Source: Roseivirga echinicomitans
GTDB lineage: Bacteria; Bacteroidota; Bacteroidia; Cytophagales; Cyclobacteriaceae
Direction of reading: 5' to 3'
DNA: 64,000 bases
NCBI RefSeq assembly: GCF_001592935.1
Contig: NZ_LRDB01000050.1
Coordinates: 1-64,000, forward strand
Shown here: positions 1 through 64,000 of the stretch, in pieces
Layout of the letters: each line of letters starts with the position of its first letter
Position numbering within the stretch: the first letter of the stretch is position 1
Notes under the pieces: generated by a model
Database searches by the model: none
What the model was told of the DNA's origin: nothing
Seen by the model: only the letters and a program-made list of their open reading frames with translations
Program-made: the position numbers and the translations under genes

Positions 1-23
1 TCAATAGTCAATAGTCAATAGTC
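1..23. repeat. Tandem heptamer repeat (TCAATAG)x3
   Basis: Three perfect head-to-tail copies of the 7-base unit TCAATAG followed by TC open the window. Related 7-base periodic tracts occur in many spacers further on (33343, 35235, 51551, 56582, 59000, 61500), so this belongs to a genome-wide class of short intergenic repeats rather than to the PadR promoter. Confidence 0.7.
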
Positions 24-95
24 CTTTGTCTATTTACGGTTACCAAACGCCCAATTCACTCCACTAATTTCCCGATTCAATTCATCCCTTGTGTA

Positions 96-143
96 TTTCA
101 TTTGCAATAGTGAAACATATCTATTTCATTTACTATTGTGAAA
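96..143 (+). promoter_or_regulatory. Paired operator-like dyads upstream of PadR gene
   Basis: Two 20-bp sites at 96-115 and 124-143 each have arms TTTCA and TGAAA separated by 10 bases. The two are near-identical direct copies with starts 28 bp apart, and the second ends 13 bp before the PadR start codon. PadR-family repressors are dimeric winged-helix proteins that commonly bind dyads in their own promoter. I infer that these are the autoregulatory operators of the PadR-permease pair. Confidence 0.5.
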
Positions 144-156
144 CTAATAAAAACAG

Positions 157-504
157 ATGCAAAGAATTAATCTAGGAGAGTTCGAGGAACTGGTTTTGCT
201 CGTAGTGGCCATTCTGAATGACAATGCATATGGCATTAGTGTAATGGAAGAAATTGAAGCTCAAACCGAACGTAAAATCAATATTAGTGCAGTGCATTCT
301 GCTTTGGATCGATTAGAAAGCAAAGACTTTCTTAAATCTGAAGTAGGGGGAGCCACCAAGGAAAGGGGAGGCCGAAGAAAACGATTTTTCACGGTAACAA
401 TTGCCGGAAATAAGGCCCTCAATTTTGTGCGTGAACAACGCAACCGACTGCACGAACAAATCCCCAACATAGATTTTGGCCTGAATCAGTATGCCTCAAT
501 TTGA
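157..504 (+). CDS. PadR family transcriptional regulator
   Basis: This 115-residue protein matches the usual size of small PadR repressors. The N-terminal winged helix-turn-helix runs from about residue 7 to 90. It includes the helix LGEFEELVLLVVAIL, the recognition-helix region INISAVHSALDRLESKDFL and the basic wing GGRRKRFFTVT. A short C-terminal helix would provide dimerisation. The last 14 bases overlap the start of the downstream permease gene, so the two are almost certainly cotranscribed and translationally coupled. Two dyad sites lie directly upstream, consistent with autorepression. In Bacteroidota this regulator type is often paired with a FtsX/MacB-type permease carrying an N-terminal prefix domain, as here. 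The inducing ligand cannot be read from the sequence. Confidence 0.93.
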   Translation: MQRINLGEFEELVLLVVAILNDNAYGISVMEEIEAQTERKINISAVHSALDRLESKDFLKSEVGGATKERGGRRKRFFTVTIAGNKALNFVREQRNRLHEQIPNIDFGLNQYASI

Positions 505-3130
505 TCACGAGCCTCCAAAATGGGCACTTTGGTTTTTACAGCTTTACTGTAAACCAAGGATACGCGAAATCATTGAAGGAGATGCTTATGAGCTGTTTTA
601 CAAAAGGGTCGAAACAGACGGTTTAAAGGCTGCAAAACGCAAATTCGGGTGGGATGTACTTCGGTTCTTCCGTCCAAAATATATCAAAGGTCTAGAAGAT
701 ATTAACTCATTAAACAACATTGCCATGTTCAAAAACTATTTCAAAATCTCGGTCAGGAGTTTGGTTCGCCAAAAGTTCTTCTCCATTATCAACATTTCAG
801 GGCTTTCCTTAGGCTTGGCCGCCTGTTTGCTCATTATGCTCTACATCACTAACGAACTTAGCTACGACAACTTTCATAAAGATGTAGACCGTGTTTACCG
901 GATTGCCAATGGTCAGAGCGGTCAATACACCCCCGCTAGATTAGGAGCTCAATCCAAAATGGATTTCCCTGAAATCGAAGAGGTCGTTCGATTGTCTGGG
1001 CCATATGATCAAACTTTTAAGGTCAATAATCAAATTTTTAAAGAAGGAGAGGGCTTTTCAGCCGACTCCACTTTCCATAAAATATTTACTGTCAGCTTTA
1101 TTGAAGGGAACCCGGATAAAGCACTGACAGAGCCGAACTCTATTATACTTACAAAATCGCTAGCAGCTAAATTATTCCCTAATCAAGAAGCCTACGGTCA
1201 GTTACTCACTGTTGGTGGTAATTCCATTAAAGTTACAGGTGTGGTAGCCGACCCGCCAAATAACACTCACTTTCACTATGGTTTTATTGAGTCTTTCCCA
1301 CATGAAAGCTGGATTACGGTAGGTAACTGGACGGGAAATAACTTCTTCACTTACGCCAAACTGGTGTCAGGTGCCACACCTGAGTCGGTAGAGGCTAAAT
1401 ATCCTGATTTTGTAGCGAAGTATGTGGGGCCTGATTTGGTAAAATATACAGGGCACGCTAATTATGAAGAGTATTTAGCAGATGGAGGAAGGGAGCGCAC
1501 TTTTACTTTAAAACCTATGGAAGATCTTCACCTTTATTATCCACATATGGCTTTGGGATCTCAGGGTGATATTAACAATGTATATATTTTTTCAGCTGTA
1601 GCTTTTTTCATTCTACTAGTCGCCAGTATTAATTTCATGAATCTTTCTACTGCTCGTTCGGCTGCTCGCTCAAAAGAAGTAGGCATGCGTAAAGTATTGG
1701 GATCCAGAAGAAAGCAATTGGTGCATCAGTTTTTAGTTGAGTCTATGCTTATCAGTTTGGTGGCCATGATTTTGTCATTGGGCCTAGCTAGTTTGTTCTT
1801 AGATGGTTTCAATCAATTGGCCAACCGAAATTTTAGTTATTCAGACCTGTTGGCTCTGGGTACCTTGTCTAAATTATTGGGCTTAGTTTTGGTAGTGGGA
1901 TTACTCGCGGGTAGTTACCCAGCATTCTACCTTTCTGGTTTCCAGCCGCTCAGGGCATTAAAAGGAGAGAGTAAAATAGGTGGTGGAAATGTGTTTTTGA
2001 GAAAGGGCTTGGTGGCCTTTCAATTCGCTATCTCAATTTTCTTGATCATCAGCACTATGGTGGTGTTTTCGCAACTTAGGTTTATGGGGCAGAAAAAACT
2101 TGGCTTTCAACCGGAGCAAATTATGGTGGTAAAGCATACGGGAGTCTTAGAGGACAATCTCGGAGCCTTCAAAAATCAGCTACTTCAGGATCCAAATATA
2201 GAATCCATCTCGCTAACCGACCGCTATGTGTCTGATAGAATTTCAGATTGGGGGTATACTACCATGGAAGACAATCCAAGGTCTTTTAGTCTTATGAATC
2301 TTTTTACTACAGATGAATACTTAGAAACCATGGGTTTAGAGTTGGTAGAAGGTAGATTCTATTCGAATGATCTCGCCTCAGATTCAGCATCAGTGGTGAT
2401 CAATGAAGCGACAAAGAAGGCCTTGGCCTTTGATGAGGTCTTGGGTAAGAAATTATCAAGGGGAGATGGCGAAGACTATACAATTATTGGAGTTGTTCGC
2501 GATTTCAATTATGCAAGTTTAAAGCGTTCAGTTGACCCCTTAATCCTCAGGAGGATGTTTGAAGATGGACGCTTAGAAGCAGACTGGTATGGAGGAGACT
2601 TCCTATCACTTAAAGTAACGGGTAACTTTGGGGAAACCGTGAAACAAGTGGAGTCTGAGTGGAGTGCTATGGTGCAAGACGAGCCTTTCGATTTTATTTT
2701 CCTCGATGACTCTTTTAATTCGCTTTATGAAGAAGAACGAAGGTTCGGGAAACTCTTTACTGTATCGTCAGGCTTGGCTATAGCTATTGCTTGCTTAGGC
2801 TTATTCGCCTTGGCCGCCTTTACTTTGGAAAGAAGAAGAAAGGAAATTGCGGTAAGGAAAGTATTAGGTGCAACCGTAAAAAACTTAACGTTACTTGTGG
2901 TTTCTGATTTCACTAAACTGGTTGTCATTGGAGCAGTGATCTCTATCCCAGTAGGCTATTGGGTTATGAATGATTGGCTGGCCACATTTGCCTATCAAAT
3001 CAATATCAACAATCCCTTGCTGTATTTAGCTCCAGTAATTGTTGTCGCTATCATTGCTTGGCTCACTGTAGGTTTTCAGTCGGTTAAAACTGCTACTGGC
3101 AATCCTGTGAAGGCCTTGAGGAGCGAATGA
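491..3130 (+). CDS. ABC transporter permease with N-terminal prefix domain (MacB/FtsX type)
   Basis: This 879-residue inner-membrane protein begins with a soluble prefix of about 78 residues (PPKWALWFLQLYCKP, then GDAYELFYKRV) of the kind found on PadR-linked permeases. The standard core starts near MFKNYFKISVRSL. One membrane helix (about 97-118), a periplasmic MacB-like core domain and three to four helices follow, and this arrangement is then repeated. Both FtsX halves carry the hallmark cytoplasmic loop: KEVGMRKVLGSRRKQL and KEIAVRKVLGATVKNL. Such permeases pair with a LolD/MacB-type ATPase and couple ATP hydrolysis to periplasmic movement rather than to classical transport. No ATPase gene is nearby. 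The start at 491 overlaps the PadR gene by 14 bases, and an internal ATG at 725 would remove the prefix. It is a relative of the nine permeases at 41590-63900 but stands apart from them. Confidence 0.92.
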   Translation: MPQFDHEPPKWALWFLQLYCKPRIREIIEGDAYELFYKRVETDGLKAAKRKFGWDVLRFFRPKYIKGLEDINSLNNIAMFKNYFKISVRSLVRQKFFSIINISGLSLGLAACLLIMLYITNELSYDNFHKDVDRVYRIANGQSGQYTPARLGAQSKMDFPEIEEVVRLSGPYDQTFKVNNQIFKEGEGFSADSTFHKIFTVSFIEGNPDKALTEPNSIILTKSLAAKLFPNQEAYGQLLTVGGNSIKVTGVVADPPNNTHFHYGFIESFPHESWITVGNWTGNNFFTYAKLVSGATPESVEAKYPDFVAKYVGPDLVKYTGHANYEEYLADGGRERTFTLKPMEDLHLYYPHMALGSQGDINNVYIFSAVAFFILLVASINFMNLSTARSAARSKEVGMRKVLGSRRKQLVHQFLVESMLISLVAMILSLGLASLFLDGFNQLANRNFSYSDLLALGTLSKLLGLVLVVGLLAGSYPAFYLSGFQPLRALKGESKIGGGNVFLRKGLVAFQFAISIFLIISTMVVFSQLRFMGQKKLGFQPEQIMVVKHTGVLEDNLGAFKNQLLQDPNIESISLTDRYVSDRISDWGYTTMEDNPRSFSLMNLFTTDEYLETMGLELVEGRFYSNDLASDSASVVINEATKKALAFDEVLGKKLSRGDGEDYTIIGVVRDFNYASLKRSVDPLILRRMFEDGRLEADWYGGDFLSLKVTGNFGETVKQVESEWSAMVQDEPFDFIFLDDSFNSLYEEERRFGKLFTVSSGLAIAIACLGLFALAAFTLERRRKEIAVRKVLGATVKNLTLLVVSDFTKLVVIGAVISIPVGYWVMNDWLATFAYQININNPLLYLAPVIVVAIIAWLTVGFQSVKTATGNPVKALRSE

Positions 3131-3152
3131 TAGGATGAATTGAAAAGATATT

Positions 3153-3184
3153 AAAAGCCAGTCCATAGCAACTGGCTTTTTTGT
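3153..3184 (+). terminator. Rho-independent terminator after prefix-permease
   Basis: A 10-bp perfect stem, AAAAGCCAGT with ACTGGCTTTT, closes an 8-base loop and is followed by more T residues. It lies 22 bases after the permease stop codon. Confidence 0.8.
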
Positions 3185-3314
3185 TATAACCACCTTGGAT
3201 GAAGGGTGAAATTTAGCTTTTAATGTCGTATTCATAAGCATATTACCAGTCAACCTATTTTTGAAGGGTTCTAAACCTTAGTTTATTAACTTTCCCATTC
3301 AAGAATTATAGGAT

Positions 3315-6300
3315 ATGCGAAAAACTAGACTACTTACCCTTTCCGCGCTCTTTTTGCTGATTTTTAATTTTGGCCAAGCGCAAGACAACCCTCAACTCGA
3401 TGCATTTCAATTTAGAAATTTGGGACCGAACCGTGGAGGTCGTGTTACGGCCGTTATGGGAGTGGAATCACAGCCCTCTACTTTCTATATGGGAGCCACT
3501 GGTGGAGGTGTTTGGAAAACCGATGATTATGGAAATTCATGGGACAATATTTCAGACGGATACTTTTCAACCCCTTCAATTGGTGCCATTGCGGTATATC
3601 AAAAGAAGCCAGACATCATGTATGTTGGAACTGGGTCTGACGGCCTTAGATCGAATGTGATTACAGGTAAAGGCGTTTATAAGTCCACCAATGCAGGTAA
3701 GACTTGGGAGTTTATTGGATTGAAAGAAACGGGTCAGATTGGCGCAGTAGAAATTAACCCAAATAACCCAGATGTGGTATTTGTAGCTGCCATTGGTAGT
3801 GCTTTTGGAAGAAACACTGAACGTGGTGTTTTCAGAACCAAGGATGGTGGAAAAAACTGGGATAAGGTGCTTTATCATTCTGATAGCATTGGTTTTTCAG
3901 ATTTAGAATTTGCTCCAGACGATGCGAACACCATATATGCTGGTGCTTGGCGTGCCGAAAGAAAACCTTGGGATATTATTTCAGGTTCTATGGAAGGTGG
4001 AGTGTACAAGTCTACCGATGGTGGAGATACTTGGAAGAAATTAACGAACGGGCTTCCAAATGGCCTTATTGGTAAAATTGACTTTGCTGTTTCACCTGCC
4101 AACCCAAATAGGGTATATGCGAATATCGAAGCGGGAGATAATAAAGGTGGACTATACAGATCGAATGACCGTGGTGCGTCATGGGAGTTTGTAAGTGATA
4201 ATTCAAACCTAACTAACCGTCCTTTCTACTATACAAACATTTATGCCAATCCAAAAAATGCTGATGTAGTATATAATAGTGCATTGCGATTTAATAGATC
4301 TACAGATGGTGGTAAAACATGGAGAGGTGTTTCCACTCCACACAGTGATAACCACGATATTTGGATCAACCCTAACGATACTTCAATTTGGGTACAAGGA
4401 AATGATGGTGGTGCTAACGTAACCATCAATAATGGTAAAACTTGGTCAACACAATTGAACCAACCAACTGCCGAACTTTACCAAGTAGATATTGACGACC
4501 AAGATCCTTATTGGTTATATGCAGGTCAGCAAGACAACGCTACTTTGGCTGTGCCTAGCTTGCCTACCGGTGCAAATGACTCTCCTATATTCAGCTTAGG
4601 AGGTTGCGAAACTGGCCCAGCCGTTCCAAAGCCAGGTAATTCAGATATCGTTTACTCTAACTGTAAAGGAAACTTTGGTGTGTACGACAAACGTACTGGT
4701 CAGGAAATGCAATACAGCGTGGGTGCTATGAATATTTATGGTCATGATGGCGATAAATTGAAATTCAGATTCCAGCGTGTGGCACCAATCACGGTTTCTC
4801 CACATAACCCAAATGTAGTTTATCACGGTTCTCAGTACCTTCATAGAACTTCTGACAATGGGAAAACTTGGGATATTATTTCTCCAGATTTGACTGCCTT
4901 TGATCCTACTAAACAAGTTTCAGCAGGAAGACCAATTACGAGAGACGTAACCGGTGAAGAGTATTTCAGTACGATTTATGCCATTCAAGAATCTAGAGTT
5001 CAGCCAGGTTTAATCTGGGTTGGAGCTAACGATGGCCCCGTGCATGTAACTCGTGACAATGGTAAAACTTGGACAAATGTAACGCCAAATATGCCTAAGG
5101 ATGGGCGTGTTGACTCAGTAGAGCCTTCTGCACACAATCCTGCAAAAGCATATATTACTGTGTTGAGATATCAATTGAATGATTACAGACCATATATCTA
5201 CAAAACAGAAGATTACGGTAAGAATTGGGAATTGATTATTAAAGGTATTCCTAATGATTATCCAGTGAGAGTAGTAAGAGAGGATCCAGCCAAAGAAGGC
5301 CTTCTTTTCGCAGGTACTGAGTTTGGCTTATTTATGTCTATGAACGATGGTAAGGATTGGGTTTCATTCCAAAACAATCTTCCAGTAACACCAATTACCG
5401 ATCTTAAGGTTTACAAAAATGACATCGCTATGTCTACCATGGGTAGAGGTTTCTGGGTTTTAGATAACATCACAAGTCTTTACAATATGGAAGCGGCAGT
5501 TAATGCAGATGCTTTCCTATTTAAGCCAAAAGACACTAATCGTTTCAGATACCGTGGCGGAAGAGGTGTTCCTCAATATCCAAACGCGGCAGTAGCGATT
5601 GACTATTATTTGAACGATACCAATGAAGAGGTTCAAATGGACATCATCAATGAAGAAGGTAGAATTGTAAAGTCATTTACGAGTGGAAGACCTGCTCCAG
5701 TTGAAAACCTAGAAGTAGATATGTCAACAGGTTTCTCTATGCCTCCTCCATCTTCTGGTTTGAGCAAGAACAAAGGTTTGAATCGTTTTTCTTGGAACAT
5801 GCGTAACTCAGGCGGTTGGGATGCCAATCCAAGAAGGTCATACCAAGGTTTTGGGCCGATGGTGTCAACAGGTGAGTTTACTGTGAAATTGACGGTTGGT
5901 AATAAAGTGTCAACTGAGAAATTTACTTTGAGCTTAGACCCAAGAGCTACTTTGGTAACCGATGCTGATGTGAAAGAACAAGAGAAAGTAGCTTTAGAGC
6001 TTCAAGATTTCTCTACAGATGTATCACGTTTGTTGATCAGTGTAACAGAAGCTAGAGAAGCTTTGGACAACTCATTGAACAAAGAAAAGATCAGCAAGAA
6101 AGATCAGAAGATGAAGGATACTTTGGACGGTTTATACTATAGAATTGTAACTCCTCCGGGAACGTATATGCAAGGAATGCTTCAAAGTCAATTGGGCTAT
6201 TTGAATGGAATGCTTAGCAGAGCAGATCAAGCGCCAGGCAGAGATGTTTATGAGCGTTTAGAAGAACTTAGAGCTGAGTATAACGCAATTAAGAAAGCTT

Positions 6301-6317
6301 TAGAAGAATTGAAATAA
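3315..6317 (+). CDS. Secreted Asp-box (BNR/VPS10-like) repeat protein
   Basis: This is a 1000-residue exported protein. A signal peptide (MRKTRLLTLSALFLLIFNFGQAQ) is followed by two beta-propeller-like regions built from at least ten Asp-box motifs of the form S/T-x-D/N-x-G-x-x-W. Examples are KTDDYGNSW, KSTNAGKTW, RTKDGGKNW, KSTDGGDTW, RSTDGGKTW, RTSDNGKTW, TRDNGKTW and KTEDYGKNW. After about residue 770 there is a beta-rich segment and then a charged helical C-terminus. Databases usually name such proteins glycosyl hydrolase, VPS10 or sortilin-like from the Asp-boxes alone. I see no sialidase catalytic Arg triad or FRIP motif, so enzyme activity is unproven. There is no sorting domain at the C-terminus. 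The gene stands alone, closed by its own terminator. Confidence 0.88.
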   Translation: MRKTRLLTLSALFLLIFNFGQAQDNPQLDAFQFRNLGPNRGGRVTAVMGVESQPSTFYMGATGGGVWKTDDYGNSWDNISDGYFSTPSIGAIAVYQKKPDIMYVGTGSDGLRSNVITGKGVYKSTNAGKTWEFIGLKETGQIGAVEINPNNPDVVFVAAIGSAFGRNTERGVFRTKDGGKNWDKVLYHSDSIGFSDLEFAPDDANTIYAGAWRAERKPWDIISGSMEGGVYKSTDGGDTWKKLTNGLPNGLIGKIDFAVSPANPNRVYANIEAGDNKGGLYRSNDRGASWEFVSDNSNLTNRPFYYTNIYANPKNADVVYNSALRFNRSTDGGKTWRGVSTPHSDNHDIWINPNDTSIWVQGNDGGANVTINNGKTWSTQLNQPTAELYQVDIDDQDPYWLYAGQQDNATLAVPSLPTGANDSPIFSLGGCETGPAVPKPGNSDIVYSNCKGNFGVYDKRTGQEMQYSVGAMNIYGHDGDKLKFRFQRVAPITVSPHNPNVVYHGSQYLHRTSDNGKTWDIISPDLTAFDPTKQVSAGRPITRDVTGEEYFSTIYAIQESRVQPGLIWVGANDGPVHVTRDNGKTWTNVTPNMPKDGRVDSVEPSAHNPAKAYITVLRYQLNDYRPYIYKTEDYGKNWELIIKGIPNDYPVRVVREDPAKEGLLFAGTEFGLFMSMNDGKDWVSFQNNLPVTPITDLKVYKNDIAMSTMGRGFWVLDNITSLYNMEAAVNADAFLFKPKDTNRFRYRGGRGVPQYPNAAVAIDYYLNDTNEEVQMDIINEEGRIVKSFTSGRPAPVENLEVDMSTGFSMPPPSSGLSKNKGLNRFSWNMRNSGGWDANPRRSYQGFGPMVSTGEFTVKLTVGNKVSTEKFTLSLDPRATLVTDADVKEQEKVALELQDFSTDVSRLLISVTEAREALDNSLNKEKISKKDQKMKDTLDGLYYRIVTPPGTYMQGMLQSQLGYLNGMLSRADQAPGRDVYERLEELRAEYNAIKKALEELK

Positions 6318-6334
6318 GCGTCAACCTTTTAAGT

Positions 6335-6378
6335 GAACCCTCCAAAAGCTTCGAATTTTTGGAGGGTTCTTTTTTTTA
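6335..6378 (+). terminator. Rho-independent terminator after Asp-box gene
   Basis: The stem GAACCCTCCAAAA pairs with TTTTTGGAGGGTTC around a short loop and is followed by eight T residues, 18 bases after the stop codon. Confidence 0.9.
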
Positions 6379-6506
6379 ACCTGAATTATGTATTAGGTTT
6401 CGTAATGAAGAGATAAAGCGCAAAGAAAGAGTTGCTTATATTGAAGAGACTTAGCACCGCTATAGTGAATCAATAGTTTATAAGCTAGCTTTTACCAAAA
6501 TAGCCT

Positions 6507-7901
6507 ATGGAAAAGAAGAAATGGTACTCAAGTATTCCACATCCAGTCGTGATGCTCTTCGGTATTCTGATCCTCATTACTTTATTAAGCCATTTTATTC
6601 CAGCCGGAGCTTATGATAGAGTTGAGGTAGATGGCCGCCAAATGGTGGAGCCGGGCTCATATCATCAAATCGATCCAACACCCTTGTCTTTTCTAGACAT
6701 GTTCAGGGCCATTCCAGGAGGTTTCTCATCTGCCATTCTTATCATTTTTGTAGTGCTTTCCAGCGGTATCATGTTCGGGGTTTTGGAAAAGACTGGAATG
6801 ATCGAAAACGCAGTCGGTACTTTCGTTAAGAAAATGGGCTTCGAAAGAAGAATGCTACTAGTCGTGATAATGACTTATCTTTTTGGTGCCCTCGGTGTCT
6901 TTGTCGGCTATGAGAATAACATCGCTATGATTCCCATCGCGGCCATTGCCAGTTTGGCTTTAGGCGGAGATTTAATGCTGGCTGCAGGAATTGCCGTAGG
7001 AGGCGTCACTGTTGGTTTCGGGCTTTCGCCTGTGAATCCTTACACGGTTGGTACTGGCCATGCCCTGGCCGAAATGCCCATGTTTTCGGGCTGGCTCTTA
7101 CGTTCTGTACTTTGCTTTGTAGCCCTTAGCGCTTTGGCTTATGTCAATGTTCGTTACTTCAGAAAAATATTAAAAAATCCAGAAAAGAGCCTTTCCATTG
7201 GGCTAGACACTAAAGGTTTTCAACTTTCTAAACCACTGGATACTTATGGAATGACAGGCAAGGATTGGTTAATGTTGATCATTTTCGTTGGCGGTTTGGT
7301 GGTGATGCTTTATGGCGTATTTACCCATGGTTGGTACCTTACGGAAATCAGTGCCATGTTCATTATTATCTCTATTGTAGCAGCACTTGCTGCACGAATG
7401 TCGGGAACAGAAATAGGTGAAACAGTTTTGTCGTCAGTAGCCGTAGTGGCTCCCGGGGCTTTTATGGTGGGGCTGGCAACTTCCATTAAAGTGGCCATGG
7501 AAATGGGGAATATCTCCGATACCATCGCTTTCAATTTGGCTGAAACACTTCGAGACTTACCAACTTATGCTTCTGCTGTCTCCATGTCTTTGGCGCAGTG
7601 TGGCATCAATTTCTTAATTCCTTCGGGCAGTGGACAAGCCTTGGCCACTTTACCCATTATGATTCCACTGGGGGATGTTTTAGGCTTAACTCGTCAAACC
7701 ACAATTCTTGCTTTTCAGATAGGCGATGGAGTAACCAACCTTTTCAATCCAACCTTGGGCGGCTTGATTGCCATGCTCGCCATGTGCCGAATTTCCTTCG
7801 ACCGCTGGCTCAGATTTATTATGCCGGTTGTTGGTGTAATTCTGATCGTTTCATGGCTATTTTTGCTCTTCAGTGTGAGCATTGACTGGGGACCATTTTA
7901 A
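6507..7901 (+). CDS. YfcC/DcuC-type membrane carrier
   Basis: This 464-residue polytopic inner-membrane protein has about 11-12 hydrophobic helices. The opening (PHPVVMLFGILILITLLSHFIPAGAYDR) and later segments such as GYENNIAMIPIAAIASLALGG, VGFGLSPVNPYTVGTGHALA and FLIPSGSGQALATLPIMIPL match the YfcC branch of the anaerobic C4-dicarboxylate carrier superfamily. Members are annotated as carriers for dicarboxylates, amino acids or short peptides, and the substrate is not settled for most. The next gene, 110 bases downstream on the same strand, is an M20/ArgE-type deacylase. That suggests uptake of an acylated amino acid followed by deacylation, which is inference from position only. Confidence 0.85.
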   Translation: MEKKKWYSSIPHPVVMLFGILILITLLSHFIPAGAYDRVEVDGRQMVEPGSYHQIDPTPLSFLDMFRAIPGGFSSAILIIFVVLSSGIMFGVLEKTGMIENAVGTFVKKMGFERRMLLVVIMTYLFGALGVFVGYENNIAMIPIAAIASLALGGDLMLAAGIAVGGVTVGFGLSPVNPYTVGTGHALAEMPMFSGWLLRSVLCFVALSALAYVNVRYFRKILKNPEKSLSIGLDTKGFQLSKPLDTYGMTGKDWLMLIIFVGGLVVMLYGVFTHGWYLTEISAMFIIISIVAALAARMSGTEIGETVLSSVAVVAPGAFMVGLATSIKVAMEMGNISDTIAFNLAETLRDLPTYASAVSMSLAQCGINFLIPSGSGQALATLPIMIPLGDVLGLTRQTTILAFQIGDGVTNLFNPTLGGLIAMLAMCRISFDRWLRFIMPVVGVILIVSWLFLLFSVSIDWGPF

Positions 7902-8011
7902 TTTGTGAATTTAGAGGAGTGAAAGAAAAGTTTATCGTTTAAAGTTCAGAGTTCAATAAATTCATTGCGGAGCATCTTTAGACTTTAAACAACAAACATT
8001 AAACAGAGATT

Positions 8012-9163
8012 ATGACCGTAGAAGAAATACTAACCAAACTCGTTTCATTTCCAGTATTAGGGGGCGAAAGCAATCTTTCTATTTTAAGTTGGATTGAAGA
8101 GTACCTAGATAAGCATGGTGTAGAACATCACCGTGTGCCAAATGAAGACGGAACTAAAGCGAACCTTCATTGCCGAATTGGCCCTGAAGCTGAAGGTGGA
8201 GTAATTCTTTCTGGACATATGGACGTTGTGCCTGTAAAAGGCCAAGCATGGGATACCGATCCTTGGGTATTGACTGACAAGGAAGATGGCAAACTGTACA
8301 GTCGTGGTTCCTGCGACATGAAGGGCTTCGTGGCTTGCTGTTTAGCTGCTTTACCCGCCATGCTCAAGGCCGATTTGAAGACACCAATTTACTTCGCCTT
8401 TTCATACGATGAAGAAATCGGCTGTTTAGGCGCTCCCGACTTGGTGAAAGCCATCAATGCCCACTACAAAGTAAAACCTAAGTTCGCCATTATTGGAGAA
8501 CCTACCATGATGCGACCTGTTACAGGGCAAAAAGGCATCTGTATTTTTGAAACTACGGTAAGTGGCTCAGAAGGTCATAGTAGTCGAATTAAGCAGGAGG
8601 TAAGCGCTATTCACGAAGCCATGCGTTTAATTCTTTGGCTTGAGAACAAAATGAATTCACTGATTGAAGCAGGAAGGACCGATGATCGTTTTACGCCCAA
8701 TCATACTTCTATCCATATTGGAATGGTCAACGGAGGGATTGCGCCCAATGTGATTGCACAAGAATGTAAGTTCAGTTGGGATGTACGGACCATTCCTTCA
8801 GAAACCCCACAAGAAATTAAAGCGGAATTCGATCTCTATTGTAGAGAGCGAGAAGCTGAGTTAAGGAAAATCCACCCTGACTTTAAAATCTCGACCAGCA
8901 ATGTGCACCCTGCCGTACAGGGCTTAAATACACCTGACGATCAGGAGATTGTGGCTTTAGTAAAAGATTTGGTTCGAAACTCGAAATTGGATGCTGTGTC
9001 TTATGCTGCTGAGGCAGGGCAATTTGCAGAAGGAGGTTTTCAAGCGGTAATCTGTGGCCCAGGTGATATCGCTCAGGCCCACCGTGCGAACGAATTTATT
9101 CATAAAGACCAACTCGTTCAAGGGATGGAGTTTATGGATAAACTGATAAAGAAATTGAGTTAA
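8012..9163 (+). CDS. argE: Acetylornithine deacetylase-like M20 metallo-amidohydrolase
   Basis: This 383-residue cytoplasmic enzyme of the M20/ArgE-DapE family hydrolyses N-acyl amino acids using a two-zinc centre. Visible metal and catalytic residues are His69 and Asp71 in SGHMDVVP, Asp102 in RGSCDMKG and Glu134-Glu135 in YDEEIGCLG. A lid/dimerisation domain lies between about 175 and 285, and the C-terminal His is in AQAHRANEF. Length and motifs fit ArgE closely. Bacteroidota often make arginine through N-succinylornithine, so the acyl group could be acetyl or succinyl. A catabolic deacylase role tied to the upstream carrier is also possible. No other arginine-biosynthesis gene is in the window. 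Confidence 0.85.
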   Translation: MTVEEILTKLVSFPVLGGESNLSILSWIEEYLDKHGVEHHRVPNEDGTKANLHCRIGPEAEGGVILSGHMDVVPVKGQAWDTDPWVLTDKEDGKLYSRGSCDMKGFVACCLAALPAMLKADLKTPIYFAFSYDEEIGCLGAPDLVKAINAHYKVKPKFAIIGEPTMMRPVTGQKGICIFETTVSGSEGHSSRIKQEVSAIHEAMRLILWLENKMNSLIEAGRTDDRFTPNHTSIHIGMVNGGIAPNVIAQECKFSWDVRTIPSETPQEIKAEFDLYCREREAELRKIHPDFKISTSNVHPAVQGLNTPDDQEIVALVKDLVRNSKLDAVSYAAEAGQFAEGGFQAVICGPGDIAQAHRANEFIHKDQLVQGMEFMDKLIKKLS

Positions 9164-9281
9164 TAAACTTCAGTGGACCAACCAATATTTCCCATTCCAT
9201 TTGGGCAAATATTCTAATTGGGCGACCTTGCAGTAAATCTCAGATTCTTGAATAACCTGACTGAATTGAAATCCATTGCTT

Positions 9282-10130
9282 ATGAAATTACATGTTATAG
9301 ATACAGGCTTTTTTAAACTTGATGGTGGTGCCATGTTTGGTGTAGTGCCCAAATCTCTTTGGACCCGTACCAATGCTGCCGATGAAAACAATATGTGCAC
9401 TTGGGCAATGCGTTGCCTTTTGATTGAAGATGGAAATCAATTGATTTTAATTGACAATGGTATTGGCAGCAAACAAGACGCAAAATTTTTCAGTCATTTC
9501 TACTTACATGGAGATGCCAGTTTAGACAGCTCATTAAAGAAAGCTGGCTTTTCGCCCAATGATGTAACAGACATGTTTCAAACCCATTTGCACTTTGATC
9601 ATTGTGGAGGTGGAGTTGATTATGTGGGTGACAACAAGGATAAGCTTCAATTGCATTTCCCTAATGCAAAATATTGGAGCAATGCCGACCACTGGAAATG
9701 GGCTACCGAACCCAATGCCCGTGAGAAGGCTTCGTTTCTAAAAGAAAACATTCTTCCTATTCAAGAGAGTGGACACTTAAACCAAGTGTCTCTTGATGGG
9801 AAGTCACCTTTTTCTCAATTCGATATTTTCTTGGCCGATGGTCATACCGACAAGCAGATGATTCCTAAAATCAAGTATAAAGGCAAAACCATCGTTTTTA
9901 CAGCTGACTTGATTCCTTCTACTAGCCATATTCCTTTACCTTATGTCATGGGCTATGATACAAGGCCATTGCTTACCCTTTCAGAAAAGGAAAAATTCTT
10001 GAAAGAAGCAGCCGACAATGAATACATTCTTTTTCTTGAACACGATTCGGTGAATGAGTGTTGTACAGTAAAAAATACAGAGAGGGGAGTGAGGTTAGAC
10101 CGTACTTTCCCATTGTCAGAAGTATTATAA
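9282..10130 (+). CDS. MBL-fold metallo-hydrolase (lactonase-like)
   Basis: This metallo-beta-lactamase-fold hydrolase has 282 residues from the ATG at 9282; a TTG two codons earlier is the only longer start. The metal motif QTHLHFDHCGG (His102, His104, Asp106, His107) has the HxHxDH signature. Further ligands are expected in the LADGHTDKQM, FTADLI and FLEHDS segments. The layout, with a long N-terminal strand region and a helical insert after the HxHxDH loop, is that of the N-acyl homoserine lactonase/glyoxalase II-like branch. The true substrate cannot be deduced. It is the first gene of a tightly packed run: the patatin gene begins one base after its stop codon. Confidence 0.9.
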   Translation: MKLHVIDTGFFKLDGGAMFGVVPKSLWTRTNAADENNMCTWAMRCLLIEDGNQLILIDNGIGSKQDAKFFSHFYLHGDASLDSSLKKAGFSPNDVTDMFQTHLHFDHCGGGVDYVGDNKDKLQLHFPNAKYWSNADHWKWATEPNAREKASFLKENILPIQESGHLNQVSLDGKSPFSQFDIFLADGHTDKQMIPKIKYKGKTIVFTADLIPSTSHIPLPYVMGYDTRPLLTLSEKEKFLKEAADNEYILFLEHDSVNECCTVKNTERGVRLDRTFPLSEVL

Positions 10131-10131
10131 G

Positions 10132-10941
10132 ATGAAAACAGGAATTGCCTTATCGGGAGGAGGTGCTCGTGGTTTTGCACACTTTGGTGTATTACAAGCG
10201 CTGGACGAACTTGGAATCGAAATCAATGCGGTTTCAGGCACAAGTGCAGGCTCTATTGCTGGCGCATTTTATACGCATGGCTACAAGCCTACGGAAGCGT
10301 TGGAGCTGATCTCAAAAACCAATCTCTTCAAAATTATATGGCCAGCTTTTAGTCTTTCGGGCCTTATTAACATGAGCAAAAGCGAAGATGTTTTTAAAAA
10401 ATTCTTTAAGGAAGACACTTTTGATAATGCTCAAATTCCATTACAAATTATAGCCACTAACTTGAATGAAGGTCGAAAACATGTGTTTTCTTCTGGCCCC
10501 TTGGTAAAAGCTATGATGGCCTCGAGTTGTATTCCTTTTATTTTCGATCCAGTGAGAATAGGAAATGAAGCTTATGTAGATGGGGGAATCGTCAATAACT
10601 TACCCTCTGAGGTTTTACGAGGCACTTGTGATGTTGTAATTGGAGTCAGCGTGGCGCCTGTAATTCGTGAAAACGATTTGGATGGGCCAAAGCGAATGAT
10701 AGAACGCATTTCTATGGTAAGCGTGAATGCAAATGTTTCGGCCAGTAAGGAATACTGTGATATTCTAATTGAACCCACTTCCCTGCGCAAATACACTACT
10801 TTCGATATGAAAAAGGCGCATGAAATTTATAAAATTGGTTACGAATCTGCTCATCATTATTTCGATACGCATTCTGATGAACCTGCCGTTATTAAATTGC
10901 TAAACAAAGCTAAATCACAACCCTCAAACTCGGCCAAATGA
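10132..10941 (+). CDS. Patatin-like phospholipase (RssA-like)
   Basis: This 269-residue lipid acyl hydrolase shows the complete patatin signature. There is an oxyanion loop GGGARGFAHFG near residue 9, the nucleophile serine in GTSAGS near residue 42, and the catalytic aspartate in VDGGIVNNLP near residue 150. No signal peptide is present, so it probably acts on the cytoplasmic face of the inner membrane. It starts one base after the metallo-hydrolase and overlaps the acyltransferase by four bases (ATGA). A lipid hydrolase coupled to a lipid acyltransferase suggests phospholipid remodelling, which is inferred from the arrangement. Confidence 0.92.
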   Translation: MKTGIALSGGGARGFAHFGVLQALDELGIEINAVSGTSAGSIAGAFYTHGYKPTEALELISKTNLFKIIWPAFSLSGLINMSKSEDVFKKFFKEDTFDNAQIPLQIIATNLNEGRKHVFSSGPLVKAMMASSCIPFIFDPVRIGNEAYVDGGIVNNLPSEVLRGTCDVVIGVSVAPVIRENDLDGPKRMIERISMVSVNANVSASKEYCDILIEPTSLRKYTTFDMKKAHEIYKIGYESAHHYFDTHSDEPAVIKLLNKAKSQPSNSAK

Positions 10942-11501
10942 TGAAATTACTCTCTAGGTTTTTGTTTTGGATTACAGGCTGGAAGCTCGAAGGGAAGTTT
11001 CCAGATGGAGTGAAAAAGGTAGTAATTACCGCTGCACCGCATACCACTAATTGGGATTTTGTATACGCGAGGGCTGCTTTTTACCTACTTGAAGTTCCAT
11101 TAAACTTCACCATTAAGAAGGAATTTATGGTAGGGCCGCTGGGCTGGATGCTTAAAAGTATGGGGGCAATTCCGATAGATAGATCACCGAAAAAACCTGG
11201 CGAGAAAAGGCAAAGTACAGTAGATGCCATGGCCGCTTTATTTCAAAGTAGAGATGAACTGGCGGTAATGGTTACACCAGAGGGTACGAGAAAGTATGTT
11301 CCTGAATGGAAAACTGGTTTTTACTATACTGCCGTGAAAGGCGGGGTGCCAATTGTACTAGGGTTTTTAGATTTCAAAGACAAAATAGCGGGTATTGGCC
11401 CAACCATTTACCCTTCGGGAAATGTGGAAGAAGATATTGAAAAGATGAAGGCATTTTACCGTACTAAAACAGGTAAATACCCAGAGTTAGGCGTAAAATA
11501 A
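10938..11501 (+). CDS. PlsC-like 1-acylglycerol-3-phosphate acyltransferase family protein
   Basis: This 187-residue member of the glycerophospholipid acyltransferase family has the HX4D catalytic motif in APHTTNWDF and the substrate-binding motif PEGTR. A conserved block (KKEFMVGPLGWMLKSMGAIPIDR) lies between them. It is shorter than PlsC of E. coli and lacks clear membrane helices beyond a weak N-terminal segment, as in many small Bacteroidota paralogues. It could acylate lysophospholipid or another lysolipid. The start overlaps the patatin stop by four bases, indicating coupled translation. Confidence 0.88.
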   Translation: MMKLLSRFLFWITGWKLEGKFPDGVKKVVITAAPHTTNWDFVYARAAFYLLEVPLNFTIKKEFMVGPLGWMLKSMGAIPIDRSPKKPGEKRQSTVDAMAALFQSRDELAVMVTPEGTRKYVPEWKTGFYYTAVKGGVPIVLGFLDFKDKIAGIGPTIYPSGNVEEDIEKMKAFYRTKTGKYPELGVK

Positions 11502-11517
11502 AACATTAGAAAAAACA

Positions 11518-12102
11518 ATGTTTACAGGGATTATAGAAACTACAGGCGAGATCACGAAGGTAGAAAAAGAAGGTTCCAACTTTCATTTTTCTGTACAGAG
11601 TAGCTTAAGTGGAGAACTAAAAATTGATCAGAGTGTGGCCCATAATGGTGTTTGCCTTACTGTGGTGCAAGTGAAGGACGGTATCCATGTGGTGACTGCC
11701 ATTGACGAAACTCTTCAGAAGACAAACTTATCCCACTGGGGAATAGGAACTGTGGTAAATATAGAACGCTGCATGGTGGCTAATGGCCGTTTTGATGGGC
11801 ATGTAGTACAAGGTCATGTGGATCAAATTGGCACAGTAACCCAAGTGCAAGAACAGGATGGAAGCTGGCTTTTCGACTTTGAGTATGACCCTAGTTTAGG
11901 AAATGTTACCGTGGAAAAAGGCTCTATCTGTGTCAATGGCACAAGTCTTACCTGTTTCAATTCAGAAGAAGCAAGCTTTAGAGTTGCCATTATCCCATAT
12001 ACCTACGAGCATACTTGTTTCCACCAATTGAAGGCTGGTGACAAGGTAAACCTTGAGTTCGATATTATAGGAAAGTACGTCAAGCGCTTATTAGGAAAGT
12101 AA
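11518..12102 (+). CDS. ribE: Riboflavin synthase, alpha chain
   Basis: This 194-residue enzyme dismutates two molecules of 6,7-dimethyl-8-ribityllumazine to riboflavin plus a pyrimidine. The family start MFTGIIETTGEI and the two tandem lumazine-binding barrels of about 95 residues each are clear; the second begins near GHVVQGHVDQIG. A short C-terminal helix provides trimerisation. The other rib genes are absent, and no FMN riboswitch fits in the 16-base gap before it. Its last base is shared with the start of the next gene (TAATG). Confidence 0.96.
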   Translation: MFTGIIETTGEITKVEKEGSNFHFSVQSSLSGELKIDQSVAHNGVCLTVVQVKDGIHVVTAIDETLQKTNLSHWGIGTVVNIERCMVANGRFDGHVVQGHVDQIGTVTQVQEQDGSWLFDFEYDPSLGNVTVEKGSICVNGTSLTCFNSEEASFRVAIIPYTYEHTCFHQLKAGDKVNLEFDIIGKYVKRLLGK

Positions 12103-13184
12103 TGCGTTTACAATTCGAAGTCATTCCTCACCTTTTAAAGTTTCGTTTCGAAGCAGGCACCAGCCGAGGTTCATTTACCGAGAAGGAAACTTGGTTCATA
12201 AAGGTTTGGGAAAAGGGAAATCCAGACTGCATTGGTTGGGGAGAAGCCAGCCCGTTAAAAGGCCTGAGTATAGACTATAGCTCCAACTACGAAATCGAAC
12301 TTCGAACTTTACTGAATACCCTTTCTGCATTAGATTTCCCAGAAGAAACTGGAGAGCTCCTTGAGTTCATTTCTACCAATACACCAATTGAAAAACCTTC
12401 CATTCGCTTTGGGCTTGAAACCGCTCTGCTAGATCTGCTCAACGGAGGCAAGCAAATCATTTTTGATACGTCATTTGCGCAGGGCAAAGCTCGAATCCCG
12501 ATCAATGGTTTGATTTGGATGGGAGAAAAGACTTTTATGCAAAAGCAGATCAATGACAAGCTGAAGGAAGGGTACAATACCATCAAACTTAAAATTGGTG
12601 CCATTGACTTCGATGCCGAATTGGCTTTATTAGAAGGCATTAGAGAGCACTACTCTGCTAATGATATAACATTAAGGGTAGATGCCAACGGAGCCTTTAC
12701 AGATGTCGATGCCATGGGAAAACTGGAACAGCTGGCTGCACTGGAGATTCATTCTATCGAACAACCCGTAAAAGCTGGGCAATATGAGTTAATGAAAAAG
12801 CTTTGTGCTAAAAGCCCCTTGGATATCGCATTGGATGAAGAGCTCATTGGCGTGAATTCTAAAGAAGAGAAAAGAGCACTTTTAGAACGCGTTCAACCAC
12901 AATATATCATTTTGAAACCTGCTTTATTGGGTGGAATACTTTCCTGCCAAGAATGGATTGAAATTGCTGAAAGCCTAAATATAGGATGGTGGATGACTTC
13001 CATGCTGGAAGCAAATATTGGCTTAAATGCCATCGCCCAATTTACAGCCCAATACAAACCCACCTTACCACAAGGCTTGGGCACAGGCCAACTTTATCAC
13101 AATAACATCGATTCCCCCCTAGAAATCAGAAAAGGGGAACTGTTGTATAATGTACCAAAGGGTTGGGGAGAAGTATCGGTTTAG
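12102..13184 (+). CDS. menC: o-Succinylbenzoate synthase (enolase superfamily)
   Basis: This 360-residue enolase-superfamily enzyme probably dehydrates SHCHC to o-succinylbenzoate in menaquinone synthesis. The barrel shows the catalytic KxK pair in TIKLKIG, metal ligands in RVDANGAF, IEQPV and LDEEL, and the second-side lysine in YIILKPALLGG. The segment LPQGLGTGQLY near the end is also of OSBS type. Dipeptide epimerases share this fold, but the KPALLGG and GTGQLY blocks favour MenC. The start overlaps ribE by one base. Other men genes are not in the window. Confidence 0.87.
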   Translation: MRLQFEVIPHLLKFRFEAGTSRGSFTEKETWFIKVWEKGNPDCIGWGEASPLKGLSIDYSSNYEIELRTLLNTLSALDFPEETGELLEFISTNTPIEKPSIRFGLETALLDLLNGGKQIIFDTSFAQGKARIPINGLIWMGEKTFMQKQINDKLKEGYNTIKLKIGAIDFDAELALLEGIREHYSANDITLRVDANGAFTDVDAMGKLEQLAALEIHSIEQPVKAGQYELMKKLCAKSPLDIALDEELIGVNSKEEKRALLERVQPQYIILKPALLGGILSCQEWIEIAESLNIGWWMTSMLEANIGLNAIAQFTAQYKPTLPQGLGTGQLYHNNIDSPLEIRKGELLYNVPKGWGEVSV

Positions 13185-13290
13185 TTCTTTTGCTGTAAGT
13201 CCTTGCCCTAAGTTTTTATCATGTAGGAATGGAAAGTCATCCTGTAGAGTTCAGAAATGTAGAGATACTTAATATCGACAGTTATGATCT

Positions 13291-13698
13291 TTAATTCTCA
13301 TTTAATTTCTCAATGAGAAATTTTAAATCGTTTGGCATTAATGGCTTTAGAATATATTCAGAGATATCGCTGATGTTTTTCACCCTTTCTATGTCTACTG
13401 GGTCTACTGATGATGAAACCATATATATGGTTATCCTTTTGCCTATTTTTGACTTTATTTTGACATACTCCTCCATAAACTGAAACCCATCCATGATTGG
13501 CATATTAATGTCTAACAAAATAACATCTGGAAGGCTGTTTTCTTCACTAAGATTGTCTGATAAGAAATTTATAGCTTCTTCACCATCTGAAAAAACAGTT
13601 ATATTCTTTACTGATTTAATCGGTTCTAATGATTTGACTATAGTAAATTGATAAATATCATCGTCATCAATAACACATACATTTAAAGCATTAGGCAT
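13291..13698 (-). CDS. Single-domain response regulator receiver
   Basis: This 135-residue stand-alone receiver has no output domain. The acidic pocket DDDD lies at residues 11-14, the phosphoacceptor is Asp63 in VILLDINMP, the switch region is YMVSSS, and Lys118 sits in YILKP. It begins 10 bases after the stop of the PAS histidine kinase on the same strand, so the two form an operon with the kinase first. Receivers of this type in Bacteroidota usually relay phosphate or act by protein contact. Confidence 0.93.
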   Translation of the reverse strand: MPNALNVCVIDDDDIYQFTIVKSLEPIKSVKNITVFSDGEEAINFLSDNLSEENSLPDVILLDINMPIMDGFQFMEEYVKIKSKIGKRITIYMVSSSVDPVDIERVKNISDISEYILKPLMPNDLKFLIEKLNEN

Positions 13699-13708
13699 AT
13701 TATATCAG

Positions 13709-16700
13709 TTAAAAATTTATGTTGAAAGTCGTACCTTCATTTACTTTGCTTGAAGCAGATATTGTGCCTCCCATAGCTTCAACTTGTGCTTTTGTTATAA
13801 ACAAACCCACACCTTGAGCCTCTGGATGTCTATGGAAAACTTTATTAAGTCCAAATAGTTTATGACCGTGTTTTTCTAAATCTATACCTAGGCCATTATC
13901 CTTAATACTCAACTCAATTTTCCCATCCTCAATGTCTGATTTAATAAATATTTCTGGAGTACGACCCTCAGATCTGTACTTAATTGCATTGCTCAGCAAG
14001 TTAAGGAAAATACTTTCCAAGTAGATTTTATTATAACTAAGTTTATTAATTTTAGAGAAATCACTGGTAATGACTGCACCTGTTTTTATGATCTGCCCAT
14101 AGAGTGTTTCTTTAGTAATGTTTAGCACTTCATCAAATGATAGGTCTTCATTGTCTTTCAGGTCTTTATTATTCGTTTTTAGGGCCTCAACTAAAGTGTT
14201 TAGTGTTAGGGTAAGGTGGTTAATGACTTTTTCGAATTTTTCAAATAAGATGCTCTTCTCTTCCTCACTTTCTGATTCCTTATAAAAACCTAAAAGTGAG
14301 TTAAGGTTACTGACAGGAGCCCTTAGGTTATGAGAAGTAATATGAGCAAAGTCGGCCAACTGGGTGTTTTGAGAGGTTAACCTACTTGCTAATACCTCTA
14401 GCTTTTCCTTTGCTTCAATGATTTTACTTTCAGATAATTTTTGATCCGAAATATCACGTATGGCAGCAGAAACCAATAATCCTTCCTCTGTTTGTAATGG
14501 GCTTAGGCTTATTTGTATAGGTATTTCTGTTCCACCTTTATTTACCCCATATAGATCTTTACCCTGACCCATTCCTCTTGTTTTAGGGTTAGAGAAAAAG
14601 CCATCGCGATGTGCGGTATGATTACCTGTAAATCGACTAGGGATAAGGATTTCAACAGACTTGTTAAATAGTTCATCAGCTGAATACCCAAATAACTTTT
14701 CAGATTGCTTGTTGATGAGTTGTATTTTCCCTCTTTCATTCACAATTACCATGGCATCTGGCGCGGACTCTAGCAGACCTCTAAATTTATTTTCTGCCAT
14801 CTTTTGCTCGGTAATGTCTTGGCAGGTACCAATCATTTCAATTACCTTACCTTGATCATTGGTGATGACTTCCCCTAGAAGTTGGACTGTTTTTAACTGA
14901 CCATCTCCTGCTACGATTCTATGAGTGAACTTGTCTAGACTCTTCTTATTTGCCGCATTTTCGAAATAATCCGTTACACTCTCTTTGTCATCAGGATGTA
15001 CAAAGCTGAAATAAGTATCGAAGGTCAAACTGTCGATTGCCTTATTAAGCTTAAATATATTATATAGGTTATAAGACCATTGTACTTTGTCTGCGAGGGT
15101 ATCCCATTGCCAATGGCCCATCATTGTTATTTTCTCTGCGAAATTCAATAATTGATTTTTCCGCAATAGTTCATCTTGAGTTTTTCTTCTTTCAGAAATA
15201 TCGGTTGATACACCTAAAAAACCAATGTCATTACCTTCTTCATCTTTTACTCCTGTTAAAGTGAGTTGAACAGGTAAGGTTGATCCATCTTTCCTAACAT
15301 AAGTCCATTCACGTGTGTCGTATGCATTATGCTTTGATAATTCTAACTGTGGGTGAAAGCCTATTGGATCTTTATCATATAGCTTGGCAATGTCAATTGT
15401 AAACTTCTCTAACTCGTCCTCTTTGTGATAAATGAAGGGTTTTTGCAACCCTATCATTTCAGCCGCTGAATATCCAGTTAATATTTCTGCTCCATAATTA
15501 AAATGATTAATAATACCATCACTGTCTGTCGTTACAATGGCTGTGGGGCCAGAATTAAATATGGCTCTCAATTGTAGGTTGGCATCATGTAATTCTTTTT
15601 CAGCAGACTTGGCAGCAGTAATGTCTTGACAACTACCAATCATTTCGACTACTTCGCCTTTGTCGTTAGTGATCACTTCCCCTAGAATCTGAATTATTTT
15701 TAATTTTCCATCTCCTGTTATGATGCGATGTGAGAATATATTTAGCTGCTTCTCTTCAGCTGCCTTTTTGAAGTATTCTGTTACAATTCCTGTGTCTTCG
15801 GGATGAACTATTCTAAAATAAGTATCAAAGCATAAATGATTAACTCCTTTATCTACCTGTAAAATGTTATAGATATTATTTGACCACTGCATTGTATCCG
15901 TAAGGATATTCCATTGCCAGTTTCCCATCATGGTAATCTCTTCGGCAAAATTAAGTAGCTGGTTTTTTCTCAATAGTTCATTCTCTGTCTTTCTTCTCTC
16001 AGACACATCGGTAGTGACACCTAAAAAACCAATGTTTTCACCTTGTTCACTCTTAATTCCGGATAAAGTCAGCTGAACAGGCAAAATTGATCCATCTTTT
16101 CTTCGATAATTCCATTCACGGGTATCGAATGCATTTTGATTGGCTAATTCTAATTGTGGATGAAAGTCTGTGGGGTCTTTGCCGTATAACTGAGCAATAT
16201 CATTTGAGAACTTCTCAAATTCTTCTTCCAAAAGAAAAATATTCGGTTTTTGTAGTCCTATCATTTCAGCCGCAGAATACCCAGTTATGATTTCAGCCCC
16301 GTGATTGAATTGATTAATAATACCATTGGTATCTGTAGTTATAATAGATGTGGATCCAGAGTTGAATATGGCTTTTAATTGAGTATGGGCATTTTTTAGC
16401 TCAATTTGTGACACCTTCACTTCATTTATATCCTGAAACACTCCGAAGAGGCGAATGCATTTGCCGTCTATTATTTCCGCTTGGCCGATAGCGCGTGTCC
16501 AAAGGATATTCCCTTTTGCCGTTACTAGCTCTATTTCTACATCATAGGGGGTTCCATGTTCCATTGCTTCTTTAACCACTTTTTCAAGCAAATCCCTACT
16601 CTTTCCTTCTTTGAAAAAGTTAATAGCGGTTTCTAAATCGGGTTCATAGTTTTCTGGTACTTCGTGAATCTCACGTACAATCCTGCTCCAAAAAATTCTA

Positions 16701-17866
16701 TCTTTTTCAAGGTTTATTTCCCAAGCTCCAATACGGGCTACTTCATTTGTCTTATCTAGAATTTTTTCAATTTGCCTTCTTTCTTCCTCTCTTTCTTTGA
16801 GGTGAGTAATGTCTCCAGTATGCATTATTAAACCACCTATGTTGCCTTCTGAAATGTACCAAGGGCGAACATCCCAATAAATCCACTGTATTGTTCCATC
16901 GGCACGGGTAAAAGGCGCTCCCTCACAAATGTCAATAGCGCCTTTTAGACCTTTTTGATGATTAGCTTTCCAATCGTCACCTATCTCTGGAAAAATATCA
17001 TAATGAGAACGACCTATAACCTCTTGTCCTTCCATTTTATAATCTGCTATCCAGCGTTGAGAGACAGCAATATATTTCATGTCTTTATCAAGCATAGCAA
17101 TGGCAGTAGGAGCCTGCTCAATAAAAACTTTGTTGTAGGTGTTCTTTGTTTCTAAGTCAGTTTTGAGCTTTGTTAACTCCAGTACCTGCTCTCTTATTTT
17201 GCTTTCAGATTTAGCTAGTTCCTCATTGGCTTTTGTGAGTTTGTGAGTTTGTCGAAACAGTTGTTTTAGAGCAGGAACTAGGACAAATAGGAATTCTCCT
17301 ATCAATATTAATGCAGCTATTAATGCAAGGAAATATACTGTCTGCATCAGCTTTTGAAGCTTTATTTTTGAAGCTTTTTCATACTCGTTTACCGCGGTGT
17401 CCATGGTTAACAAATAGGAGGGTTCAGTTTGAGTAATGATTTCTACATTTTGTTTAATTAGCGTTGAATCAGCGTTGTTTATAATACTTCTACTGGCCGT
17501 GGTTAACCTTTTTAAGTAGGGTTGAGCAGCACTAAGCAAGGAGTCAATAATAGTATTTTTTTCATGTTGCTTATTTTCAGAGTACAGGTAGTTATGCCCG
17601 CTTTCTAATTCATCTGTAGCTGTTTTTAATTGTTCTAGCGAGTTTGACTTCAATGCTTCGTTTTGATTTGTCTCAATAGAGAAGGCCATTTTGGCTATGC
17701 TTTGACTTAGCGTGCGTTGTTTGCCCGATTTGTTAATTAAAGAGGCATTATGTTTTTGGTTGCTGACACTATTTTGAATAATTACCAAAACAGCAACAAT
17801 GATTACTATGATCGTTACTATGAATAGTAAATACCTTTTCTTGATACGTTGCTCTATTTTTTCCAT
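13709..17866 (-). CDS. Multi-PAS membrane histidine kinase
   Basis: This 1385-residue sensor kinase begins with a first membrane helix (about 12-32) and a periplasmic helical domain of PilJ/NarX type (SLINKSGKQRTLSQSIAKMA). A second helix lies at about 176-200, followed by a short coiled coil. Seven PAS-like segments come next: about 240-355, 366-485, 489-625, 630-755, 758-895, 899-1022 and 1026-1145. The kinase core carries the phosphoacceptor His1179 in SHNLRAP, the N-box LLSNAIKY (Asn1293), the G1 box DNGLGID and the G2 box GVGLFITK. Residues 489-757 and 758-1026 are a direct internal duplication of equal length and high identity. The cognate receiver follows 10 bases downstream. The ligand is unknown. 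Confidence 0.93.
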   Translation of the reverse strand: MEKIEQRIKKRYLLFIVTIIVIIVAVLVIIQNSVSNQKHNASLINKSGKQRTLSQSIAKMAFSIETNQNEALKSNSLEQLKTATDELESGHNYLYSENKQHEKNTIIDSLLSAAQPYLKRLTTASRSIINNADSTLIKQNVEIITQTEPSYLLTMDTAVNEYEKASKIKLQKLMQTVYFLALIAALILIGEFLFVLVPALKQLFRQTHKLTKANEELAKSESKIREQVLELTKLKTDLETKNTYNKVFIEQAPTAIAMLDKDMKYIAVSQRWIADYKMEGQEVIGRSHYDIFPEIGDDWKANHQKGLKGAIDICEGAPFTRADGTIQWIYWDVRPWYISEGNIGGLIMHTGDITHLKEREEERRQIEKILDKTNEVARIGAWEINLEKDRIFWSRIVREIHEVPENYEPDLETAINFFKEGKSRDLLEKVVKEAMEHGTPYDVEIELVTAKGNILWTRAIGQAEIIDGKCIRLFGVFQDINEVKVSQIELKNAHTQLKAIFNSGSTSIITTDTNGIINQFNHGAEIITGYSAAEMIGLQKPNIFLLEEEFEKFSNDIAQLYGKDPTDFHPQLELANQNAFDTREWNYRRKDGSILPVQLTLSGIKSEQGENIGFLGVTTDVSERRKTENELLRKNQLLNFAEEITMMGNWQWNILTDTMQWSNNIYNILQVDKGVNHLCFDTYFRIVHPEDTGIVTEYFKKAAEEKQLNIFSHRIITGDGKLKIIQILGEVITNDKGEVVEMIGSCQDITAAKSAEKELHDANLQLRAIFNSGPTAIVTTDSDGIINHFNYGAEILTGYSAAEMIGLQKPFIYHKEDELEKFTIDIAKLYDKDPIGFHPQLELSKHNAYDTREWTYVRKDGSTLPVQLTLTGVKDEEGNDIGFLGVSTDISERRKTQDELLRKNQLLNFAEKITMMGHWQWDTLADKVQWSYNLYNIFKLNKAIDSLTFDTYFSFVHPDDKESVTDYFENAANKKSLDKFTHRIVAGDGQLKTVQLLGEVITNDQGKVIEMIGTCQDITEQKMAENKFRGLLESAPDAMVIVNERGKIQLINKQSEKLFGYSADELFNKSVEILIPSRFTGNHTAHRDGFFSNPKTRGMGQGKDLYGVNKGGTEIPIQISLSPLQTEEGLLVSAAIRDISDQKLSESKIIEAKEKLEVLASRLTSQNTQLADFAHITSHNLRAPVSNLNSLLGFYKESESEEEKSILFEKFEKVINHLTLTLNTLVEALKTNNKDLKDNEDLSFDEVLNITKETLYGQIIKTGAVITSDFSKINKLSYNKIYLESIFLNLLSNAIKYRSEGRTPEIFIKSDIEDGKIELSIKDNGLGIDLEKHGHKLFGLNKVFHRHPEAQGVGLFITKAQVEAMGGTISASSKVNEGTTFNINF

Positions 17867-17995
17867 TGGTAGTTTTTCTCAAAACAAATACTCATACGTA
17901 GCCAAATGGGTGCATTGAAGGCAGAGTAATTTATTCTACATATTAATAATTGGGTGGTTTTAGCCCGAATGCTTGGATATTATAGTGTTGTGCTA

Positions 17996-18292
17996 TTAAC
18001 CAATCATGAGTAATTGTTTTAAATCAATATAATATACACTTTCTAAAATGCTTTTTGTTGAATTAGTGAAATTCGTACGTAGTTTTTTTAATTGTGGATA
18101 AACCTGTCTTCCTTCCACTCGAAGGAACTTTAAAAGATGAGAAGCAGTGGAGCCATAGAAGGGAGAGCACAAATGATATGCTTTTGCTTTTATTATCTGT
18201 AAAGAAGAAGTTAATACTTCTTTTCCTTCCTTGAGCCTGCAGTAGACAGAGAGCATGAGGTTTAAAATGCTATTCTGTTTCAATTGGTTCAC
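17996..18292 (-). CDS. Hypothetical small protein (doubtful)
   Basis: This is a 98-codon open frame starting with GTG that overlaps the end of the MFS transporter gene by 23 bases. The product is basic, has no signal peptide or recognisable domain, and resembles no family I know. It may be a genuine small gene downstream of the transporter or simply an open frame in a 130-400 base spacer. No start signal decides the matter. Confidence 0.25.
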   Translation of the reverse strand: MNQLKQNSILNLMLSVYCRLKEGKEVLTSSLQIIKAKAYHLCSPFYGSTASHLLKFLRVEGRQVYPQLKKLRTNFTNSTKSILESVYYIDLKQLLMIG

Positions 18293-19505
18293 TTCGCAAC
18301 CTCCTCTTTAAGATAAAAAGGAAGAGTATTGACAAGGCTGCCATTCCTGCCGTGAGGTACCAAGTGTTATCAAAACCGAAATTATCAACGAACTGCATGC
18401 CTGTATTATGACCAAAAATATGGGATACCGAAAACGCAATGCTGTAAAGCGCCATGTATTCTCCTTGGTTACCGCGTTTCGCTCTTTTCATGGCGAAGGC
18501 ATTAGAAAAAGGAAAGGCTAACATTTCACCAAAGGTCATGAGTATCATTCCGATGATCAGAATACCTGCCCAACTCGATAGAATCAGAAGCACAAAGCTC
18601 AAACAAATAAGTACCACACCAATTACAATGTTTTCCACCATACTAAAACTACGTGACTCGAAGTACTTAATCAACGGCATTTCAAATGCAAAAATCAGGA
18701 ACCCATTAAGCCCCAAAATAAGCCCAATCTGTGATTCAGACAGGTGATGAATTTCTTTGTAGAATAAAGGAACGGTAGAGAAATACTGTACAAAAGTGAA
18801 CCCAAAAAGCACCAGTCCAACAAAAAAGATCCAATAGGTGGTGTCGGTGTAAGCCGATTTAGGATTGGCATTTTTCACTTCGTCTAGGATTTTTGCTTTT
18901 TTCGGGTTGAGCACCCACAGTAATAGGATAGAAGCCAGAATACAAGTGGTACCATCTACCCAAAACAGCGCAGAATAACTTAAACTTGTAATGATCAAAC
19001 CACCAAATGCAGGGCCTAATGAGAAGCCAAGATTGATGGCCAACCGTATCAGGGTTACTGAGCGGGTTTTGTTCTGTGGTTTACTATAAGCACTGAGTGC
19101 CACAAATACTGCTGGTCTAAACATATCCGCAACCGCCATCAGTAAGAAAATGCCAGCGCAGATTAGGTAAAAGCCATGTAGGAATTGTACAGATACAAAC
19201 ATGATTCCGGACACCGATAAACTGAAAGCCATGACTTTATAGTAGCCAATTACATCGGTCAGTTTACCGCCAACCCAAGTGCCTACTACCGATCCTAAAC
19301 CAAAGGCAGTCATGATCCAGCCTACTTGAGATAAAGAAAACCCTTCGTTTTGTGTGAGATATAGCGAAAGAAATGGGATGACCATTGTGCCTGCCCTGTT
19401 GATCAGTGTGATCAAGGCAAGCCACCAAACTTCTTTAGAAAGGCCTGTGAACGCCTCGTAATAAGGTTTTATAATTTTGTTGTAAACGACATTGTTAATG
19501 ACCAT
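18270..19505 (-). CDS. MFS transporter (drug/sugar efflux-like)
   Basis: This 411-residue inner-membrane carrier has 12 predicted helices. The family signature between helices 2 and 3 is visible as LGSVVGTWVGGKLTDVIGYY, and an equivalent block after helix 8 is weaker. An Arg-containing segment (SVTLIRLAINLGFSLGPAFGG) matches helices 4-5 of the DHA-like efflux families, with the GxxxGPxxGG pattern of antiporters (motif C). Substrate cannot be read from sequence. It is monocistronic apart from the doubtful small frame overlapping its end. Confidence 0.88.
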   Translation of the reverse strand: MVINNVVYNKIIKPYYEAFTGLSKEVWWLALITLINRAGTMVIPFLSLYLTQNEGFSLSQVGWIMTAFGLGSVVGTWVGGKLTDVIGYYKVMAFSLSVSGIMFVSVQFLHGFYLICAGIFLLMAVADMFRPAVFVALSAYSKPQNKTRSVTLIRLAINLGFSLGPAFGGLIITSLSYSALFWVDGTTCILASILLLWVLNPKKAKILDEVKNANPKSAYTDTTYWIFFVGLVLFGFTFVQYFSTVPLFYKEIHHLSESQIGLILGLNGFLIFAFEMPLIKYFESRSFSMVENIVIGVVLICLSFVLLILSSWAGILIIGMILMTFGEMLAFPFSNAFAMKRAKRGNQGEYMALYSIAFSVSHIFGHNTGMQFVDNFGFDNTWYLTAGMAALSILFLFILKRRLRSEPIETE

Positions 19506-19725
19506 AAGCGTTTCCGTAAAAAATCAAATTCTGACTTATGGAGGATGTCAAAAAATGATCAGCGACCAAACTGATGTAACCAAAATCCTATGCGATATTG
19601 CTCAAAATCTTAGAAATAAACTAGAAGTTGACATTCTATAATACAATTTCACCTAGTCCTGTTTGTGAAAAATATGGAGTCCTGATTTGACGATTAACAT
19701 AGGGAAGAAAAAGTTAATGAGCAAC

Positions 19726-20238
19726 TTACGTATGTTTCGCTTTTACCAATTTTATGATATAGTATGTGATTGGAATAAAGATCATCCCTAATGTTAAAGG
19801 CAAGAACCAAACGCCTAAGCCTTCAGCCGTTCCGTTAATATTCTGTAATGTCATAAACACAATCAGTCCAAATATTATAACCAACATTAACTTCAATACA
19901 CGGATTAACCGGGTGGCCATTGTGTAGTTTTTCAAGGCATTTTCTTCTGTTACTGCCTCAGTAGGATAGTTGAAAACATGAGGGAATTTGTTCAAAATCG
20001 TCATTCCAACGTATAGTACTGATGCAATGATCGGTAATGTTAGAATGCTCCATTTGCTACCAAACCCATCTGCTTTTCCAGCCGCATTAAAGTGAATGGG
20101 TATTGTGTCAGGTAAATTCTGAAAATTCAGAAATACTAAAACCCAAATCCCTATCAATGAGAGCCAACCCAAAAGCTCCATGCCTATATCAACTCCTGAT
20201 AACTTAAGCGCTAATTTTGGACGGCCATTTTTATTCAT
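19726..20238 (-). CDS. DUF1648 domain membrane protein
   Basis: This 170-residue membrane protein has four predicted helices. The DUF1648 core (LPDTIPIHFNAAGKADGFG) lies between helices 1 and 2, as in SdpI-family immunity proteins and YyaS-like proteins, but it lacks the second SdpI half. Its start codon overlaps the stop of the upstream hydrolase gene (ATGA, four bases), so the two are translationally coupled. Function is unknown. Confidence 0.82.
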   Translation of the reverse strand: MNKNGRPKLALKLSGVDIGMELLGWLSLIGIWVLVFLNFQNLPDTIPIHFNAAGKADGFGSKWSILTLPIIASVLYVGMTILNKFPHVFNYPTEAVTEENALKNYTMATRLIRVLKLMLVIIFGLIVFMTLQNINGTAEGLGVWFLPLTLGMIFIPITYYIIKLVKAKHT

Positions 20239-21098
20239 TTTTTCAGATTGGTTTGATGCTTTGATGCTGTTGAGTTTTGATTCAATGAATTGACATTTAG
20301 CATTTGCAGATAACAGTCGTTGCCACGTAGAAAAGTCTCAAGCCAAGCATAGGCTACATTGCCTACATCACCATTTCCTGTGCTGGGGAACAACGGAGTT
20401 GAATGATTACCCTCTGTAATTTCAAAGAGCATTTTCGTGGTTGTGGCAGGAGTGTAGTCATAATGTACGTTTGAATGACTTGCAGGTGGAGCAGTTGGAT
20501 CGACTTGGCCACTTAAAATAAGAACAGGCACAGCATGATCTAGATCCGTTTCCACCAGCGTTTTAGGATATAACCAAGGAGCAATGGCAATTACGGCTTT
20601 TACACGCGAGTCTAATACTGCAGCCAATTGTGCACCACCTCCGCCCATGGACCAACCTCCAACGGCAATGTTTTCAGTATCTAGTTTTTGGAATAAAGGC
20701 GAATCCGTTCTTTTGTTTTCTTGACGTATGGTTTCCATGCCATCCACAAGTGCTTTGGCCCTTAATGAAGGACTGTCGGTTAAAACGTTTGTACCAATCG
20801 TCATGGTGACATAGCCACGTTCAGCAAGGTATCTTGCCCAGAAACTCACAGATTTTTGTGTGGCTTTGTAGCCTGGTACGAGTACGATACTCTTTAAATT
20901 GGATTCCCCATTGGTAGGAAAGTACAAGGTAGCACCATCATAATCAGGGCCGTTTCTAAGGCCATCAGGTTCAAACAAAGAATCCATAGCCAATGGAGTG
21001 TATTTTGATACACTTTCAACCGTAACCGCCTCGCATTGCGCGTAGGAGTAGTGTGATATGGTAATTATCAACAGTACTAATATAAATCTTGCCTTCAT
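20235..21098 (-). CDS. PET hydrolase/cutinase-like secreted alpha/beta hydrolase
   Basis: This 287-residue exported serine hydrolase has a signal peptide ending at about Ala20 (SYA-QC). It follows the polyester hydrolase/cutinase pattern closely. VPGYKATQKSVSFW carries the oxyanion Tyr77, GWSMGGGG carries nucleophile Ser150 followed by Met151, IAPW carries Trp175, SGQVDPTAP carries Asp200, and EGNHSTP carries His232. These correspond in order and spacing to the Tyr, Ser-Met, Trp, Asp and His of known PETases. Cys22 and Cys262 are the only cysteines and could pair. The mature form ends shortly after the catalytic domain, with no Por sorting domain. The downstream DUF1648 gene overlaps its stop codon. 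The natural substrate could be any ester, so PET activity is only a possibility. Confidence 0.85.
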   Translation of the reverse strand: MKARFILVLLIITISHYSYAQCEAVTVESVSKYTPLAMDSLFEPDGLRNGPDYDGATLYFPTNGESNLKSIVLVPGYKATQKSVSFWARYLAERGYVTMTIGTNVLTDSPSLRAKALVDGMETIRQENKRTDSPLFQKLDTENIAVGGWSMGGGGAQLAAVLDSRVKAVIAIAPWLYPKTLVETDLDHAVPVLILSGQVDPTAPPASHSNVHYDYTPATTTKMLFEITEGNHSTPLFPSTGNGDVGNVAYAWLETFLRGNDCYLQMLNVNSLNQNSTASKHQTNLKK

Positions 21099-21546
21099 GT
21101 TGATGCTGTTTATTCAAAGTTTGATTAGCTGTGTTGAAGATAAAAATACTTTTGAAAATTCCATTTGATCGGCAATGCTAAGTCAGTAGGCTTTGGCCTT
21201 TTTTATACAAAGGGTAAATTACTTTGAAAAGACAACTATTCACCGTCATTCTGATGAACCTGAAGTGTAACGAAGGGTGAAGAAAGAATCCGTCTGCTGC
21301 TAAGTTAGAACAGCAGAAATTTAAAATTCGCATGAACGTCCTTTAAACTGAAAGAAGCAAGTAATGGGCCTGTGCGGCTTGTCGATGAAGAACACCTACA
21401 AGGGCGAATGCACTTTCAATCTCAGACAAATTCAAAGAATTAGCATATAGATACCCACTAACACGCATATCAGAATACCGATTGGGATGTATTCATACAA
21501 GGATGAATAAGATTGATTTTTGTTTAGCAATTTCAATTGAACCGTT
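21099..21546. other. 448-bp gene-free spacer with dispersed repeats
   Basis: This spacer separates the divergent hydrolase and lipoprotein genes. I see no credible coding frame. Around 21241-21290 is a decayed copy of a CATTCTGATGAA/GAAGGGTGAAG-type repeat. At 21378-21402 lies a hairpin that also occurs at 26157. Promoters for both flanking genes must lie here, but no convincing -33/-7 pair was found. Confidence 0.5.
21378..21402. repeat. Dispersed hairpin repeat (copy 1)
   Basis: CTTGTCGATG and CACCTACAAG flank the loop AAGAA. The stem is imperfect (8 of 10 pairs). The same loop and flanks, with a perfect stem, recur at 26157-26181. Confidence 0.6.
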
Positions 21547-23403
21547 ATGAACAGATTCATCCAATCCAGAATATCCCTAATCGCTGCATTGTGCATTTTG
21601 TTGTTCCTGAGTGCTTGTGGAAATGATGATGATGAACCCAACCCAGATAAGCCAGACGCAGGAGGGGCGAGCGCACTGGTGAGTACTATTATGGAACCAA
21701 CGGAGCTGTTTAAAGCTACAAAATTGGTGGTAAGTGAGAATGGTCAATATATAGTGCTTGGTCTGGATACCCGCATAGACGGTAGCAATGCCAATTACAA
21801 ATTCTATTTTTCAAAAGATACAGGGGAGTCATTTAGTGAGCTATCTGGCACTAGTGATTTTACTGCGGTGAGTAATAATGGCATCTTATTATCAGGTTAT
21901 AAATTGAAAAATTTAAATGACAATAGCGATCAACAAATACCCCAAATAAGTTATTCTCCAGAGCCGGTGATGGACGTGAATGGCGTAGCCTATTACGTTA
22001 ACGGGACAATCCATAAATTTGAAAACGGCCAGTCGATAAATTTAGGAATAGCAGTGAATGCCTTGTTGGGCGAAATGATTTATAGCAATGGAAAAATCGG
22101 GTTCTTGAGTTTGTACTATCGCACATTGGCTGAGTATGATATTGCTACCAATACCTTAACTTCTAGGCTGTGGCCTGCTTTTGATGAAAGAAGATTAAGA
22201 GGAACTAGCGCCAACAATAACAATAAAGCTAAACTATCCTATAACGAGGGCTACTTTGGCTATGCCAGTGCTGGAGCTGCGGTGGTTGTAGCCCCCAATG
22301 ACCAAATTACCTATTATGATTATCCTTCTACTTACGATTATCAAGACAACCCGATAGCGGTAATGGTTGAAGACGGAAAAATGTATGTCGATTTGTATGA
22401 AAATCCGTTACGAACTGGCAACTACAATACTGTTGTGAAGACAACTTTTGAAGCAAGTGGATCAACGCTCACTAAAACTGATATCGCTTTTCCAAGAACA
22501 GCCAAGGTCAACGGAACCGTCTACTATTCTGGGTTTATTGAAGGTGGGAAATATCGTGATTATGGTATTGTAAAATCAACCGCTTCGGGCAAGGAATACG
22601 TGAATACTAAAGTCAATTTTGACAATAAATATTCTAATACCGGATTTGTGATGGAGGTGGGCGACCATCTCTATTTCAGAAATAAAAAGTATGATACAAG
22701 TGCTAAGACTTATCAAAGCTCGGAATTCAAAAACTTATTATATGGATATGCCGATGCACAGAAAACAGTGGCGTATACAGGTGAGGGTACTTTTTCAACA
22801 ACCAACAATGGAAGTTCATGGAAACTGGAAAACGCAAATGGCATCGCACCCAATTTTGTAATTAAGAATAACAAGGGAGGCTACTATGCCCTCATTTATA
22901 ATGAATATTATTATGTTCCTTCGGGGACGGGATTCCAGTATTCTAAATTTGATATGGCCGTATATTCATCTAGTGATGCGTACAACTGGCAGTTGATTTC
23001 AGAACATAAGAACGTGGACGGGATGGCGCCAAAGGCCATTAGCCCCGAAGGTCACTTGGTCTATTTAGAAAATAGAAATCCCATGGGAAACCCTGATTTC
23101 GTAAGTAATCTCAGCACAGATGAAGGGATAAGCTTCAAATCTTTCAAAAATGAAGTAGCAGGCGCAGTTAGTTATGTAGGGACATATTCATCTTACCATA
23201 AAATGGCTTCTGGCCGACATGTGGCATTTACATACCAAAACCCAAACTTTATTGCCATCAGCTGTACTGGTCTAACTGACGGTTGCAGCGAGCAACAAGT
23301 AATGGCTGCGGAAGTACCTAGTGGAGTGTTTAAAGTGTTTTATAACTCAAATGACGAAGCCATTATTGGTGGTAAAACGGTGTTTAAAATCACAGGTTTG
23401 TAA
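21547..23403 (+). CDS. Surface-type lipoprotein with Asp-box-like segments
   Basis: This 618-residue lipoprotein has a basic N-terminus and hydrophobic helix leading to the lipobox LSAC, with acylated Cys24. The residues right after it, GNDDDE, are strongly acidic, like the export signals that send lipoproteins to the cell surface in Bacteroidota. The mature part is beta-rich and aromatic, with a few Asp-box-like motifs (SKDTGESF, STTNNGSSW, STDEGISF), so a propeller-like fold is likely. I recognise no catalytic signature or named family. It converges on a secreted glycosidase-like gene 25 bases downstream on the other strand. A substrate-binding role is a guess. Confidence 0.8.
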   Translation: MNRFIQSRISLIAALCILLFLSACGNDDDEPNPDKPDAGGASALVSTIMEPTELFKATKLVVSENGQYIVLGLDTRIDGSNANYKFYFSKDTGESFSELSGTSDFTAVSNNGILLSGYKLKNLNDNSDQQIPQISYSPEPVMDVNGVAYYVNGTIHKFENGQSINLGIAVNALLGEMIYSNGKIGFLSLYYRTLAEYDIATNTLTSRLWPAFDERRLRGTSANNNNKAKLSYNEGYFGYASAGAAVVVAPNDQITYYDYPSTYDYQDNPIAVMVEDGKMYVDLYENPLRTGNYNTVVKTTFEASGSTLTKTDIAFPRTAKVNGTVYYSGFIEGGKYRDYGIVKSTASGKEYVNTKVNFDNKYSNTGFVMEVGDHLYFRNKKYDTSAKTYQSSEFKNLLYGYADAQKTVAYTGEGTFSTTNNGSSWKLENANGIAPNFVIKNNKGGYYALIYNEYYYVPSGTGFQYSKFDMAVYSSSDAYNWQLISEHKNVDGMAPKAISPEGHLVYLENRNPMGNPDFVSNLSTDEGISFKSFKNEVAGAVSYVGTYSSYHKMASGRHVAFTYQNPNFIAISCTGLTDGCSEQQVMAAEVPSGVFKVFYNSNDEAIIGGKTVFKITGL

Positions 23404-23428
23404 CAACACGCTTAGCGCATGAGTACAA

Positions 23429-25267
23429 TCATTTGCTTTTAAGCTCAAAATAGAAAACGCCAAATAAGGCCGCATTCCATCCTTGAATATAGAAACCGAG
23501 GTTTTCCCCTGTCAGGCTATTGATGTGTTCGTTTGGCATATAATCTCCTGATGTATAAAGATCTGCCTTGGCAATATCTTTAATCAATTGAATGGCCTCG
23601 TCTTTCCGGCCCACCTTCAAACGACTCCATATGTCCATAAAACTTAACCAAGGCCAAACCGCACCATTGTGATACTCTCCCGGCTCGTAGCCATAGGAGC
23701 TATCGTAATAAGGGAATGTTTCTGCAATGCCATATGGGGTTCTATTATTTGCATTTAATGTTTCAAAAATGGCATTGGCCCTTTCAGGTGAAACGACATC
23801 ATAAAATACGCCTATGGCCTGATCTTGAAGTATTTTACCATCGCTTCTGTTGTCATTCCATTGTTGCTGATAAAAACCATCTGCCCACAATCCACCTTCT
23901 TCAAATGGCTTATTTACTAACTCAAAGGCTTTATCGTATGCTTTATTGTAGATGGAAATGGCCGATTGATCCTCTGCCTTCTCTGCATAGGTTTTACAAT
24001 ATTTTAGTGCGGAAAGATAGAGTAATGATGAAAAAGGCGAATATTTTCGACCTGCGACTCCTTTTACATCTTTCCAATCCCCCCAAAATGAGACTTGCTC
24101 AGGTAAACCGTCTTTGTCTTGATCTCGGCTGATCAACCAATCCATTGCAGCCTTTACAGACTGCCAGTGTTTTTCATTGAAATTATTGTCCTTATGAAAT
24201 TCAGTATACCTGAAAAAGCGAAGTATGAAAAAAGCATTAATGTCCAAGTCATCAAGCCTTTCTATTTTAGGTAATATGGTGGTTGGCACCTTTCCGTTAG
24301 GCTTAATTGCATCGATTGTTTCTAATAGCATCTGTTTTTCTGCGTCTTTAAACATCGTTAAGTGTAGCCAAGAGGTCCAGTAACTGTCACGCTGGTTTAG
24401 CTCTCTGTATCCCATGGTAAGGATTTCATCATTCACGGTACATTTGGTGAGTATCATTGCCGGAACGGTATACCACCTTAAAATATCATTCAACTCTGGA
24501 TCGTCAGTGAGGGGTAAGGCAGTATCAAAAGCTAGAGTGGCTTGATATAATTGGCTCCAGTTGGCCAAAGCAAATTTTGAGGTTTCGTTAGCCGACTTGA
24601 ATTTTTGTGCCGTCAGCCAAAGGCTATCGTAAGTAGCTATGGCAAAGCGAATCGTTCTTGATTCCTTTGCTTTTAATTCAATGGCATAATTAACGCTGCC
24701 TTGGCTAAAGCTAGAACTTACATCTGCCATTAAAGAAATGTAGGGGCTATATACTCCATTTTCTGTGGGCTTAAGTTCTTTACTGAATATGCTATCCAGC
24801 TCCCAAGAAAGGGTGATCTTTTGGCCTTTATTTGTCCTGTTTGTGATGGTGATTTCTGTCTGAACGACCGGAAGAGCAGTAGTGAAATGGTCATTTAATT
24901 TAGCGGGAGCCCAGCTTTTCAATGACATATTAATGGGCAGCTCTTTATGATTTTCATATGATATTTGTGAAATAGGAAACTGTCTTTGGTTATCAATTTC
25001 CTCAAAACTGGTCAAAGGAAAAGACTCGTTTTTATAGGAAATACTAAGCTCCGCCTTTCCTCTATACTCGAGCCACTGGCCTAATTTCCCTGGATTGGCC
25101 GCAATGCCATTAAACAATGTTCCTGATTCACTGATATTAGCTGCGATGGCAAAATTGGCAATGGGTAAACCGTCCGTCTCGTCAAGTTTATCATTGTATG
25201 CGGGAAACTGTGCAAAAGCGGTGAATGTGGTTAAACAAAGTAAAATAAAAACTACAGTTCTAATCAT
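23429..25267 (-). CDS. Secreted (alpha/alpha)6-barrel glycoside hydrolase-like protein
   Basis: This 612-residue exported protein has a signal peptide (MIRTVVFILLCLTTFTAFAQ), then a beta-sandwich of about 220 residues and a C-terminal six-hairpin helical barrel (about 250-610). Barrel motifs include RELNQRDSYWTSWLHL, a likely catalytic acid region in WGDWKD, and EYHNGAVWPWL. This last block is typical of the GH15/GH63/GH94-like and amylo-alpha-1,6-glucosidase superfamily. Family assignment and substrate (an alpha-glucoside or mannoside) cannot be fixed by eye. Periplasmic or outer-surface location is expected. Confidence 0.8.
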   Translation of the reverse strand: MIRTVVFILLCLTTFTAFAQFPAYNDKLDETDGLPIANFAIAANISESGTLFNGIAANPGKLGQWLEYRGKAELSISYKNESFPLTSFEEIDNQRQFPISQISYENHKELPINMSLKSWAPAKLNDHFTTALPVVQTEITITNRTNKGQKITLSWELDSIFSKELKPTENGVYSPYISLMADVSSSFSQGSVNYAIELKAKESRTIRFAIATYDSLWLTAQKFKSANETSKFALANWSQLYQATLAFDTALPLTDDPELNDILRWYTVPAMILTKCTVNDEILTMGYRELNQRDSYWTSWLHLTMFKDAEKQMLLETIDAIKPNGKVPTTILPKIERLDDLDINAFFILRFFRYTEFHKDNNFNEKHWQSVKAAMDWLISRDQDKDGLPEQVSFWGDWKDVKGVAGRKYSPFSSLLYLSALKYCKTYAEKAEDQSAISIYNKAYDKAFELVNKPFEEGGLWADGFYQQQWNDNRSDGKILQDQAIGVFYDVVSPERANAIFETLNANNRTPYGIAETFPYYDSSYGYEPGEYHNGAVWPWLSFMDIWSRLKVGRKDEAIQLIKDIAKADLYTSGDYMPNEHINSLTGENLGFYIQGWNAALFGVFYFELKSK

Positions 25268-25500
25268 ATTTACTCAAATCTGGGGTGCTATAATTTTCAC
25301 GTTTTGGGCGGTTTATGGCTTTCTTTCCCAACCCTATCATGCACGTAATATTCCTTATAGTTACTAAAAAAATGTAATGATACCGCCAATAGGCAAGACT
25401 AAAAGATTCAGAATGACCTGAAAAATAAGTCATGTTTTAACCGCAATGAACACTAAGGAACCCTGGGATTTAAAGCGGGCACGAATTTACTAACGAAAAA

Positions 25501-25531
25501 GACCTATAAGGTTTTTAAAACCTTATAGGTC
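25501..25531 (-). terminator. Terminator palindrome after cupin gene
   Basis: This is a perfect 15-bp stem with a single-base loop (GACCTATAAGGTTTT and its complement). On the minus strand it is followed by TTTTT, 17 bases past the cupin stop codon. The sequence type also looks like a dispersed Bacteroidota intergenic palindrome. Confidence 0.85.
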
Positions 25532-25548
25532 TGAACGCTAACATTCTC

Positions 25549-25893
25549 TTATGAATCTGAAACCACCTTTTCTACACGTTCACTGGTATCTAGTTTGGAA
25601 AGGGTTAAACGCACGATACTGTCTTGCAGGGCGGTTAAATCATGAGGGATATTAGCATCCAAGGTGATGATATCCCCCTTTTTTAATGGATGTACACTGC
25701 CCTGCATACCGAAATCTATTCGACCATCGATAATATGCACAATGATGGGAAAAGGAGCTTTATGCTCTTTCATCATTTGCCCTTGTTTTAAGAGAATTCT
25801 AATTTCTTTGGAAAAGGAAGTTTCCAAAAGGACTTTAGTCACGATCTTCTTTTCGTTAAAGTCTAAGTTTTCATTAAAGTACTCAATTTTCAT
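25549..25893 (-). CDS. Small cupin-domain protein
   Basis: This is a single-domain beta-barrel cupin of about 114 residues. The second cupin motif is visible in PLKKGDIITLDANIPHDLTAL, and the first motif region (HKAPFPIIVHIIDGRI) has only part of the usual His/Glu set. I prefer the ATG at 25893 (MKIEYFNENLDFNEKK). A frame extending to 25950 adds an N-terminus that looks non-coding and lies in repeat-rich DNA. Ligand or enzyme activity is unknown. Transcription ends at the palindrome just downstream. Confidence 0.75.
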   Translation of the reverse strand: MKIEYFNENLDFNEKKIVTKVLLETSFSKEIRILLKQGQMMKEHKAPFPIIVHIIDGRIDFGMQGSVHPLKKGDIITLDANIPHDLTALQDSIVRLTLSKLDTSERVEKVVSDS

Positions 25894-25964
25894 ATCGGGT
25901 TGGGTTTTGGTGGTAGGGGATTTATGCCTTATCGTTATCAAGGCCAACAAGGGCTTCGCTCGCT

Positions 25965-26126
25965 TTAGTTCCTTCGCTTCTCATTCTGCGAATGCGGTGC
26001 CACTCAGGATGAAAAGGAGTTTGCAAATAACAAGCTTCTTTAGTGTAGTGGAATTGATTACTTCTAAGATTGAAGCCAATCGAAGTAAAACTGTCTATTT
26101 TCTTTCCTTGAGGTACGAAAGGTCTA
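25965..26126. repeat. Dispersed inverted-repeat element (CAGGATGAAAAG type), copy 1
   Basis: One arm reads TTAGTTCCTTCG, then CTCAGGATGAAAAGGAG at 26003-26019. The opposing arm reads CTTTCCTTGAGGTACGAAAG at 26102-26121. Both arms and the text between them resemble the element at 37724-37960. No coding frame in this interval is credible. Confidence 0.55.
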
Positions 26127-26156
26127 GGGTTAAAGGTGGAGAATGAAATTCAGTGG

Positions 26157-26181
26157 CCTGTTGGTGAAGAACACCAACAGG
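26157..26181. repeat. Dispersed hairpin repeat (copy 2)
   Basis: A perfect 10-bp stem, CCTGTTGGTG and CACCAACAGG, closes the 5-base loop AAGAA. Copy 1 at 21378 has the same loop and related arms, with compensating and non-compensating differences. Confidence 0.7.
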
Positions 26182-26265
26182 GGCGAGAGGAAACTAAACC
26201 ACGAAGTTCAATGCTAGCTTTCGGTACGTTTCTCTCTATATTTTCCTAGGTTTTGTTGGTAAACG

Positions 26266-26424
26266 TTATCTTCCTTTTGCCTTATTCCAATTCTTTTTCA
26301 TTACTGGTTTTGAGAACGAAGTTTCTCCGTTCGATGGCTCACCAGAATAATGGCAGTATTTCTCTTTATAGTCTGTGTCCTTGAACTTACTCCACGATTT
26401 ATAGGCTTTGTCTGAAAGTGGTCA
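26266..26424 (-). pseudogene. C-terminal remnant of PLD-like gene beyond in-frame TGA
   Basis: Reading through the TGA at 26422-26424 in the same frame gives 51 more codons ending at TAA (26266-26268). The product begins PLSDKAYKSWSKFKDTDY and contains KYCHYSGEPSNGE. It continues the upstream CIRTGDKISFNPD as one module resembling the small C-terminal zinc-ribbon-like tail that follows some PLD-like domains in Bacteroidota. A single substitution from an Arg codon (CGA or AGA) would create this TGA. I take the gene to be a recent nonsense mutant or a sequencing error. Confidence 0.65.
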
Positions 26425-27099
26425 GTCAGGGTTGAACGATATCTTGTCACCTGTTCTGATACAGTAACCTGTATTAGTGTCTCGAGTTGTTTTCATTAAT
26501 TTACTTGTCTTCGAGGTTGATACCTTAATGCCAAGCTGGCCAGACAGTTCGTCAAGTTCGTTAGAATGGGTATATCTTTTTGATAAACCCAAATTAGTTT
26601 TTTCGTAGCACGGTGTCTTTTGGAAAAGAGTCTTGCTGTTGTTGATTACTTGATCAAAGTAATTGAAAGCTTCTTTGTCTATACTGTCTCCAAGAAGATT
26701 TCCTGTCAATGCACCAACAAGAGTTGCCTTTGTCAAGATGCCAAACTCAATGTTATTGTTTTGAGAAAAATCGTAAAGGTTCATTGAACTCAATAAAGCC
26801 GCTGATTCGTTAGCGTAGTATTTGGCATGAAGTCTCGGCTCATACTTTATTTCAATGTTTGGGAAGTCCTTTAGGAAGTCAAATTCATCCTTACTAAGGC
26901 TCTTTGAAATGTTGTCTTCATTTTTCCCAAAGACAACAGTTATTTTGAGTTTATGATTGCTTTTTTTGGATTTTAAAACATCAACAAATCTTGAATGAAG
27001 TTTGATGAAAGGCGAGATAATAACTAATTGTTCCTCCGCTCGATCAAATATTTTTTCAAGCTCCGCATTAAGCTGATTCCCTTTTACAAATTCTGCCAT
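26422..27099 (-). CDS. Phospholipase D-like domain protein, truncated
   Basis: This 225-residue protein has a single PLD/nuclease-type domain. Strands VIISPFIKL and ITVVFG precede the HxK signature in RLHAKYYANESAALLSSMNLYDFS (His91, Lys93). The central part is helical. The end (GYCIRTGDKISFNPD) is the first half of a small cysteine-containing tail that is cut by TGA and continues in frame for 51 codons. No signal peptide is present. PLD-like proteins of this size act as nucleases, transferases or regulators, and the exact role is not known. It stands alone between repeat-rich spacers. Confidence 0.75.
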   Translation of the reverse strand: MAEFVKGNQLNAELEKIFDRAEEQLVIISPFIKLHSRFVDVLKSKKSNHKLKITVVFGKNEDNISKSLSKDEFDFLKDFPNIEIKYEPRLHAKYYANESAALLSSMNLYDFSQNNNIEFGILTKATLVGALTGNLLGDSIDKEAFNYFDQVINNSKTLFQKTPCYEKTNLGLSKRYTHSNELDELSGQLGIKVSTSKTSKLMKTTRDTNTGYCIRTGDKISFNPD

Positions 27100-27272
27100 T
27101 TCTGTTTTTTAATGTTTGCTAACGCCCATATCTATGAGCGTTATATTATTCAATAGTTTTCAAAAAGTGAGCCTTAGCAACTCAATACGGTGTGCTATAC
27201 GCAGCTTTTAACCAGCTATAAGTTTAGTGAAATTATCTTATAAAACAGTAATATATACTGTTCTTGATTTTT

Positions 27273-27370
27273 ACGTGAAGCAATCTCAATTTCAAATTAC
27301 AGAAATTGCTGGCTAGAGACTGCTTTGTTACAGCCCATTGCTATCGCATGGACTACGCCTCGCAGTGACG
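27273..27370. repeat. Dispersed palindromic repeat (GAAGCAATCTC/CGCAATGACG type), degenerate copy
   Basis: It begins ACGTGAAGCAATCTC and ends CTCGCAGTGACG, with a decayed GAGACTGCTTTGTTAC arm in the middle. It is the weaker of two adjacent copies. Confidence 0.6.
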
Positions 27371-27381
27371 GCCAATTTTGT

Positions 27382-27545
27382 CGTCATTGCGAACCTGCTG
27401 AAGTTTTTAGAAGTGATTATGTTTACGTGAAGCAATCTCAATGTCGCGTTCTAGTACAAGAGATTGCTTCGTCACCTTTCTTTGCTATCGCAAGAAAGAT
27501 TTCTGCGCCAACGCTGAAGCTAAGGCGTAAGCGTTCGCAGTGACG
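27382..27545. repeat. Dispersed palindromic repeat (GAAGCAATCTC/CGCAATGACG type)
   Basis: The order is CGTCATTGCGAACCTGC, GTGAAGCAATCTCA, GAGATTGCTTCGTCA, then a terminal CGCAGTGACG. The outer ends are inverted relative to each other, and so is the inner pair, giving a nested palindrome. The same order appears at 35073-35207. Elements of this type are widespread in bacterial genomes and non-coding. Confidence 0.75.
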
Positions 27546-27596
27546 CTCCGATTGGACGTTTGCTGAATAAGTGGGAGGTAGGTTGTCTAAATAAAA

Positions 27597-27629
27597 AGCC
27601 CTGTCAGGTTTTAAAAACCTGACAGGGCT
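27597..27629 (-). terminator. Terminator palindrome after topA
   Basis: A perfect 16-bp stem with a 1-base loop (AGCCCTGTCAGGTTTT and its complement), followed on the minus strand by TTTTTA. It lies 10 bases past the topA stop codon. Confidence 0.9.
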
Positions 27630-27639
27630 GGAAATGCTT

Positions 27640-30144
27640 TTACTTCTTCTTGGCTTTGGCCTTCGCTGGCTTTTTCTTTGGCGCGGCCTTTTCTATTTCG
27701 GCTTTGGCTTGTTCTAGCGTCATTTCTGACACATCAACGGTTTTAGCAAGCTCAATCTTCGTCTTTCCTTTGATGATGTTGTGTCGTCCCCAACGGGCTT
27801 TCTCCACCCTGATCCCGGCATCTTCCCAGTTATGAATTACCTTATCAATCTCCTTCTGAAGTTTATCTTCAATCAGTTCAACAATGTCCTTATCAGATAA
27901 ATTGTCCCAATCGTACTTCTTGTTGACGTTGATAAACATGTCGTTCCATTTGATAAATGGCCCAAAACGCCCTTTACCTTTCTGAACAGGCAATTCCTTA
28001 TAGACATAAATAGGGGCGTCCGCACTCTGCTTCTCTTTGATATATGAGATCGCCTGGTCCAATTCAACCTCTAAAGGATCAACACCTTTTGGCAATGAAA
28101 TAAAACTGTCTTCAAACTTAATATAAGGGCCAAATCTACCAATGGCAGCGATCACCTCTTTGTCTTCATATAAACCTACTGTGCGTGGAAGCTTGAAAAG
28201 ATCAAGTGCTTCTTCCATCGTAATGCTTTCAATAAACTGGCCTTTTCTAAGACTGGCATATCTTGGCTTTTCGGCTTCCTCATCGTCCAGATCGGACTCA
28301 CCAATTTGCGCCATTGGCCCAAATTTACCCATGCGCACAAGGAGTGTTTTTCCGCTTTCTGGGTCAACACCCAATTCGCGAGAAGAATTAATTTCTGATC
28401 TATCCAGTTGCTCTGTGTTTTCTACTTTCTGATGGAAATCTCCGTAGAAATCAGCAATCATTTTTGGCCATTCCTGCTTGCCTTGTGCAATTTGGTCAAA
28501 CTGTTCTTCCACCCGAGCGGTAAAAGAAAAGTCAATCACATTCGGGAAATGCTCTACCAAAAAGTCATTGACAATCATCGCGATATTGGTAGGGAAGAGT
28601 TTGTTTTTTTCAACTCCTGTATTCTCCGTTTTGGTTTTGGTTTTGATATTATCATTCGCCAAAATTAGCTCTTGATAATTTCTTTCCGTTCCCTCACGGT
28701 TTTCTTTAATTACATATTCTCTTTTCTGAATGGTAGAAATTGTAGGGGCGTAAGTAGATGGTCTACCAATGCCCATTTCTTCCAATTGCTTCACCAAACT
28801 GGCTTCCGTAAATCGTGCAGCATGACGCGAAAAGCCTTCTTTGGCCATCATGTGGTTCAGTTCTAAGGTTTGTCCAACTGTTAATGGGGGCAACATGCCT
28901 TTGGCTTCGTTTGTACCATCTTCATCGTCTGTTGATTCGATGTATACTTTTAAGAACCCTTCAAATTTGATCACTTCACCATACGCAGAAAGGGTTTCCT
29001 TTCGGGTTGAAATGGCAATAGAAGCGGTTGTTTTCTCTAGTTGGGCATCGGCCATTTGCGAAGCAATCGCTCGCTTCCAAATCAGGTCGTAAAGTCTTTG
29101 TTCGTCATAATTTGCGCCAGCGGTATGCGTTGCGAAATTCGTTGGACGAATCGCTTCGTGCGCCTCTTGTGCCGATTGCGACTTGGTTTTGAATTTTCTG
29201 GTTTCCACAAATTCTTTTCCGTAAGCAGAAGAAATTTCACCCACAGCACTTTTTATTGCATCATCAGAAAGGTTCAATGAATCCGTTCTCATGTACGAGA
29301 TCTTACCGACTTCATATAGTTTCTGCGCCAAGGACATGGTACGCGATACAGAATAGCCTAATTTTCTACTGGCTTCTTGCTGAAGGGTAGAAGTGGTAAA
29401 TGGGGGCGCTGGTGAACGCTTCGCTGGTTTTTTCTGTAAGTCCAGAATCGAATAATTTGCACCTACACAACCTTTTAAGAATTCGTGGGCTTCATTTTCT
29501 GTTTTGAATTTCGAAGGAAGCTCAGCTTTCAATTCAACACCATCGCCAAGGTTGAAAATGGCGGTTATTTTATAAGAAGAAACAGGGGTGAACTGATCTA
29601 TTTCACGCTCTCTGTCTACCACCATGCGTACCGCAACCGATTGCACACGTCCGGCAGAAAGGCCACGTTTAATTTTTTTCCAAAGTACTGGCGACAGCTC
29701 AAATCCTACCAATCGGTCAAGGATTCTACGGGCTTGCTGCGCATCTACTAAGTCAATGTCAATCGTACGCGGATTATTGATGGCGTTTTGAATGGCATTT
29801 TTTGTAATCTCACGAAAAACGATGCGTTTCGTGTTGTCATCATTAAGTTTCAGGGCTTCTTTTAAGTGCCAACTAATGGCTTCTCCTTCGCGGTCATCAT
29901 CACTCGCTAGATAGATCGTCTCCGATTCTTTGACCAATTTCTTCAAGGTTTTTATCACCTCTTTTTTGTCGGCCGTTACCTCGTATGTTGGCTTAAAACC
30001 ATTGGCTATGTCTATGGCTTTGTTACCTTTAGGTAAGTCACGTATATGTCCATAACTTGATACAACTTTGTAATCTTTTCCCAGGAAACCTTCGATGGTT
30101 TTGGCCTTGGCTGGAGACTCTACAATGACGAGATTTTTAGACAT
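27640..30144 (-). CDS. topA: DNA topoisomerase I (type IA)
   Basis: This 834-residue enzyme relaxes negative supercoils by single-strand passage. The start at 30144 gives the family beginning MSKNLVIVESPAKAKTIEGF; a longer frame to 30198 adds an unconserved leader. The TOPRIM motifs are DDDREGEAISWH and the upstream VESPAKA. The active-site tyrosine lies in KISYMRTDSLNLSD. The C-terminus has no four-cysteine zinc ribbons. It carries repeats with GKFGPMAQ, GRFGPYIK and GRFGPFIK, then a tail of Lys/Ala/Pro repeats that likely binds DNA. It is transcribed alone and ends at a strong terminator. Confidence 0.97.
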   Translation of the reverse strand: MSKNLVIVESPAKAKTIEGFLGKDYKVVSSYGHIRDLPKGNKAIDIANGFKPTYEVTADKKEVIKTLKKLVKESETIYLASDDDREGEAISWHLKEALKLNDDNTKRIVFREITKNAIQNAINNPRTIDIDLVDAQQARRILDRLVGFELSPVLWKKIKRGLSAGRVQSVAVRMVVDREREIDQFTPVSSYKITAIFNLGDGVELKAELPSKFKTENEAHEFLKGCVGANYSILDLQKKPAKRSPAPPFTTSTLQQEASRKLGYSVSRTMSLAQKLYEVGKISYMRTDSLNLSDDAIKSAVGEISSAYGKEFVETRKFKTKSQSAQEAHEAIRPTNFATHTAGANYDEQRLYDLIWKRAIASQMADAQLEKTTASIAISTRKETLSAYGEVIKFEGFLKVYIESTDDEDGTNEAKGMLPPLTVGQTLELNHMMAKEGFSRHAARFTEASLVKQLEEMGIGRPSTYAPTISTIQKREYVIKENREGTERNYQELILANDNIKTKTKTENTGVEKNKLFPTNIAMIVNDFLVEHFPNVIDFSFTARVEEQFDQIAQGKQEWPKMIADFYGDFHQKVENTEQLDRSEINSSRELGVDPESGKTLLVRMGKFGPMAQIGESDLDDEEAEKPRYASLRKGQFIESITMEEALDLFKLPRTVGLYEDKEVIAAIGRFGPYIKFEDSFISLPKGVDPLEVELDQAISYIKEKQSADAPIYVYKELPVQKGKGRFGPFIKWNDMFINVNKKYDWDNLSDKDIVELIEDKLQKEIDKVIHNWEDAGIRVEKARWGRHNIIKGKTKIELAKTVDVSEMTLEQAKAEIEKAAPKKKPAKAKAKKK

Positions 30145-30174
30145 AAATAGGTATTTTTTTAATTTTGACCGCGC

Positions 30175-30207
30175 CAAAGATGGGCATAAAAGTTTCAAAA
30201 AAACAAA
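30175..30207 (-). promoter_or_regulatory. Candidate Bacteroidota-type promoter for topA
   Basis: On the minus strand, TTTG is followed after 21 bases by CATCTTTG, one mismatch from the -7 consensus TAnnTTTG of Bacteroidota vegetative promoters. It lies 31 bases before the chosen ATG. The match is by eye only. Confidence 0.35.
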
Positions 30208-30289
30208 TGAAACAGTTTTTACCCGCTATCTATTTATATGAAGAAGGGAAAAAACACGTTGTAGCAACCGTAACTAAGGAGGAGGAAGA

Positions 30290-30787
30290 ATGGTTAAGAA
30301 TCTTTTATTAATAAGACATGCCGATGCACAAATGGTGCAAAAAAACGAGCGTGATTTTGAAAGAAAGTTGAGTGAGAAGGGGAAGAGTGAATCGGCTTTG
30401 TTAGGCGAATACTTGAAAACGCTTCCATTCAAAATAGACACTATATATACAAGTCCATCGGTACGTACTTTACAGACCTGTGCGGAAATCATACAGCAGT
30501 TAGAAGTTGCACCACGGATTATATCGTCCGAAGAGTACTATGAAGCCACGCGAAATGTGATGATGGCAGCCGTCAACCGTGTAGACGATATCTTTGAAAA
30601 TGTGGCGATTTTGGCCCACAATCCATCCATTAGCCGTTTGTACGAATACCTCACAGGTGATTCGCAAGGTGGTTTTGTAACGGGCGCCTGTGCTTGGCTT
30701 CAAGTATCTGCCGAACACTGGAATGAGGTGTCGGGAGGCACTGCCGAAACCAAGGACTATTATTATCCTGGCATGGACCTGAAGTAA
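30290..30787 (+). CDS. sixA: SixA-type phosphohistidine phosphatase
   Basis: This 165-residue member of the histidine phosphatase (RHG) superfamily has the N-terminal catalytic motif LLIRHADAQ near residue 6 and the helix DFERKLSEKGKSES. A second active-site Arg is in IYTSPSVRTLQTC, and the second catalytic His in ILAHNPSIS. SixA removes phosphate from phosphohistidine domains in phosphorelays, but Bacteroidota members may act on other phosphoesters. The start is supported by a strong AAGGAGGAGG sequence a few bases upstream, which is unusual for this phylum. It faces away from topA. Confidence 0.88.
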   Translation: MVKNLLLIRHADAQMVQKNERDFERKLSEKGKSESALLGEYLKTLPFKIDTIYTSPSVRTLQTCAEIIQQLEVAPRIISSEEYYEATRNVMMAAVNRVDDIFENVAILAHNPSISRLYEYLTGDSQGGFVTGACAWLQVSAEHWNEVSGGTAETKDYYYPGMDLK

Positions 30788-30852
30788 GTTTTTTTATTTT
30801 GTTTTAGTCCGTTTAAAATGAAGACCTCATATTTGCAGAAAAAAAATATAGA

Positions 30853-32130
30853 ATGGCTTCATTGGGTAGACACATCATTGTCGAGTATTACAACTGTTCA
30901 TCAGAACTTTTAAACGATGTAGTTCACATCGAAAAAAGTATGGAAGGCGCTGCGGAAGATTCAGGTGCAACCATCATCAATTCCACCTTCCATCATTTCT
31001 CGCCTTATGGCGTTTCGGGCGTTGTGGTAATTCAAGAAAGCCATTTGGCTATTCATACTTGGCCAGAATACGGTTATGCTTCTGTAGATATTTTCACTTG
31101 TGGCGACACCGTGAATCCGTGGGTGGCTTATCAAATCCTTAAAGAGAAATTCCAAGCCGGACATGGTTCGGCTATGGAGTTATTAAGAGGAGAGAAGGCG
31201 CTTTTGAAAGAAAGAGATTTCGATATCAAAACCATGCGTGATGAGAAAAGCAGCGAAGAGGGCGATCCAATCCGCACCAGAGATGTATGGTTTACCGAAC
31301 GTGACGATAAAATAGCGCTTTCTTTAAAGCATGACGGAAAGCTTTATGATGTACAGTCTGATTTTCAGAAAGTAGAAGTATATAAAACACAGGCTTACGG
31401 TAACCTACTTACTTTGGATGGTATGGTAATGACCAGCGAAAAAGATGAGTATGTGTACCATGAAATGATTACGCACATACCTACTTTGACACACCCTAAG
31501 CCAAAAAGAGCTTTGGTGATTGGTGGTGGAGATGGCGGAACTGCCCGCGAGTTGTTGCGCCACGATTGCTACGATGAAGTAGTAATGGTAGAAATTGATG
31601 ACAAAGTAATTGAGGCTTGTAAAGAGCATTTACCGGGCATCGCTTCGGCTTTTGGTAATCCAAAATTGAACCTGATTGTAGATGACGGCATCAAATATGT
31701 GAAAGAAGCAGCCAATGGATCTTTCGATATTGTAATTGTAGATTCTACCGATCCAGTAGGGCCAGCAGAAGGTTTATTCACTGTAGAATTCTACAAAGAA
31801 GTGTACCGTATTTTGAGCGATGACGGAATCATGGTTACGCAAAGTGAATCACCTCGATTCAACAGCAAAGTATTCAGGGAGATTTACCAAGTATACCGTT
31901 CTATTTTCGGACAAGATAAAGTGCATTGCTACTTGGCGTATATCCCGACTTACCCAACGGGCATGTGGTCTTTCTCTTATTCTTCTAAAGGAAAAGCACA
32001 TCCATTAAATGACTTTAATGCTGAAGAGAGCAAGGCTTTTGCTAAAAAACATGGTTTGAAATATTATAACGAAGGCATTCACCAAGCTGCCTTTGCATTA
32101 CCTAATTTTGTGGCTGACATGATCAGTTAA
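30853..32130 (+). CDS. speE: Fused S-adenosylmethionine decarboxylase and spermidine synthase
   Basis: This 425-residue bifunctional protein joins two enzymes of polyamine synthesis. Residues 1 to about 118 are a prokaryotic AdoMet decarboxylase (SpeH type). Ser63 lies in [12 protein letters not shown], where self-cleavage should create the pyruvoyl cofactor, and His68 and Cys83 sit at the expected catalytic places. Residues from about 135 onward are an aminopropyltransferase with [16 protein letters not shown], the DDGIKYV loop and the catalytic region [15 protein letters not shown]. Decarboxylated AdoMet made by the first half would feed the second. The agmatinase-type gene starts three bases after its stop codon, so putrescine and spermidine synthesis are linked. 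Confidence 0.95.
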
Positions 32131-32133
32131 TGT

Positions 32134-33186
32134 ATGGCCGATATAGATAATTTTAATCCCAATGATGTAGGGCTGAGAGGAACCCTTTTTGGGTTGCCTT
32201 TTGATACCGATTCCGCCAAAGTAGTGGTCATTCCTGTCCCTTGGGATGTTACCGTATCTTATGGTGCAGGCACAGCAGATGGGCCAGAAGCCATTTTAGA
32301 AGCTTCTTCTCAAATAGACTTTAGTCAGTTGGACATTGCAGAACCTTGGAAACTGGGTGTGGCCATGGCCGATATTCCAGAGGTTTGGTACTCGTTAGGA
32401 AGTGAATTGCGCGAAAAATCTGAAGAATATATTGCTTGGTTGGAAGAAGGCAGCGATGAAGAAGAGCGTGAAGAAATGGAGGCTATTTTGGCCGAAATAA
32501 ACAAGGAAACGCATCAGCTGATGGAATATGTAAAGCAACAGTCAGAATACTGGCTGTCGCAGGGGAAAACCACAATTTTAGTTGGTGGCGACCACAGTAC
32601 TCCATTGGGCCATTTCCAAGCTTGCGCGAAACACTATGGCGAGTTTGGTTTACTCCAAATTGATGCCCATGCAGATTTGCGTGAGGCCTATGAAGGTTTT
32701 GAGTTTTCGCATGCCAGTATCATGACGAATGCGCTTAAAATTAAGGAATTAACCAAGTTGGTGCAGGTGGGTATCCGTGATTTCTGTGATGAAGAGCAAA
32801 CGCTTATCGCCAATTCAAATGGGCGAGTGGTCACCTTCTTCGATCAGCAGTTAAAGCACGACCAGTATGCAGGAAAAACTTGGGCTACGCAGTGCGAAGA
32901 GATTATCAAAGAACTTCCGCAGCAGGTTTATATTTCATTCGATATCGATGGCCTTGATCCAAAACTTTGTCCGAACACAGGCACTCCTGTACCAGGAGGT
33001 TTTGATTTGGAGCAGGTGATGTATTTAATTAAGCAGGTAGTCAAATCAGGACGCACAATCATCGGTTGCGACCTGAATGAGGTTTCGCCTAGCGAAGACG
33101 AATGGGATGCTAACGTGGGCGCTAGAGCGCTTTATCGAATGATCAACCTGATGGCCGCCAGCAAAGGAATGCTAGAGTTGAATTAA
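32134..33186 (+). CDS. speB: Agmatinase/arginase family ureohydrolase
   Basis: This 350-residue dimanganese ureohydrolase has metal-binding motifs GGDHSTP, DAHADLRE and SFDIDGLDP. An insertion around residues 85-130 is rich in Glu (EEGSDEEEREEMEA). Placement three bases after the spermidine synthase fusion strongly suggests agmatinase, supplying putrescine. Arginase or formiminoglutamase cannot be excluded by motif alone. A terminator follows. Confidence 0.85.
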   Translation: MADIDNFNPNDVGLRGTLFGLPFDTDSAKVVVIPVPWDVTVSYGAGTADGPEAILEASSQIDFSQLDIAEPWKLGVAMADIPEVWYSLGSELREKSEEYIAWLEEGSDEEEREEMEAILAEINKETHQLMEYVKQQSEYWLSQGKTTILVGGDHSTPLGHFQACAKHYGEFGLLQIDAHADLREAYEGFEFSHASIMTNALKIKELTKLVQVGIRDFCDEEQTLIANSNGRVVTFFDQQLKHDQYAGKTWATQCEEIIKELPQQVYISFDIDGLDPKLCPNTGTPVPGGFDLEQVMYLIKQVVKSGRTIIGCDLNEVSPSEDEWDANVGARALYRMINLMAASKGMLELN

Positions 33187-33221
33187 TTATACCAAATACA
33201 ATTCTTGGTTTAAGAGTTTAG

Positions 33222-33255
33222 AATCCCTTACTTTAATAAGTTTGGGATTTTTTTA
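33222..33255 (+). terminator. Terminator after polyamine pair
   Basis: AATCCC and ACTT pair with AAGT and GGGATT around TAAT, with a small internal bulge, and seven T residues follow. It is 36 bases past the agmatinase stop codon. Confidence 0.75.
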
Positions 33256-33342
33256 TGTTTTGAAATGAAAAGGAATCATACAATATATGCCCCAGAGTTT
33301 TTGTTAAGAAACTAAAGATCAATTACCTTATCCGATATTCCC

Positions 33343-33371
33343 CTGATCACTGATTTACTGATCACTGATAA
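33343..33371. repeat. Short periodic repeat (CTGATCA/CTGATTTA)
   Basis: Four near-tandem units of 7-8 bases (CTGATCA, CTGATTTA, CTGATCA, CTGATAA) lie just before the acyl-CoA dehydrogenase start. They belong to the same short-period class as the tracts at 1, 35235 and between the permeases. Confidence 0.6.
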
Positions 33372-33380
33372 CCACACCCC

Positions 33381-34577
33381 ATGACCGAATTATTCGCCAC
33401 CGATAAATTAAAAGCCCTTTACCCTAAAGTAAAGCAGTTTATAGAGGAAGAATTGTACCCTTCGGAACTCTATTTTTTGAAAGACCCTTGGGACGAAGTG
33501 AACCATATTTTGAAAGCCAAGCGCGAAAAGGCGAAGGAATTGGGGCTTTGGGCACCTTATCTTTCTGAAGAAGAAGGCGGAGCAGGTTTAACACTCACTG
33601 AATTTGGACAGTTATCGGAGTTATTAGGAACAACGCCTTTAGGCCATTATGTGCTCAACTGCCAAGCACCAGATATTGGTAATATTGAACTGATGCATCA
33701 ATTTGCTTCGGCCGAATTAAAAGAAAAATACTTAGCGCCTTTAATGAAAGGCGAAATCAGAAGTTGCTTTTCCATGACCGAGCCAGATTTTGCGGGCTCC
33801 AACCCCGTGAATATGGGCACCACAGCCGTTTTGGATGGAGACGAATTCGTCATCAACGGACATAAATGGTTTACCACCGCGGCTGATGGGGCTACTTTTG
33901 CCATCGTAATGGCAGTGACCAATCCCGATGCGGAACCGCACAAAAGGGCCAGTATGATCGTAGTGCCTACCGATACCCCAGGATTTGAGCTCACCCGAAA
34001 TATCCCCGTTATGGGCGATGTGGGAGAAGGCTATTTGAGTCATGCCGAAATCCACTATGTAGATTGCCGTGTACCGAAAAGTAACTTGATTGGCGAAATG
34101 GGCAGTGGCTTTATGTTGGCGCAGCAGCGTTTAGGTCCAGGCCGAATTCACCATTGTATGCGCTGGATTGGTATCTGTGAACGAGCCTTTGATATGATGT
34201 GCAATAGGGCGGCTTCTAGAGAATTAAGAGACGGCAGAATGTTAGGACACCAGCAAACTATTCAAAACTGGATTGCTGAAAGTAGGGCGGAGATTAATGC
34301 TTCAAGATATATGGTACTTCATGCTGCGCAAAAGATTGATAATGAAGGGTCTAAAGCCGCACGCTTAGAGATTTCTACCATTAAATTTTATGTGGCCGAT
34401 GTGCTTATGAAAGTGCTCGACCGTGCCATTCAGGTACATGGCGCGCTGGGCATCACCGATGATACTTTGCTCTCGTTTTGGTACAGACATGAGCGTGGTG
34501 CAAGAATTTACGATGGCCCAGACGAAGTGCATAAAGCGAGTTTGGCCAAAGCGATTTTGAAAAATTATGGCTTATAA
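33381..34577 (+). CDS. ACAD11-like acyl-CoA dehydrogenase family protein
   Basis: This 398-residue FAD-dependent acyl-CoA dehydrogenase-fold enzyme has an N-terminal helical domain, a beta domain with FSMTEPDFAGSNP and NGHKWFTTAADGA, and a C-terminal helical domain. The block QQRLGPGRIHHCMR and the later WIAESRAEI and YDGPDEVH closely resemble the ACAD10/ACAD11 branch rather than ordinary beta-oxidation enzymes. In that branch the partner is an APH-type kinase, and such a gene lies downstream at 35315. I infer action on a phosphorylated 4-hydroxyacyl-CoA, giving a 2-enoyl-CoA. An ordinary acyl-CoA substrate is the alternative. Confidence 0.85.
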   Translation: MTELFATDKLKALYPKVKQFIEEELYPSELYFLKDPWDEVNHILKAKREKAKELGLWAPYLSEEEGGAGLTLTEFGQLSELLGTTPLGHYVLNCQAPDIGNIELMHQFASAELKEKYLAPLMKGEIRSCFSMTEPDFAGSNPVNMGTTAVLDGDEFVINGHKWFTTAADGATFAIVMAVTNPDAEPHKRASMIVVPTDTPGFELTRNIPVMGDVGEGYLSHAEIHYVDCRVPKSNLIGEMGSGFMLAQQRLGPGRIHHCMRWIGICERAFDMMCNRAASRELRDGRMLGHQQTIQNWIAESRAEINASRYMVLHAAQKIDNEGSKAARLEISTIKFYVADVLMKVLDRAIQVHGALGITDDTLLSFWYRHERGARIYDGPDEVHKASLAKAILKNYGL

Positions 34578-34586
34578 TGTCTATTC

Positions 34587-35063
34587 ATGGAGTTTCAACT
34601 ATACAAACGCCATAAGCAAGTCTTAAAGAATTCAATTGCTACTTTTTTCTTCCTTGTGGTTGGGTTAACAATAGCGATGATGAGTCGTGGCATAGGAGTT
34701 ACTGAATCTAGTTTTAGTGAATGGAACGTGCCAGTATATGGATATGTGCTCGCCATCTTAGGTATATTTGTTTTAGGTACTCTGGGGATTCTAGTTCAAG
34801 AGGCTAAATCTACATCACATAAAGTATTATTTGAGGATCATTCGATTCAATTGAAAAGGTCTAAAGAAAGGGTTTCTGTTAGTGATGTAATTAGTGTGAA
34901 AAGAGATTATCATCAATGGACGACCAATGATGAAGACGGGAATGTTTGGATTCTAAAAATAAAGAACAAAAAGGAAGTTAAGTTTTTAGTTGAAAGAAGG
35001 TTTGATGACGATTTAAAAAAATGGATAAATGAAAATGATGAATTCATGAAGACCAAAGTATAA
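34587..35063 (+). CDS. Hypothetical membrane protein
   Basis: This 158-residue protein has two membrane helices in the first half (about 18-35 and 50-69), then a soluble, strongly charged domain of about 85 residues. That domain has alternating strands (HKVLFEDHSIQLKR, RVSVSDVISVKRDY, VWILKIKNKKEVKFLV) that could fold like a PH-type or YcxB-like barrel. I do not recognise the family. It starts nine bases after the acyl-CoA dehydrogenase stop, so the two may be cotranscribed, though no functional link is apparent. Confidence 0.7.
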   Translation: MEFQLYKRHKQVLKNSIATFFFLVVGLTIAMMSRGIGVTESSFSEWNVPVYGYVLAILGIFVLGTLGILVQEAKSTSHKVLFEDHSIQLKRSKERVSVSDVISVKRDYHQWTTNDEDGNVWILKIKNKKEVKFLVERRFDDDLKKWINENDEFMKTKV

Positions 35064-35072
35064 AGGAACCGA

Positions 35073-35207
35073 TATTGCGAACCTGCCACGGTTATTCGAA
35101 GTGATAATATTAACGTGAAGCAATCTCACTACCCACTACTTATTGAACGCTTTAGATTGCTTCGTCATGAGCTTTCGCTATCGCGAATCTCATTTCTCGC
35201 AATGACG
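35073..35207. repeat. Dispersed palindromic repeat (GAAGCAATCTC/CGCAATGACG type), third copy
   Basis: The order is ATTGCGAACCTGCCACGG, ACGTGAAGCAATCTCAC, AGATTGCTTCGTCATGAG and a terminal CTCGCAATGACG, as at 27382-27545. It fills most of the spacer between two genes of the acyl-CoA cluster. Confidence 0.75.
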
Positions 35208-35234
35208 GTTCAATTGGCGTTTTCTTGAGTTTTC

Positions 35235-35276
35235 ACCATTGACCATTTACCATTTACCATTGACTAATGACTAATA
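35235..35276. repeat. Perfectly phased heptamer tract
   Basis: Six consecutive 7-base units read ACCATTG, ACCATTT, ACCATTT, ACCATTG, ACTAATG and ACTAATA, in strict register. The tract ends 38 bases before the next start codon. It is the clearest example of the 7-base periodicity seen in spacers across this window. Confidence 0.8.
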
Positions 35277-35314
35277 CACTCTTCCCTAATAACCAATAAC
35301 TATTAAACTAACCA

Positions 35315-36367
35315 ATGATTGACAAGGCAAAAGACATCAGGAAAGGAGAGGAGTTAGACCTCTTTAAGCTGACAGAATACTTGGGTGACCATTTAAGGGG
35401 TTTTTCTGGAAATCTAGAAGTCTCTCAATTCCCTAGTGGTTTTTCTAACCTTACCTATTTGATCAAAACAGGCGAACAGGAATATGTATTGAGGCGTCCA
35501 CCTTTTGGCGCGAATATCAAAGGTGGACATGATATGCACAGAGAGTTTAGAGTGCTTTCTGCCCTTAAACCAGTGTATTCCAAAGTACCCAAGCCTGTAT
35601 TGTTTTGCGACAACCATTCGGTGATGGGAACTGATTTCTACCTTATGGAGCGTGTGAAAGGCGTGATTTTACGCAGTCGACCACCAAAAGACATTGAGCT
35701 CAAACCTGAATTAATGCGGTCTATTTCTGAAGCCTGCATTGATAATTTGGCAGATCTTCACACCATGGATTTGAATGCTGCTGGCTTGGCCGATTTCGGT
35801 AAACCTGATGGCTATACCCAACGACAAGTGGAAGGTTGGATTGGACGCTATTATAAATCCGAAACGGATAAGCTGCCTCATATGGATGAGGTGACCAAAT
35901 GGCTGCAAAAGCACATTCCGGCGCAGAAATATGTCAGCTTTATTCACAACGACTATAAGTACGACAACCTCGTGTTGAACCCCGAAAAGCTAGACGAAAT
36001 TATCGCGGTACTGGATTGGGAAATGTCGACTGTGGGCAATCCATTGATGGATTTAGGTACTTCTTTGGCCTATTGGGCGCAAGCCGATGATTCTGACGCT
36101 TTAAAACCTTTCAGCCTCACTTGGTTGCCGGGCAATTATACACGCAGTGAATTGGTAGAACGCTATGCTGAAAAAACAGGCTTCGACCTGAAGGATCAAG
36201 TGTTTTACTATGTTTTTGGAGCATTTAAAATCGGGGTAATTATTCAGCAGATTTACGCTCGCTATAAAATAGGACTGACCCAAGATCCACGTTTTGCCAA
36301 TTTGATTTATGCCGTTAAAGCCTGTGGAGCAAATGCGGTAAAGGCTTTGGAAAAGGATAGGATATGA
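35315..36367 (+). CDS. APH-type kinase (ACAD10/11 N-domain-like)
   Basis: This 350-residue aminoglycoside phosphotransferase-fold kinase has a nucleotide-loop region PSGFSNLTYLIK, strand YVLRRPP, the catalytic loop FIHNDYKYDNLVL and the metal-binding VLDWEMSTVGNPLMDLG. The overall pattern matches the kinase half of human ACAD10/ACAD11 and of LvaA-type 4-hydroxyacyl-CoA kinases rather than antibiotic-resistance enzymes. With the ACAD11-like gene at 33381 it would form a split two-step pathway: phosphorylation of the 4-hydroxyl, then elimination. The stop overlaps the next gene by four bases (ATGA). Confidence 0.83.
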   Translation: MIDKAKDIRKGEELDLFKLTEYLGDHLRGFSGNLEVSQFPSGFSNLTYLIKTGEQEYVLRRPPFGANIKGGHDMHREFRVLSALKPVYSKVPKPVLFCDNHSVMGTDFYLMERVKGVILRSRPPKDIELKPELMRSISEACIDNLADLHTMDLNAAGLADFGKPDGYTQRQVEGWIGRYYKSETDKLPHMDEVTKWLQKHIPAQKYVSFIHNDYKYDNLVLNPEKLDEIIAVLDWEMSTVGNPLMDLGTSLAYWAQADDSDALKPFSLTWLPGNYTRSELVERYAEKTGFDLKDQVFYYVFGAFKIGVIIQQIYARYKIGLTQDPRFANLIYAVKACGANAVKALEKDRI

Positions 36368-36780
36368 GTTTAAATAGAGCAATTTTAATCGCCCTGTTTG
36401 CTGTTTTATGTGCTCAAGTATCTCTGGCGCAGAAACCGGAAGAGAATTTTGAATCTTTCTTAAAGCGATTTGATGCAGACTCTTCATTTCAAATGTCGAG
36501 GATTCTTGATTCGGTTATAGTGGTTTACACATCAGATATAATAGTCGATGCTGACGGAAATGGTTATACCGAAAATTATGAGGCTCCAATAGCTAAAGCA
36601 GATTGGAGATTTAAGAAACTTGAGAAGAAGGAGTTTAATAATTGGGAAATTAGACAGCTTGAATACGATATTAAAGAACTAACGATGGCTGGTAAACAGA
36701 GCGGAGTGTATGTGGTAATTGAATTCGTTCTTCGTGATGGGCTTTGGTTTTTACGTAAATATGGGGATTACTCAACTTGA
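36364..36780 (+). CDS. Exported DUF4348-like protein
   Basis: This 138-residue protein has a signal peptide (LIALFAVLCAQVSLAQ). The mature part begins ENFESFLKRFDADSSFQMSRIL, reminiscent of DUF4348 proteins of Bacteroidota. It is one compact alpha/beta domain with no cysteine in the mature part. Function is unknown. It overlaps the kinase gene by four bases, so it is cotranscribed with it. Confidence 0.7.
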   Translation: MSLNRAILIALFAVLCAQVSLAQKPEENFESFLKRFDADSSFQMSRILDSVIVVYTSDIIVDADGNGYTENYEAPIAKADWRFKKLEKKEFNNWEIRQLEYDIKELTMAGKQSGVYVVIEFVLRDGLWFLRKYGDYST

Positions 36781-36803
36781 ATTTTTACTATAATAATCTA
36801 AGA

Positions 36804-37691
36804 ATGCAACTAAAAATAGAAGACATCAATAAAGTACTTATTCTGGGTGCTGGAACGCTTGGTTTAAGGGTAGGGCTGCAATGCGCAATCAGTGGTTTTG
36901 AAACTACTATTTACGATATTTCAGAGAAAGCACTCGATGCCATTAAAACTCAGGCCAGCATTCTTAAAATGTTGATTCGCAATGAAAAGCTCACCGAGGC
37001 ACAAGCTGAGGAAGCCAAAGGTCGCTTGACTTTCACCACCGACCCAGAAGCTGCGGCAGATGATGCTGATTTTTTGAACGAATCTGTCACTGAAAACCTC
37101 GAACTGAAGCGTAAGGTTTGGGCGCAATTTGGCGCACTCTGTCCTGAAAAGACGCTCTTTACTACCAACACTTCCTATTTACTCGGCTCGCAAATCGCGG
37201 ATGCTTCTGGCCGACCTGAGCGTTTCTGTAATTTCCATTTCCATGATGTATTCTATTCCAATGTGGTGGACGTAATGCCGCATCCGGGAACAGAAGCTTG
37301 GATCAATGATTTATTGATGGAATTGGGCGAGAAGCTTTGGCAAACGCCTGTCTTCGTTCAAAAGGAAAACACGGGTTACATCTTCAATTACATGCTGATG
37401 GCGCTTTTGGGAGCCGCAGGCTCGCTCAGAACCCTGGACATTGGTTCTATTGAGGATATTGACAGAAGCTGGATGGGTAACTTTAAAATGGAAATGGGGC
37501 CATTCGGAATTTTAGATACGGTTGGGCTCGATACGGCTTGGCATATCACTAGCAATCACCCAGACAAGAAAAGTCAGGCTTTTGCTGCCTTGCTGAAAAG
37601 CTATATTGATGCAGGTAAACTGGGCGTAAAAACAGGGGAGGGCTTTTATACTTATCCGAACCCCAGGTTTAAAGAAGAGGGGTTTGTGTGA
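36804..37691 (+). CDS. 3-Hydroxyacyl-CoA dehydrogenase family protein
   Basis: This 295-residue enzyme (from ATG 36804; a TTG at 36777 overlapping the previous stop is less likely) has an N-terminal Rossmann domain starting VLILGAGTLGLRVGLQCA. NAD-domain segments include LNESVTENLELKRKVW, TTNTSYLLGSQI and FCNFHFHDVF. The C-terminal helical domain ends with GVKTGEGFYTYPNP, typical of the family. The usual SHFFSP-type catalytic histidine loop appears as FHFHDVFYSN, a variant. It would oxidise the 3-hydroxyacyl-CoA produced after action of the neighbouring ACAD11-like/kinase pair. The exact substrate is uncertain. Confidence 0.87.
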   Translation: MQLKIEDINKVLILGAGTLGLRVGLQCAISGFETTIYDISEKALDAIKTQASILKMLIRNEKLTEAQAEEAKGRLTFTTDPEAAADDADFLNESVTENLELKRKVWAQFGALCPEKTLFTTNTSYLLGSQIADASGRPERFCNFHFHDVFYSNVVDVMPHPGTEAWINDLLMELGEKLWQTPVFVQKENTGYIFNYMLMALLGAAGSLRTLDIGSIEDIDRSWMGNFKMEMGPFGILDTVGLDTAWHITSNHPDKKSQAFAALLKSYIDAGKLGVKTGEGFYTYPNPRFKEEGFV

Positions 37692-38025
37692 CAGCATCCT
37701 GTTTTCTATAGGGCAGAAGGTTTAGATCCTTCGTTCCTCAGGATGAAAAGCGGTGTGCGTTTAATGGCGGTTGAAGCTGTTTTTTACTTTGTTCGGTTCA
37801 TTCAACTAAAACCTGGTAAGCATTTGCTTTGGCTCTAGTGATTGATTTGAAGTCAACCGTCTGATTTCTTTTCCTGAGGCACGAAGGATCTAATTTTCTC
37901 GAATTGCGATGCTGTTTCTAGTTCCTTCCTCCGAAGCCTCGGAGTCAGGATGAAAAGCATTGTGCACAACAATCACAGTTGATCTTAATTCTTGCAGTTT
38001 TTAATTCCTTAATGCCTCAGAGAGT
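37692..38025. other. 334-bp gene-free spacer with dispersed inverted repeat
   Basis: Convergent genes flank this spacer. It contains the CAGGATGAAAAG-type repeat at 37724-37960 and no credible gene. No simple terminator hairpin was seen. Confidence 0.55.
37724..37960. repeat. Dispersed inverted-repeat element (CAGGATGAAAAG type), copy 2
   Basis: The arm CCTTCGTTCCTCAGGATGAA at 37728-37747 is inverted relative to TTTTCCTGAGGCACGAAGGA at 37869-37888. A further direct copy of the first arm ends at 37950 (GTCAGGATGAAAAGCATTG). The same arms occur at 25965-26126. Confidence 0.65.
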
Positions 38026-39381
38026 TTACTCCTGATGAAACACCATTCTAAAAGTAGCGCCTTTACCAAGCTCAGTTTCCAGCTGAATATCTCCACCATG
38101 CAGCTGCATAATTTGCTTAGAAAGGCTGAGTCCAATACCCGAACCTCTGTTTTTGGTAGAGAAGAAAGGCATGAAAATCTTCTCAGTAGCTTCAGGGGTA
38201 ATGCCCGCGCCATTGTCGCTAATTGATACAGTCACTAACTCTCCATGCACACTGGTTTCTAGTTTCACTTTAGCGCTTTCTTTGTTTTCAACCACTTCTA
38301 AGGCATTTTTTAGAATATTGATCAGCACCTGCTCAATCAATTGATAGTCAATATTCAGTTCAATTGAGGTTTCAGCATGAATGACTTCTAAGGCTACATT
38401 CGACTTAAGGAAATCATTCTTGAGTAAGGCTGTCGTGTTTTGCACCAGTGACTTGACATCCGTTGGACGCTTGTCGGGTTCTGGCAAGTTGGTGTAATCG
38501 CGATAGGCGTTTACAAAATTGATGAGGCCTTCGCTGCGGCTAGAAATGGTGCTCAAGCCTTCGGTAAGGTCTTCAAGGCTTTCATCTTCAATGGTATTGA
38601 GTCCGTTTTTCTTAATTACATCTTCTTTCAACACTTCGCTTAGGGTAGAAGTGAGTGAAGAAATAGGGGCAATGGAATTCATGATTTCGTGCCGAAGTAC
38701 TTTGGTCAGGTTCTGCCAAGCTTCCAATTCTTTGGCCTGTAATTCCGCCTTAATGTCTTGCAGGGCGATCAATCTGTAAAGCTCACCACCCAGTTTATAC
38801 ATGGTTTCCAGAATCACCAATTCCTGTCCTTTTTCATTTTTGTAAGCTGCTCTTTTAGAGGAGTTAAGATGGGTAATGGTAAAGTGAAAGTTAGGTGCCT
38901 TTTGTCTAAGGTCATCAAGGCTTCTTAGGCTTTCTAACTGCAATAAATGAAGCGCAGAACGGTTGATCAGTTTCACTTCTCCAGTCTCGTTGATGGCGAT
39001 GATTCCTGTACCAATATTTTCAACGACTACGCGCAACTGCTGAAAAGACTGCTCACTCTTTTTACGTTCCTCCAAAATGGCATCAATCACATCTTTAAAA
39101 GCCAGGTTCAATGCTTTAAATGTTTTCCCAAGCTTATTATCCTGGGTAAAACTCATGTTGAAGTCATTGTATTTGATGGCATCGAAGAAGCGAGTGAGCT
39201 TCTTGTTGGTACTTTCGATGTAATTGAAAAGCTCAAATACTTCGAAAATGATCAAGAAACCAGTGACCACGGTGGTAACATACTTCTGATCGAAGAAGAG
39301 CAAATACACGAAAACGGCTACCGTAACAAACAATACGATAACGCGAATCAGTACGAATATTCTAAAGCGATTAAAGCCCAT
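38026..39381 (-). CDS. NtrY-like membrane sensor histidine kinase
   Basis: This 451-residue kinase (ATG at 39381; a TTG three codons earlier is possible) has two N-terminal membrane helices (about 9-30 and 36-54) and almost no periplasmic part. A HAMP-like/PAS segment follows (about 105-205), then the kinase core. The phosphoacceptor His is in VLRHEIMNSIAPISSL, and the Asn box is ILKNALEVV. G boxes are SDNGAGIT and GSGIGLSLSKQI, with FMPFFSTK between them. It overlaps the stop of the sigma-54 activator by 11 bases, so kinase and regulator are a coupled pair. Confidence 0.92.
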   Translation of the reverse strand: MGFNRFRIFVLIRVIVLFVTVAVFVYLLFFDQKYVTTVVTGFLIIFEVFELFNYIESTNKKLTRFFDAIKYNDFNMSFTQDNKLGKTFKALNLAFKDVIDAILEERKKSEQSFQQLRVVVENIGTGIIAINETGEVKLINRSALHLLQLESLRSLDDLRQKAPNFHFTITHLNSSKRAAYKNEKGQELVILETMYKLGGELYRLIALQDIKAELQAKELEAWQNLTKVLRHEIMNSIAPISSLTSTLSEVLKEDVIKKNGLNTIEDESLEDLTEGLSTISSRSEGLINFVNAYRDYTNLPEPDKRPTDVKSLVQNTTALLKNDFLKSNVALEVIHAETSIELNIDYQLIEQVLINILKNALEVVENKESAKVKLETSVHGELVTVSISDNGAGITPEATEKIFMPFFSTKNRGSGIGLSLSKQIMQLHGGDIQLETELGKGATFRMVFHQE

Positions 39382-40747
39382 ATTTCTCAAGTCTTCGGTA
39401 CAAGGATGAACGGGTTAAACCCAGTTCCTGAGCTGCATGGGTAATATTTCCGTTGTGTTTGGCCAATACTTTCCTGATTAGAATTCGCTCGACATCTTCC
39501 AAGTTAAACTGTTCCAAATTGATATCATCCTTATCGCGAACAGGCTGATTGTTATTGAAGAAGAAGTCCTCGGGTTGAAGAATGTTATCACGACTCATGA
39601 TGACAGCGCGCTCTACAGCATGTTGTAACTCACGCACATTCCCGGGCCAGCTGTATTTCTCCAAGCGCTTAAGGGTAGCTTCACTGAACTTGTAAATGTC
39701 TTTGTTGTACTTCTTAGCGTAGTCTTTTAGGTAATGTTCAGCCAGTAGGGGAATGTCCTCAATTCGTTCCCTCAAAGCGGGTAACTTCAGTTCTATGGTG
39801 TTAATTCGATAGAGCAAATCTTGCCTAAATTCTCCTTTCTGCACCATTTCATAAAGCGGCATGTTGGTGGCGCAGATCAAACGAATATCGACATCAATCG
39901 TCTTGTTCGACCCAACACGATTCACTTTTCTGTTTTGTACTGCGGTTAAGAGTTTGGCTTGCAAGGGAAGTGAAAGGTTGCCGATTTCATCCAAAAACAA
40001 GGTGCCTCCATTGGCAATTTCAAACCTGCCAGCACGATCAGTTTTGGCATCGGTGAAGGATCCGCGCACATGACCAAAGAGTTCGCTTTCAAATAAGTTC
40101 TCAGAAATAGCCCCTAAGTCTACACTGATAAAAGGCTTCTCTGCTCTTTTTGAATTTCTATGAATTGATCTGGCTATCAGCTCTTTACCTGTACCGTTTT
40201 CACCCAAAACTAAAACGTTGGCATCAGTGCTGGCTACTCGGTCAATGGTATCGAAAACTTGAATCATCGATCCGCTTTGGCCAATGATTTCTTTGAATTT
40301 ATGATCGAGGTCTTGGGTCAAAGTATCCTCTCTGTCTTTCATCAATTTCAGCTCTTCTTTGGAAGACCTTAGACGGATGGAAGAAAGGAGTGTGGCCAAT
40401 AGTTTTTCGTTTTCCCAGGGCTTCATCACAAAATCAGAAGCTCCTGCTTTAATCGCCTTTACGGCCATATCCACTGAGCCAAAGGCGGTAATTAGCACTA
40501 CCACTGCGGATGGGTCAATCTCTAATATTTTATCCAACCAATGAAAGCCTTCTTGCCCAGAGTTCACATCTTGGGTGAAATTCATATCGAGCAGAATCAC
40601 ATCATATGCGTCATTCTGGAGCAGGTCAGGAATTAGCGTGGGGTCTTTCTCCAAATCAATTTGACCAAAATGCCGTTTCAGGTAAATTCTAGCGGCTTTT
40701 AGTAAATCTTCATTGTCGTCTATGATGAGTATTTTTCCTTGTTTCAT
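39371..40747 (-). CDS. Sigma-54-dependent response regulator (NtrC family)
   Basis: This 458-residue activator has an N-terminal receiver with phosphoacceptor Asp54 in VILLDMNF and Lys in MKPWEN. The central AAA+ domain (about 150-375) has Walker A GENGTGKE, Walker B GTLFLDEIG and an arginine-finger region FRQDLLYRIN. The C-terminal Fis-type helix-turn-helix is NITHAAQELGLTRSSLYRRL. The sigma-54-contacting loop normally written GAFTGA reads GSFTDA here. Phosphorylation by the overlapping histidine kinase should trigger ATP-driven opening of sigma-54 promoters. The permease array begins about 840 bases away in the opposite direction, making it a plausible target. Confidence 0.94.
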   Translation of the reverse strand: MKQGKILIIDDNEDLLKAARIYLKRHFGQIDLEKDPTLIPDLLQNDAYDVILLDMNFTQDVNSGQEGFHWLDKILEIDPSAVVVLITAFGSVDMAVKAIKAGASDFVMKPWENEKLLATLLSSIRLRSSKEELKLMKDREDTLTQDLDHKFKEIIGQSGSMIQVFDTIDRVASTDANVLVLGENGTGKELIARSIHRNSKRAEKPFISVDLGAISENLFESELFGHVRGSFTDAKTDRAGRFEIANGGTLFLDEIGNLSLPLQAKLLTAVQNRKVNRVGSNKTIDVDIRLICATNMPLYEMVQKGEFRQDLLYRINTIELKLPALRERIEDIPLLAEHYLKDYAKKYNKDIYKFSEATLKRLEKYSWPGNVRELQHAVERAVIMSRDNILQPEDFFFNNNQPVRDKDDINLEQFNLEDVERILIRKVLAKHNGNITHAAQELGLTRSSLYRRLEKYGL

Positions 40748-40763
40748 GGTGTGTCTATTTTAC

Positions 40764-40817
40764 AATCCCCCAGCCCCCTTTCTTATCCCGAAGCTTCGGG
40801 AGGGCTAGGGGGATTTC
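40764..40817 (-). repeat. C-rich hairpin repeat 1, 3' of DUF559 gene
   Basis: The outer arms AATCCCCCAGCCC and GGGCTAGGGGGATT pair with one bulge, enclosing a 14-base palindrome CCCGAAGCTTCGGG. It starts three bases beyond the DUF559 stop codon and could end its transcript. Related C-rich hairpins lie on the other side of the gene. Confidence 0.75.
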
Positions 40818-40819
40818 AT

Positions 40820-41200
40820 CTACTCTATTGGTTTATTCAATGTTTCTTCTGATAAATGGGCCTCAATCGTTCTAATTACATTTTTCAAGTCATATTTTAC
40901 ACCTACTTCTGCAATTCGAACGACCTTATAGCCTAACTCATTTAGTCGTAAATCTCTTGTTCTGTCCTGTTCTTGTTTATCATCATGAGATCGGCCATCA
41001 AGTTCTATAATCAACCTTTCCTTTCTACATATAAAATCAACAATGTAATTTTCGATTGCGAATTGTCTATTAAACTGAAGTCCATAAAACCGTTTTGCCC
41101 TGAGAACATGAGCCCATAAGATCGCCTCACCGGGAGTTCCATGTTTTCGGAGCTCACGAGCCAATGGTTTTAGTTTCTTATTGTAATATGATTTAGTCAT
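40820..41200 (-). CDS. DUF559 endonuclease-like protein
   Basis: This 126-residue protein belongs to the DUF559 group of PD-(D/E)XK/Vsr-like nuclease-fold proteins. Core blocks are GTPGEAILWAHVLRAKRFYGLQFNRQ, NYIVDFICRKERLIIELDGRSHDD and LNELGYKVVRIAE. The Asp in VDF and the Glu-Asp in IELDG are the probable metal-binding residues. Biological function is not established. The gene is bracketed by three C-rich hairpin repeats (40764, 41213, 41336). Such repeat-embedded placement is common for this family in Bacteroidota as I recall, and hints at a mobile or repeat-associated lifestyle. Confidence 0.88.
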   Translation of the reverse strand: MTKSYYNKKLKPLARELRKHGTPGEAILWAHVLRAKRFYGLQFNRQFAIENYIVDFICRKERLIIELDGRSHDDKQEQDRTRDLRLNELGYKVVRIAEVGVKYDLKNVIRTIEAHLSEETLNKPIE

Positions 41201-41212
41201 AAGTTACTTATC

Positions 41213-41245
41213 AATCCCCCAGCCCCCTTGGCCAAGGGGGAGGTG
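41213..41245. repeat. C-rich hairpin repeat 2, 5' of DUF559 gene
   Basis: AATCCCCCAG leads into an 18-base perfect palindrome, CCCCCTTGGCCAAGGGGG, at 41223-41240. It lies 12 bases upstream of the DUF559 start codon. Confidence 0.75.
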
Positions 41246-41335
41246 GTATCGATGCTGATTACTTTGAATATTTCTTCACCTTTTCTTTACCCTTCTGGAT
41301 TCGGCTTTAACTAACCAATGTTGTCTATTCGGAGC

Positions 41336-41373
41336 CTTCCCCCTTTCTTAAAGGGGGTTGGGGGATTTTTGTC
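41336..41373. repeat. C-rich hairpin repeat 3
   Basis: CCCCCTTTCTTAAAGGGGG is followed by TTGGGGGATTTTT, the third related element within 600 bases. Its T-rich end resembles a terminator on the plus strand. Confidence 0.7.
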
Positions 41374-41458
41374 TCATCATGTCTCGCCTTAACATTGGTT
41401 TACATTTGTCTTTGAATCTTGTGCAAATCAAACTGATCGTTAATATACAAACAAATAT

Positions 41459-41500
41459 TGCCGTCCGTCAGCGGACGGTAAAGTTCGGTGGCGAACTAAG
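41459..41500. repeat. Double-hairpin repeat upstream of first permease of array
   Basis: CCGTCCG and CGGACGG close a 4-base loop, followed after three bases by a second small hairpin (AGTTC, GGTGGC, GAACT). A decayed copy lies at 43993-44035, just after the same permease gene. Confidence 0.65.
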
Positions 41501-41548
41501 TGTAAAGCCGTTTTGATCTTAATTATCTTATATTCAGTGTTTTATTGC

Positions 41549-41564
41549 TGGCATTGAGATTGTT
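41549..41564 (+). promoter_or_regulatory. Candidate sigma-54 promoter of permease array
   Basis: TGGCAT, five bases, then TTGTT matches the -24/-12 consensus TGGCAC-N5-TTGCA, with GG and GT exactly ten bases apart. The start codon of the first permease is 26 bases further on. The nearby divergent sigma-54 activator makes the site plausible. A 16-base match of this quality can also occur by chance. Confidence 0.4.
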
Positions 41565-41589
41565 TTACCTGATAAAATAAACCCTTGCT

Positions 41590-43986
41590 ATGCTCAACCT
41601 TAGAATCATCTTAAGAAGCCTGAGAAGAAATCTGATTTATACTTGGACTAACGTAATCGGGCTGGCCATCGCCTTTTTTTTTATTTTCCTGACGTCTATT
41701 TATTTGATTCATGAGTATACGTTTGACCAATCCTATCCTGACAGTGGCAAAATTCATAGACTAGTCACCACAAATTCTGCTTCATCAGTATCTGCCAACA
41801 GTTCTAGCTACCCTTTTATCCTATCATCAAGTTACCTCGAAAAGAATCCTTCAATAGCATCACTGGTTAGGGCCTACAATAATTCCTACGTTTCCGAATT
41901 AGTCAGACCAAGTGAAGAAAGGGAAAAAGCCTTCGAAGAGAAGGGTTTTTGGTATGTAGAAAGAGGCTTCTTGGAGATGTTTGATGTGAAAACCGTCAAC
42001 GGAGACTTGGGAATGTTTGATGTTCCTGGAACGGTTTTAATTAGTGAGTCTGTCCGTGAAAAGGTATTCGAGGGAGAGGAAGTTGTAGGAAAAAGGATGT
42101 TAGTGGGAGATGATGAGTTTGAGATCATTGGAGTTTATGAAGACTTCCCTTCTAATTCCTCCCTTGACCCAAGGTTTCTTATTTCGGTGGAAACTATGAA
42201 ATCGGACCCTGACTATAGTGACTACCTCACTAGTAGTGGCTATCACATGTTTAGCGTTTTTATGTCATTAAATGAGGGTACTGATATAGATGCCTTGGAA
42301 GTTCAGTTAATGCAACAGGATAAAGGTGACGAATCTAGGGGAGAAAAGTATGAGTTAGAATCTATTTTAGATTATCATTTCAGTGATTTGGATTCTACCG
42401 GATCATTTCGTCCAAAAGCGGATGAGCAGTTAGTGATTTGGTTAGTCGTGATTTCTATCTGTTTGCTCGCAGTGGCCATTGCTAATTTTGGCAATATTTC
42501 GTTGGCGGTTGCATTGGACAGGAGCAAAGAAATCGCTATTCATAAGATCATAGGAGCAAGAAAAATTCAATTGATCAAGAGGTCTTTGATTCAATCGTTA
42601 ATGTTGAGTTTTATTTCATTTATATGTGCTTTGATATTGATTGAGGTATTAATTCCAATTTATAGTCAATTTGTTGATAGAGAGTTAACTGTGGCTATTT
42701 TTGGTTTTAGAACATATTTGATTCTTTTGGCTTTTACCTCTATGGTGGGGCTTATCGCAGGAATATATCCCGCTTTAATTGTTTCCAGTTTTAAGGTATC
42801 TAGTCTGTTCAATTCTTTTAGTAGAAATAGCAGGTCAAAATCTCTTATCAGAAAGGGTTTATTGGCCTTTCAGTTTTTTATAGCCTTTGGTATTATTTCT
42901 GCCATGCTTTTCATGAATCGGCAGCTTGAGTTCATGCTATCCAAGGAGCCAGGGTATGATTTCACAAATACACTGGTGTTCCAATCAAGTTGGTTCCAAG
43001 GTAGGGATGAATCAACTATCCAAACATTCAAAGACCGCCTCATGGCGATGCCTGCCATTCAAGATATAGCGCTTTCAGATGAACACCCAATGAAGGCTTT
43101 GGGTGTTAACGATCTACAGAAACCAGGATTCAGGGATGGTTGGGAAAAAGTTGAAATATTGACTCTAGGGATCGATTGTCATTTCTTTGAGTTTTATGGA
43201 ATTGAGGAGAATTATGATGCTGATGTGATCTCCCTATTTTGTGGTGATAGCAAAGTGGCACTGCTTAACGAAACCGCCCTTAATACGCTTGAAAATGAGC
43301 CTATTGGCAAATTATTGCCTTCGTATTATGGTAAGTCAAAACCTGGGTATATCGTTCAGGAAGGTGCCGTCAGTGATTTCCATTTTACTTCGGTAAGTGA
43401 ACCAATTCCTGCAATGTTATTTGTGCCTTTAAGCTACTCAAATGGAAGGGCTCACTATTCTATTCGTTATTCTGACAATGTTAATTTAGGCGAACTTATT
43501 CAAACCATTCAGCAGATGTTCTGGGAGTTTGAGCCATCAAAACCTTTTGTGCTGAAAGTACTTGAAGAGGAGCACAAACGACTATACTCTTCAGAAACCA
43601 AGATGATGCAAATGACAAGTGTTTTGGGCGTTGGCGTTTGTCTAATCGCTTTTGCTGGAGTATTCGCAATGTCAATATTTTATGGTCGAGAAAGACTCAA
43701 AGAGATCAGCATTCGTAAAGTGCTTGGGGCAGGGGTTACACAACTTTTTGGACTTCAAAACCGAGTATTCGTAATTGCAATGCTGGTATCAATCGTCATC
43801 GCAGTTCCTCTTGTAATCAGCATAATTGATTCATGGATTTCTCAGTTTGCTTATAGAACTGATCAACCTTTATGGCTCTTTGGTGTAGCGGGTCTGATCA
43901 TGCTTGGTGCGACTCTTCTGTCTTCAGGTTGGTATTCGCTGAAAGTTGCAAAGTCCAACCCTGTCGATACACTTCGTGATTCATGA
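41590..43986 (+). CDS. MacB/FtsX-type permease, array member 1
   Basis: This 798-residue inner-membrane protein has the eight-helix double-FtsX layout. A first helix after RRNLIYTWTNVIGLAIAFF is followed by a periplasmic core, three helices, then another helix, a second core and three helices. It is the most divergent member of the array. The first coupling loop reads KEIAIHKIIGARKIQL, with His in place of the usual Arg, while the second is canonical (KEISIRKVLGAGVTQL). It ends NPVDTLRDS. It lies next to a sigma-54-like site and is flanked on both sides by copies of a double-hairpin repeat. Confidence 0.9.
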   Translation: MLNLRIILRSLRRNLIYTWTNVIGLAIAFFFIFLTSIYLIHEYTFDQSYPDSGKIHRLVTTNSASSVSANSSSYPFILSSSYLEKNPSIASLVRAYNNSYVSELVRPSEEREKAFEEKGFWYVERGFLEMFDVKTVNGDLGMFDVPGTVLISESVREKVFEGEEVVGKRMLVGDDEFEIIGVYEDFPSNSSLDPRFLISVETMKSDPDYSDYLTSSGYHMFSVFMSLNEGTDIDALEVQLMQQDKGDESRGEKYELESILDYHFSDLDSTGSFRPKADEQLVIWLVVISICLLAVAIANFGNISLAVALDRSKEIAIHKIIGARKIQLIKRSLIQSLMLSFISFICALILIEVLIPIYSQFVDRELTVAIFGFRTYLILLAFTSMVGLIAGIYPALIVSSFKVSSLFNSFSRNSRSKSLIRKGLLAFQFFIAFGIISAMLFMNRQLEFMLSKEPGYDFTNTLVFQSSWFQGRDESTIQTFKDRLMAMPAIQDIALSDEHPMKALGVNDLQKPGFRDGWEKVEILTLGIDCHFFEFYGIEENYDADVISLFCGDSKVALLNETALNTLENEPIGKLLPSYYGKSKPGYIVQEGAVSDFHFTSVSEPIPAMLFVPLSYSNGRAHYSIRYSDNVNLGELIQTIQQMFWEFEPSKPFVLKVLEEEHKRLYSSETKMMQMTSVLGVGVCLIAFAGVFAMSIFYGRERLKEISIRKVLGAGVTQLFGLQNRVFVIAMLVSIVIAVPLVISIIDSWISQFAYRTDQPLWLFGVAGLIMLGATLLSSGWYSLKVAKSNPVDTLRDS

Positions 43987-43992
43987 TCAAAT

Positions 43993-44035
43993 GAGCTGCC
44001 GTCCGCCAACGAACAGCAAAGTGCGATGGCGACCA
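43993..44035. repeat. Decayed copy of the double-hairpin repeat
   Basis: GCCGTCCGCCAACGAACAGC then AAAGTGCGATGGCGA parallels the element at 41459-41500 base for base along most of its length, but has lost much of its pairing. It begins 7 bases after the stop of array member 1. Confidence 0.55.
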
Positions 44036-44164
44036 ATGTAATAATGTTGATACTTCTTAACTTATTGATAAATAGTAGGTTAAGTTTGGTATGACAGTTG
44101 AATAGCGATTGGAAGTATTTACCGAATTATTTAATCACTCTAGTATTTAACTCAAATAGAATCC

Positions 44165-46537
44165 ATGTTATCATCCTTTTTTAGAATTGCATTTCGGTAC
44201 CTGGTAAAAAACAAGCTTTACTCTGTTCTTAATATATTCGGACTGACCGTGGGCTTGATCTGCTTTGTCATTCTAAGCTTATATGTAAAAGAGCAATTTG
44301 ATAAGGATTCGTATCACACTCATTCCGAAGAAATCTACAGGGTTTTAGTCGCCAGAGATGATTCTACTCAAGTTGAGCCCAATTGGGAAATGATGACGCA
44401 ATTTCCAATGGCGGAGTTGTTAAAAGAGGGCATTCCAGAGGTGGAAAACACAGTGAGGTTTGGTCAAACCTCTGAGTTGATTATTGAAGCGGATCAGCGA
44501 AAGTTTAAGATTCAGTCTCTTCATTTTGCTGACCCTTCTTTATTTGATGTATTTGATTTTGATGTGCTCGGGCAGTCTAAGCCACTAGATCAGCAAACGG
44601 TAAGTGAGCTCATTTTGGTAAAGTCTGAGGCAGAAAAACTCTTCGATTCTGCGGAAAATGCCATTAGTCAAACCATCAAATTGAATGGATATGGGATGTT
44701 TAAAGTAATTGGGGTGATTGATGATCTTGGTCAAGAAACTCACATGAATTTCAAATATATTCTTCCCATTGAGCAATCTGACAAAGCTTATGGCGATGAT
44801 AGAGGTTTTCGGAACTGGAATGTAATGACGGCATTTCCACTCTATGTTCAGATTGATAAAAACGCACAAGTGGCGGATATTGAGCGTAAAGCTAAAGCGC
44901 TACTTCAACCTCATATTAAGAACTCAAGTGTTCGTTTAGAGCCTGTGGGGGAAGTTTACTTCAGTAAATTATATTCATTTTTTAAGAAGACGGGCGATAA
45001 GCAATTTATAAGGTTGTACATGCTTGTTGGCCTGCTTATTCTATTTATTGCTTGTATTAACTACACCAATTTATCAACGGCCAGGTACCTAAAGAGGGCC
45101 AAAGAAGTGGGGATTAGAAAAACAGTAGGAGGATATAGAAGTCAGATTATTACCCAGTTTTTTATTGAGTCCATTGCGCTTGCCTTTATAGCTGTGGTGC
45201 TTTCGGTGTGCTTTACAGAAATACTTCTGCCTTCATTTAATGCTTTTGCGGGTGCTTCCATATTCATTGATTACCAGAGCCCTTTTACCTACTTATTTAT
45301 GGTATTGGCTGTTTTGGGAATTGGCATTTTTGCTGGGCTTTATCCCGCTGTTTTCCTTAGCCGTTTCAGTGCCACCCAAATCTTATCTGGAAGTGTAACC
45401 AAAGGAAAATCAGGTCTGTTTTTTAGAAATGTATTGGTGGTGGTTCAGTTCTTTATTTGCATCGGTCTATTTATTTCTACTAATGTTATCTACCAACAAT
45501 TTAAGCATTTAAAGCAATTGGATCTTGGTTTTGATAAGGAACAAGTGATTATGATTCCGCTCAATGACGAGGCAGTCAAACAATCATACAAAGCATTCAA
45601 AAATGAACTGAGCATGAATCCTTCCATCGAATGGATGACAGGAGCAGGGCCAAAAGTGTTTGGCGGACAGGCACAGTTTTATTTAGAAATAGAGGGCAGT
45701 GAAGATGTTACACCCGTTTCCATCTTCCCTGTTGATGAAGATTTCTTTCAAAAATTTGATATAAAACTGTTGGAAGGAAAGCTCTATCAACCAGAGCTGG
45801 GTGAGGAAGGGAATAACTTCTTGGTCGTGAATGAAGCCCTCGCCAAAGTGGGTGGATGGAAGATTGAAGATAAAATGGGTAAGAATGTCTTTAAGTATGA
45901 TGTGGGCGTACCGAATTTGGGTGGAGTAGTAGAAGATTTCGTGTTCTTCTCGGTGAAGGATGAAGTAACCCCAGCGGCATACCTTTATAAACCCAATGAT
46001 AATAATCTGGCTTATGTAAAGGTAAAGCCAGAAAATATGGAAGCCACAATTGCTTCTATTCAAGCTACTTATGAAAAGTTCGCCAATCTTTACCCTTTTG
46101 AATACTCGTTTTTAGATCAAGAATTTGCTGCACAATATGCGCAGGAGCAACGTTTGGCCAACATATTTACCACATTTAGTGGGGTGGCTATTTTAATCGC
46201 ACTGCTGGGTTTGTTTGGGCTTACCATATTCTTGGCCGAACAACGCCTGAAAGAATTCAGCATACGAAAAGTACTAGGGGCTTCAAACATCCATCTGATT
46301 TGGTTAATGAACAGTGGCATCAGCCGTATGCTGCTGATCAGCACCGCATTGGTCATTCCTTTGGTCTATTATTTCCTTGAAGACTGGATCAACACTTTTG
46401 CTTTTAGAATTACGCTTGATTGGTCTCTTTTTGCATTGCCTGTGGTCTTGGTAATGCTCTTTGCTTGGCTTACTACTCTTTACCAGTCCATTAATTCTGC
46501 CAGAAAAAACCCAGTGGACTCATTACGCAACGAATAA
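44165..46537 (+). CDS. MacB/FtsX-type permease, array member 2
   Basis: This 790-residue double-FtsX permease starts with RYLVKNKLYSVLNIFGLTVGL leading into helix 1. Coupling loops are KEVGIRKTVGGYRSQI and KEFSIRKVLGASNIHL; the first has VGG where others have VxGA. The helix-2 region LIACINYTNLSTARY is conserved with members 3 and 6. It ends NPVDSLRNE. Only 25 bases separate it from member 3, so these two are probably cotranscribed. Confidence 0.92.
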   Translation: MLSSFFRIAFRYLVKNKLYSVLNIFGLTVGLICFVILSLYVKEQFDKDSYHTHSEEIYRVLVARDDSTQVEPNWEMMTQFPMAELLKEGIPEVENTVRFGQTSELIIEADQRKFKIQSLHFADPSLFDVFDFDVLGQSKPLDQQTVSELILVKSEAEKLFDSAENAISQTIKLNGYGMFKVIGVIDDLGQETHMNFKYILPIEQSDKAYGDDRGFRNWNVMTAFPLYVQIDKNAQVADIERKAKALLQPHIKNSSVRLEPVGEVYFSKLYSFFKKTGDKQFIRLYMLVGLLILFIACINYTNLSTARYLKRAKEVGIRKTVGGYRSQIITQFFIESIALAFIAVVLSVCFTEILLPSFNAFAGASIFIDYQSPFTYLFMVLAVLGIGIFAGLYPAVFLSRFSATQILSGSVTKGKSGLFFRNVLVVVQFFICIGLFISTNVIYQQFKHLKQLDLGFDKEQVIMIPLNDEAVKQSYKAFKNELSMNPSIEWMTGAGPKVFGGQAQFYLEIEGSEDVTPVSIFPVDEDFFQKFDIKLLEGKLYQPELGEEGNNFLVVNEALAKVGGWKIEDKMGKNVFKYDVGVPNLGGVVEDFVFFSVKDEVTPAAYLYKPNDNNLAYVKVKPENMEATIASIQATYEKFANLYPFEYSFLDQEFAAQYAQEQRLANIFTTFSGVAILIALLGLFGLTIFLAEQRLKEFSIRKVLGASNIHLIWLMNSGISRMLLISTALVIPLVYYFLEDWINTFAFRITLDWSLFALPVVLVMLFAWLTTLYQSINSARKNPVDSLRNE

Positions 46538-46562
46538 ACCCAACCATTAAAACAACAAGGTC

Positions 46563-48956
46563 ATGTTTAAGAACTATATAAATATCGCGATTAGAAGCCT
46601 CAAAAGACAGAAGGCTTACTCACTGATTAACATCTCAGGATTGTCGGTAGGCATTATGGCCTGTATCATCATTTTACTCTATGTCAGAAATGAATCGTCT
46701 TACGAGAAATTTTATCCAGATGCGGATAAAATATACCGAATCACTTCAATTTATGAGACCTCTGGACAAACGGAGCATATTGCAATCGCCCCGAGTAAGG
46801 TCACTCAGGTGGCATTGGAGCATATTCCAGAAACGGAATTAGCCACCTTTGTTTTTGACTGGAGCGTTGGGCGAGAGTTCTTGGTGAGGTATGAAGACAA
46901 AACATTTACTGAAACCGATGTGTTTTATGCCGATTCAAGCTTCTTTAAGGTATTTCAGTATCGTTTCTTAGATGGCAATGCCAGTAATGCACTTCTTGAG
47001 AAGCAGTCCATTGTATTGACTGAATCGACTGCCCAAAAATATTTTGATAACGCAGCCGATGCCTATGGCAAAACGATAAATGCCAATGGCAATGATTATG
47101 TAGTAACTGGGGTAGTAGCAAATGCTGCCGGGAATACAGCTTTGGATTTTGATATGGTTATATCCATGAATTCAATCTTTGGTCAAATTGATAATTCCAG
47201 GTGGTTTCCCATGAACTATTATAGCTATGTGAAACTCACAGATGAATCTGCTGCGGAAAGTTTTAAAAGCAAGCTGAATCAATATATCGTAGATGATTTT
47301 GGTGACGCGATGACCGCTGAAGGTTTTAAGATGTCATTTGACATCGCACCCATCACTGTAATGCATTTTGATACAAGCCTTGGCTCCGATTATCCTGAGA
47401 AAATATCTAAAGAGCTGTTATTCTCTTTAGTGGCTATCGCTGCTTTTATTCTGCTTATCGCATGTATTAATTATATCAATCTGAGTACCGCTAAGTCTGA
47501 AAAGCGAGCCAAGGAAGTGGGGATTCGCAAGGTAATGGGCGCCCATAGAAGACAGTTGATTTTACAGTTCTATGGAGAGACATTTATGATCACGCTTTTA
47601 TCCGTGGTTATCGGTGTGGTGTTGGCGGAAATTTCAATGCCGTTTTTTAACCAAATGGCAGGTACTCAACTGTCTATTAACCTTCAAAGCGACCCTAGTT
47701 TGATGCTAATCTTGATCGGCTTTGTTTTGGTAATCAGTTTTATTGCGGGCAGTTATCCAGCTTCATTCCTTTCTTCATTTCAGCCGGTAAAGGTGCTCAA
47801 AGGCACTTTCAGTGTAAAAGGAGGGAATGTGTTCCGAAGAATATTGGTGACGCTTCAGTTTACCGTCAGTGTTTTTCTCATCACGGGTACTTTGGTTATT
47901 TTCTATCAACTCCGTTATGTTCAGAATACAGATATAGGCTACGACCAAGATCAGGTAGTTTATCTCAAACTTCCAGATCGTACGGCCCGCAATGCCTATA
48001 ACTCTTTAAAAGCTCAATTCGAAACCATTACGGGTGTAGAGGAAGTAACGGGAAGTAATAATGAAATTTCTAATGTGCTTTCTGGCTGGGGAGCGGTTAT
48101 GGATGGTTTGCCTAAGAATGTCAGTATTTCCTTCAGAGGAATGTATGGCGACCAAGACTTTCTTGAGACTTTTGGTTTCGATCTTTTGGCTGGTGAAGGT
48201 TTTAAGAACAAGTCGGATTGGGATTCTACGGTTTATTATTTAGTGAATAAAACTGGTGTTGAAAAGCTGGGGTTGACGCCTGAAGAAGCGGTTGGGAAAC
48301 ATTTTGGAATAGAAGAAAGTATGATGGGCACCATCTCTGGAGTAGTTGACGATTTCCACTTTACTAGCTTTCACAATGATATAGAGCCTTGGGCGGTTTA
48401 TACTGGCCCTCAAAATTATAAACAATTACTATACGCCAAGGTAAATATGTCCCGAATTGAATCAGTTAAGGCTGAAATGGGCAAAGTGTGGACGAACCTA
48501 GTTCCCAATCGTCCATTTGAACTAAGATATGTAGACGAAGCCGTAAAAGAACTGTATGAAAAGGACAAACAGCTGAGTCAAATCATTCTGACTTTTACGG
48601 TATTAGCCATTGCAATAGGTTGTTTAGGGCTGTTTGGCTTGGCTTCCTATTTAGCCGAAAAACGCACTAAAGAAATTGGTATTAGAAAAGTGCTTGGTGC
48701 CGATGTTTCCAAAATCGTCATGATGCTTTCTAAAGAGTACGTCCGAATTATTTTGATTTCTAACCTTATCGGTTGGCCAATCGCCTATATCGCCATGAGT
48801 CGTTGGCTGGAAGGTTTTGCCTATAGTATCAACCTCAGTTGGTACTATTTCCTAATTGCAGGTTTGGTAACTGTCATGGTAGCGACGCTTACGGTTTCTT
48901 ATCAATCTGTGAAGGCAGCATTTTCAAACCCAGTGGACTCTTTAAGGAATGAGTGA
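46563..48956 (+). CDS. MacB/FtsX-type permease, array member 3
   Basis: This 797-residue permease starts MFKNYINIAIRSLKRQKAYS, then helix 1 at about 20-42. Coupling loops are KEVGIRKVMGAHRRQL and KEIGIRKVLGADVSKI, both canonical. The periplasmic cores (about 45-280 and 440-670) show the usual alternation of strands and short helices, with a VDDFHFTSFHND segment in the second core that recurs as V(V/N)DFHF in other members. It ends NPVDSLRNE. It follows member 2 by 25 bases and is the last member before spacers of the heptamer type begin. Confidence 0.92.
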   Translation: MFKNYINIAIRSLKRQKAYSLINISGLSVGIMACIIILLYVRNESSYEKFYPDADKIYRITSIYETSGQTEHIAIAPSKVTQVALEHIPETELATFVFDWSVGREFLVRYEDKTFTETDVFYADSSFFKVFQYRFLDGNASNALLEKQSIVLTESTAQKYFDNAADAYGKTINANGNDYVVTGVVANAAGNTALDFDMVISMNSIFGQIDNSRWFPMNYYSYVKLTDESAAESFKSKLNQYIVDDFGDAMTAEGFKMSFDIAPITVMHFDTSLGSDYPEKISKELLFSLVAIAAFILLIACINYINLSTAKSEKRAKEVGIRKVMGAHRRQLILQFYGETFMITLLSVVIGVVLAEISMPFFNQMAGTQLSINLQSDPSLMLILIGFVLVISFIAGSYPASFLSSFQPVKVLKGTFSVKGGNVFRRILVTLQFTVSVFLITGTLVIFYQLRYVQNTDIGYDQDQVVYLKLPDRTARNAYNSLKAQFETITGVEEVTGSNNEISNVLSGWGAVMDGLPKNVSISFRGMYGDQDFLETFGFDLLAGEGFKNKSDWDSTVYYLVNKTGVEKLGLTPEEAVGKHFGIEESMMGTISGVVDDFHFTSFHNDIEPWAVYTGPQNYKQLLYAKVNMSRIESVKAEMGKVWTNLVPNRPFELRYVDEAVKELYEKDKQLSQIILTFTVLAIAIGCLGLFGLASYLAEKRTKEIGIRKVLGADVSKIVMMLSKEYVRIILISNLIGWPIAYIAMSRWLEGFAYSINLSWYYFLIAGLVTVMVATLTVSYQSVKAAFSNPVDSLRNE

Positions 48957-49083
48957 GATAATGCGCTAATGAATTAATGAGTGAAGGGATTAATGAAATA
49001 ATAAATTAATGAAACAAGGTTGGAAGTCCGAAGACCGGAGGCCCCTTTTAACCAATAACTAATACACGAATAACTAAATAGCC
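48957..49083. repeat. Three-part spacer repeat between array members 3 and 4
   Basis: Part A (TTAATGAA-rich, right after the stop) is followed by part B at 49018-49050 (GGTTGGAAGTCCGAAGACC) and part C (AACCAATAACTAATACACG) before the start. Part B here is shorter and more diverged than in later spacers. Confidence 0.7.
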
Positions 49084-51438
49084 ATGCTACGAAATTACAT
49101 CAAAGTCGCTTTTAGAAACCTGAGAAGAAACAAGCTCTATGCAAGTCTGAATATACTTGGTTTGAGTATTGGTTTGGGGTCATTCTTTATCATCTACCTC
49201 TTTCTTCAGAATGAATTGGCCTATGACCAGTTTCACGAAAAAAAGGACAGGATTTATAGGGTGAACCAAGCTAAAGATAGAGGTTATGGAGTGGAATTGA
49301 ATGGTGATTTAACTTCCGCTTTAGCACCTGCGGCCAAAGAAAGTATTCCAGAAATTGAAGCTTTTAGTCGAGTTTCAAATGATGAATTGGATATTGTAAT
49401 ACAGGAATCAATGGATTCACTAGATCATGTGAAAAGTCTAGCGGTAGACCCTGGTTTTATAGATTTTTTCGACCTTGATTTTTTGGTAGGAAGCAAGTCA
49501 TCATCGTTTAATACTCCTTTTTCTATCCTAATTTCTGAATCTCAAGCATTAAGGTATTATGGTTTAACTGATGTGCTGGGGAAAGTCATTGTAATTAATG
49601 AGAAGCGTTTATTGGTGGATGGTGTGTTCAAAGATTTACCGAATGCTACTTCATTAAAAGCAGACATAATTGTCCCTATTAAAACGGTAGATCTAGGAGC
49701 TAAATATATGGAAGGGCCTGGCTCTTGGCGAACAGGTTTAGGTCATCAAACTTATTTTTTAATTCGTAATGACGCATCCATATCAGGGATAGAGCAAAAA
49801 ATAAATGACCTTTATATTGAAAATTCCAAAAGAGAAGATGATGTACTGTCCTTAGAACCTTTGGCTAATGTTCATTATTCTTTGGACACAATAGACACGA
49901 TTCCTGAAAAGACAGATCGTCAATATGTATTCATATTTTCTGTCGTTGCTGGTTTTATCTTACTATGTGCTATTTTCAACTACATCAGTTTGGCGCTTTC
50001 TCAATCTATAGAAAGGGCAAAAGAAATAGGTATAAGAAAAGTAACAGGTGCTCGGAAAAGTCAATTATATAAGCAGTTCTTTTTCGAGTCTGTCATTCAT
50101 GTATTCTTCAGTTTTGTATTAGGTATTGTTTTAGTCGAATTCCTCTTGCCTTTGTTAGAAAACCTGATCGAAAGAAGAATAAGTGGTGGCGTATTTTCTC
50201 AGCCAGTACTACTGTTAAAAGGATTCGTATTCTCAATTATTGTTGCTCTACTTTGCTCTGTTTACCCTGCCTACCTGAGCACCAGAGTAAAAGTGGTAAA
50301 CATTTTAAAAGGGTCGAATAATAGCTTTTCATCCAAGAGACTAATCGGAGCTATTAGTGTGGTTCAAATTATTGTCTTCGTGGTTTTGGTATGCGTTTCT
50401 TTTACAGCGAATCGCCAAATGCATTTTATGCGAAATGAGAACCTCGGTTTCGACCGAGAAAACCAATTAGTCATTGATAAGCTACCTCGGGCTATTAAGT
50501 CAAAGTCAGTTGTGTTCAAAAATCAATTACTAAAAACCCCAGGGGTTCAATCGGCATCTTATTTTAGAAATTTACCAGGTACACAAATGTCGCAGGCAGG
50601 CTATGGTGATTACGATTTTATGTTTACTGATTATGGTGGTGACTTAGACTTTTTTGAAACCATGGGAATGACTATGCTTGACGGCAGGAATTATGTTGCT
50701 GCCGATACCGCGAGGGAGGATTTAGTGGTAATCAATGCTACGCTTGCCAAAAAATTAGGTTATGAAGAAGGCTTAGCAGCAGGGCAAGATTTGGTGATAA
50801 GGAATGAATCAAAAAGAATTATAGGAGTAGTCAACGATTTTCACTTTTTCTCAAAAAAGCAACCGATAGAGGCCAGTCGATTTTATGCTATTAGGTATAT
50901 ACCCAGCATGATCGTCCTAAAATTGAATGGTGAAAATTTGGGGCAAACCGTAGAGAGAATAAATGAGGTTTATCGGAAAGTATCAGGAGGGAGTGAAGCC
51001 TCTTTCTTTTTCTTAGATGACAAAATTGACGCACTCTACAAACAAGAAAACGTGATGATTACCATGCTGAACACCTTTACGGTAATAGCTGCTTTGGTCG
51101 CTTTTATAGGCTTGTTTGGTATTGCGGGTTATTCGGTAAAGCGCAGGTTAAAAGAAATGGGTATTCGCAAAGTGCTGGGAGCAGGCTTTTTGAGTATTCA
51201 GAAAACGCTTAATGTATCAAGCGTCTGGAAACTACTGATTGCTGTTGCTATTGCCGTACCAGTGGTCGTCTACTGGATGGACAATTGGCTCAGTTCTTTT
51301 GCTTATCGAATTGAAATGCCTGTGTTCCTAATCTTCGGAGCTATAGCCGTAGCCTCCTTGGTGATTTTCATTACTGTTTCTATTCATAGTGTTAAAGCCT
51401 ATTTGATTAACCCAGTGGAGATATTGAAGGATGAATAA
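49084..51438 (+). CDS. MacB/FtsX-type permease, array member 4 (mosaic subgroup)
   Basis: This 784-residue permease has predicted helices at about 19-42, 281-303, 336-357, 376-398, 421-443, 664-688, 715-735 and 745-770. The periplasmic cores lie between 43-280 and 444-660. Its first 60 residues differ from member 8 at one position and from member 9 at two, and its last 133 residues differ from member 8 at four. Both cores are strongly diverged from those paralogues. Coupling loops are KEIGIRKVTGARKSQL and KEMGIRKVLGAGFLSI, and the end is NPVEILKDE. This end-conserved, centre-variable pattern points to gene conversion or selection on the periplasmic parts. Confidence 0.93.
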   Translation: MLRNYIKVAFRNLRRNKLYASLNILGLSIGLGSFFIIYLFLQNELAYDQFHEKKDRIYRVNQAKDRGYGVELNGDLTSALAPAAKESIPEIEAFSRVSNDELDIVIQESMDSLDHVKSLAVDPGFIDFFDLDFLVGSKSSSFNTPFSILISESQALRYYGLTDVLGKVIVINEKRLLVDGVFKDLPNATSLKADIIVPIKTVDLGAKYMEGPGSWRTGLGHQTYFLIRNDASISGIEQKINDLYIENSKREDDVLSLEPLANVHYSLDTIDTIPEKTDRQYVFIFSVVAGFILLCAIFNYISLALSQSIERAKEIGIRKVTGARKSQLYKQFFFESVIHVFFSFVLGIVLVEFLLPLLENLIERRISGGVFSQPVLLLKGFVFSIIVALLCSVYPAYLSTRVKVVNILKGSNNSFSSKRLIGAISVVQIIVFVVLVCVSFTANRQMHFMRNENLGFDRENQLVIDKLPRAIKSKSVVFKNQLLKTPGVQSASYFRNLPGTQMSQAGYGDYDFMFTDYGGDLDFFETMGMTMLDGRNYVAADTAREDLVVINATLAKKLGYEEGLAAGQDLVIRNESKRIIGVVNDFHFFSKKQPIEASRFYAIRYIPSMIVLKLNGENLGQTVERINEVYRKVSGGSEASFFFLDDKIDALYKQENVMITMLNTFTVIAALVAFIGLFGIAGYSVKRRLKEMGIRKVLGAGFLSIQKTLNVSSVWKLLIAVAIAVPVVVYWMDNWLSSFAYRIEMPVFLIFGAIAVASLVIFITVSIHSVKAYLINPVEILKDE

Positions 51439-51593
51439 ATAATGAATTAAGGAGGCAATGAATTAAGGAATTAATGAGACAGTGAATTAACGAAGGAATG
51501 AAACAAGGTTGGAAGACCGAAGATGGAAGTCAGAAGTGGGCTTTCGTTTTCACCAATGACCAATGACCAATGACCAATAAACCATAACGACTG
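51439..51593. repeat. Three-part spacer repeat between array members 4 and 5
   Basis: A: AATGAATTAAGGAGG-type tract. B at 51506-51540: GGTTGGAAGACCGAAGATGG continuing to CAGAAGTGG. C: three tandem copies of CCAATGA followed by CCAATAA, ending 12 bases before the start codon. Confidence 0.8.
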
Positions 51594-53945
51594 ATGAGAT
51601 ATTTTGAAACTGTATTCCGAAGCTTAAAACGCGAGAAGGCCTTTACACTGATTAACCTTATAGGTTTGAGCATTGGCATGTTCTGCTTTTTGGCGACTGC
51701 ACTCTATGTTCGAGATGAAGTGACCTATGACCGTTGGCACGAGAATGCTTCTAACATCTATATGTCGTCTTTGGAGTTGAAAAAAGAAGATGGTACTTCA
51801 TTTAAAGTAAGACCATCTGATGCGCTGATGCATGTATTGAAAGAGGAGAGTACTGCTGTATTGGACGCGGTTAGTGTAAGTAGGAATTCCTATGCAAATT
51901 ATAAGGTCAATGATGAATGGATACAAACGGATAAACTGTTTTTTTCTTCTCCATCACTTTTTAAAGTATTTGATTTTAGTTTAAAATTTGGCAATGAGGA
52001 ATTGGCACTGGCTGATCCCTCTGACATCATCCTCTCTTCCGATATTGCAGAAACCCTTTTTCCGGGAGTTAACCCCGTAGGCGAAACGCTCACTTTTCAA
52101 AATAAAGGTAGCTTTAGAGTAGCAGGAGTACTTAAGCCCATTCCTAAAAACAGTCATTTAAAGTTTGATTTTTTAGGGTCGATTACTGCCGAAATATCGA
52201 ATTATGATTTCAATAAAGACAATTGGCTGAATGGGTCAGGCTTCAGCTATTTGCTATTAAAAGAAGGATATTCTCCAAATGAGTTGATGGCAGATGCCAA
52301 GCAAATTTTGGCCTTACATGATGTTACACAAGTGGCGGATGGTCTTACATTTCTTAAGTTCTCAAATTTATACCTCAATGGGCAAACTGAACGCTATGAT
52401 GCTAAAAACTTGTTTGGTGGTCAATCAAAGTATTTATACATTTTTTCTCTTGTTGGAGGCTTAATTCTATTTGTTGCCTGCTTTAACTATATCAACCTTA
52501 CTACTGCGCTTTCCTTTTCTAAGGTGAAGCAAATGGGCATTCGAAAAATAATGGGTGCAAGCCGCAGCCGTTTGGTACTTTCTCAAATGTTAGAAACTTT
52601 TGCCTTGTCCTTTTGTGCTTTAATTGTCGCGTTAATTGGGCTTGAATTGGCACTGCCATATGCCCAGCCTCTTATTGGTAAAGCATTGGATATCAATTTT
52701 AGTCAAGCCCCGCAGCTATTATTGTTACCTATTGCTGTACTCATTCTTGTAGTACTGATCTCCGGAATTTATCCTGCAGTTTCATTGAGCTCTTTCAGTA
52801 TTTCAGGAGTACTCAGAGGGGCTTTGCCTCAATCTAAAGTGAATATTCTTCGCAAATCACTGTTCGTATTACAGTTTATGATTTGCACAGGCTTGCTCAT
52901 TACGGCCTTGGTTATTCGGGGACAATCTAATTACTTAATCAATTTGGATAAGGGGTATAACGAGGAAAATATAATGACTTTTAGTCTATACCAAGAGGGG
53001 CGTTCGCTCGATTATCAGACCGTTAGAAATGTACTAGAAGCGATTCCGCAAATTGAAAAAGTAACTTCTTCTCCTTTGCCCATGTTTGCGCCTCCGCCAC
53101 CTATGACGATTTTGGTGGATGGAAAACCTGTTCCTATTACCATTTATTCTGGGGCAGCTGACCAAAATTTTAATGAACTCTTTGAACTTGAAGTTTTAGA
53201 GGGAACGGACTTCTCTAACCTGCCAAAATCACAATTGGACAGTTTGGTCATCATCAATGAAACAGCAAAAAAGAAGCTTGGCTTGAACCCAGCCATTGGG
53301 GCCAAAATGCCTAATGGTAGAATTGTAGTGGGCGTAGTGAAGGACTTTCATTTCTCTTCAGCTAAAAATGTAATCGAACCCGCTATGATTACCTATACTG
53401 CTAATCCAAGGGGTTTTGTTCAGTTTAATTATAGGGCTAACAATAAAGAGGTGGTGAAAGCGCAAATAGGGCTGGCGCTCAATAAACTAGGAGTGAAATC
53501 AGACCCTAACTTAAGAGAGCTTGAAGGCTTTTTCTCACCTGCATATGAGAAAGAATCGCAGCTAATCACCATTTTCGACTTCCTCACTTTTATGGTTGTT
53601 TCGGTTGCTTTCTTAGGGCTCCTTGCACTTTCTTCTTTCGAAAATAAGTTAAGAGAAAAAGAAGTGGGGATCAGAAAAGTATTAGGCGCAAGCTATCTGC
53701 ACTTAGCACAAACTTTAAATAAGCGATTCACTTGGCTGATAATATTGGCCTTTATCGCAGCCGTTCCCCTTACCTACTATGGTTTGGAGCAATGGATTGT
53801 CGATTTCCCATACAGATTAGAAAACCTAACCCCATTCTTTGTTCAAGCCATCATTATGGTGGGTGTATTGGCCATTGCTGTGCTTGGTTTACATAGCTAT
53901 TTCAGTGTCCAGAAAAACCCGATAGATGTGTTGAGGAGTGAGTGA
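51594..53945 (+). CDS. MacB/FtsX-type permease, array member 5
   Basis: This 783-residue permease starts MRYFETVFRSLKREKAFT. Coupling loops are KVKQMGIRKIMGASRSRL, where Lys-Gln replaces the usual Lys-Glu, and KEVGIRKVLGASYLHL. The second periplasmic core has an unusual run PMFAPPPPMTI near residue 500. It ends NPIDVLRSE. The ends are not of the mosaic subgroup, so this gene separates member 4 from its close relatives 8 and 9. Confidence 0.92.
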   Translation: MRYFETVFRSLKREKAFTLINLIGLSIGMFCFLATALYVRDEVTYDRWHENASNIYMSSLELKKEDGTSFKVRPSDALMHVLKEESTAVLDAVSVSRNSYANYKVNDEWIQTDKLFFSSPSLFKVFDFSLKFGNEELALADPSDIILSSDIAETLFPGVNPVGETLTFQNKGSFRVAGVLKPIPKNSHLKFDFLGSITAEISNYDFNKDNWLNGSGFSYLLLKEGYSPNELMADAKQILALHDVTQVADGLTFLKFSNLYLNGQTERYDAKNLFGGQSKYLYIFSLVGGLILFVACFNYINLTTALSFSKVKQMGIRKIMGASRSRLVLSQMLETFALSFCALIVALIGLELALPYAQPLIGKALDINFSQAPQLLLLPIAVLILVVLISGIYPAVSLSSFSISGVLRGALPQSKVNILRKSLFVLQFMICTGLLITALVIRGQSNYLINLDKGYNEENIMTFSLYQEGRSLDYQTVRNVLEAIPQIEKVTSSPLPMFAPPPPMTILVDGKPVPITIYSGAADQNFNELFELEVLEGTDFSNLPKSQLDSLVIINETAKKKLGLNPAIGAKMPNGRIVVGVVKDFHFSSAKNVIEPAMITYTANPRGFVQFNYRANNKEVVKAQIGLALNKLGVKSDPNLRELEGFFSPAYEKESQLITIFDFLTFMVVSVAFLGLLALSSFENKLREKEVGIRKVLGASYLHLAQTLNKRFTWLIILAFIAAVPLTYYGLEQWIVDFPYRLENLTPFFVQAIIMVGVLAIAVLGLHSYFSVQKNPIDVLRSE

Positions 53946-54075
53946 ACCAATGAAATAATGAGAGAGGGGATTAATGAATAAATGAATTAATGAAATAAGG
54001 TTGGGAGACCGAAGACGGGAGTCAGAAGTGGATTCTCATTTTCACCAATGACTAATTAACTAATACACCAATATT
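53946..54075. repeat. Three-part spacer repeat between array members 5 and 6
   Basis: A: AATGAATAAATGAATTAATG. B at 53998-54031: GGTTGGGAGACCGAAGACGG to CAGAAGTGG. C: ACCAATGACTAATTAACTAA, then TACACCAAT before the start codon. Confidence 0.8.
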
Positions 54076-56466
54076 ATGCTTAAGAACTATTTTAAAATTG
54101 CTGTTAGAAACCTGATCAAACATAAGGGGTATTCTTTTATCAATATCAGTGGTTTAGCCATTGGTATTGCCAGTTGTTTGTTGATTTTTCTATACATCAA
54201 TGATGAAGTCACATTCGATAAATTTCATCAAAACTCAGATCGAATTTACCGCATCAATTCAAAGGTTGAGTTTGGTGGAAATGAGATGAGAATGGCGGCC
54301 ACTAATAAAGTTGAAGCTGCCGCATATGCTGAATCCATTCCGGAAATTGAGTCCTTTACGAGAATAAACAACGCTTCTCTAATTATTAAACAAGGAGATG
54401 AATATGTGAGACAGTTTAAAGGAGTATATGCTGACCCTCAGCTTTTTAAATTGTTTGACTTTAAGTTGATTTATGGAGATTTCGAAAATGCATTACAATC
54501 TGATTTCGGTATAGTCATTACCCGTTCAGTGGCAGTTAAGTACTTCGGAAAAACCGATGTGGTTGGTAAAGAGCTACGGATTAAAACTGTTGCTGAACCA
54601 GAATCCTATTATGTAGATGCCGTCATCGAGAACCTTCCTTCTAATTCTTCTCTCAACTTTGAAGTAATATTGCCTTGGTCCAAAACAGCCAAAAAGGGCA
54701 CTATTACGAGTCGGGATTGGGGCAATATTAGTAACACCTCTTTTATTATGATTAGGAGAGATGCTGATGTGAACTTGGTTCAACAAAAAATGAAGGAAGT
54801 GAGGAACCTTCAGAACCCAGGAGAAGATGGTCAGTTTGCTAGAGGAATTGAGAGCTTTCTTCAACCTTTAACGGCTATTCACTTTACAAAAGGCTATAAC
54901 GGAGGTTCGGCTGGAATTAAAAAGAACAGCAATCCCACACATGCCTTAACATTGGGTGGGATTGCCATATTAATCTTAGCCCTTGCCTGCATCAATTTTG
55001 CCAACCTCACTGTGGCCAGGTCATTGCCGAGATCAAAAGAGATAGGGGTAAGAAAAGTACTGGGTGCCAAGAGATCACAATTGACCAAACAGTTTTTGAG
55101 TGAGGCACTCTTTGTATCGTCAATTTCCTTTATTCTGGGGCTTATTTTGGCTGAGATATTTCTACCGGCCTTCGGTCAACTTACCAATAAACAGTTTTCT
55201 TCTAGCATAATAGACAACCCTATTTTACTCGTTTTATGCCTTCTTTTGGTACTGTGCACTGCATTGTTAGCAGGAGTGTATCCCTCATTTTCAATTTCAC
55301 GGTTTTCAACTATTGACAGCCTTAATGGCAAACTTCGCCTTTCCAACAGGCGCTATGTGTCAAAGGCACTTGTGCTCTTTCAGTTTGCAATTGCAGGAAT
55401 TCTCGTTGTCGGAACGGTTGCCATTAATAGGCAAATTGGCTTTATGGTCAACAAGGATTTGGGCTTCGATGACACCAATCTTGTTTATATGGACATGTTT
55501 ATGTTCGAAGATAAAGCTTCGATTGTTAAGACAGACCTTTCCACAAACCCCAACCTTACAGGGGTAGCACTATCCAATGGCTATGGCACAGGTTCCGAAT
55601 ATGATTACAAGGGCAAAAAACTCATTGGAACCACTAATACAATAGATGAGGATTATATGGATTTAAAAGGCCTTGAAGTTATTGAAGGGCGAAGGCTAAT
55701 ATCGGGGGGCGATTACACTTATCGAGGCACAGATACCCTTTCTAATGTGATTGTCAATGAAATGTTCATCAAAGACATGGGCATTGAGGAGCCGTTAAAT
55801 GCAATATTTGGTGATGGAAGTGGCAATGAGGCTTTTCGAATTGTAGGAATAGTCAAGGACTACGATTTAGCTACAGCCAAATCAAAAGTTATGCCTCTGG
55901 TGTTGTTTTCAGGGAAACCCACCGGACAATATGCGGAGGTTTTGGTACGGTACAGGCCGGGTTACGACAGCCTGATTCAAAGTGAATTACTCAAGTCTTG
56001 GAGAAAGATTGAGCCTTATCAGCCATTGTCCTTCAAGTTTCTAGAAGAAGAAAATCAGAATGCTTTTACCGAAGAAGAACGATGGAAAAGCATCATCACA
56101 AACGCTTCGTTTTTAACCATTTTCATTTCATGTTTAGGCTTATTCGGTTTGGCGCACTTGTCTGCTGAGCAGCGCAAGAAAGAAATAGGAGTGAGGAAGG
56201 TTTTAGGAGCTTCGGTACAAAACCTGCTTCTGTTGTTGAATGCAGGGTTTTCCAAACTCGTATTGCTGTCTTTTATTATTGTGGTTCCTGTGGCTTATTT
56301 CTTAGTCGATACATGGCTGCAGAGCTTCCCCTATAGAATAGAGATTGGTGCGGGGCTATTTGTACTGCCTATAATAATCACTTTTGGAATTGCTTTTCTC
56401 ACTGTAAGTTTTCAATCGCTTAAAACTGCCAACGCTAACCCTGTAGACTCTTTAAGGAATGAGTGA
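54076..56466 (+). CDS. MacB/FtsX-type permease, array member 6
   Basis: This 796-residue permease starts MLKNYFKIAVRNLIKHKGYS. Coupling loops are KEIGVRKVLGAKRSQL and KEIGVRKVLGASVQNL, nearly identical to each other, showing the internal FtsX duplication clearly. Helix-2 region LALACINFANLTVARSLPRS. It ends NPVDSLRNE. The second core contains GIVKDYDLATAKS in place of the VVNDFHF-type segment of members 3, 4, 8 and 9. Confidence 0.92.
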   Translation: MLKNYFKIAVRNLIKHKGYSFINISGLAIGIASCLLIFLYINDEVTFDKFHQNSDRIYRINSKVEFGGNEMRMAATNKVEAAAYAESIPEIESFTRINNASLIIKQGDEYVRQFKGVYADPQLFKLFDFKLIYGDFENALQSDFGIVITRSVAVKYFGKTDVVGKELRIKTVAEPESYYVDAVIENLPSNSSLNFEVILPWSKTAKKGTITSRDWGNISNTSFIMIRRDADVNLVQQKMKEVRNLQNPGEDGQFARGIESFLQPLTAIHFTKGYNGGSAGIKKNSNPTHALTLGGIAILILALACINFANLTVARSLPRSKEIGVRKVLGAKRSQLTKQFLSEALFVSSISFILGLILAEIFLPAFGQLTNKQFSSSIIDNPILLVLCLLLVLCTALLAGVYPSFSISRFSTIDSLNGKLRLSNRRYVSKALVLFQFAIAGILVVGTVAINRQIGFMVNKDLGFDDTNLVYMDMFMFEDKASIVKTDLSTNPNLTGVALSNGYGTGSEYDYKGKKLIGTTNTIDEDYMDLKGLEVIEGRRLISGGDYTYRGTDTLSNVIVNEMFIKDMGIEEPLNAIFGDGSGNEAFRIVGIVKDYDLATAKSKVMPLVLFSGKPTGQYAEVLVRYRPGYDSLIQSELLKSWRKIEPYQPLSFKFLEEENQNAFTEEERWKSIITNASFLTIFISCLGLFGLAHLSAEQRKKEIGVRKVLGASVQNLLLLLNAGFSKLVLLSFIIVVPVAYFLVDTWLQSFPYRIEIGAGLFVLPIIITFGIAFLTVSFQSLKTANANPVDSLRNE

Positions 56467-56628
56467 GCTAATGAAACAATGAAAAATGGGATGAATGAAA
56501 TAATGAAGGAATGAGACAATGAATTAATGGAAGAAGGCTAGAAGACCGAAGACGGTAGTCAGAAGCGGGTTTTCGTTTTCTCCAATGACCAATGACCAAT
56601 AAACTAATACACCAATAACCAAAGAGCT
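56467..56628. repeat. Three-part spacer repeat between array members 6 and 7
   Basis: A: AATGAAACAATGAAAAATGG and further ATGA-rich units. B at 56535-56570: GCTAGAAGACCGAAGACGG to CAGAAGCGGG. C: CCAATGA, CCAATGA, CCAATAA, then ACTAATACACCAATAACC. Confidence 0.8.
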
Positions 56629-58995
56629 ATGCTAAAGAACTACATCACCACCACGCTAAGAGGAATAAAGAGAAACAAGGTCTTTACATTGATTAACCTG
56701 ACAGGTCTTTCAGTGGCCATGGCCTGTTTTATTTTGGTTGGACTCTATGTACGGTATGAGCTTTCCTATGATCAATTCCATGAGGAGGTAGAAGATATTC
56801 ATTTGGTTAAAATGAAGAAGACCGAACGTTTTGGAGGCTCTTACGATCCATTTTTGCCACCCATGTTGGGCAAGTTGATCAAAGACGGAACCCCAGGGTT
56901 GGAAGAGGTAACTACCACTGTAGCCGGAGCGGGAGGTATGTATGTTGTTAAAAATGGGACAGACTACATACAAGAGAAGTATTATACTATAGAAGCCTCT
57001 TTCTTCAATGTTTTTACATTTCCGATTCTTTACGGAGATAAGTCTAATTTATTTGACGATCCAAATTCAGTTGTGATTTCGAGAGAAATGGCCCTAAAGT
57101 ACTTTGATGTAGAAAATGCAATTGGAGAAACACTTTCTGTGGATGGTAAAGGTGATTTTAGAGTAACAGCCGTTCTTAAAGATTTCCCAAAAAACTCTCA
57201 GTTCCAACCTCATTTTTCTTTCTCATTGAACGATAAAGAGAGTCTAGATTCGTGGGGTTACAACACATTCTTTATTTACATAAAAACACTACCTAACAGT
57301 GATCTCAGTGAGATAAGAAAACGAATCGCTACTATATATAACAGTAACAAACCCGAGGATGCAATGTATGAGGGGAGCGAGGCAGAGTTAGGTTCTTTTG
57401 CAAATTCATATTGGCAATTATCAGGCAGTGGAGCATCATTGAATAACCGCGATAGAGGATTGGGGGCAAATAAGGACGTCATTTATTTGTGTTCAGGCTT
57501 GGCTATTCTTCTGCTTTTTATTGCCTTATCCAATTATGTAAATATGGCGACTGCTAAAGCCATGGAAAGGGCCAAAGAAGTAGGGATTCGTAAAGTGAAT
57601 GGGGCTACTCAGAATCAGTTAATTAAACAGTTTTTGGGTGAAACGCTCTTTTTCGCCTTGCTCTGTTTGGTGGTGGCCGTTATTATGGTAGAAATCCTTT
57701 TGCCTTCGGTATCCCAAATTATGGGCATCAGCCTGAAGATGGACTATGAAGACATTACCATTTTAGGCTACTTATTGGCCTATGCATTGTTCTGTGGTCT
57801 TTTGGCTGGTATTTATCCAGCGGTACTATTGTCTCGTTTCAACCCGGTGAAAGCACTAAAAGGGCAGAAACAGCAAGGTCATTCTCGTTTTTCTCATCGC
57901 AGTATTTTGCTCTTTTTTCAGTTCACCATTTCAGCTTTTATGATCATTGTGCTTTTGGTGGCCAATAAGCAAATCAATCATTACATCAACTTTGACCTTG
58001 GCTTTAATAAAGAAAGGGTGGTCAGCATTCGCATGACAAAGGAAATGTCTGAGAGACCTCAGGTATTTATGCAAGAGGTAAAGAATATTAGTGGGGTTGA
58101 AGGGGTTACAACGGGGCCACTTCCCGGAGGTGCTTTCGGTTTTAATACATTAGAATTTGAAGGAAAGACTTTTAAAAATGTCCCTCGGGTTGAGACTGAT
58201 GAGAGTTTCATCACAATGCTTGAAATTCCATTGCTGGCCGGCAGAAATTTCGACCCTGAAATTACATCTGATTTTGATAATGCAATCATAATTAATGAAG
58301 CCTTAGCCAAGAAGTTGGAATTGGAGGATCCAGTAGGGGCAACGCTGATATTTGAAGGGAGTACTAAAAGAGTGATAGGCTTGATCAAGGATTTCCTCAT
58401 TACGGGTTCTATGTCGACAGCTGGAGATCTGATGTTAACACCGCTACTCAGTGGAAGGGTCAATAATCTATTGATCAAGGTGAACGCTCAGAACATGGCC
58501 AGCACCTTAGGGCAGATTGATGCCATTTGGGATCAGTTTGATTATAAGGACGCTTATCAATATCAGTTTTTAGATGACGCATATGAGGCCAAGCTAAGTG
58601 AATTGCAACGCCTTACTTTGATTATTAACGGGGTTACTACTGCCATTGTGGTGATTTCACTCTTTGGGCTATTCTCTTTGGTTGCCTTTCAAACTTCACA
58701 ACGCATTAAGGAAATTGGCATTCGAAAAGTGTTAGGAGCCACTGCAAATAACATCCTCTTTATTTTAGCTAAACCTTATGCTTGGTTGATTCTTTTATCG
58801 TCTCTAGTGTCCATACCATTGGCCTATTACTTTATGGGCAACGCACTCAATCAATACCCGAACAGGATTGATTTGGACGCGTCATTTGGAGTCATTACAG
58901 TGATCAGTATTCTCGGTTTTTCAGCACTGGTGTTACTGAGTAGGGCGCTTTCAACCATTAGAAACAATCCAGTAGATATTTTGAGGAACGAATAA
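56629..58995 (+). CDS. MacB/FtsX-type permease, array member 7
   Basis: This 788-residue permease starts MLKNYITTTLRGIKRNKVFT. Coupling loops are KEVGIRKVNGATQNQL and KEIGIRKVLGATANNI. Helix 2 (IALSNYVNMATAKAM) lacks the cysteine seen in most members. The first periplasmic core contains a Gly-rich stretch (TTVAGAGGMYVVKNG). It ends NPVDILRNE. It is the last member before the two closely related mosaic-subgroup genes. Confidence 0.92.
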   Translation: MLKNYITTTLRGIKRNKVFTLINLTGLSVAMACFILVGLYVRYELSYDQFHEEVEDIHLVKMKKTERFGGSYDPFLPPMLGKLIKDGTPGLEEVTTTVAGAGGMYVVKNGTDYIQEKYYTIEASFFNVFTFPILYGDKSNLFDDPNSVVISREMALKYFDVENAIGETLSVDGKGDFRVTAVLKDFPKNSQFQPHFSFSLNDKESLDSWGYNTFFIYIKTLPNSDLSEIRKRIATIYNSNKPEDAMYEGSEAELGSFANSYWQLSGSGASLNNRDRGLGANKDVIYLCSGLAILLLFIALSNYVNMATAKAMERAKEVGIRKVNGATQNQLIKQFLGETLFFALLCLVVAVIMVEILLPSVSQIMGISLKMDYEDITILGYLLAYALFCGLLAGIYPAVLLSRFNPVKALKGQKQQGHSRFSHRSILLFFQFTISAFMIIVLLVANKQINHYINFDLGFNKERVVSIRMTKEMSERPQVFMQEVKNISGVEGVTTGPLPGGAFGFNTLEFEGKTFKNVPRVETDESFITMLEIPLLAGRNFDPEITSDFDNAIIINEALAKKLELEDPVGATLIFEGSTKRVIGLIKDFLITGSMSTAGDLMLTPLLSGRVNNLLIKVNAQNMASTLGQIDAIWDQFDYKDAYQYQFLDDAYEAKLSELQRLTLIINGVTTAIVVISLFGLFSLVAFQTSQRIKEIGIRKVLGATANNILFILAKPYAWLILLSSLVSIPLAYYFMGNALNQYPNRIDLDASFGVITVISILGFSALVLLSRALSTIRNNPVDILRNE

Positions 58996-59086
58996 GTCGG
59001 TCAATAGTCAATGGACATTGGTCAATAGTTTGAATTGGCTGATTCACCAATGACCAATGACCAATTAACTAATAAACCAATACGCT
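58996..59086. repeat. Heptamer spacer between array members 7 and 8
   Basis: This spacer lacks the GAAGACCGAAGAC part. It has GGTCAATAGTCAATGGACAT then GGTCAATAG, followed by CCAATGA, CCAATGA, CCAATTAACTAATAAACCAA. The first block is roughly the complement of the second, giving an extended dyad. Confidence 0.75.
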
Positions 59087-61429
59087 ATGCTACGAAACTA
59101 CATCAAAGTTGCTTTTAGAAACCTGAGAAGAAATAAGCTCTATGCAAGCCTGAACATCATTGGGCTGAGTATCGGTTTGGGCTCATTCTTTATCATTTAC
59201 CTATTTCTTCAGAATGAATTGGCCTATGACCAGTTTCATGAAAAGAAGGATAGGATTTACAGGGTAGTAGCGATTGCTGAAAGCGATTTTGGGGTAGAGA
59301 AACAAGCCAGTATGAGCCATGCCTTTTCTCAAAAGTTTATTGAAGGGATACCGGGTATCGAAGCTTTTAGCAAAGTGGATAGAAATTCTGCTGTATTCAA
59401 TTTTCATGAGGTAACGGAGAACGGTACTCCAACAGAGACCTTAATTGTTGATCGTGATTTCTTGAATTTCTTTACGATCCACTTTATGTATGGTAACACT
59501 AAGAGTGTATTTAAATCTCCCAATTCCATGCTGATTAGCGAATCAATGGCCTTGAAGCAATATGGTACAACTGATGTTTTGGGTAAAACTGTCGGCTATT
59601 ATAAAGACAGTTACATTATTACTGGACTGTTTCATGACCTGCCGAAGAGTTCATCTATTAAGGCTGATGTTATTGTTCTTAATGAAAAAATGAATGCTCG
59701 CCATGAGGTAGGGGCTTGGGGAGTAAGAATGAATAACCTGCAAGCCTATATGCTGTTGAACGAAAATACCGAGGTAGCTGATGTTGAAAATAAACTCACT
59801 GAACTTTATTTAGAAAAGAATAAGTACGGGAAGGGAAGTGAACTGAGCTTACAGTCCATTTCCGATGTTCATTATTCATTAGATGTAAAAGATGAGGTGA
59901 AGGAAAAAACTGACCGTCAGTACGTTTCGATTTTTGCATTTGTAGCCATCTTCATTTTAGCAAGCTCCATTTTTAACTACATCAGTTTATCAGTCTCCCA
60001 GTCTATTGAAAGAGCAAAAGAGATCGGAGTTCGAAAAGTGGCAGGCGCCAGCAGCAGAGAGCTACGCAAACAATTTATAATTGAGTCATTATTGCATGTC
60101 CTTATAAGCTTTGTACTTTCCATGATTTTGGTGGAATTACTTATTCCTCAACTAGAAGCTTTAGTAGAAAGAGATTTAGGCATCAGCGTTTTAGCCCAGC
60201 CTATTCTTTTGCTCCAAGGCATTATGTTCGCCTTGTTTATTGCCCTTCTTTGCTCGTTCTATCCCACTTATTTGAGCACAAAACTAAAGGTGGTTCAAGT
60301 TTTTAAAAATGGCAAAGGTGTTTTTTCTTCCCAACGATTGATCGGAGCAATTGGCATTTTTCAAATTGTGGTTTTTGTAGTGCTTATCTGTGTTTCGGTC
60401 ACTGCTAACCGACAAATGCGCTTTATGCGGAACGAGAATTTAGGCTTCGATAAAGATCAACTACTGGTATTGGAACACATGCCCTATCAAAATAGAGTCG
60501 AGCCCAAAAATGAATTACTGAAAATCCCTGGTGTAAAATCTATCAGTAGTGGTGGTCAACTTCCAAATGATGTTGTACCTACCATGAGTTTTAAAGAGTT
60601 TGATTTTGATTTCAGTTTCTTCGAGATAGATGAAGACTACGTTCAAACCATGGGTATGACTTTGTTAGGTGGGCGAACTTTTTTACCCGAAGATGCCGAT
60701 TCGGCTAGATTGGTATTGATCAATACCACTGCCGCACATAAAATAGGCTATGATGAGATTACAGCGGTTGGTAAGATGCTAGGCTCGGGCTCGTCAGCCT
60801 ATAAAATTATTGGTGTAGTTAGTGATTTTCACTTTGCTTCCAAAAAAGAACTTATAGCGCCAGTAGTATTTAGACCTATTACCATTGGCTTCAGTGGTCA
60901 GTTCATCGTTAAACTTGACGGTGCAAATTGGGCTTCAACCACCAAAGAAGTTTTAGAGTACTACAACATAATCCCAGACGTCTATAGGCCTTCGTATTTC
61001 TTTTTCGAAGATCGAATTGACGCCCAATACAGACAAGAAAACGTGATGATTACTATGCTAAACACTTTTACAGTGATAGCAGCTTTGGTGGCTTTTATTG
61101 GCTTGTTCGGTATTGCAGGCTATTCGGTGAAACGCAGGCTAAAGGAAATGGGCATTCGCAAAGTACTCGGTGCAGGCTTCATGAGTATTCAGAAAACACT
61201 TAATGTTTCAAGTGTATGGAAACTACTGATTGCGGTGGCTATTGCTGTACCCGTAGTGGTGTATTGGATGGACAATTGGCTGAGTTCTTTTGCTTATCGC
61301 ATTGAAATGCCTGTCTTCCTAATCTTCGGAGCCATTGCCGTTGCCTCCATCGTGATTTTCATTACTGTTTCCATTCACAGCATAAAAGCCTATTTGATTA
61401 ACCCAGTGGAGATATTGAAAGACGAATGA
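59087..61429 (+). CDS. MacB/FtsX-type permease, array member 8 (mosaic subgroup)
   Basis: This 780-residue permease is a close paralogue of members 4 and 9 at both ends only. The last 133 residues are about 97% and 95% identical to those of members 4 and 9 by direct comparison, and the DNA there includes long stretches identical even at third codon positions. Coupling loops are KEIGVRKVAGASSREL and KEMGIRKVLGAGFMSI. Cores between helices 1-2 and 5-6 are divergent. It ends NPVEILKDE. Confidence 0.93.
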   Translation: MLRNYIKVAFRNLRRNKLYASLNIIGLSIGLGSFFIIYLFLQNELAYDQFHEKKDRIYRVVAIAESDFGVEKQASMSHAFSQKFIEGIPGIEAFSKVDRNSAVFNFHEVTENGTPTETLIVDRDFLNFFTIHFMYGNTKSVFKSPNSMLISESMALKQYGTTDVLGKTVGYYKDSYIITGLFHDLPKSSSIKADVIVLNEKMNARHEVGAWGVRMNNLQAYMLLNENTEVADVENKLTELYLEKNKYGKGSELSLQSISDVHYSLDVKDEVKEKTDRQYVSIFAFVAIFILASSIFNYISLSVSQSIERAKEIGVRKVAGASSRELRKQFIIESLLHVLISFVLSMILVELLIPQLEALVERDLGISVLAQPILLLQGIMFALFIALLCSFYPTYLSTKLKVVQVFKNGKGVFSSQRLIGAIGIFQIVVFVVLICVSVTANRQMRFMRNENLGFDKDQLLVLEHMPYQNRVEPKNELLKIPGVKSISSGGQLPNDVVPTMSFKEFDFDFSFFEIDEDYVQTMGMTLLGGRTFLPEDADSARLVLINTTAAHKIGYDEITAVGKMLGSGSSAYKIIGVVSDFHFASKKELIAPVVFRPITIGFSGQFIVKLDGANWASTTKEVLEYYNIIPDVYRPSYFFFEDRIDAQYRQENVMITMLNTFTVIAALVAFIGLFGIAGYSVKRRLKEMGIRKVLGAGFMSIQKTLNVSSVWKLLIAVAIAVPVVVYWMDNWLSSFAYRIEMPVFLIFGAIAVASIVIFITVSIHSIKAYLINPVEILKDE

Positions 61430-61557
61430 AGGAATGATAGAAGGGATTAATGAAATAAGTTTAGAAGACCGAAGATGGATTCAGAAGTGGTTTTTCGTTT
61501 TCACTAATGACTAATGACTAATGACAAATGACAAATTAACTAATAAACCAACACGCT
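61430..61557. repeat. Three-part spacer repeat between array members 8 and 9
   Basis: A: AAGGGATTAATGAAATAAG. B at 61458-61490: TTTAGAAGACCGAAGATGG to CAGAAGTGG. C: CTAATGACTAATGACTAATG then ACAAATGACAAATTAACTAA, ending in a short stretch before the start that member 8 also has. Confidence 0.8.
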
Positions 61558-63900
61558 ATGCTACGAAACTACATCAAAGTCGCTTTTAGAAACCTGAGAA
61601 GAAACAAGCTCTATGCAGGCCTGAACATCCTTGGACTGAGTATCGGTTTGGGGTCATTCTTTATCATCTATCTCTTTCTTCAGAATGAATTGGCCTATGA
61701 TCAGTTTCATGAAAAGAAAGACAGGATTTTCAGGGTAGTTCAGGTTAGCGAAATAGATGGTGGAGAGGAAAAGACGAGTAGTCTTAGCTCTGCTTTTGGC
61801 CCAGTGGCAAAGGATGAAATCCCCGAAATAGAAGCTTTCAGTAGGCTCGATAACTCCCAAGTGAGTATAGTAGTCAAAGGAGTTCAAGATTCTATCGGAC
61901 GCGTACACAGTGCGGCCATTGACCGAGGATTTTTAGAATTCTTCGACCTTGATTTTGTCGCTGGCGATGTATCAGGGGCACTAAAGACTCCCAACTCTAT
62001 GCTAATGAATGAATCAAAAGCCATTCAATACTTTGGCAGTGCTAATGAGGCGCTTGGCAAGGTGGTTAAAGTGGGGCGTGTTGACTTGATCATTGATGGA
62101 GTATATAAAGACCTCCCAAATACCACCTCGATCAAAGCTGAAATCATTGCGCTACTCACCACTGTGAATGCTTGGAGAGGGGAGAATGGCTTTAATCAGT
62201 GGAGGGCCAGCTATGGAGACCAAACTTATTTTTTACTCAATAAAGGCGATCAAATAACAGAAGTGGAATCAAAACTCAATGACTTATATCAGGCCAATGC
62301 TAAGATTGAGAGTATGTCTTTGACGCTTCAGCCATTAGCTGATGTACATTTCTCTTTGGATGTAACAGGACGAGTAACAGAAAAGACGGATCGTCAGTAC
62401 ATTTTTATTTTCACACTAGTTGCTGCATTTATACTCATCTGCTCTGTGTTTAACTATATAAGTCTTGCACTTTCTCAATCTATTGAGAGAACTAAAGAAA
62501 TTGGTGTAAGGAAGGTATCGGGTGCTAGGAATAAAGAGCTTTACACTCAATTTTTGATTGAGTCTGTCATTCAGGTGTTTTTCAGTTTCTTGGCCGCTAT
62601 CATTTTGGTAGAATTATTACTTCCGCAACTGGAAAGCCTTATCGATAGAAGTTTGGCCATTAGTGTTTTTGAACAACCAGAGTTTTTATTCAAGGGCTTA
62701 ATATTTTCTTTGATTATTGCCTGTCTGTGTGCTCTTTATCCTGCCTATTTAAGCACAAGGCTTAATGTGGTGAAGATTTTCAAAAACACTTCTAGTAATT
62801 TCTCAACAAAGAGGCTTATAGGTGTTGTCAGCATTTTCCAAATCGTAGTATTCATCGTGCTTATTTGTGTTTCATTTACGGCCAATCGTCAGATGGATTT
62901 TATGCGAAATGAAAACCTTGGTTTTGATAAAGACCAACAACTGATTTTGCACTTATCTCGAAAAGTAGGTGCGGAAGTATTTAAAAATGAGTTTCAATCT
63001 CTACCTGGAGTCAAGTCGGCTAGTTTAACAAGCTCAATACCAAGTAGGGTATCAGGATGGGGTAAATTCAGTGATTATGACTTTGGCTTTCATAATTTCG
63101 ATATTGACGAGGATTACCTTCAGACTTTAGGCATGTCTTTGATTGAAGGAAGAAATTTTGTTTTGGAAGATACCGATTCCTCAAGGGTAGTGATGATAAA
63201 TGAAACGGCTGTTCAAAAACTTGGCTTCAAAGGCTCAGCAATAGGAAAAACAATAAGACGAAATCAGGAGGACTTACGGATTGTAGGTGTTGTGAATGAT
63301 TTCCATTTTGTGTCTAAAAAAGAATCCGTTGAAGCTACATTATTTGAGCTTTTAGATAGAAATGCTTCGCTACTCGTCTTAAAGTTGGATAATGAAAGCA
63401 CCGTGTCCGTAGTGGATAACATCAAAGCCAAGTACTCAGACTTAACCAGTGGGGACCAAGCCAATTTCTTCTTTCTAGAAGACCAAATCAACGCCCAATA
63501 CAAACAAGAAAATGTAATGATTACCATGCTCAACACTTTTACAGTGATTGCAGCTTTGGTGGCTTTTATCGGCCTGTTCGGTATTGCAGGTTATTCAGTA
63601 AAACGTAGGTTAAAGGAAATGGGCATTCGTAAAGTGCTGGGAGCCGGTTTCTTCAGTATTCAAAAGGTGCTGAATGTTTCAAGTGTATGGAAACTACTGA
63701 TTGCGGTTATCATTTCAGTGCCAGTGGTTGTCTATTGGATGGACAATTGGCTTAGTTCTTTTGCTTATCGCATTGAAATGCCTGTCTTCCTAATCTTCGG
63801 AGCCATTGCCGTTGCCTCTGTTGTGATTTTCATTACTGTTTCCATTCACAGCATAAAAGCTTACTTAATTAACCCAGTGGAGATATTGAAAGACGAATGA
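61558..63900 (+). CDS. MacB/FtsX-type permease, array member 9 (mosaic subgroup)
   Basis: This 780-residue permease differs from member 4 at only Ser21Gly and Tyr58Phe in the first 60 residues. Coupling loops are KEIGVRKVSGARNKEL and KEMGIRKVLGAGFFSI. It differs from member 8 at six of the last 133 positions. The first core contains VSEIDGGEEKTSSLSSAFG, unrelated to the equivalent part of member 8. It ends NPVEILKDE. It is the last complete gene in the window, but the spacer after it repeats the pattern seen before each earlier member. Confidence 0.93.
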   Translation: MLRNYIKVAFRNLRRNKLYAGLNILGLSIGLGSFFIIYLFLQNELAYDQFHEKKDRIFRVVQVSEIDGGEEKTSSLSSAFGPVAKDEIPEIEAFSRLDNSQVSIVVKGVQDSIGRVHSAAIDRGFLEFFDLDFVAGDVSGALKTPNSMLMNESKAIQYFGSANEALGKVVKVGRVDLIIDGVYKDLPNTTSIKAEIIALLTTVNAWRGENGFNQWRASYGDQTYFLLNKGDQITEVESKLNDLYQANAKIESMSLTLQPLADVHFSLDVTGRVTEKTDRQYIFIFTLVAAFILICSVFNYISLALSQSIERTKEIGVRKVSGARNKELYTQFLIESVIQVFFSFLAAIILVELLLPQLESLIDRSLAISVFEQPEFLFKGLIFSLIIACLCALYPAYLSTRLNVVKIFKNTSSNFSTKRLIGVVSIFQIVVFIVLICVSFTANRQMDFMRNENLGFDKDQQLILHLSRKVGAEVFKNEFQSLPGVKSASLTSSIPSRVSGWGKFSDYDFGFHNFDIDEDYLQTLGMSLIEGRNFVLEDTDSSRVVMINETAVQKLGFKGSAIGKTIRRNQEDLRIVGVVNDFHFVSKKESVEATLFELLDRNASLLVLKLDNESTVSVVDNIKAKYSDLTSGDQANFFFLEDQINAQYKQENVMITMLNTFTVIAALVAFIGLFGIAGYSVKRRLKEMGIRKVLGAGFFSIQKVLNVSSVWKLLIAVIISVPVVVYWMDNWLSSFAYRIEMPVFLIFGAIAVASVVIFITVSIHSIKAYLINPVEILKDE

Positions 63901-64000
63901 AGCAATGAATTAAGGGATTAATGAAATAAGGTTGGAAGACCGAAGACGGGAGTCAGAAGTGGTTTTTCGTTTTCACTAATGACCAATTAACTAATAAACC
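63901..64000. repeat. Three-part spacer repeat running off the window
   Basis: A: CAATGAATTAAGGGATTAAT. B at 63930-63963: GGTTGGAAGACCGAAGACGG to CAGAAGTGG. C: CACTAATGACCAATTAACTA then ATAAACC at the last base. In earlier spacers about ten bases separate this point from a permease start codon. Confidence 0.8.

Follow-up and report, generated by a model that had tools for sequence, protein, structure and literature searches.

Large paralogous permease families without ATPase genes are known as acidobacterial duplicated orphan permeases (ADOP). In the darobactin exporter DarBCD, a double permease is combined with a separate DarD-type ATPase (NF038007) and an HlyD-type protein, and there is one permease per ATPase. 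The RAST label "ADOP" is reported for 28 genes of one Dyadobacter genome and 33 of another (PMC11573002), while one Acidobacteriota MAG is reported to have 102 "acidobacterial orphan permeases" (PMC10564751). YbbP is described as a fused, two-halved permease with two bound YbbA ATPases (PMC5985334, PMC12646458). The sugar-importer ATPases MsmX and MsmK are described as serving several importers each (PMC7658222, PMC4519317), and BceAB-BceRS as a flux-sensing system in which an FtsX-type permease acts with a kinase without a dedicated sensing domain (PMC10314905). In the open-licence literature, we found no motor or role assigned to the large duplicated "orphan" permease families of Bacteroidota and Acidobacteriota, and nothing on FtsX-like permeases with sigma-54 in Bacteroidetes or on tandem FtsX/MacB arrays in Bacteroidota.

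The permeases studied here resemble each of these systems in part. Nine of the ten in the window, i.e. the whole 64,000-nt stretch of DNA analysed, match nearly the whole ADOP profile (TIGR03434) and have two FtsX units per chain as ADOP does, while on the permease at 56629 the best stretch covers profile positions 261-803. The cut-off is 622 bits and the ten score 170-291 bits, so that they are not formal ADOP members. Like ADOP, 70 of the 71 double permeases in this genome lack an adjacent cognate ATPase gene, yet relatives of the family are found near a candidate ATPase in other genomes (see below) and, unlike what the label implies, an ATPase that probably acts in trans and a link to sigma-54 regulation can be named. 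Scores against DarB (NF038008) were 69-193 bits (best 192.6), below the cut-off of 700, and the dozens of permeases contrast with the single one per ATPase in DarB/DarD. Fold and coupling loop are similar to those of MacAB-TolC and YbbAP, and candidate tripartite partners are encoded at a separate hub. However, MacB carries the ATPase within the permease chain, whereas a Pfam search detected no ABC domain inside the chains of the window permeases, and YbbP has 10 transmembrane (TM) helices, two linkers and a dedicated ATPase; the array permeases have 8 TM helices and lack an ATPase gene of their own. MsmX and MsmK serve type I importers, whereas the present case involves about 70 type VII exporter-like permeases and an MFP-TolC hub. 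As in BceS, the six histidine kinases considered below have two TM helices but lack a large sensing domain outside the cytoplasm; unlike in BceAB-BceRS, the response regulator is sigma-54-dependent and the candidate partners are of the Gram-negative tripartite type.

A tandem array of ten permease genes

Nine co-directional ORFs of 780-798 aa occupy positions 41590-63900 (Table 1). The original prediction of nine full-length double-FtsX permeases in tandem on one strand agrees with the ORF list and the Pfam matches to the exact coordinates, as far as the window goes; the array total is ten, a further member of 784 aa at 64009-66363, just beyond the window, having been overlooked. Unrelated genes on the opposite strand follow. 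Each of the nine ORFs contains two FtsX and one or two MacB_PCD stretches, with both families above the Pfam cut-offs; the FtsX core and the MacB-type periplasmic domain (PF02687, PF12704) exceeded the cut-off in all ten window permeases, and no internal stops were present within the permease matches of the nine ORFs. Also as predicted, the profile search found no ABC_tran match in the window, the nearest on the same contig being at 106128. Neither of the findings that would have spoken against the prediction was made: the array has no cognate ATPase gene next to it, and all its members are intact. The three best paralogues of permease 1 in this genome (G000) are 25.6-28.3% identical to it, and permeases 4, 8 and 9 are sisters with near-identical ends.

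Table 1. Features of the window, in order of position.
Feature	Position	Strand	Basis or remark
PadR-type regulator	157..504	+	type associated with prefix-domain class of orphan permeases
PadR-linked orphan permease, permease prefix domain 2, 879 aa	491..3130	+	profile matches
Partner histidine kinase, 454 aa	38026..39390	-	two TM helices, very short loop
Sigma-54-dependent response regulator, 458 aa	39371..40747	-	divergent from array; 62-63% identical to hub regulator
Left copy of imperfect 43-nt direct repeat flanking permease 1	41459..41501	+	sequence comparison
Sigma-54 (-24/-12)-like motif TGGCATTGAGATTG	41549..41562	+	41 bases upstream of first permease
Array permease 1, double FtsX, 798 aa	41590..43986	+	ORF list, Pfam
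Right copy of 43-nt repeat around permease 1	43997..44039	+	copies 77% identical
Second sigma-54-like motif TGGTATGACAGTTG	44087..44100	+	before permease 2; same site leads G004 and G006 arrays
Array permease 2, double FtsX, 790 aa	44165..46537	+	ORF list, Pfam, same-locus comparison
Array permease 3, double FtsX, 797 aa	46563..48956	+	ORF list, Pfam, same-locus comparison
Spacer with array-type repeated sequence	48957..49083		between permeases 3 and 4
Array permease 4, double FtsX, 784 aa	49084..51438	+	Pfam, paralogue comparison
Array permease 5, double FtsX, 783 aa	51594..53945	+	ORF list, Pfam, same-locus comparison
Array permease 6, double FtsX, 796 aa	54076..56466	+	ORF list, Pfam, same-locus comparison
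Array permease 7, double FtsX, 788 aa	56629..58995	+	ORF list, Pfam, same-locus comparison
Array permease 8, double FtsX, 780 aa	59087..61429	+	Pfam, paralogue comparison
Array permease 9, double FtsX, 780 aa	61558..63900	+	Pfam; protein modelled with AlphaFold2

The whole genome encodes 71 double FtsX/MacB permeases in 43 clusters, and a cognate ATPase adjoins one of them; for this count, two permeases less than 5 kb from other ABC matches were set aside as unrelated by size and distance alone. The PadR-linked permease predicted at 491 was recovered with its PadR gene upstream. A PadR-like gene lies directly upstream of 19 of the 22 double permeases of at least 855 aa in this genome, versus none of the 49 shorter ones. 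Arrays of double FtsX/MacB permeases are widespread in Bacteroidota, a breadth that had been passed over in the original prediction, as had the second ATPase described below.

A candidate motor at a permease-less hub

The candidate motor is an ATPase, ATP1. Its gene is part of a hub at C12:141002-147742, on a different contig from the array, in which genes for a histidine kinase and a sigma-54 response regulator are divergent from those for a membrane-fusion protein (MFP), ATP1 and TolC. The HlyD-type MFP and the OEP-type channel adjoin ATP1, there is no permease gene, and we found no account of such a permease-less MFP-ATP1-TolC hub in the open-licence literature. The NCBIfam queries for ATPases were fragments of 143-149 aa, and the best match of the 148-aa ATP1 fragment was to DarD, with 195.7 bits against a cut-off of 375. 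Judged from sequence, this DarD-like protein is probably the missing motor of the array.

To examine the linkage in relatives, we selected 40 hub neighbourhoods, for long contigs and spread, from 90 relatives with the hub MFP. In 20 of these, with ATP1 62-76% identical, double-FtsX permeases are located on the hub strand no farther than 9.5 kb from the MFP, while the other 20, including all 8 from the same genus, have no permease on that strand within this distance; the latter 20 also include 16 of the 17 neighbourhoods whose MFP is at least 48% identical. Among 80 named permease loci (33 of which, chosen by hand, are the named rows of alignment A2), ATP1 was present in 13 and ATP2, the second ATPase, in 12.

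Across 109 genomes drawn from the phylum, the permease (E <= 1e-120) was found in 25 of the 29 genomes with ATP1 (E <= 1e-85) and in none of the 80 without (Fisher p = 8e-21, uncorrected for kinship). A negative here means that no match was listed; the two scans agreed in draw size and in their handles. One of them scored at most nine candidates per genome, and only presence or absence was therefore used. In the four ATP1-type genomes with the permease below threshold, the ATPases were 58-60% identical in three and 73% in G231. A smaller co-occurrence test covered hand-picked genomes (15 and 13), and G085 has ATP1 (75%) and one permease match but no hub MFP at E <= 1e-20. Context, co-occurrence and the coupling loops described below give good support to the part of the original prediction in which many permeases share a distant ATPase, and we consider it likely that the ten permeases are energised in trans, chiefly by ATP1, with the hub supplying the MFP and TolC.

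Other candidate ATPases

A possible, though rather unlikely, alternative is that ATP2 (C1:256290) powers a sizeable part of the permeases, or that an ATP1-ATP2 heterodimer fits the unequal permease halves. ATP2 is 50-55% identical to ATP1, is located beside the only permease of the genome with an adjacent cognate ATPase, and belongs to a clade of its own with 17 sequences (support 0.999). It is found downstream of permeases at several named loci, often ahead of TolC, and a second ATPase match at 50-55% was present in all five hub-bearing genomes tested. Since ATP2 co-occurs too, ATP1 is perhaps not the sole motor. Against this, the catalytic motifs are intact in both proteins, so that neither is an obvious dead half, and the two coupling loops bear nearly the same motif, with no sign of two different partners; in the tree, the ATP1 clade is weakly supported (0.635) and ATP1 and ATP2 together received 0.93.

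It is far less probable that some other trans-acting type VII ATPase, for instance the LolD/MacB-like C22:315368 or LolD at C2:287985, drives the array while the hub ATPase serves something else. Neither has a permease gene alongside, and C22:315368 is 47% identical to ATP1, but the ATPase that adjoins permeases in relatives is ATP1. Moreover, seven of the hand-picked relatives, whose best ATPase was only 45-48% identical (E <= 1e-60) and a putative orthologue of C22:315368, had no array-type permease at E <= 1e-70. The likelier clients of C22:315368 would be the single MacB-type permeases of the genome (411-461 aa).

Coupling loops and fold

By domains, fold and coupling loop, the permeases are members of the type VII ABC (MacB/LolCDE) superfamily. 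A cytoplasmic coupling loop is present between TM2 and TM3, with an equivalent in the second half, and its motif aligns with ERTREIGIRMAVGA of E. coli MacB (alignment shown for half 1). The 33 named rows of A2 were retrieved by a pattern taken from the second coupling loop, and loop conservation in that alignment is therefore biased. We relied instead on 68 orphan permeases of this genome found via other domains, among which the two coupling loops were the most conserved windows (0.74 and 0.84, versus 0.35 for the periplasmic domains); the loops of these orphans match those of the ATPase-linked permease. The AlphaFold2 model of permease 9 (pLDDT 84.6, pTM 0.79) matched YbbAP (E 3.3e-17), MacB (1.4e-13) and LolE (6.3e-10) in Foldseek, as well as LolCDE and BceAB, with modest TM-scores over the whole query chain, 0.44 at best.

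The high conservation of the ATPase-coupling loops, together with the co-occurrence with ATP1 and its proximity to permeases of the same family in relatives, makes it very improbable that the permeases are orphans in the strict sense implied by the ADOP name and serve as ATPase-independent sensors or scaffolds in the membrane, for all that nearly every one lacks an adjacent ATPase gene. Heterodimers between different permeases, as originally envisaged, were rejected as a required idea, because each chain already contains the two FtsX halves together with the two periplasmic domains.

Two-component systems and sigma-54 motifs

The sigma-54 regulator next to the array has 12 matches in the genome including itself, of which six form the closest group. 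The other five members are 45-63% identical over the full length, while the next-best regulator is 42% identical over part of it; a first comparison was confined to loci retrieved for permeases or ATPases, and the later whole-genome search kept the same six. A related kinase is located close to all six. Five of the six regulators have orphan double permeases as neighbours, numbering 10, 4, 2, 1 and at least 1, and the sixth is at the hub. Hydropathy plots of the kinases displayed two N-terminal TM helices and a short loop in five cases, while the C13 kinase gave merged peaks that are consistent with this pattern. An 11-member array is present on C51 and may belong to the C13 regulator pair. 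A seventh, more distant regulator (38%) lies beside the permease C1:664988, where the sigma-54 motif is absent.

To quantify the motif, we counted TGGYAY-N4/5-TTG from -160 to +90 around annotated starts, which are too early for some genes (hub MFP, C13 permease). It was present at 31 of 41 hub MFP genes versus 3 of 322 remaining ORFs of the same loci, and at the first permease in the array of this genome and in all ten orthologous arrays of congeners, the 11 representing one locus in 11 species rather than 11 independent events. Elsewhere in these arrays it preceded 10 of 90 inner permeases and 1 of 72 other ORFs, and we rejected the motif as a promoter of every permease. The strict motif was absent before the first permease in three of this genome's five permease loci with a linked regulator, and none of the 34 response regulator genes had it; in the retrieved loci of this genome it occurred at 5 of 76 permeases and 10 of 422 other ORFs. 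Comparison across relatives supports a sigma-54-type motif for the hub operons and for the leader of this array only.

Proposed mechanism

We propose that the array genes encode interchangeable permeases of the type VII (MacB/LolCDE/YbbP) superfamily, each a single chain with two halves, 8 TM helices, two periplasmic domains and two cytoplasmic coupling loops. Each would engage two ATPase subunits in trans, chiefly ATP1, with ATP2 as a possible second motor, and the hub would also provide the membrane-fusion protein and the outer-membrane channel. One tripartite pump chassis could thereby accept many permeases that differ in periplasmic specificity, and the array and the hub would be switched by paralogous two-component systems (short-loop kinase and sigma-54 regulator) through -24/-12 promoters. 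We infer physical pairing of ATP1 with the permeases and tripartite assembly from the sequences, and a role in efflux or detoxification.

The analysis thus names a candidate motor, predicted partners (MFP and TolC) and a predicted switch. If true, the "orphan" label is misleading for the Bacteroidota branch, and one ATPase would serve dozens of permeases, well beyond the shared-ATPase importers known to us, as a single engine for dozens of exchangeable export heads.

Evolution of the array

Comparison of array size among relatives, as suggested in the original prediction, revealed 4 to at least 14 members at the same locus in different species, with shuffled order, open frames and purifying selection. 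Permease 1 is the best hit of one same-locus member each in G005, G008, G018 and G012, and of none in G004, G006, G007, G016, G003 and G002; the leaders in G004 and G006, where permease 1 is absent, contain one copy of the repeat that surrounds it here. Copy number and order change rapidly, some paralogues have homogenised ends and repeats lie around member 1, but it is highly improbable that the array arose chiefly as a side effect of tandem duplication and recombination, with little function for the individual copies. All members are open, dN/dS is low in 11 orthologue pairs (0.02-0.04 for the TM parts, 0.075 for PCD2), and seven of the ten members are old, with identities of just 25-36% to the best paralogues.

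A broader joint reading, which we hold tentatively and at less than even confidence, is that one or two conserved ATPases and one MFP-TolC chassis energise about 70 different plug-in permeases, the tandem arrays being an evolving library. In this reading, the two unequal permease halves might even hold a mixed ATP1:ATP2 motor. Whole permease-plus-leader units of the sigma-54-controlled arrays would be gained, lost and shuffled, while the ends recombine and the periplasmic cores diversify. If so, these fast-changing arrays constitute a natural library of export specificities.

Ends with at least 75% identity were observed in 6 of 461 within-array pairs over 11 arrays, with raised synonymous identity there in five of the six, and general gene conversion across the array was rejected on this low count. 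Spacers similar to that between permeases 3 and 4 precede permeases 5, 6, 7, 9 and 10, and permease 8 in the 3' part only. The spacer repeat was also rejected as a genome-wide element: a backward control pattern yielded 3 matches in the genome, and all 5 genomic occurrences of GAAGACCGAAGAYGG (at most one mismatch) are in the spacers of this array.

Permease array and census

The window covers the initial 64 kb of contig C49 in a 4.18-Mb draft genome, and its permease array was resolved into nine ORFs of 780-798 aa. Every ORF combines two matches to FtsX with one or two to the MacB periplasmic domain; both families exceed their Pfam cut-offs, and the permease domain matches contain no stops. 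A tenth permease follows, beyond which unrelated genes are located on the opposite strand. ORFs and Pfam matches thus confirmed the array of nine in the original prediction, the actual number being ten, and its claim that the window lacks an ABC ATPase was borne out by a domain search, which gave no such match in the 64 kb. For seven of the ten members, the best paralog within the genome was 25-36% identical, while three members (starting at 49084, 59087 and 61558) shared 57-61% identity. Direct and inverted repeats of the CCCCCAGCCCCCTT type flank the DUF559 gene between regulator and array and resemble a small mobile or REP-like element.

Genome-wide there were 127 matches to MacB_PCD, the MacB-type periplasmic domain. 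An HMM built on the window permeases and run over loci fetched for MacB_PCD-type permeases identified 71 two-halved permeases, 69 of them full length, one split at a fetch boundary only and one cut by a contig end. These formed 43 clusters. The window array has 10 members and an array on contig C51 has 11; the other clusters are two of four, three of two and 36 permeases that stand singly. An adjacent cognate ATPase was found for 1 of the 71 (C1:257108, with C1:256290); two further permeases have an ABC match, taken to be unrelated, no more than 5 kb away. Two regulatory classes were distinguished, with a PadR-like gene directly upstream of 19 of the 22 permeases of at least 855 aa and of none of the 49 shorter ones. 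The C51 array begins at the contig end, and its missing start may correspond to contigs C13 (regulator pair and one permease) and C20 (two permeases).

Coordinates of features in the genome and in fetched loci (L numbers)
Location	Strand	Feature
Window 157-3130		PadR and prefix-domain permease, of the class of at least 855 aa
Window 3315-6317		1000-aa Sortilin/BNR-repeat protein adjoining the PadR permease
Window 40820-41200		DUF559 gene
Window 41590-63900	plus	Nine array permeases
64009-66363		Tenth array permease, 784 aa
C12:145577-146290		ATP1, hub ATPase
C1:256290		ATP2, second ATPase
C1:257108		Permease adjacent to ATP2
C1:664988		Permease adjoining the seventh regulator
L044:4291-7514		ATP2 ortholog beside its own double permease, sole such pair in the genome
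L057:1605-5124		Lone LolD/MacB-type ATPase (251 aa) after an 859-aa protein without Pfam match at E ≤ 0.001
L045:2-2239, L018:179-4120, L010:103-20000, L011:1-6712		C51 array and, on C13 and C20, its possible missing start

A candidate ATPase and its regulators

Among the lone type VII-like ATPases, ATP1 on contig C12 stood out. It is encoded in an operon, here called the hub, in the order HlyD-type MFP, ATPase and TolC-type channel. The operon contains no permease, and genes for a histidine kinase and a sigma-54 regulator are transcribed divergently from it. With a fragment of ATP1 as query, its best NCBIfam relative was DarD, at a score below the cut-off.

The window array is likewise divergent from a hub-type kinase and regulator pair. 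Twelve regulators in the genome matched that of the window at E ≤ 1e-20. The closest group comprised six, the window's own included, of which the other five were 45-63% identical to it over the full length; scores then dropped, the next being 42% identical and partial. A related kinase was located near all six, with two TM helices and a short loop in five of the kinases and the sixth consistent with this. Five of the six regulators adjoin double-FtsX permeases (10, 4, 2, 1 and, at a contig end, at least 1), and the sixth is that of the hub. A seventh regulator (38%) also adjoins a permease, and comparison of genome-wide match lists placed no MacB_PCD match close to the remaining five.

A -24/-12 form of sigma-54 promoters is TGGYAY-N4/5-TTG. 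Within -160 to +90 of the annotated start, this motif was found for 31 of 41 hub MFP genes (22/32 outside the genus). Of the unlabelled ORFs from these loci, 3 of 322 had it, as did none of 34 regulator genes. It was present near the first permease in all 11 orthologous arrays, near 10 of 90 inner permeases and near 1 of 72 other ORFs. In the hub of our genome, the motif lies about 50 bases ahead of the likelier, later start. This genome has five regulator-linked permease loci, and three of them lack the strict motif; overall, it occurred at 5/76 permeases and 10/422 other ORFs of the genome.

Linkage and co-occurrence in relatives

The hub MFP was present in 91 of 147 genomes (our own included), mostly in single copy, and we examined its neighborhood in 40 of the 90 others. 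ATP1 identity was 90-98% in the genus and 62-84% outside it. In 20 neighborhoods, the hub strand carried double-FtsX permeases no more than 9.5 kb from the MFP, their number ranging from one to at least four. They usually lie past the ATPase, and in one locus (L097) between MFP and ATPase. The other 20 had no such permease on the hub strand in that span, including all eight from the same genus and 16 of 17 with an MFP at least 48% identical. A recurrent order in named genomes was kinase, regulator, MFP, ATP1 and permeases, in some cases followed by ATP2 and TolC, as in Mucilaginibacter phyllosphaerae (L134), Hyunsoonleella pacifica (L146), Pedobacter cryoconitis (L174) and Mangrovivirga halotolerans (L162). 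Among 80 named permease loci, ATP1 was found in 13, ATP2 in 12 and either in 22, while 51 contained at least three full-length permeases. Similar permeases occurred in records named Aminicenantes, Ignavibacteriales and Melioribacteraceae (L181, L182, L184, L201), and those of L184 (Aminicenantes) have an MFP (39%) and an ATP1 of 72% identity nearby. In G008 (L074), a tandem pair of hub MFP genes precedes ATP1, which suggests that the adaptor can duplicate as well.

In 109 genomes of the phylum that were at least 95% complete, ATP1-type ATPases (E ≤ 1e-85) were present in 29 and permeases (E ≤ 1e-120) in 25, all within the 29 and none among the 80 without ATP1 (p = 8e-21, kinship ignored). The four with ATPase and no permease at this threshold were G166, G170 and G238 (ATPases 58-60% identical) and G231 (73%). 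In a smaller test of hand-picked genomes, seven without hub MFP had neither ATP1 nor permease, two had a 58-62% identical ATPase adjoining a single permease, G085 combined ATP1 with one permease, and the permease counts of three hub genomes were 12, 31 and 27.

The original prediction that the permeases share an ATPase encoded elsewhere is the best explanation of the data, now with a named candidate and partners. The analysis demonstrates anatomy, linkage, co-occurrence and motif enrichment, while ATPase binding, tripartite assembly and substrates are inferred.

Predicted coupling and structure

The closest families were ADOP, DarB/DarD, MacB and YbbAP, and the permeases scored below the curated cut-offs for ADOP and DarB. 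In MacB, the major coupling helix is described as lying between TM2 and TM3 (PMC5985334). The equivalent loops in the permeases read R-x-K-E-V/I-G-V/I-R-K-V-x-G-A, and the first was aligned by profile to ERTREIGIRMAVGA of MacB. Among 68 orphan permeases of the genome, the coupling-type loops were the most conserved parts (mean modal-residue frequencies of 0.74 and 0.84), with 0.35 for both periplasmic domains. An AlphaFold2 model of member 9 (pLDDT 84.6, pTM 0.79) had eight long TM-type helices and two periplasmic domains, and its best solved Foldseek matches included YbbAP, MacB, LolCDE and BceAB. YbbP is described as a fused, two-halved permease with two YbbA ATPases bound (PMC12646458). The array permeases are likewise fused and two-halved, and by analogy each would require a pair of ATPase subunits but no further permease.

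Array turnover and selection

At the same locus, ten congeners had 6, 7, 4, 7, 7, 9 and, where the contig or fetched piece ended, at least 9, 14, 14 and 14 permeases. In G004 and G006 the regulators were identical to that of the window after rounding, and the arrays contained 6 and 7 permeases of different order and make-up. Permease 1 is bounded by 43-nt imperfect direct repeats; both of these congeners lack it and have a single repeat copy in the leader, as expected from recombination. The first 40 and last ~145 residues of the three sister members were near-identical with raised fourfold-site identity, and the cores were old. Fourfold matches in a G016 pair were 60/70 in the ends and 34/99 in the core, and the G018 ortholog of the G016 core (71% identical) had only 19/52 in the ends. 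Only 6 of 461 within-array pairs showed such end-sharing. In 11 ortholog pairs, dN/dS was low (0.02-0.04) in the TM parts, the ratio for PCD1 being non-computable because one pair was saturated, and dN was two- to five-fold higher in the periplasmic domains than in the TM parts.
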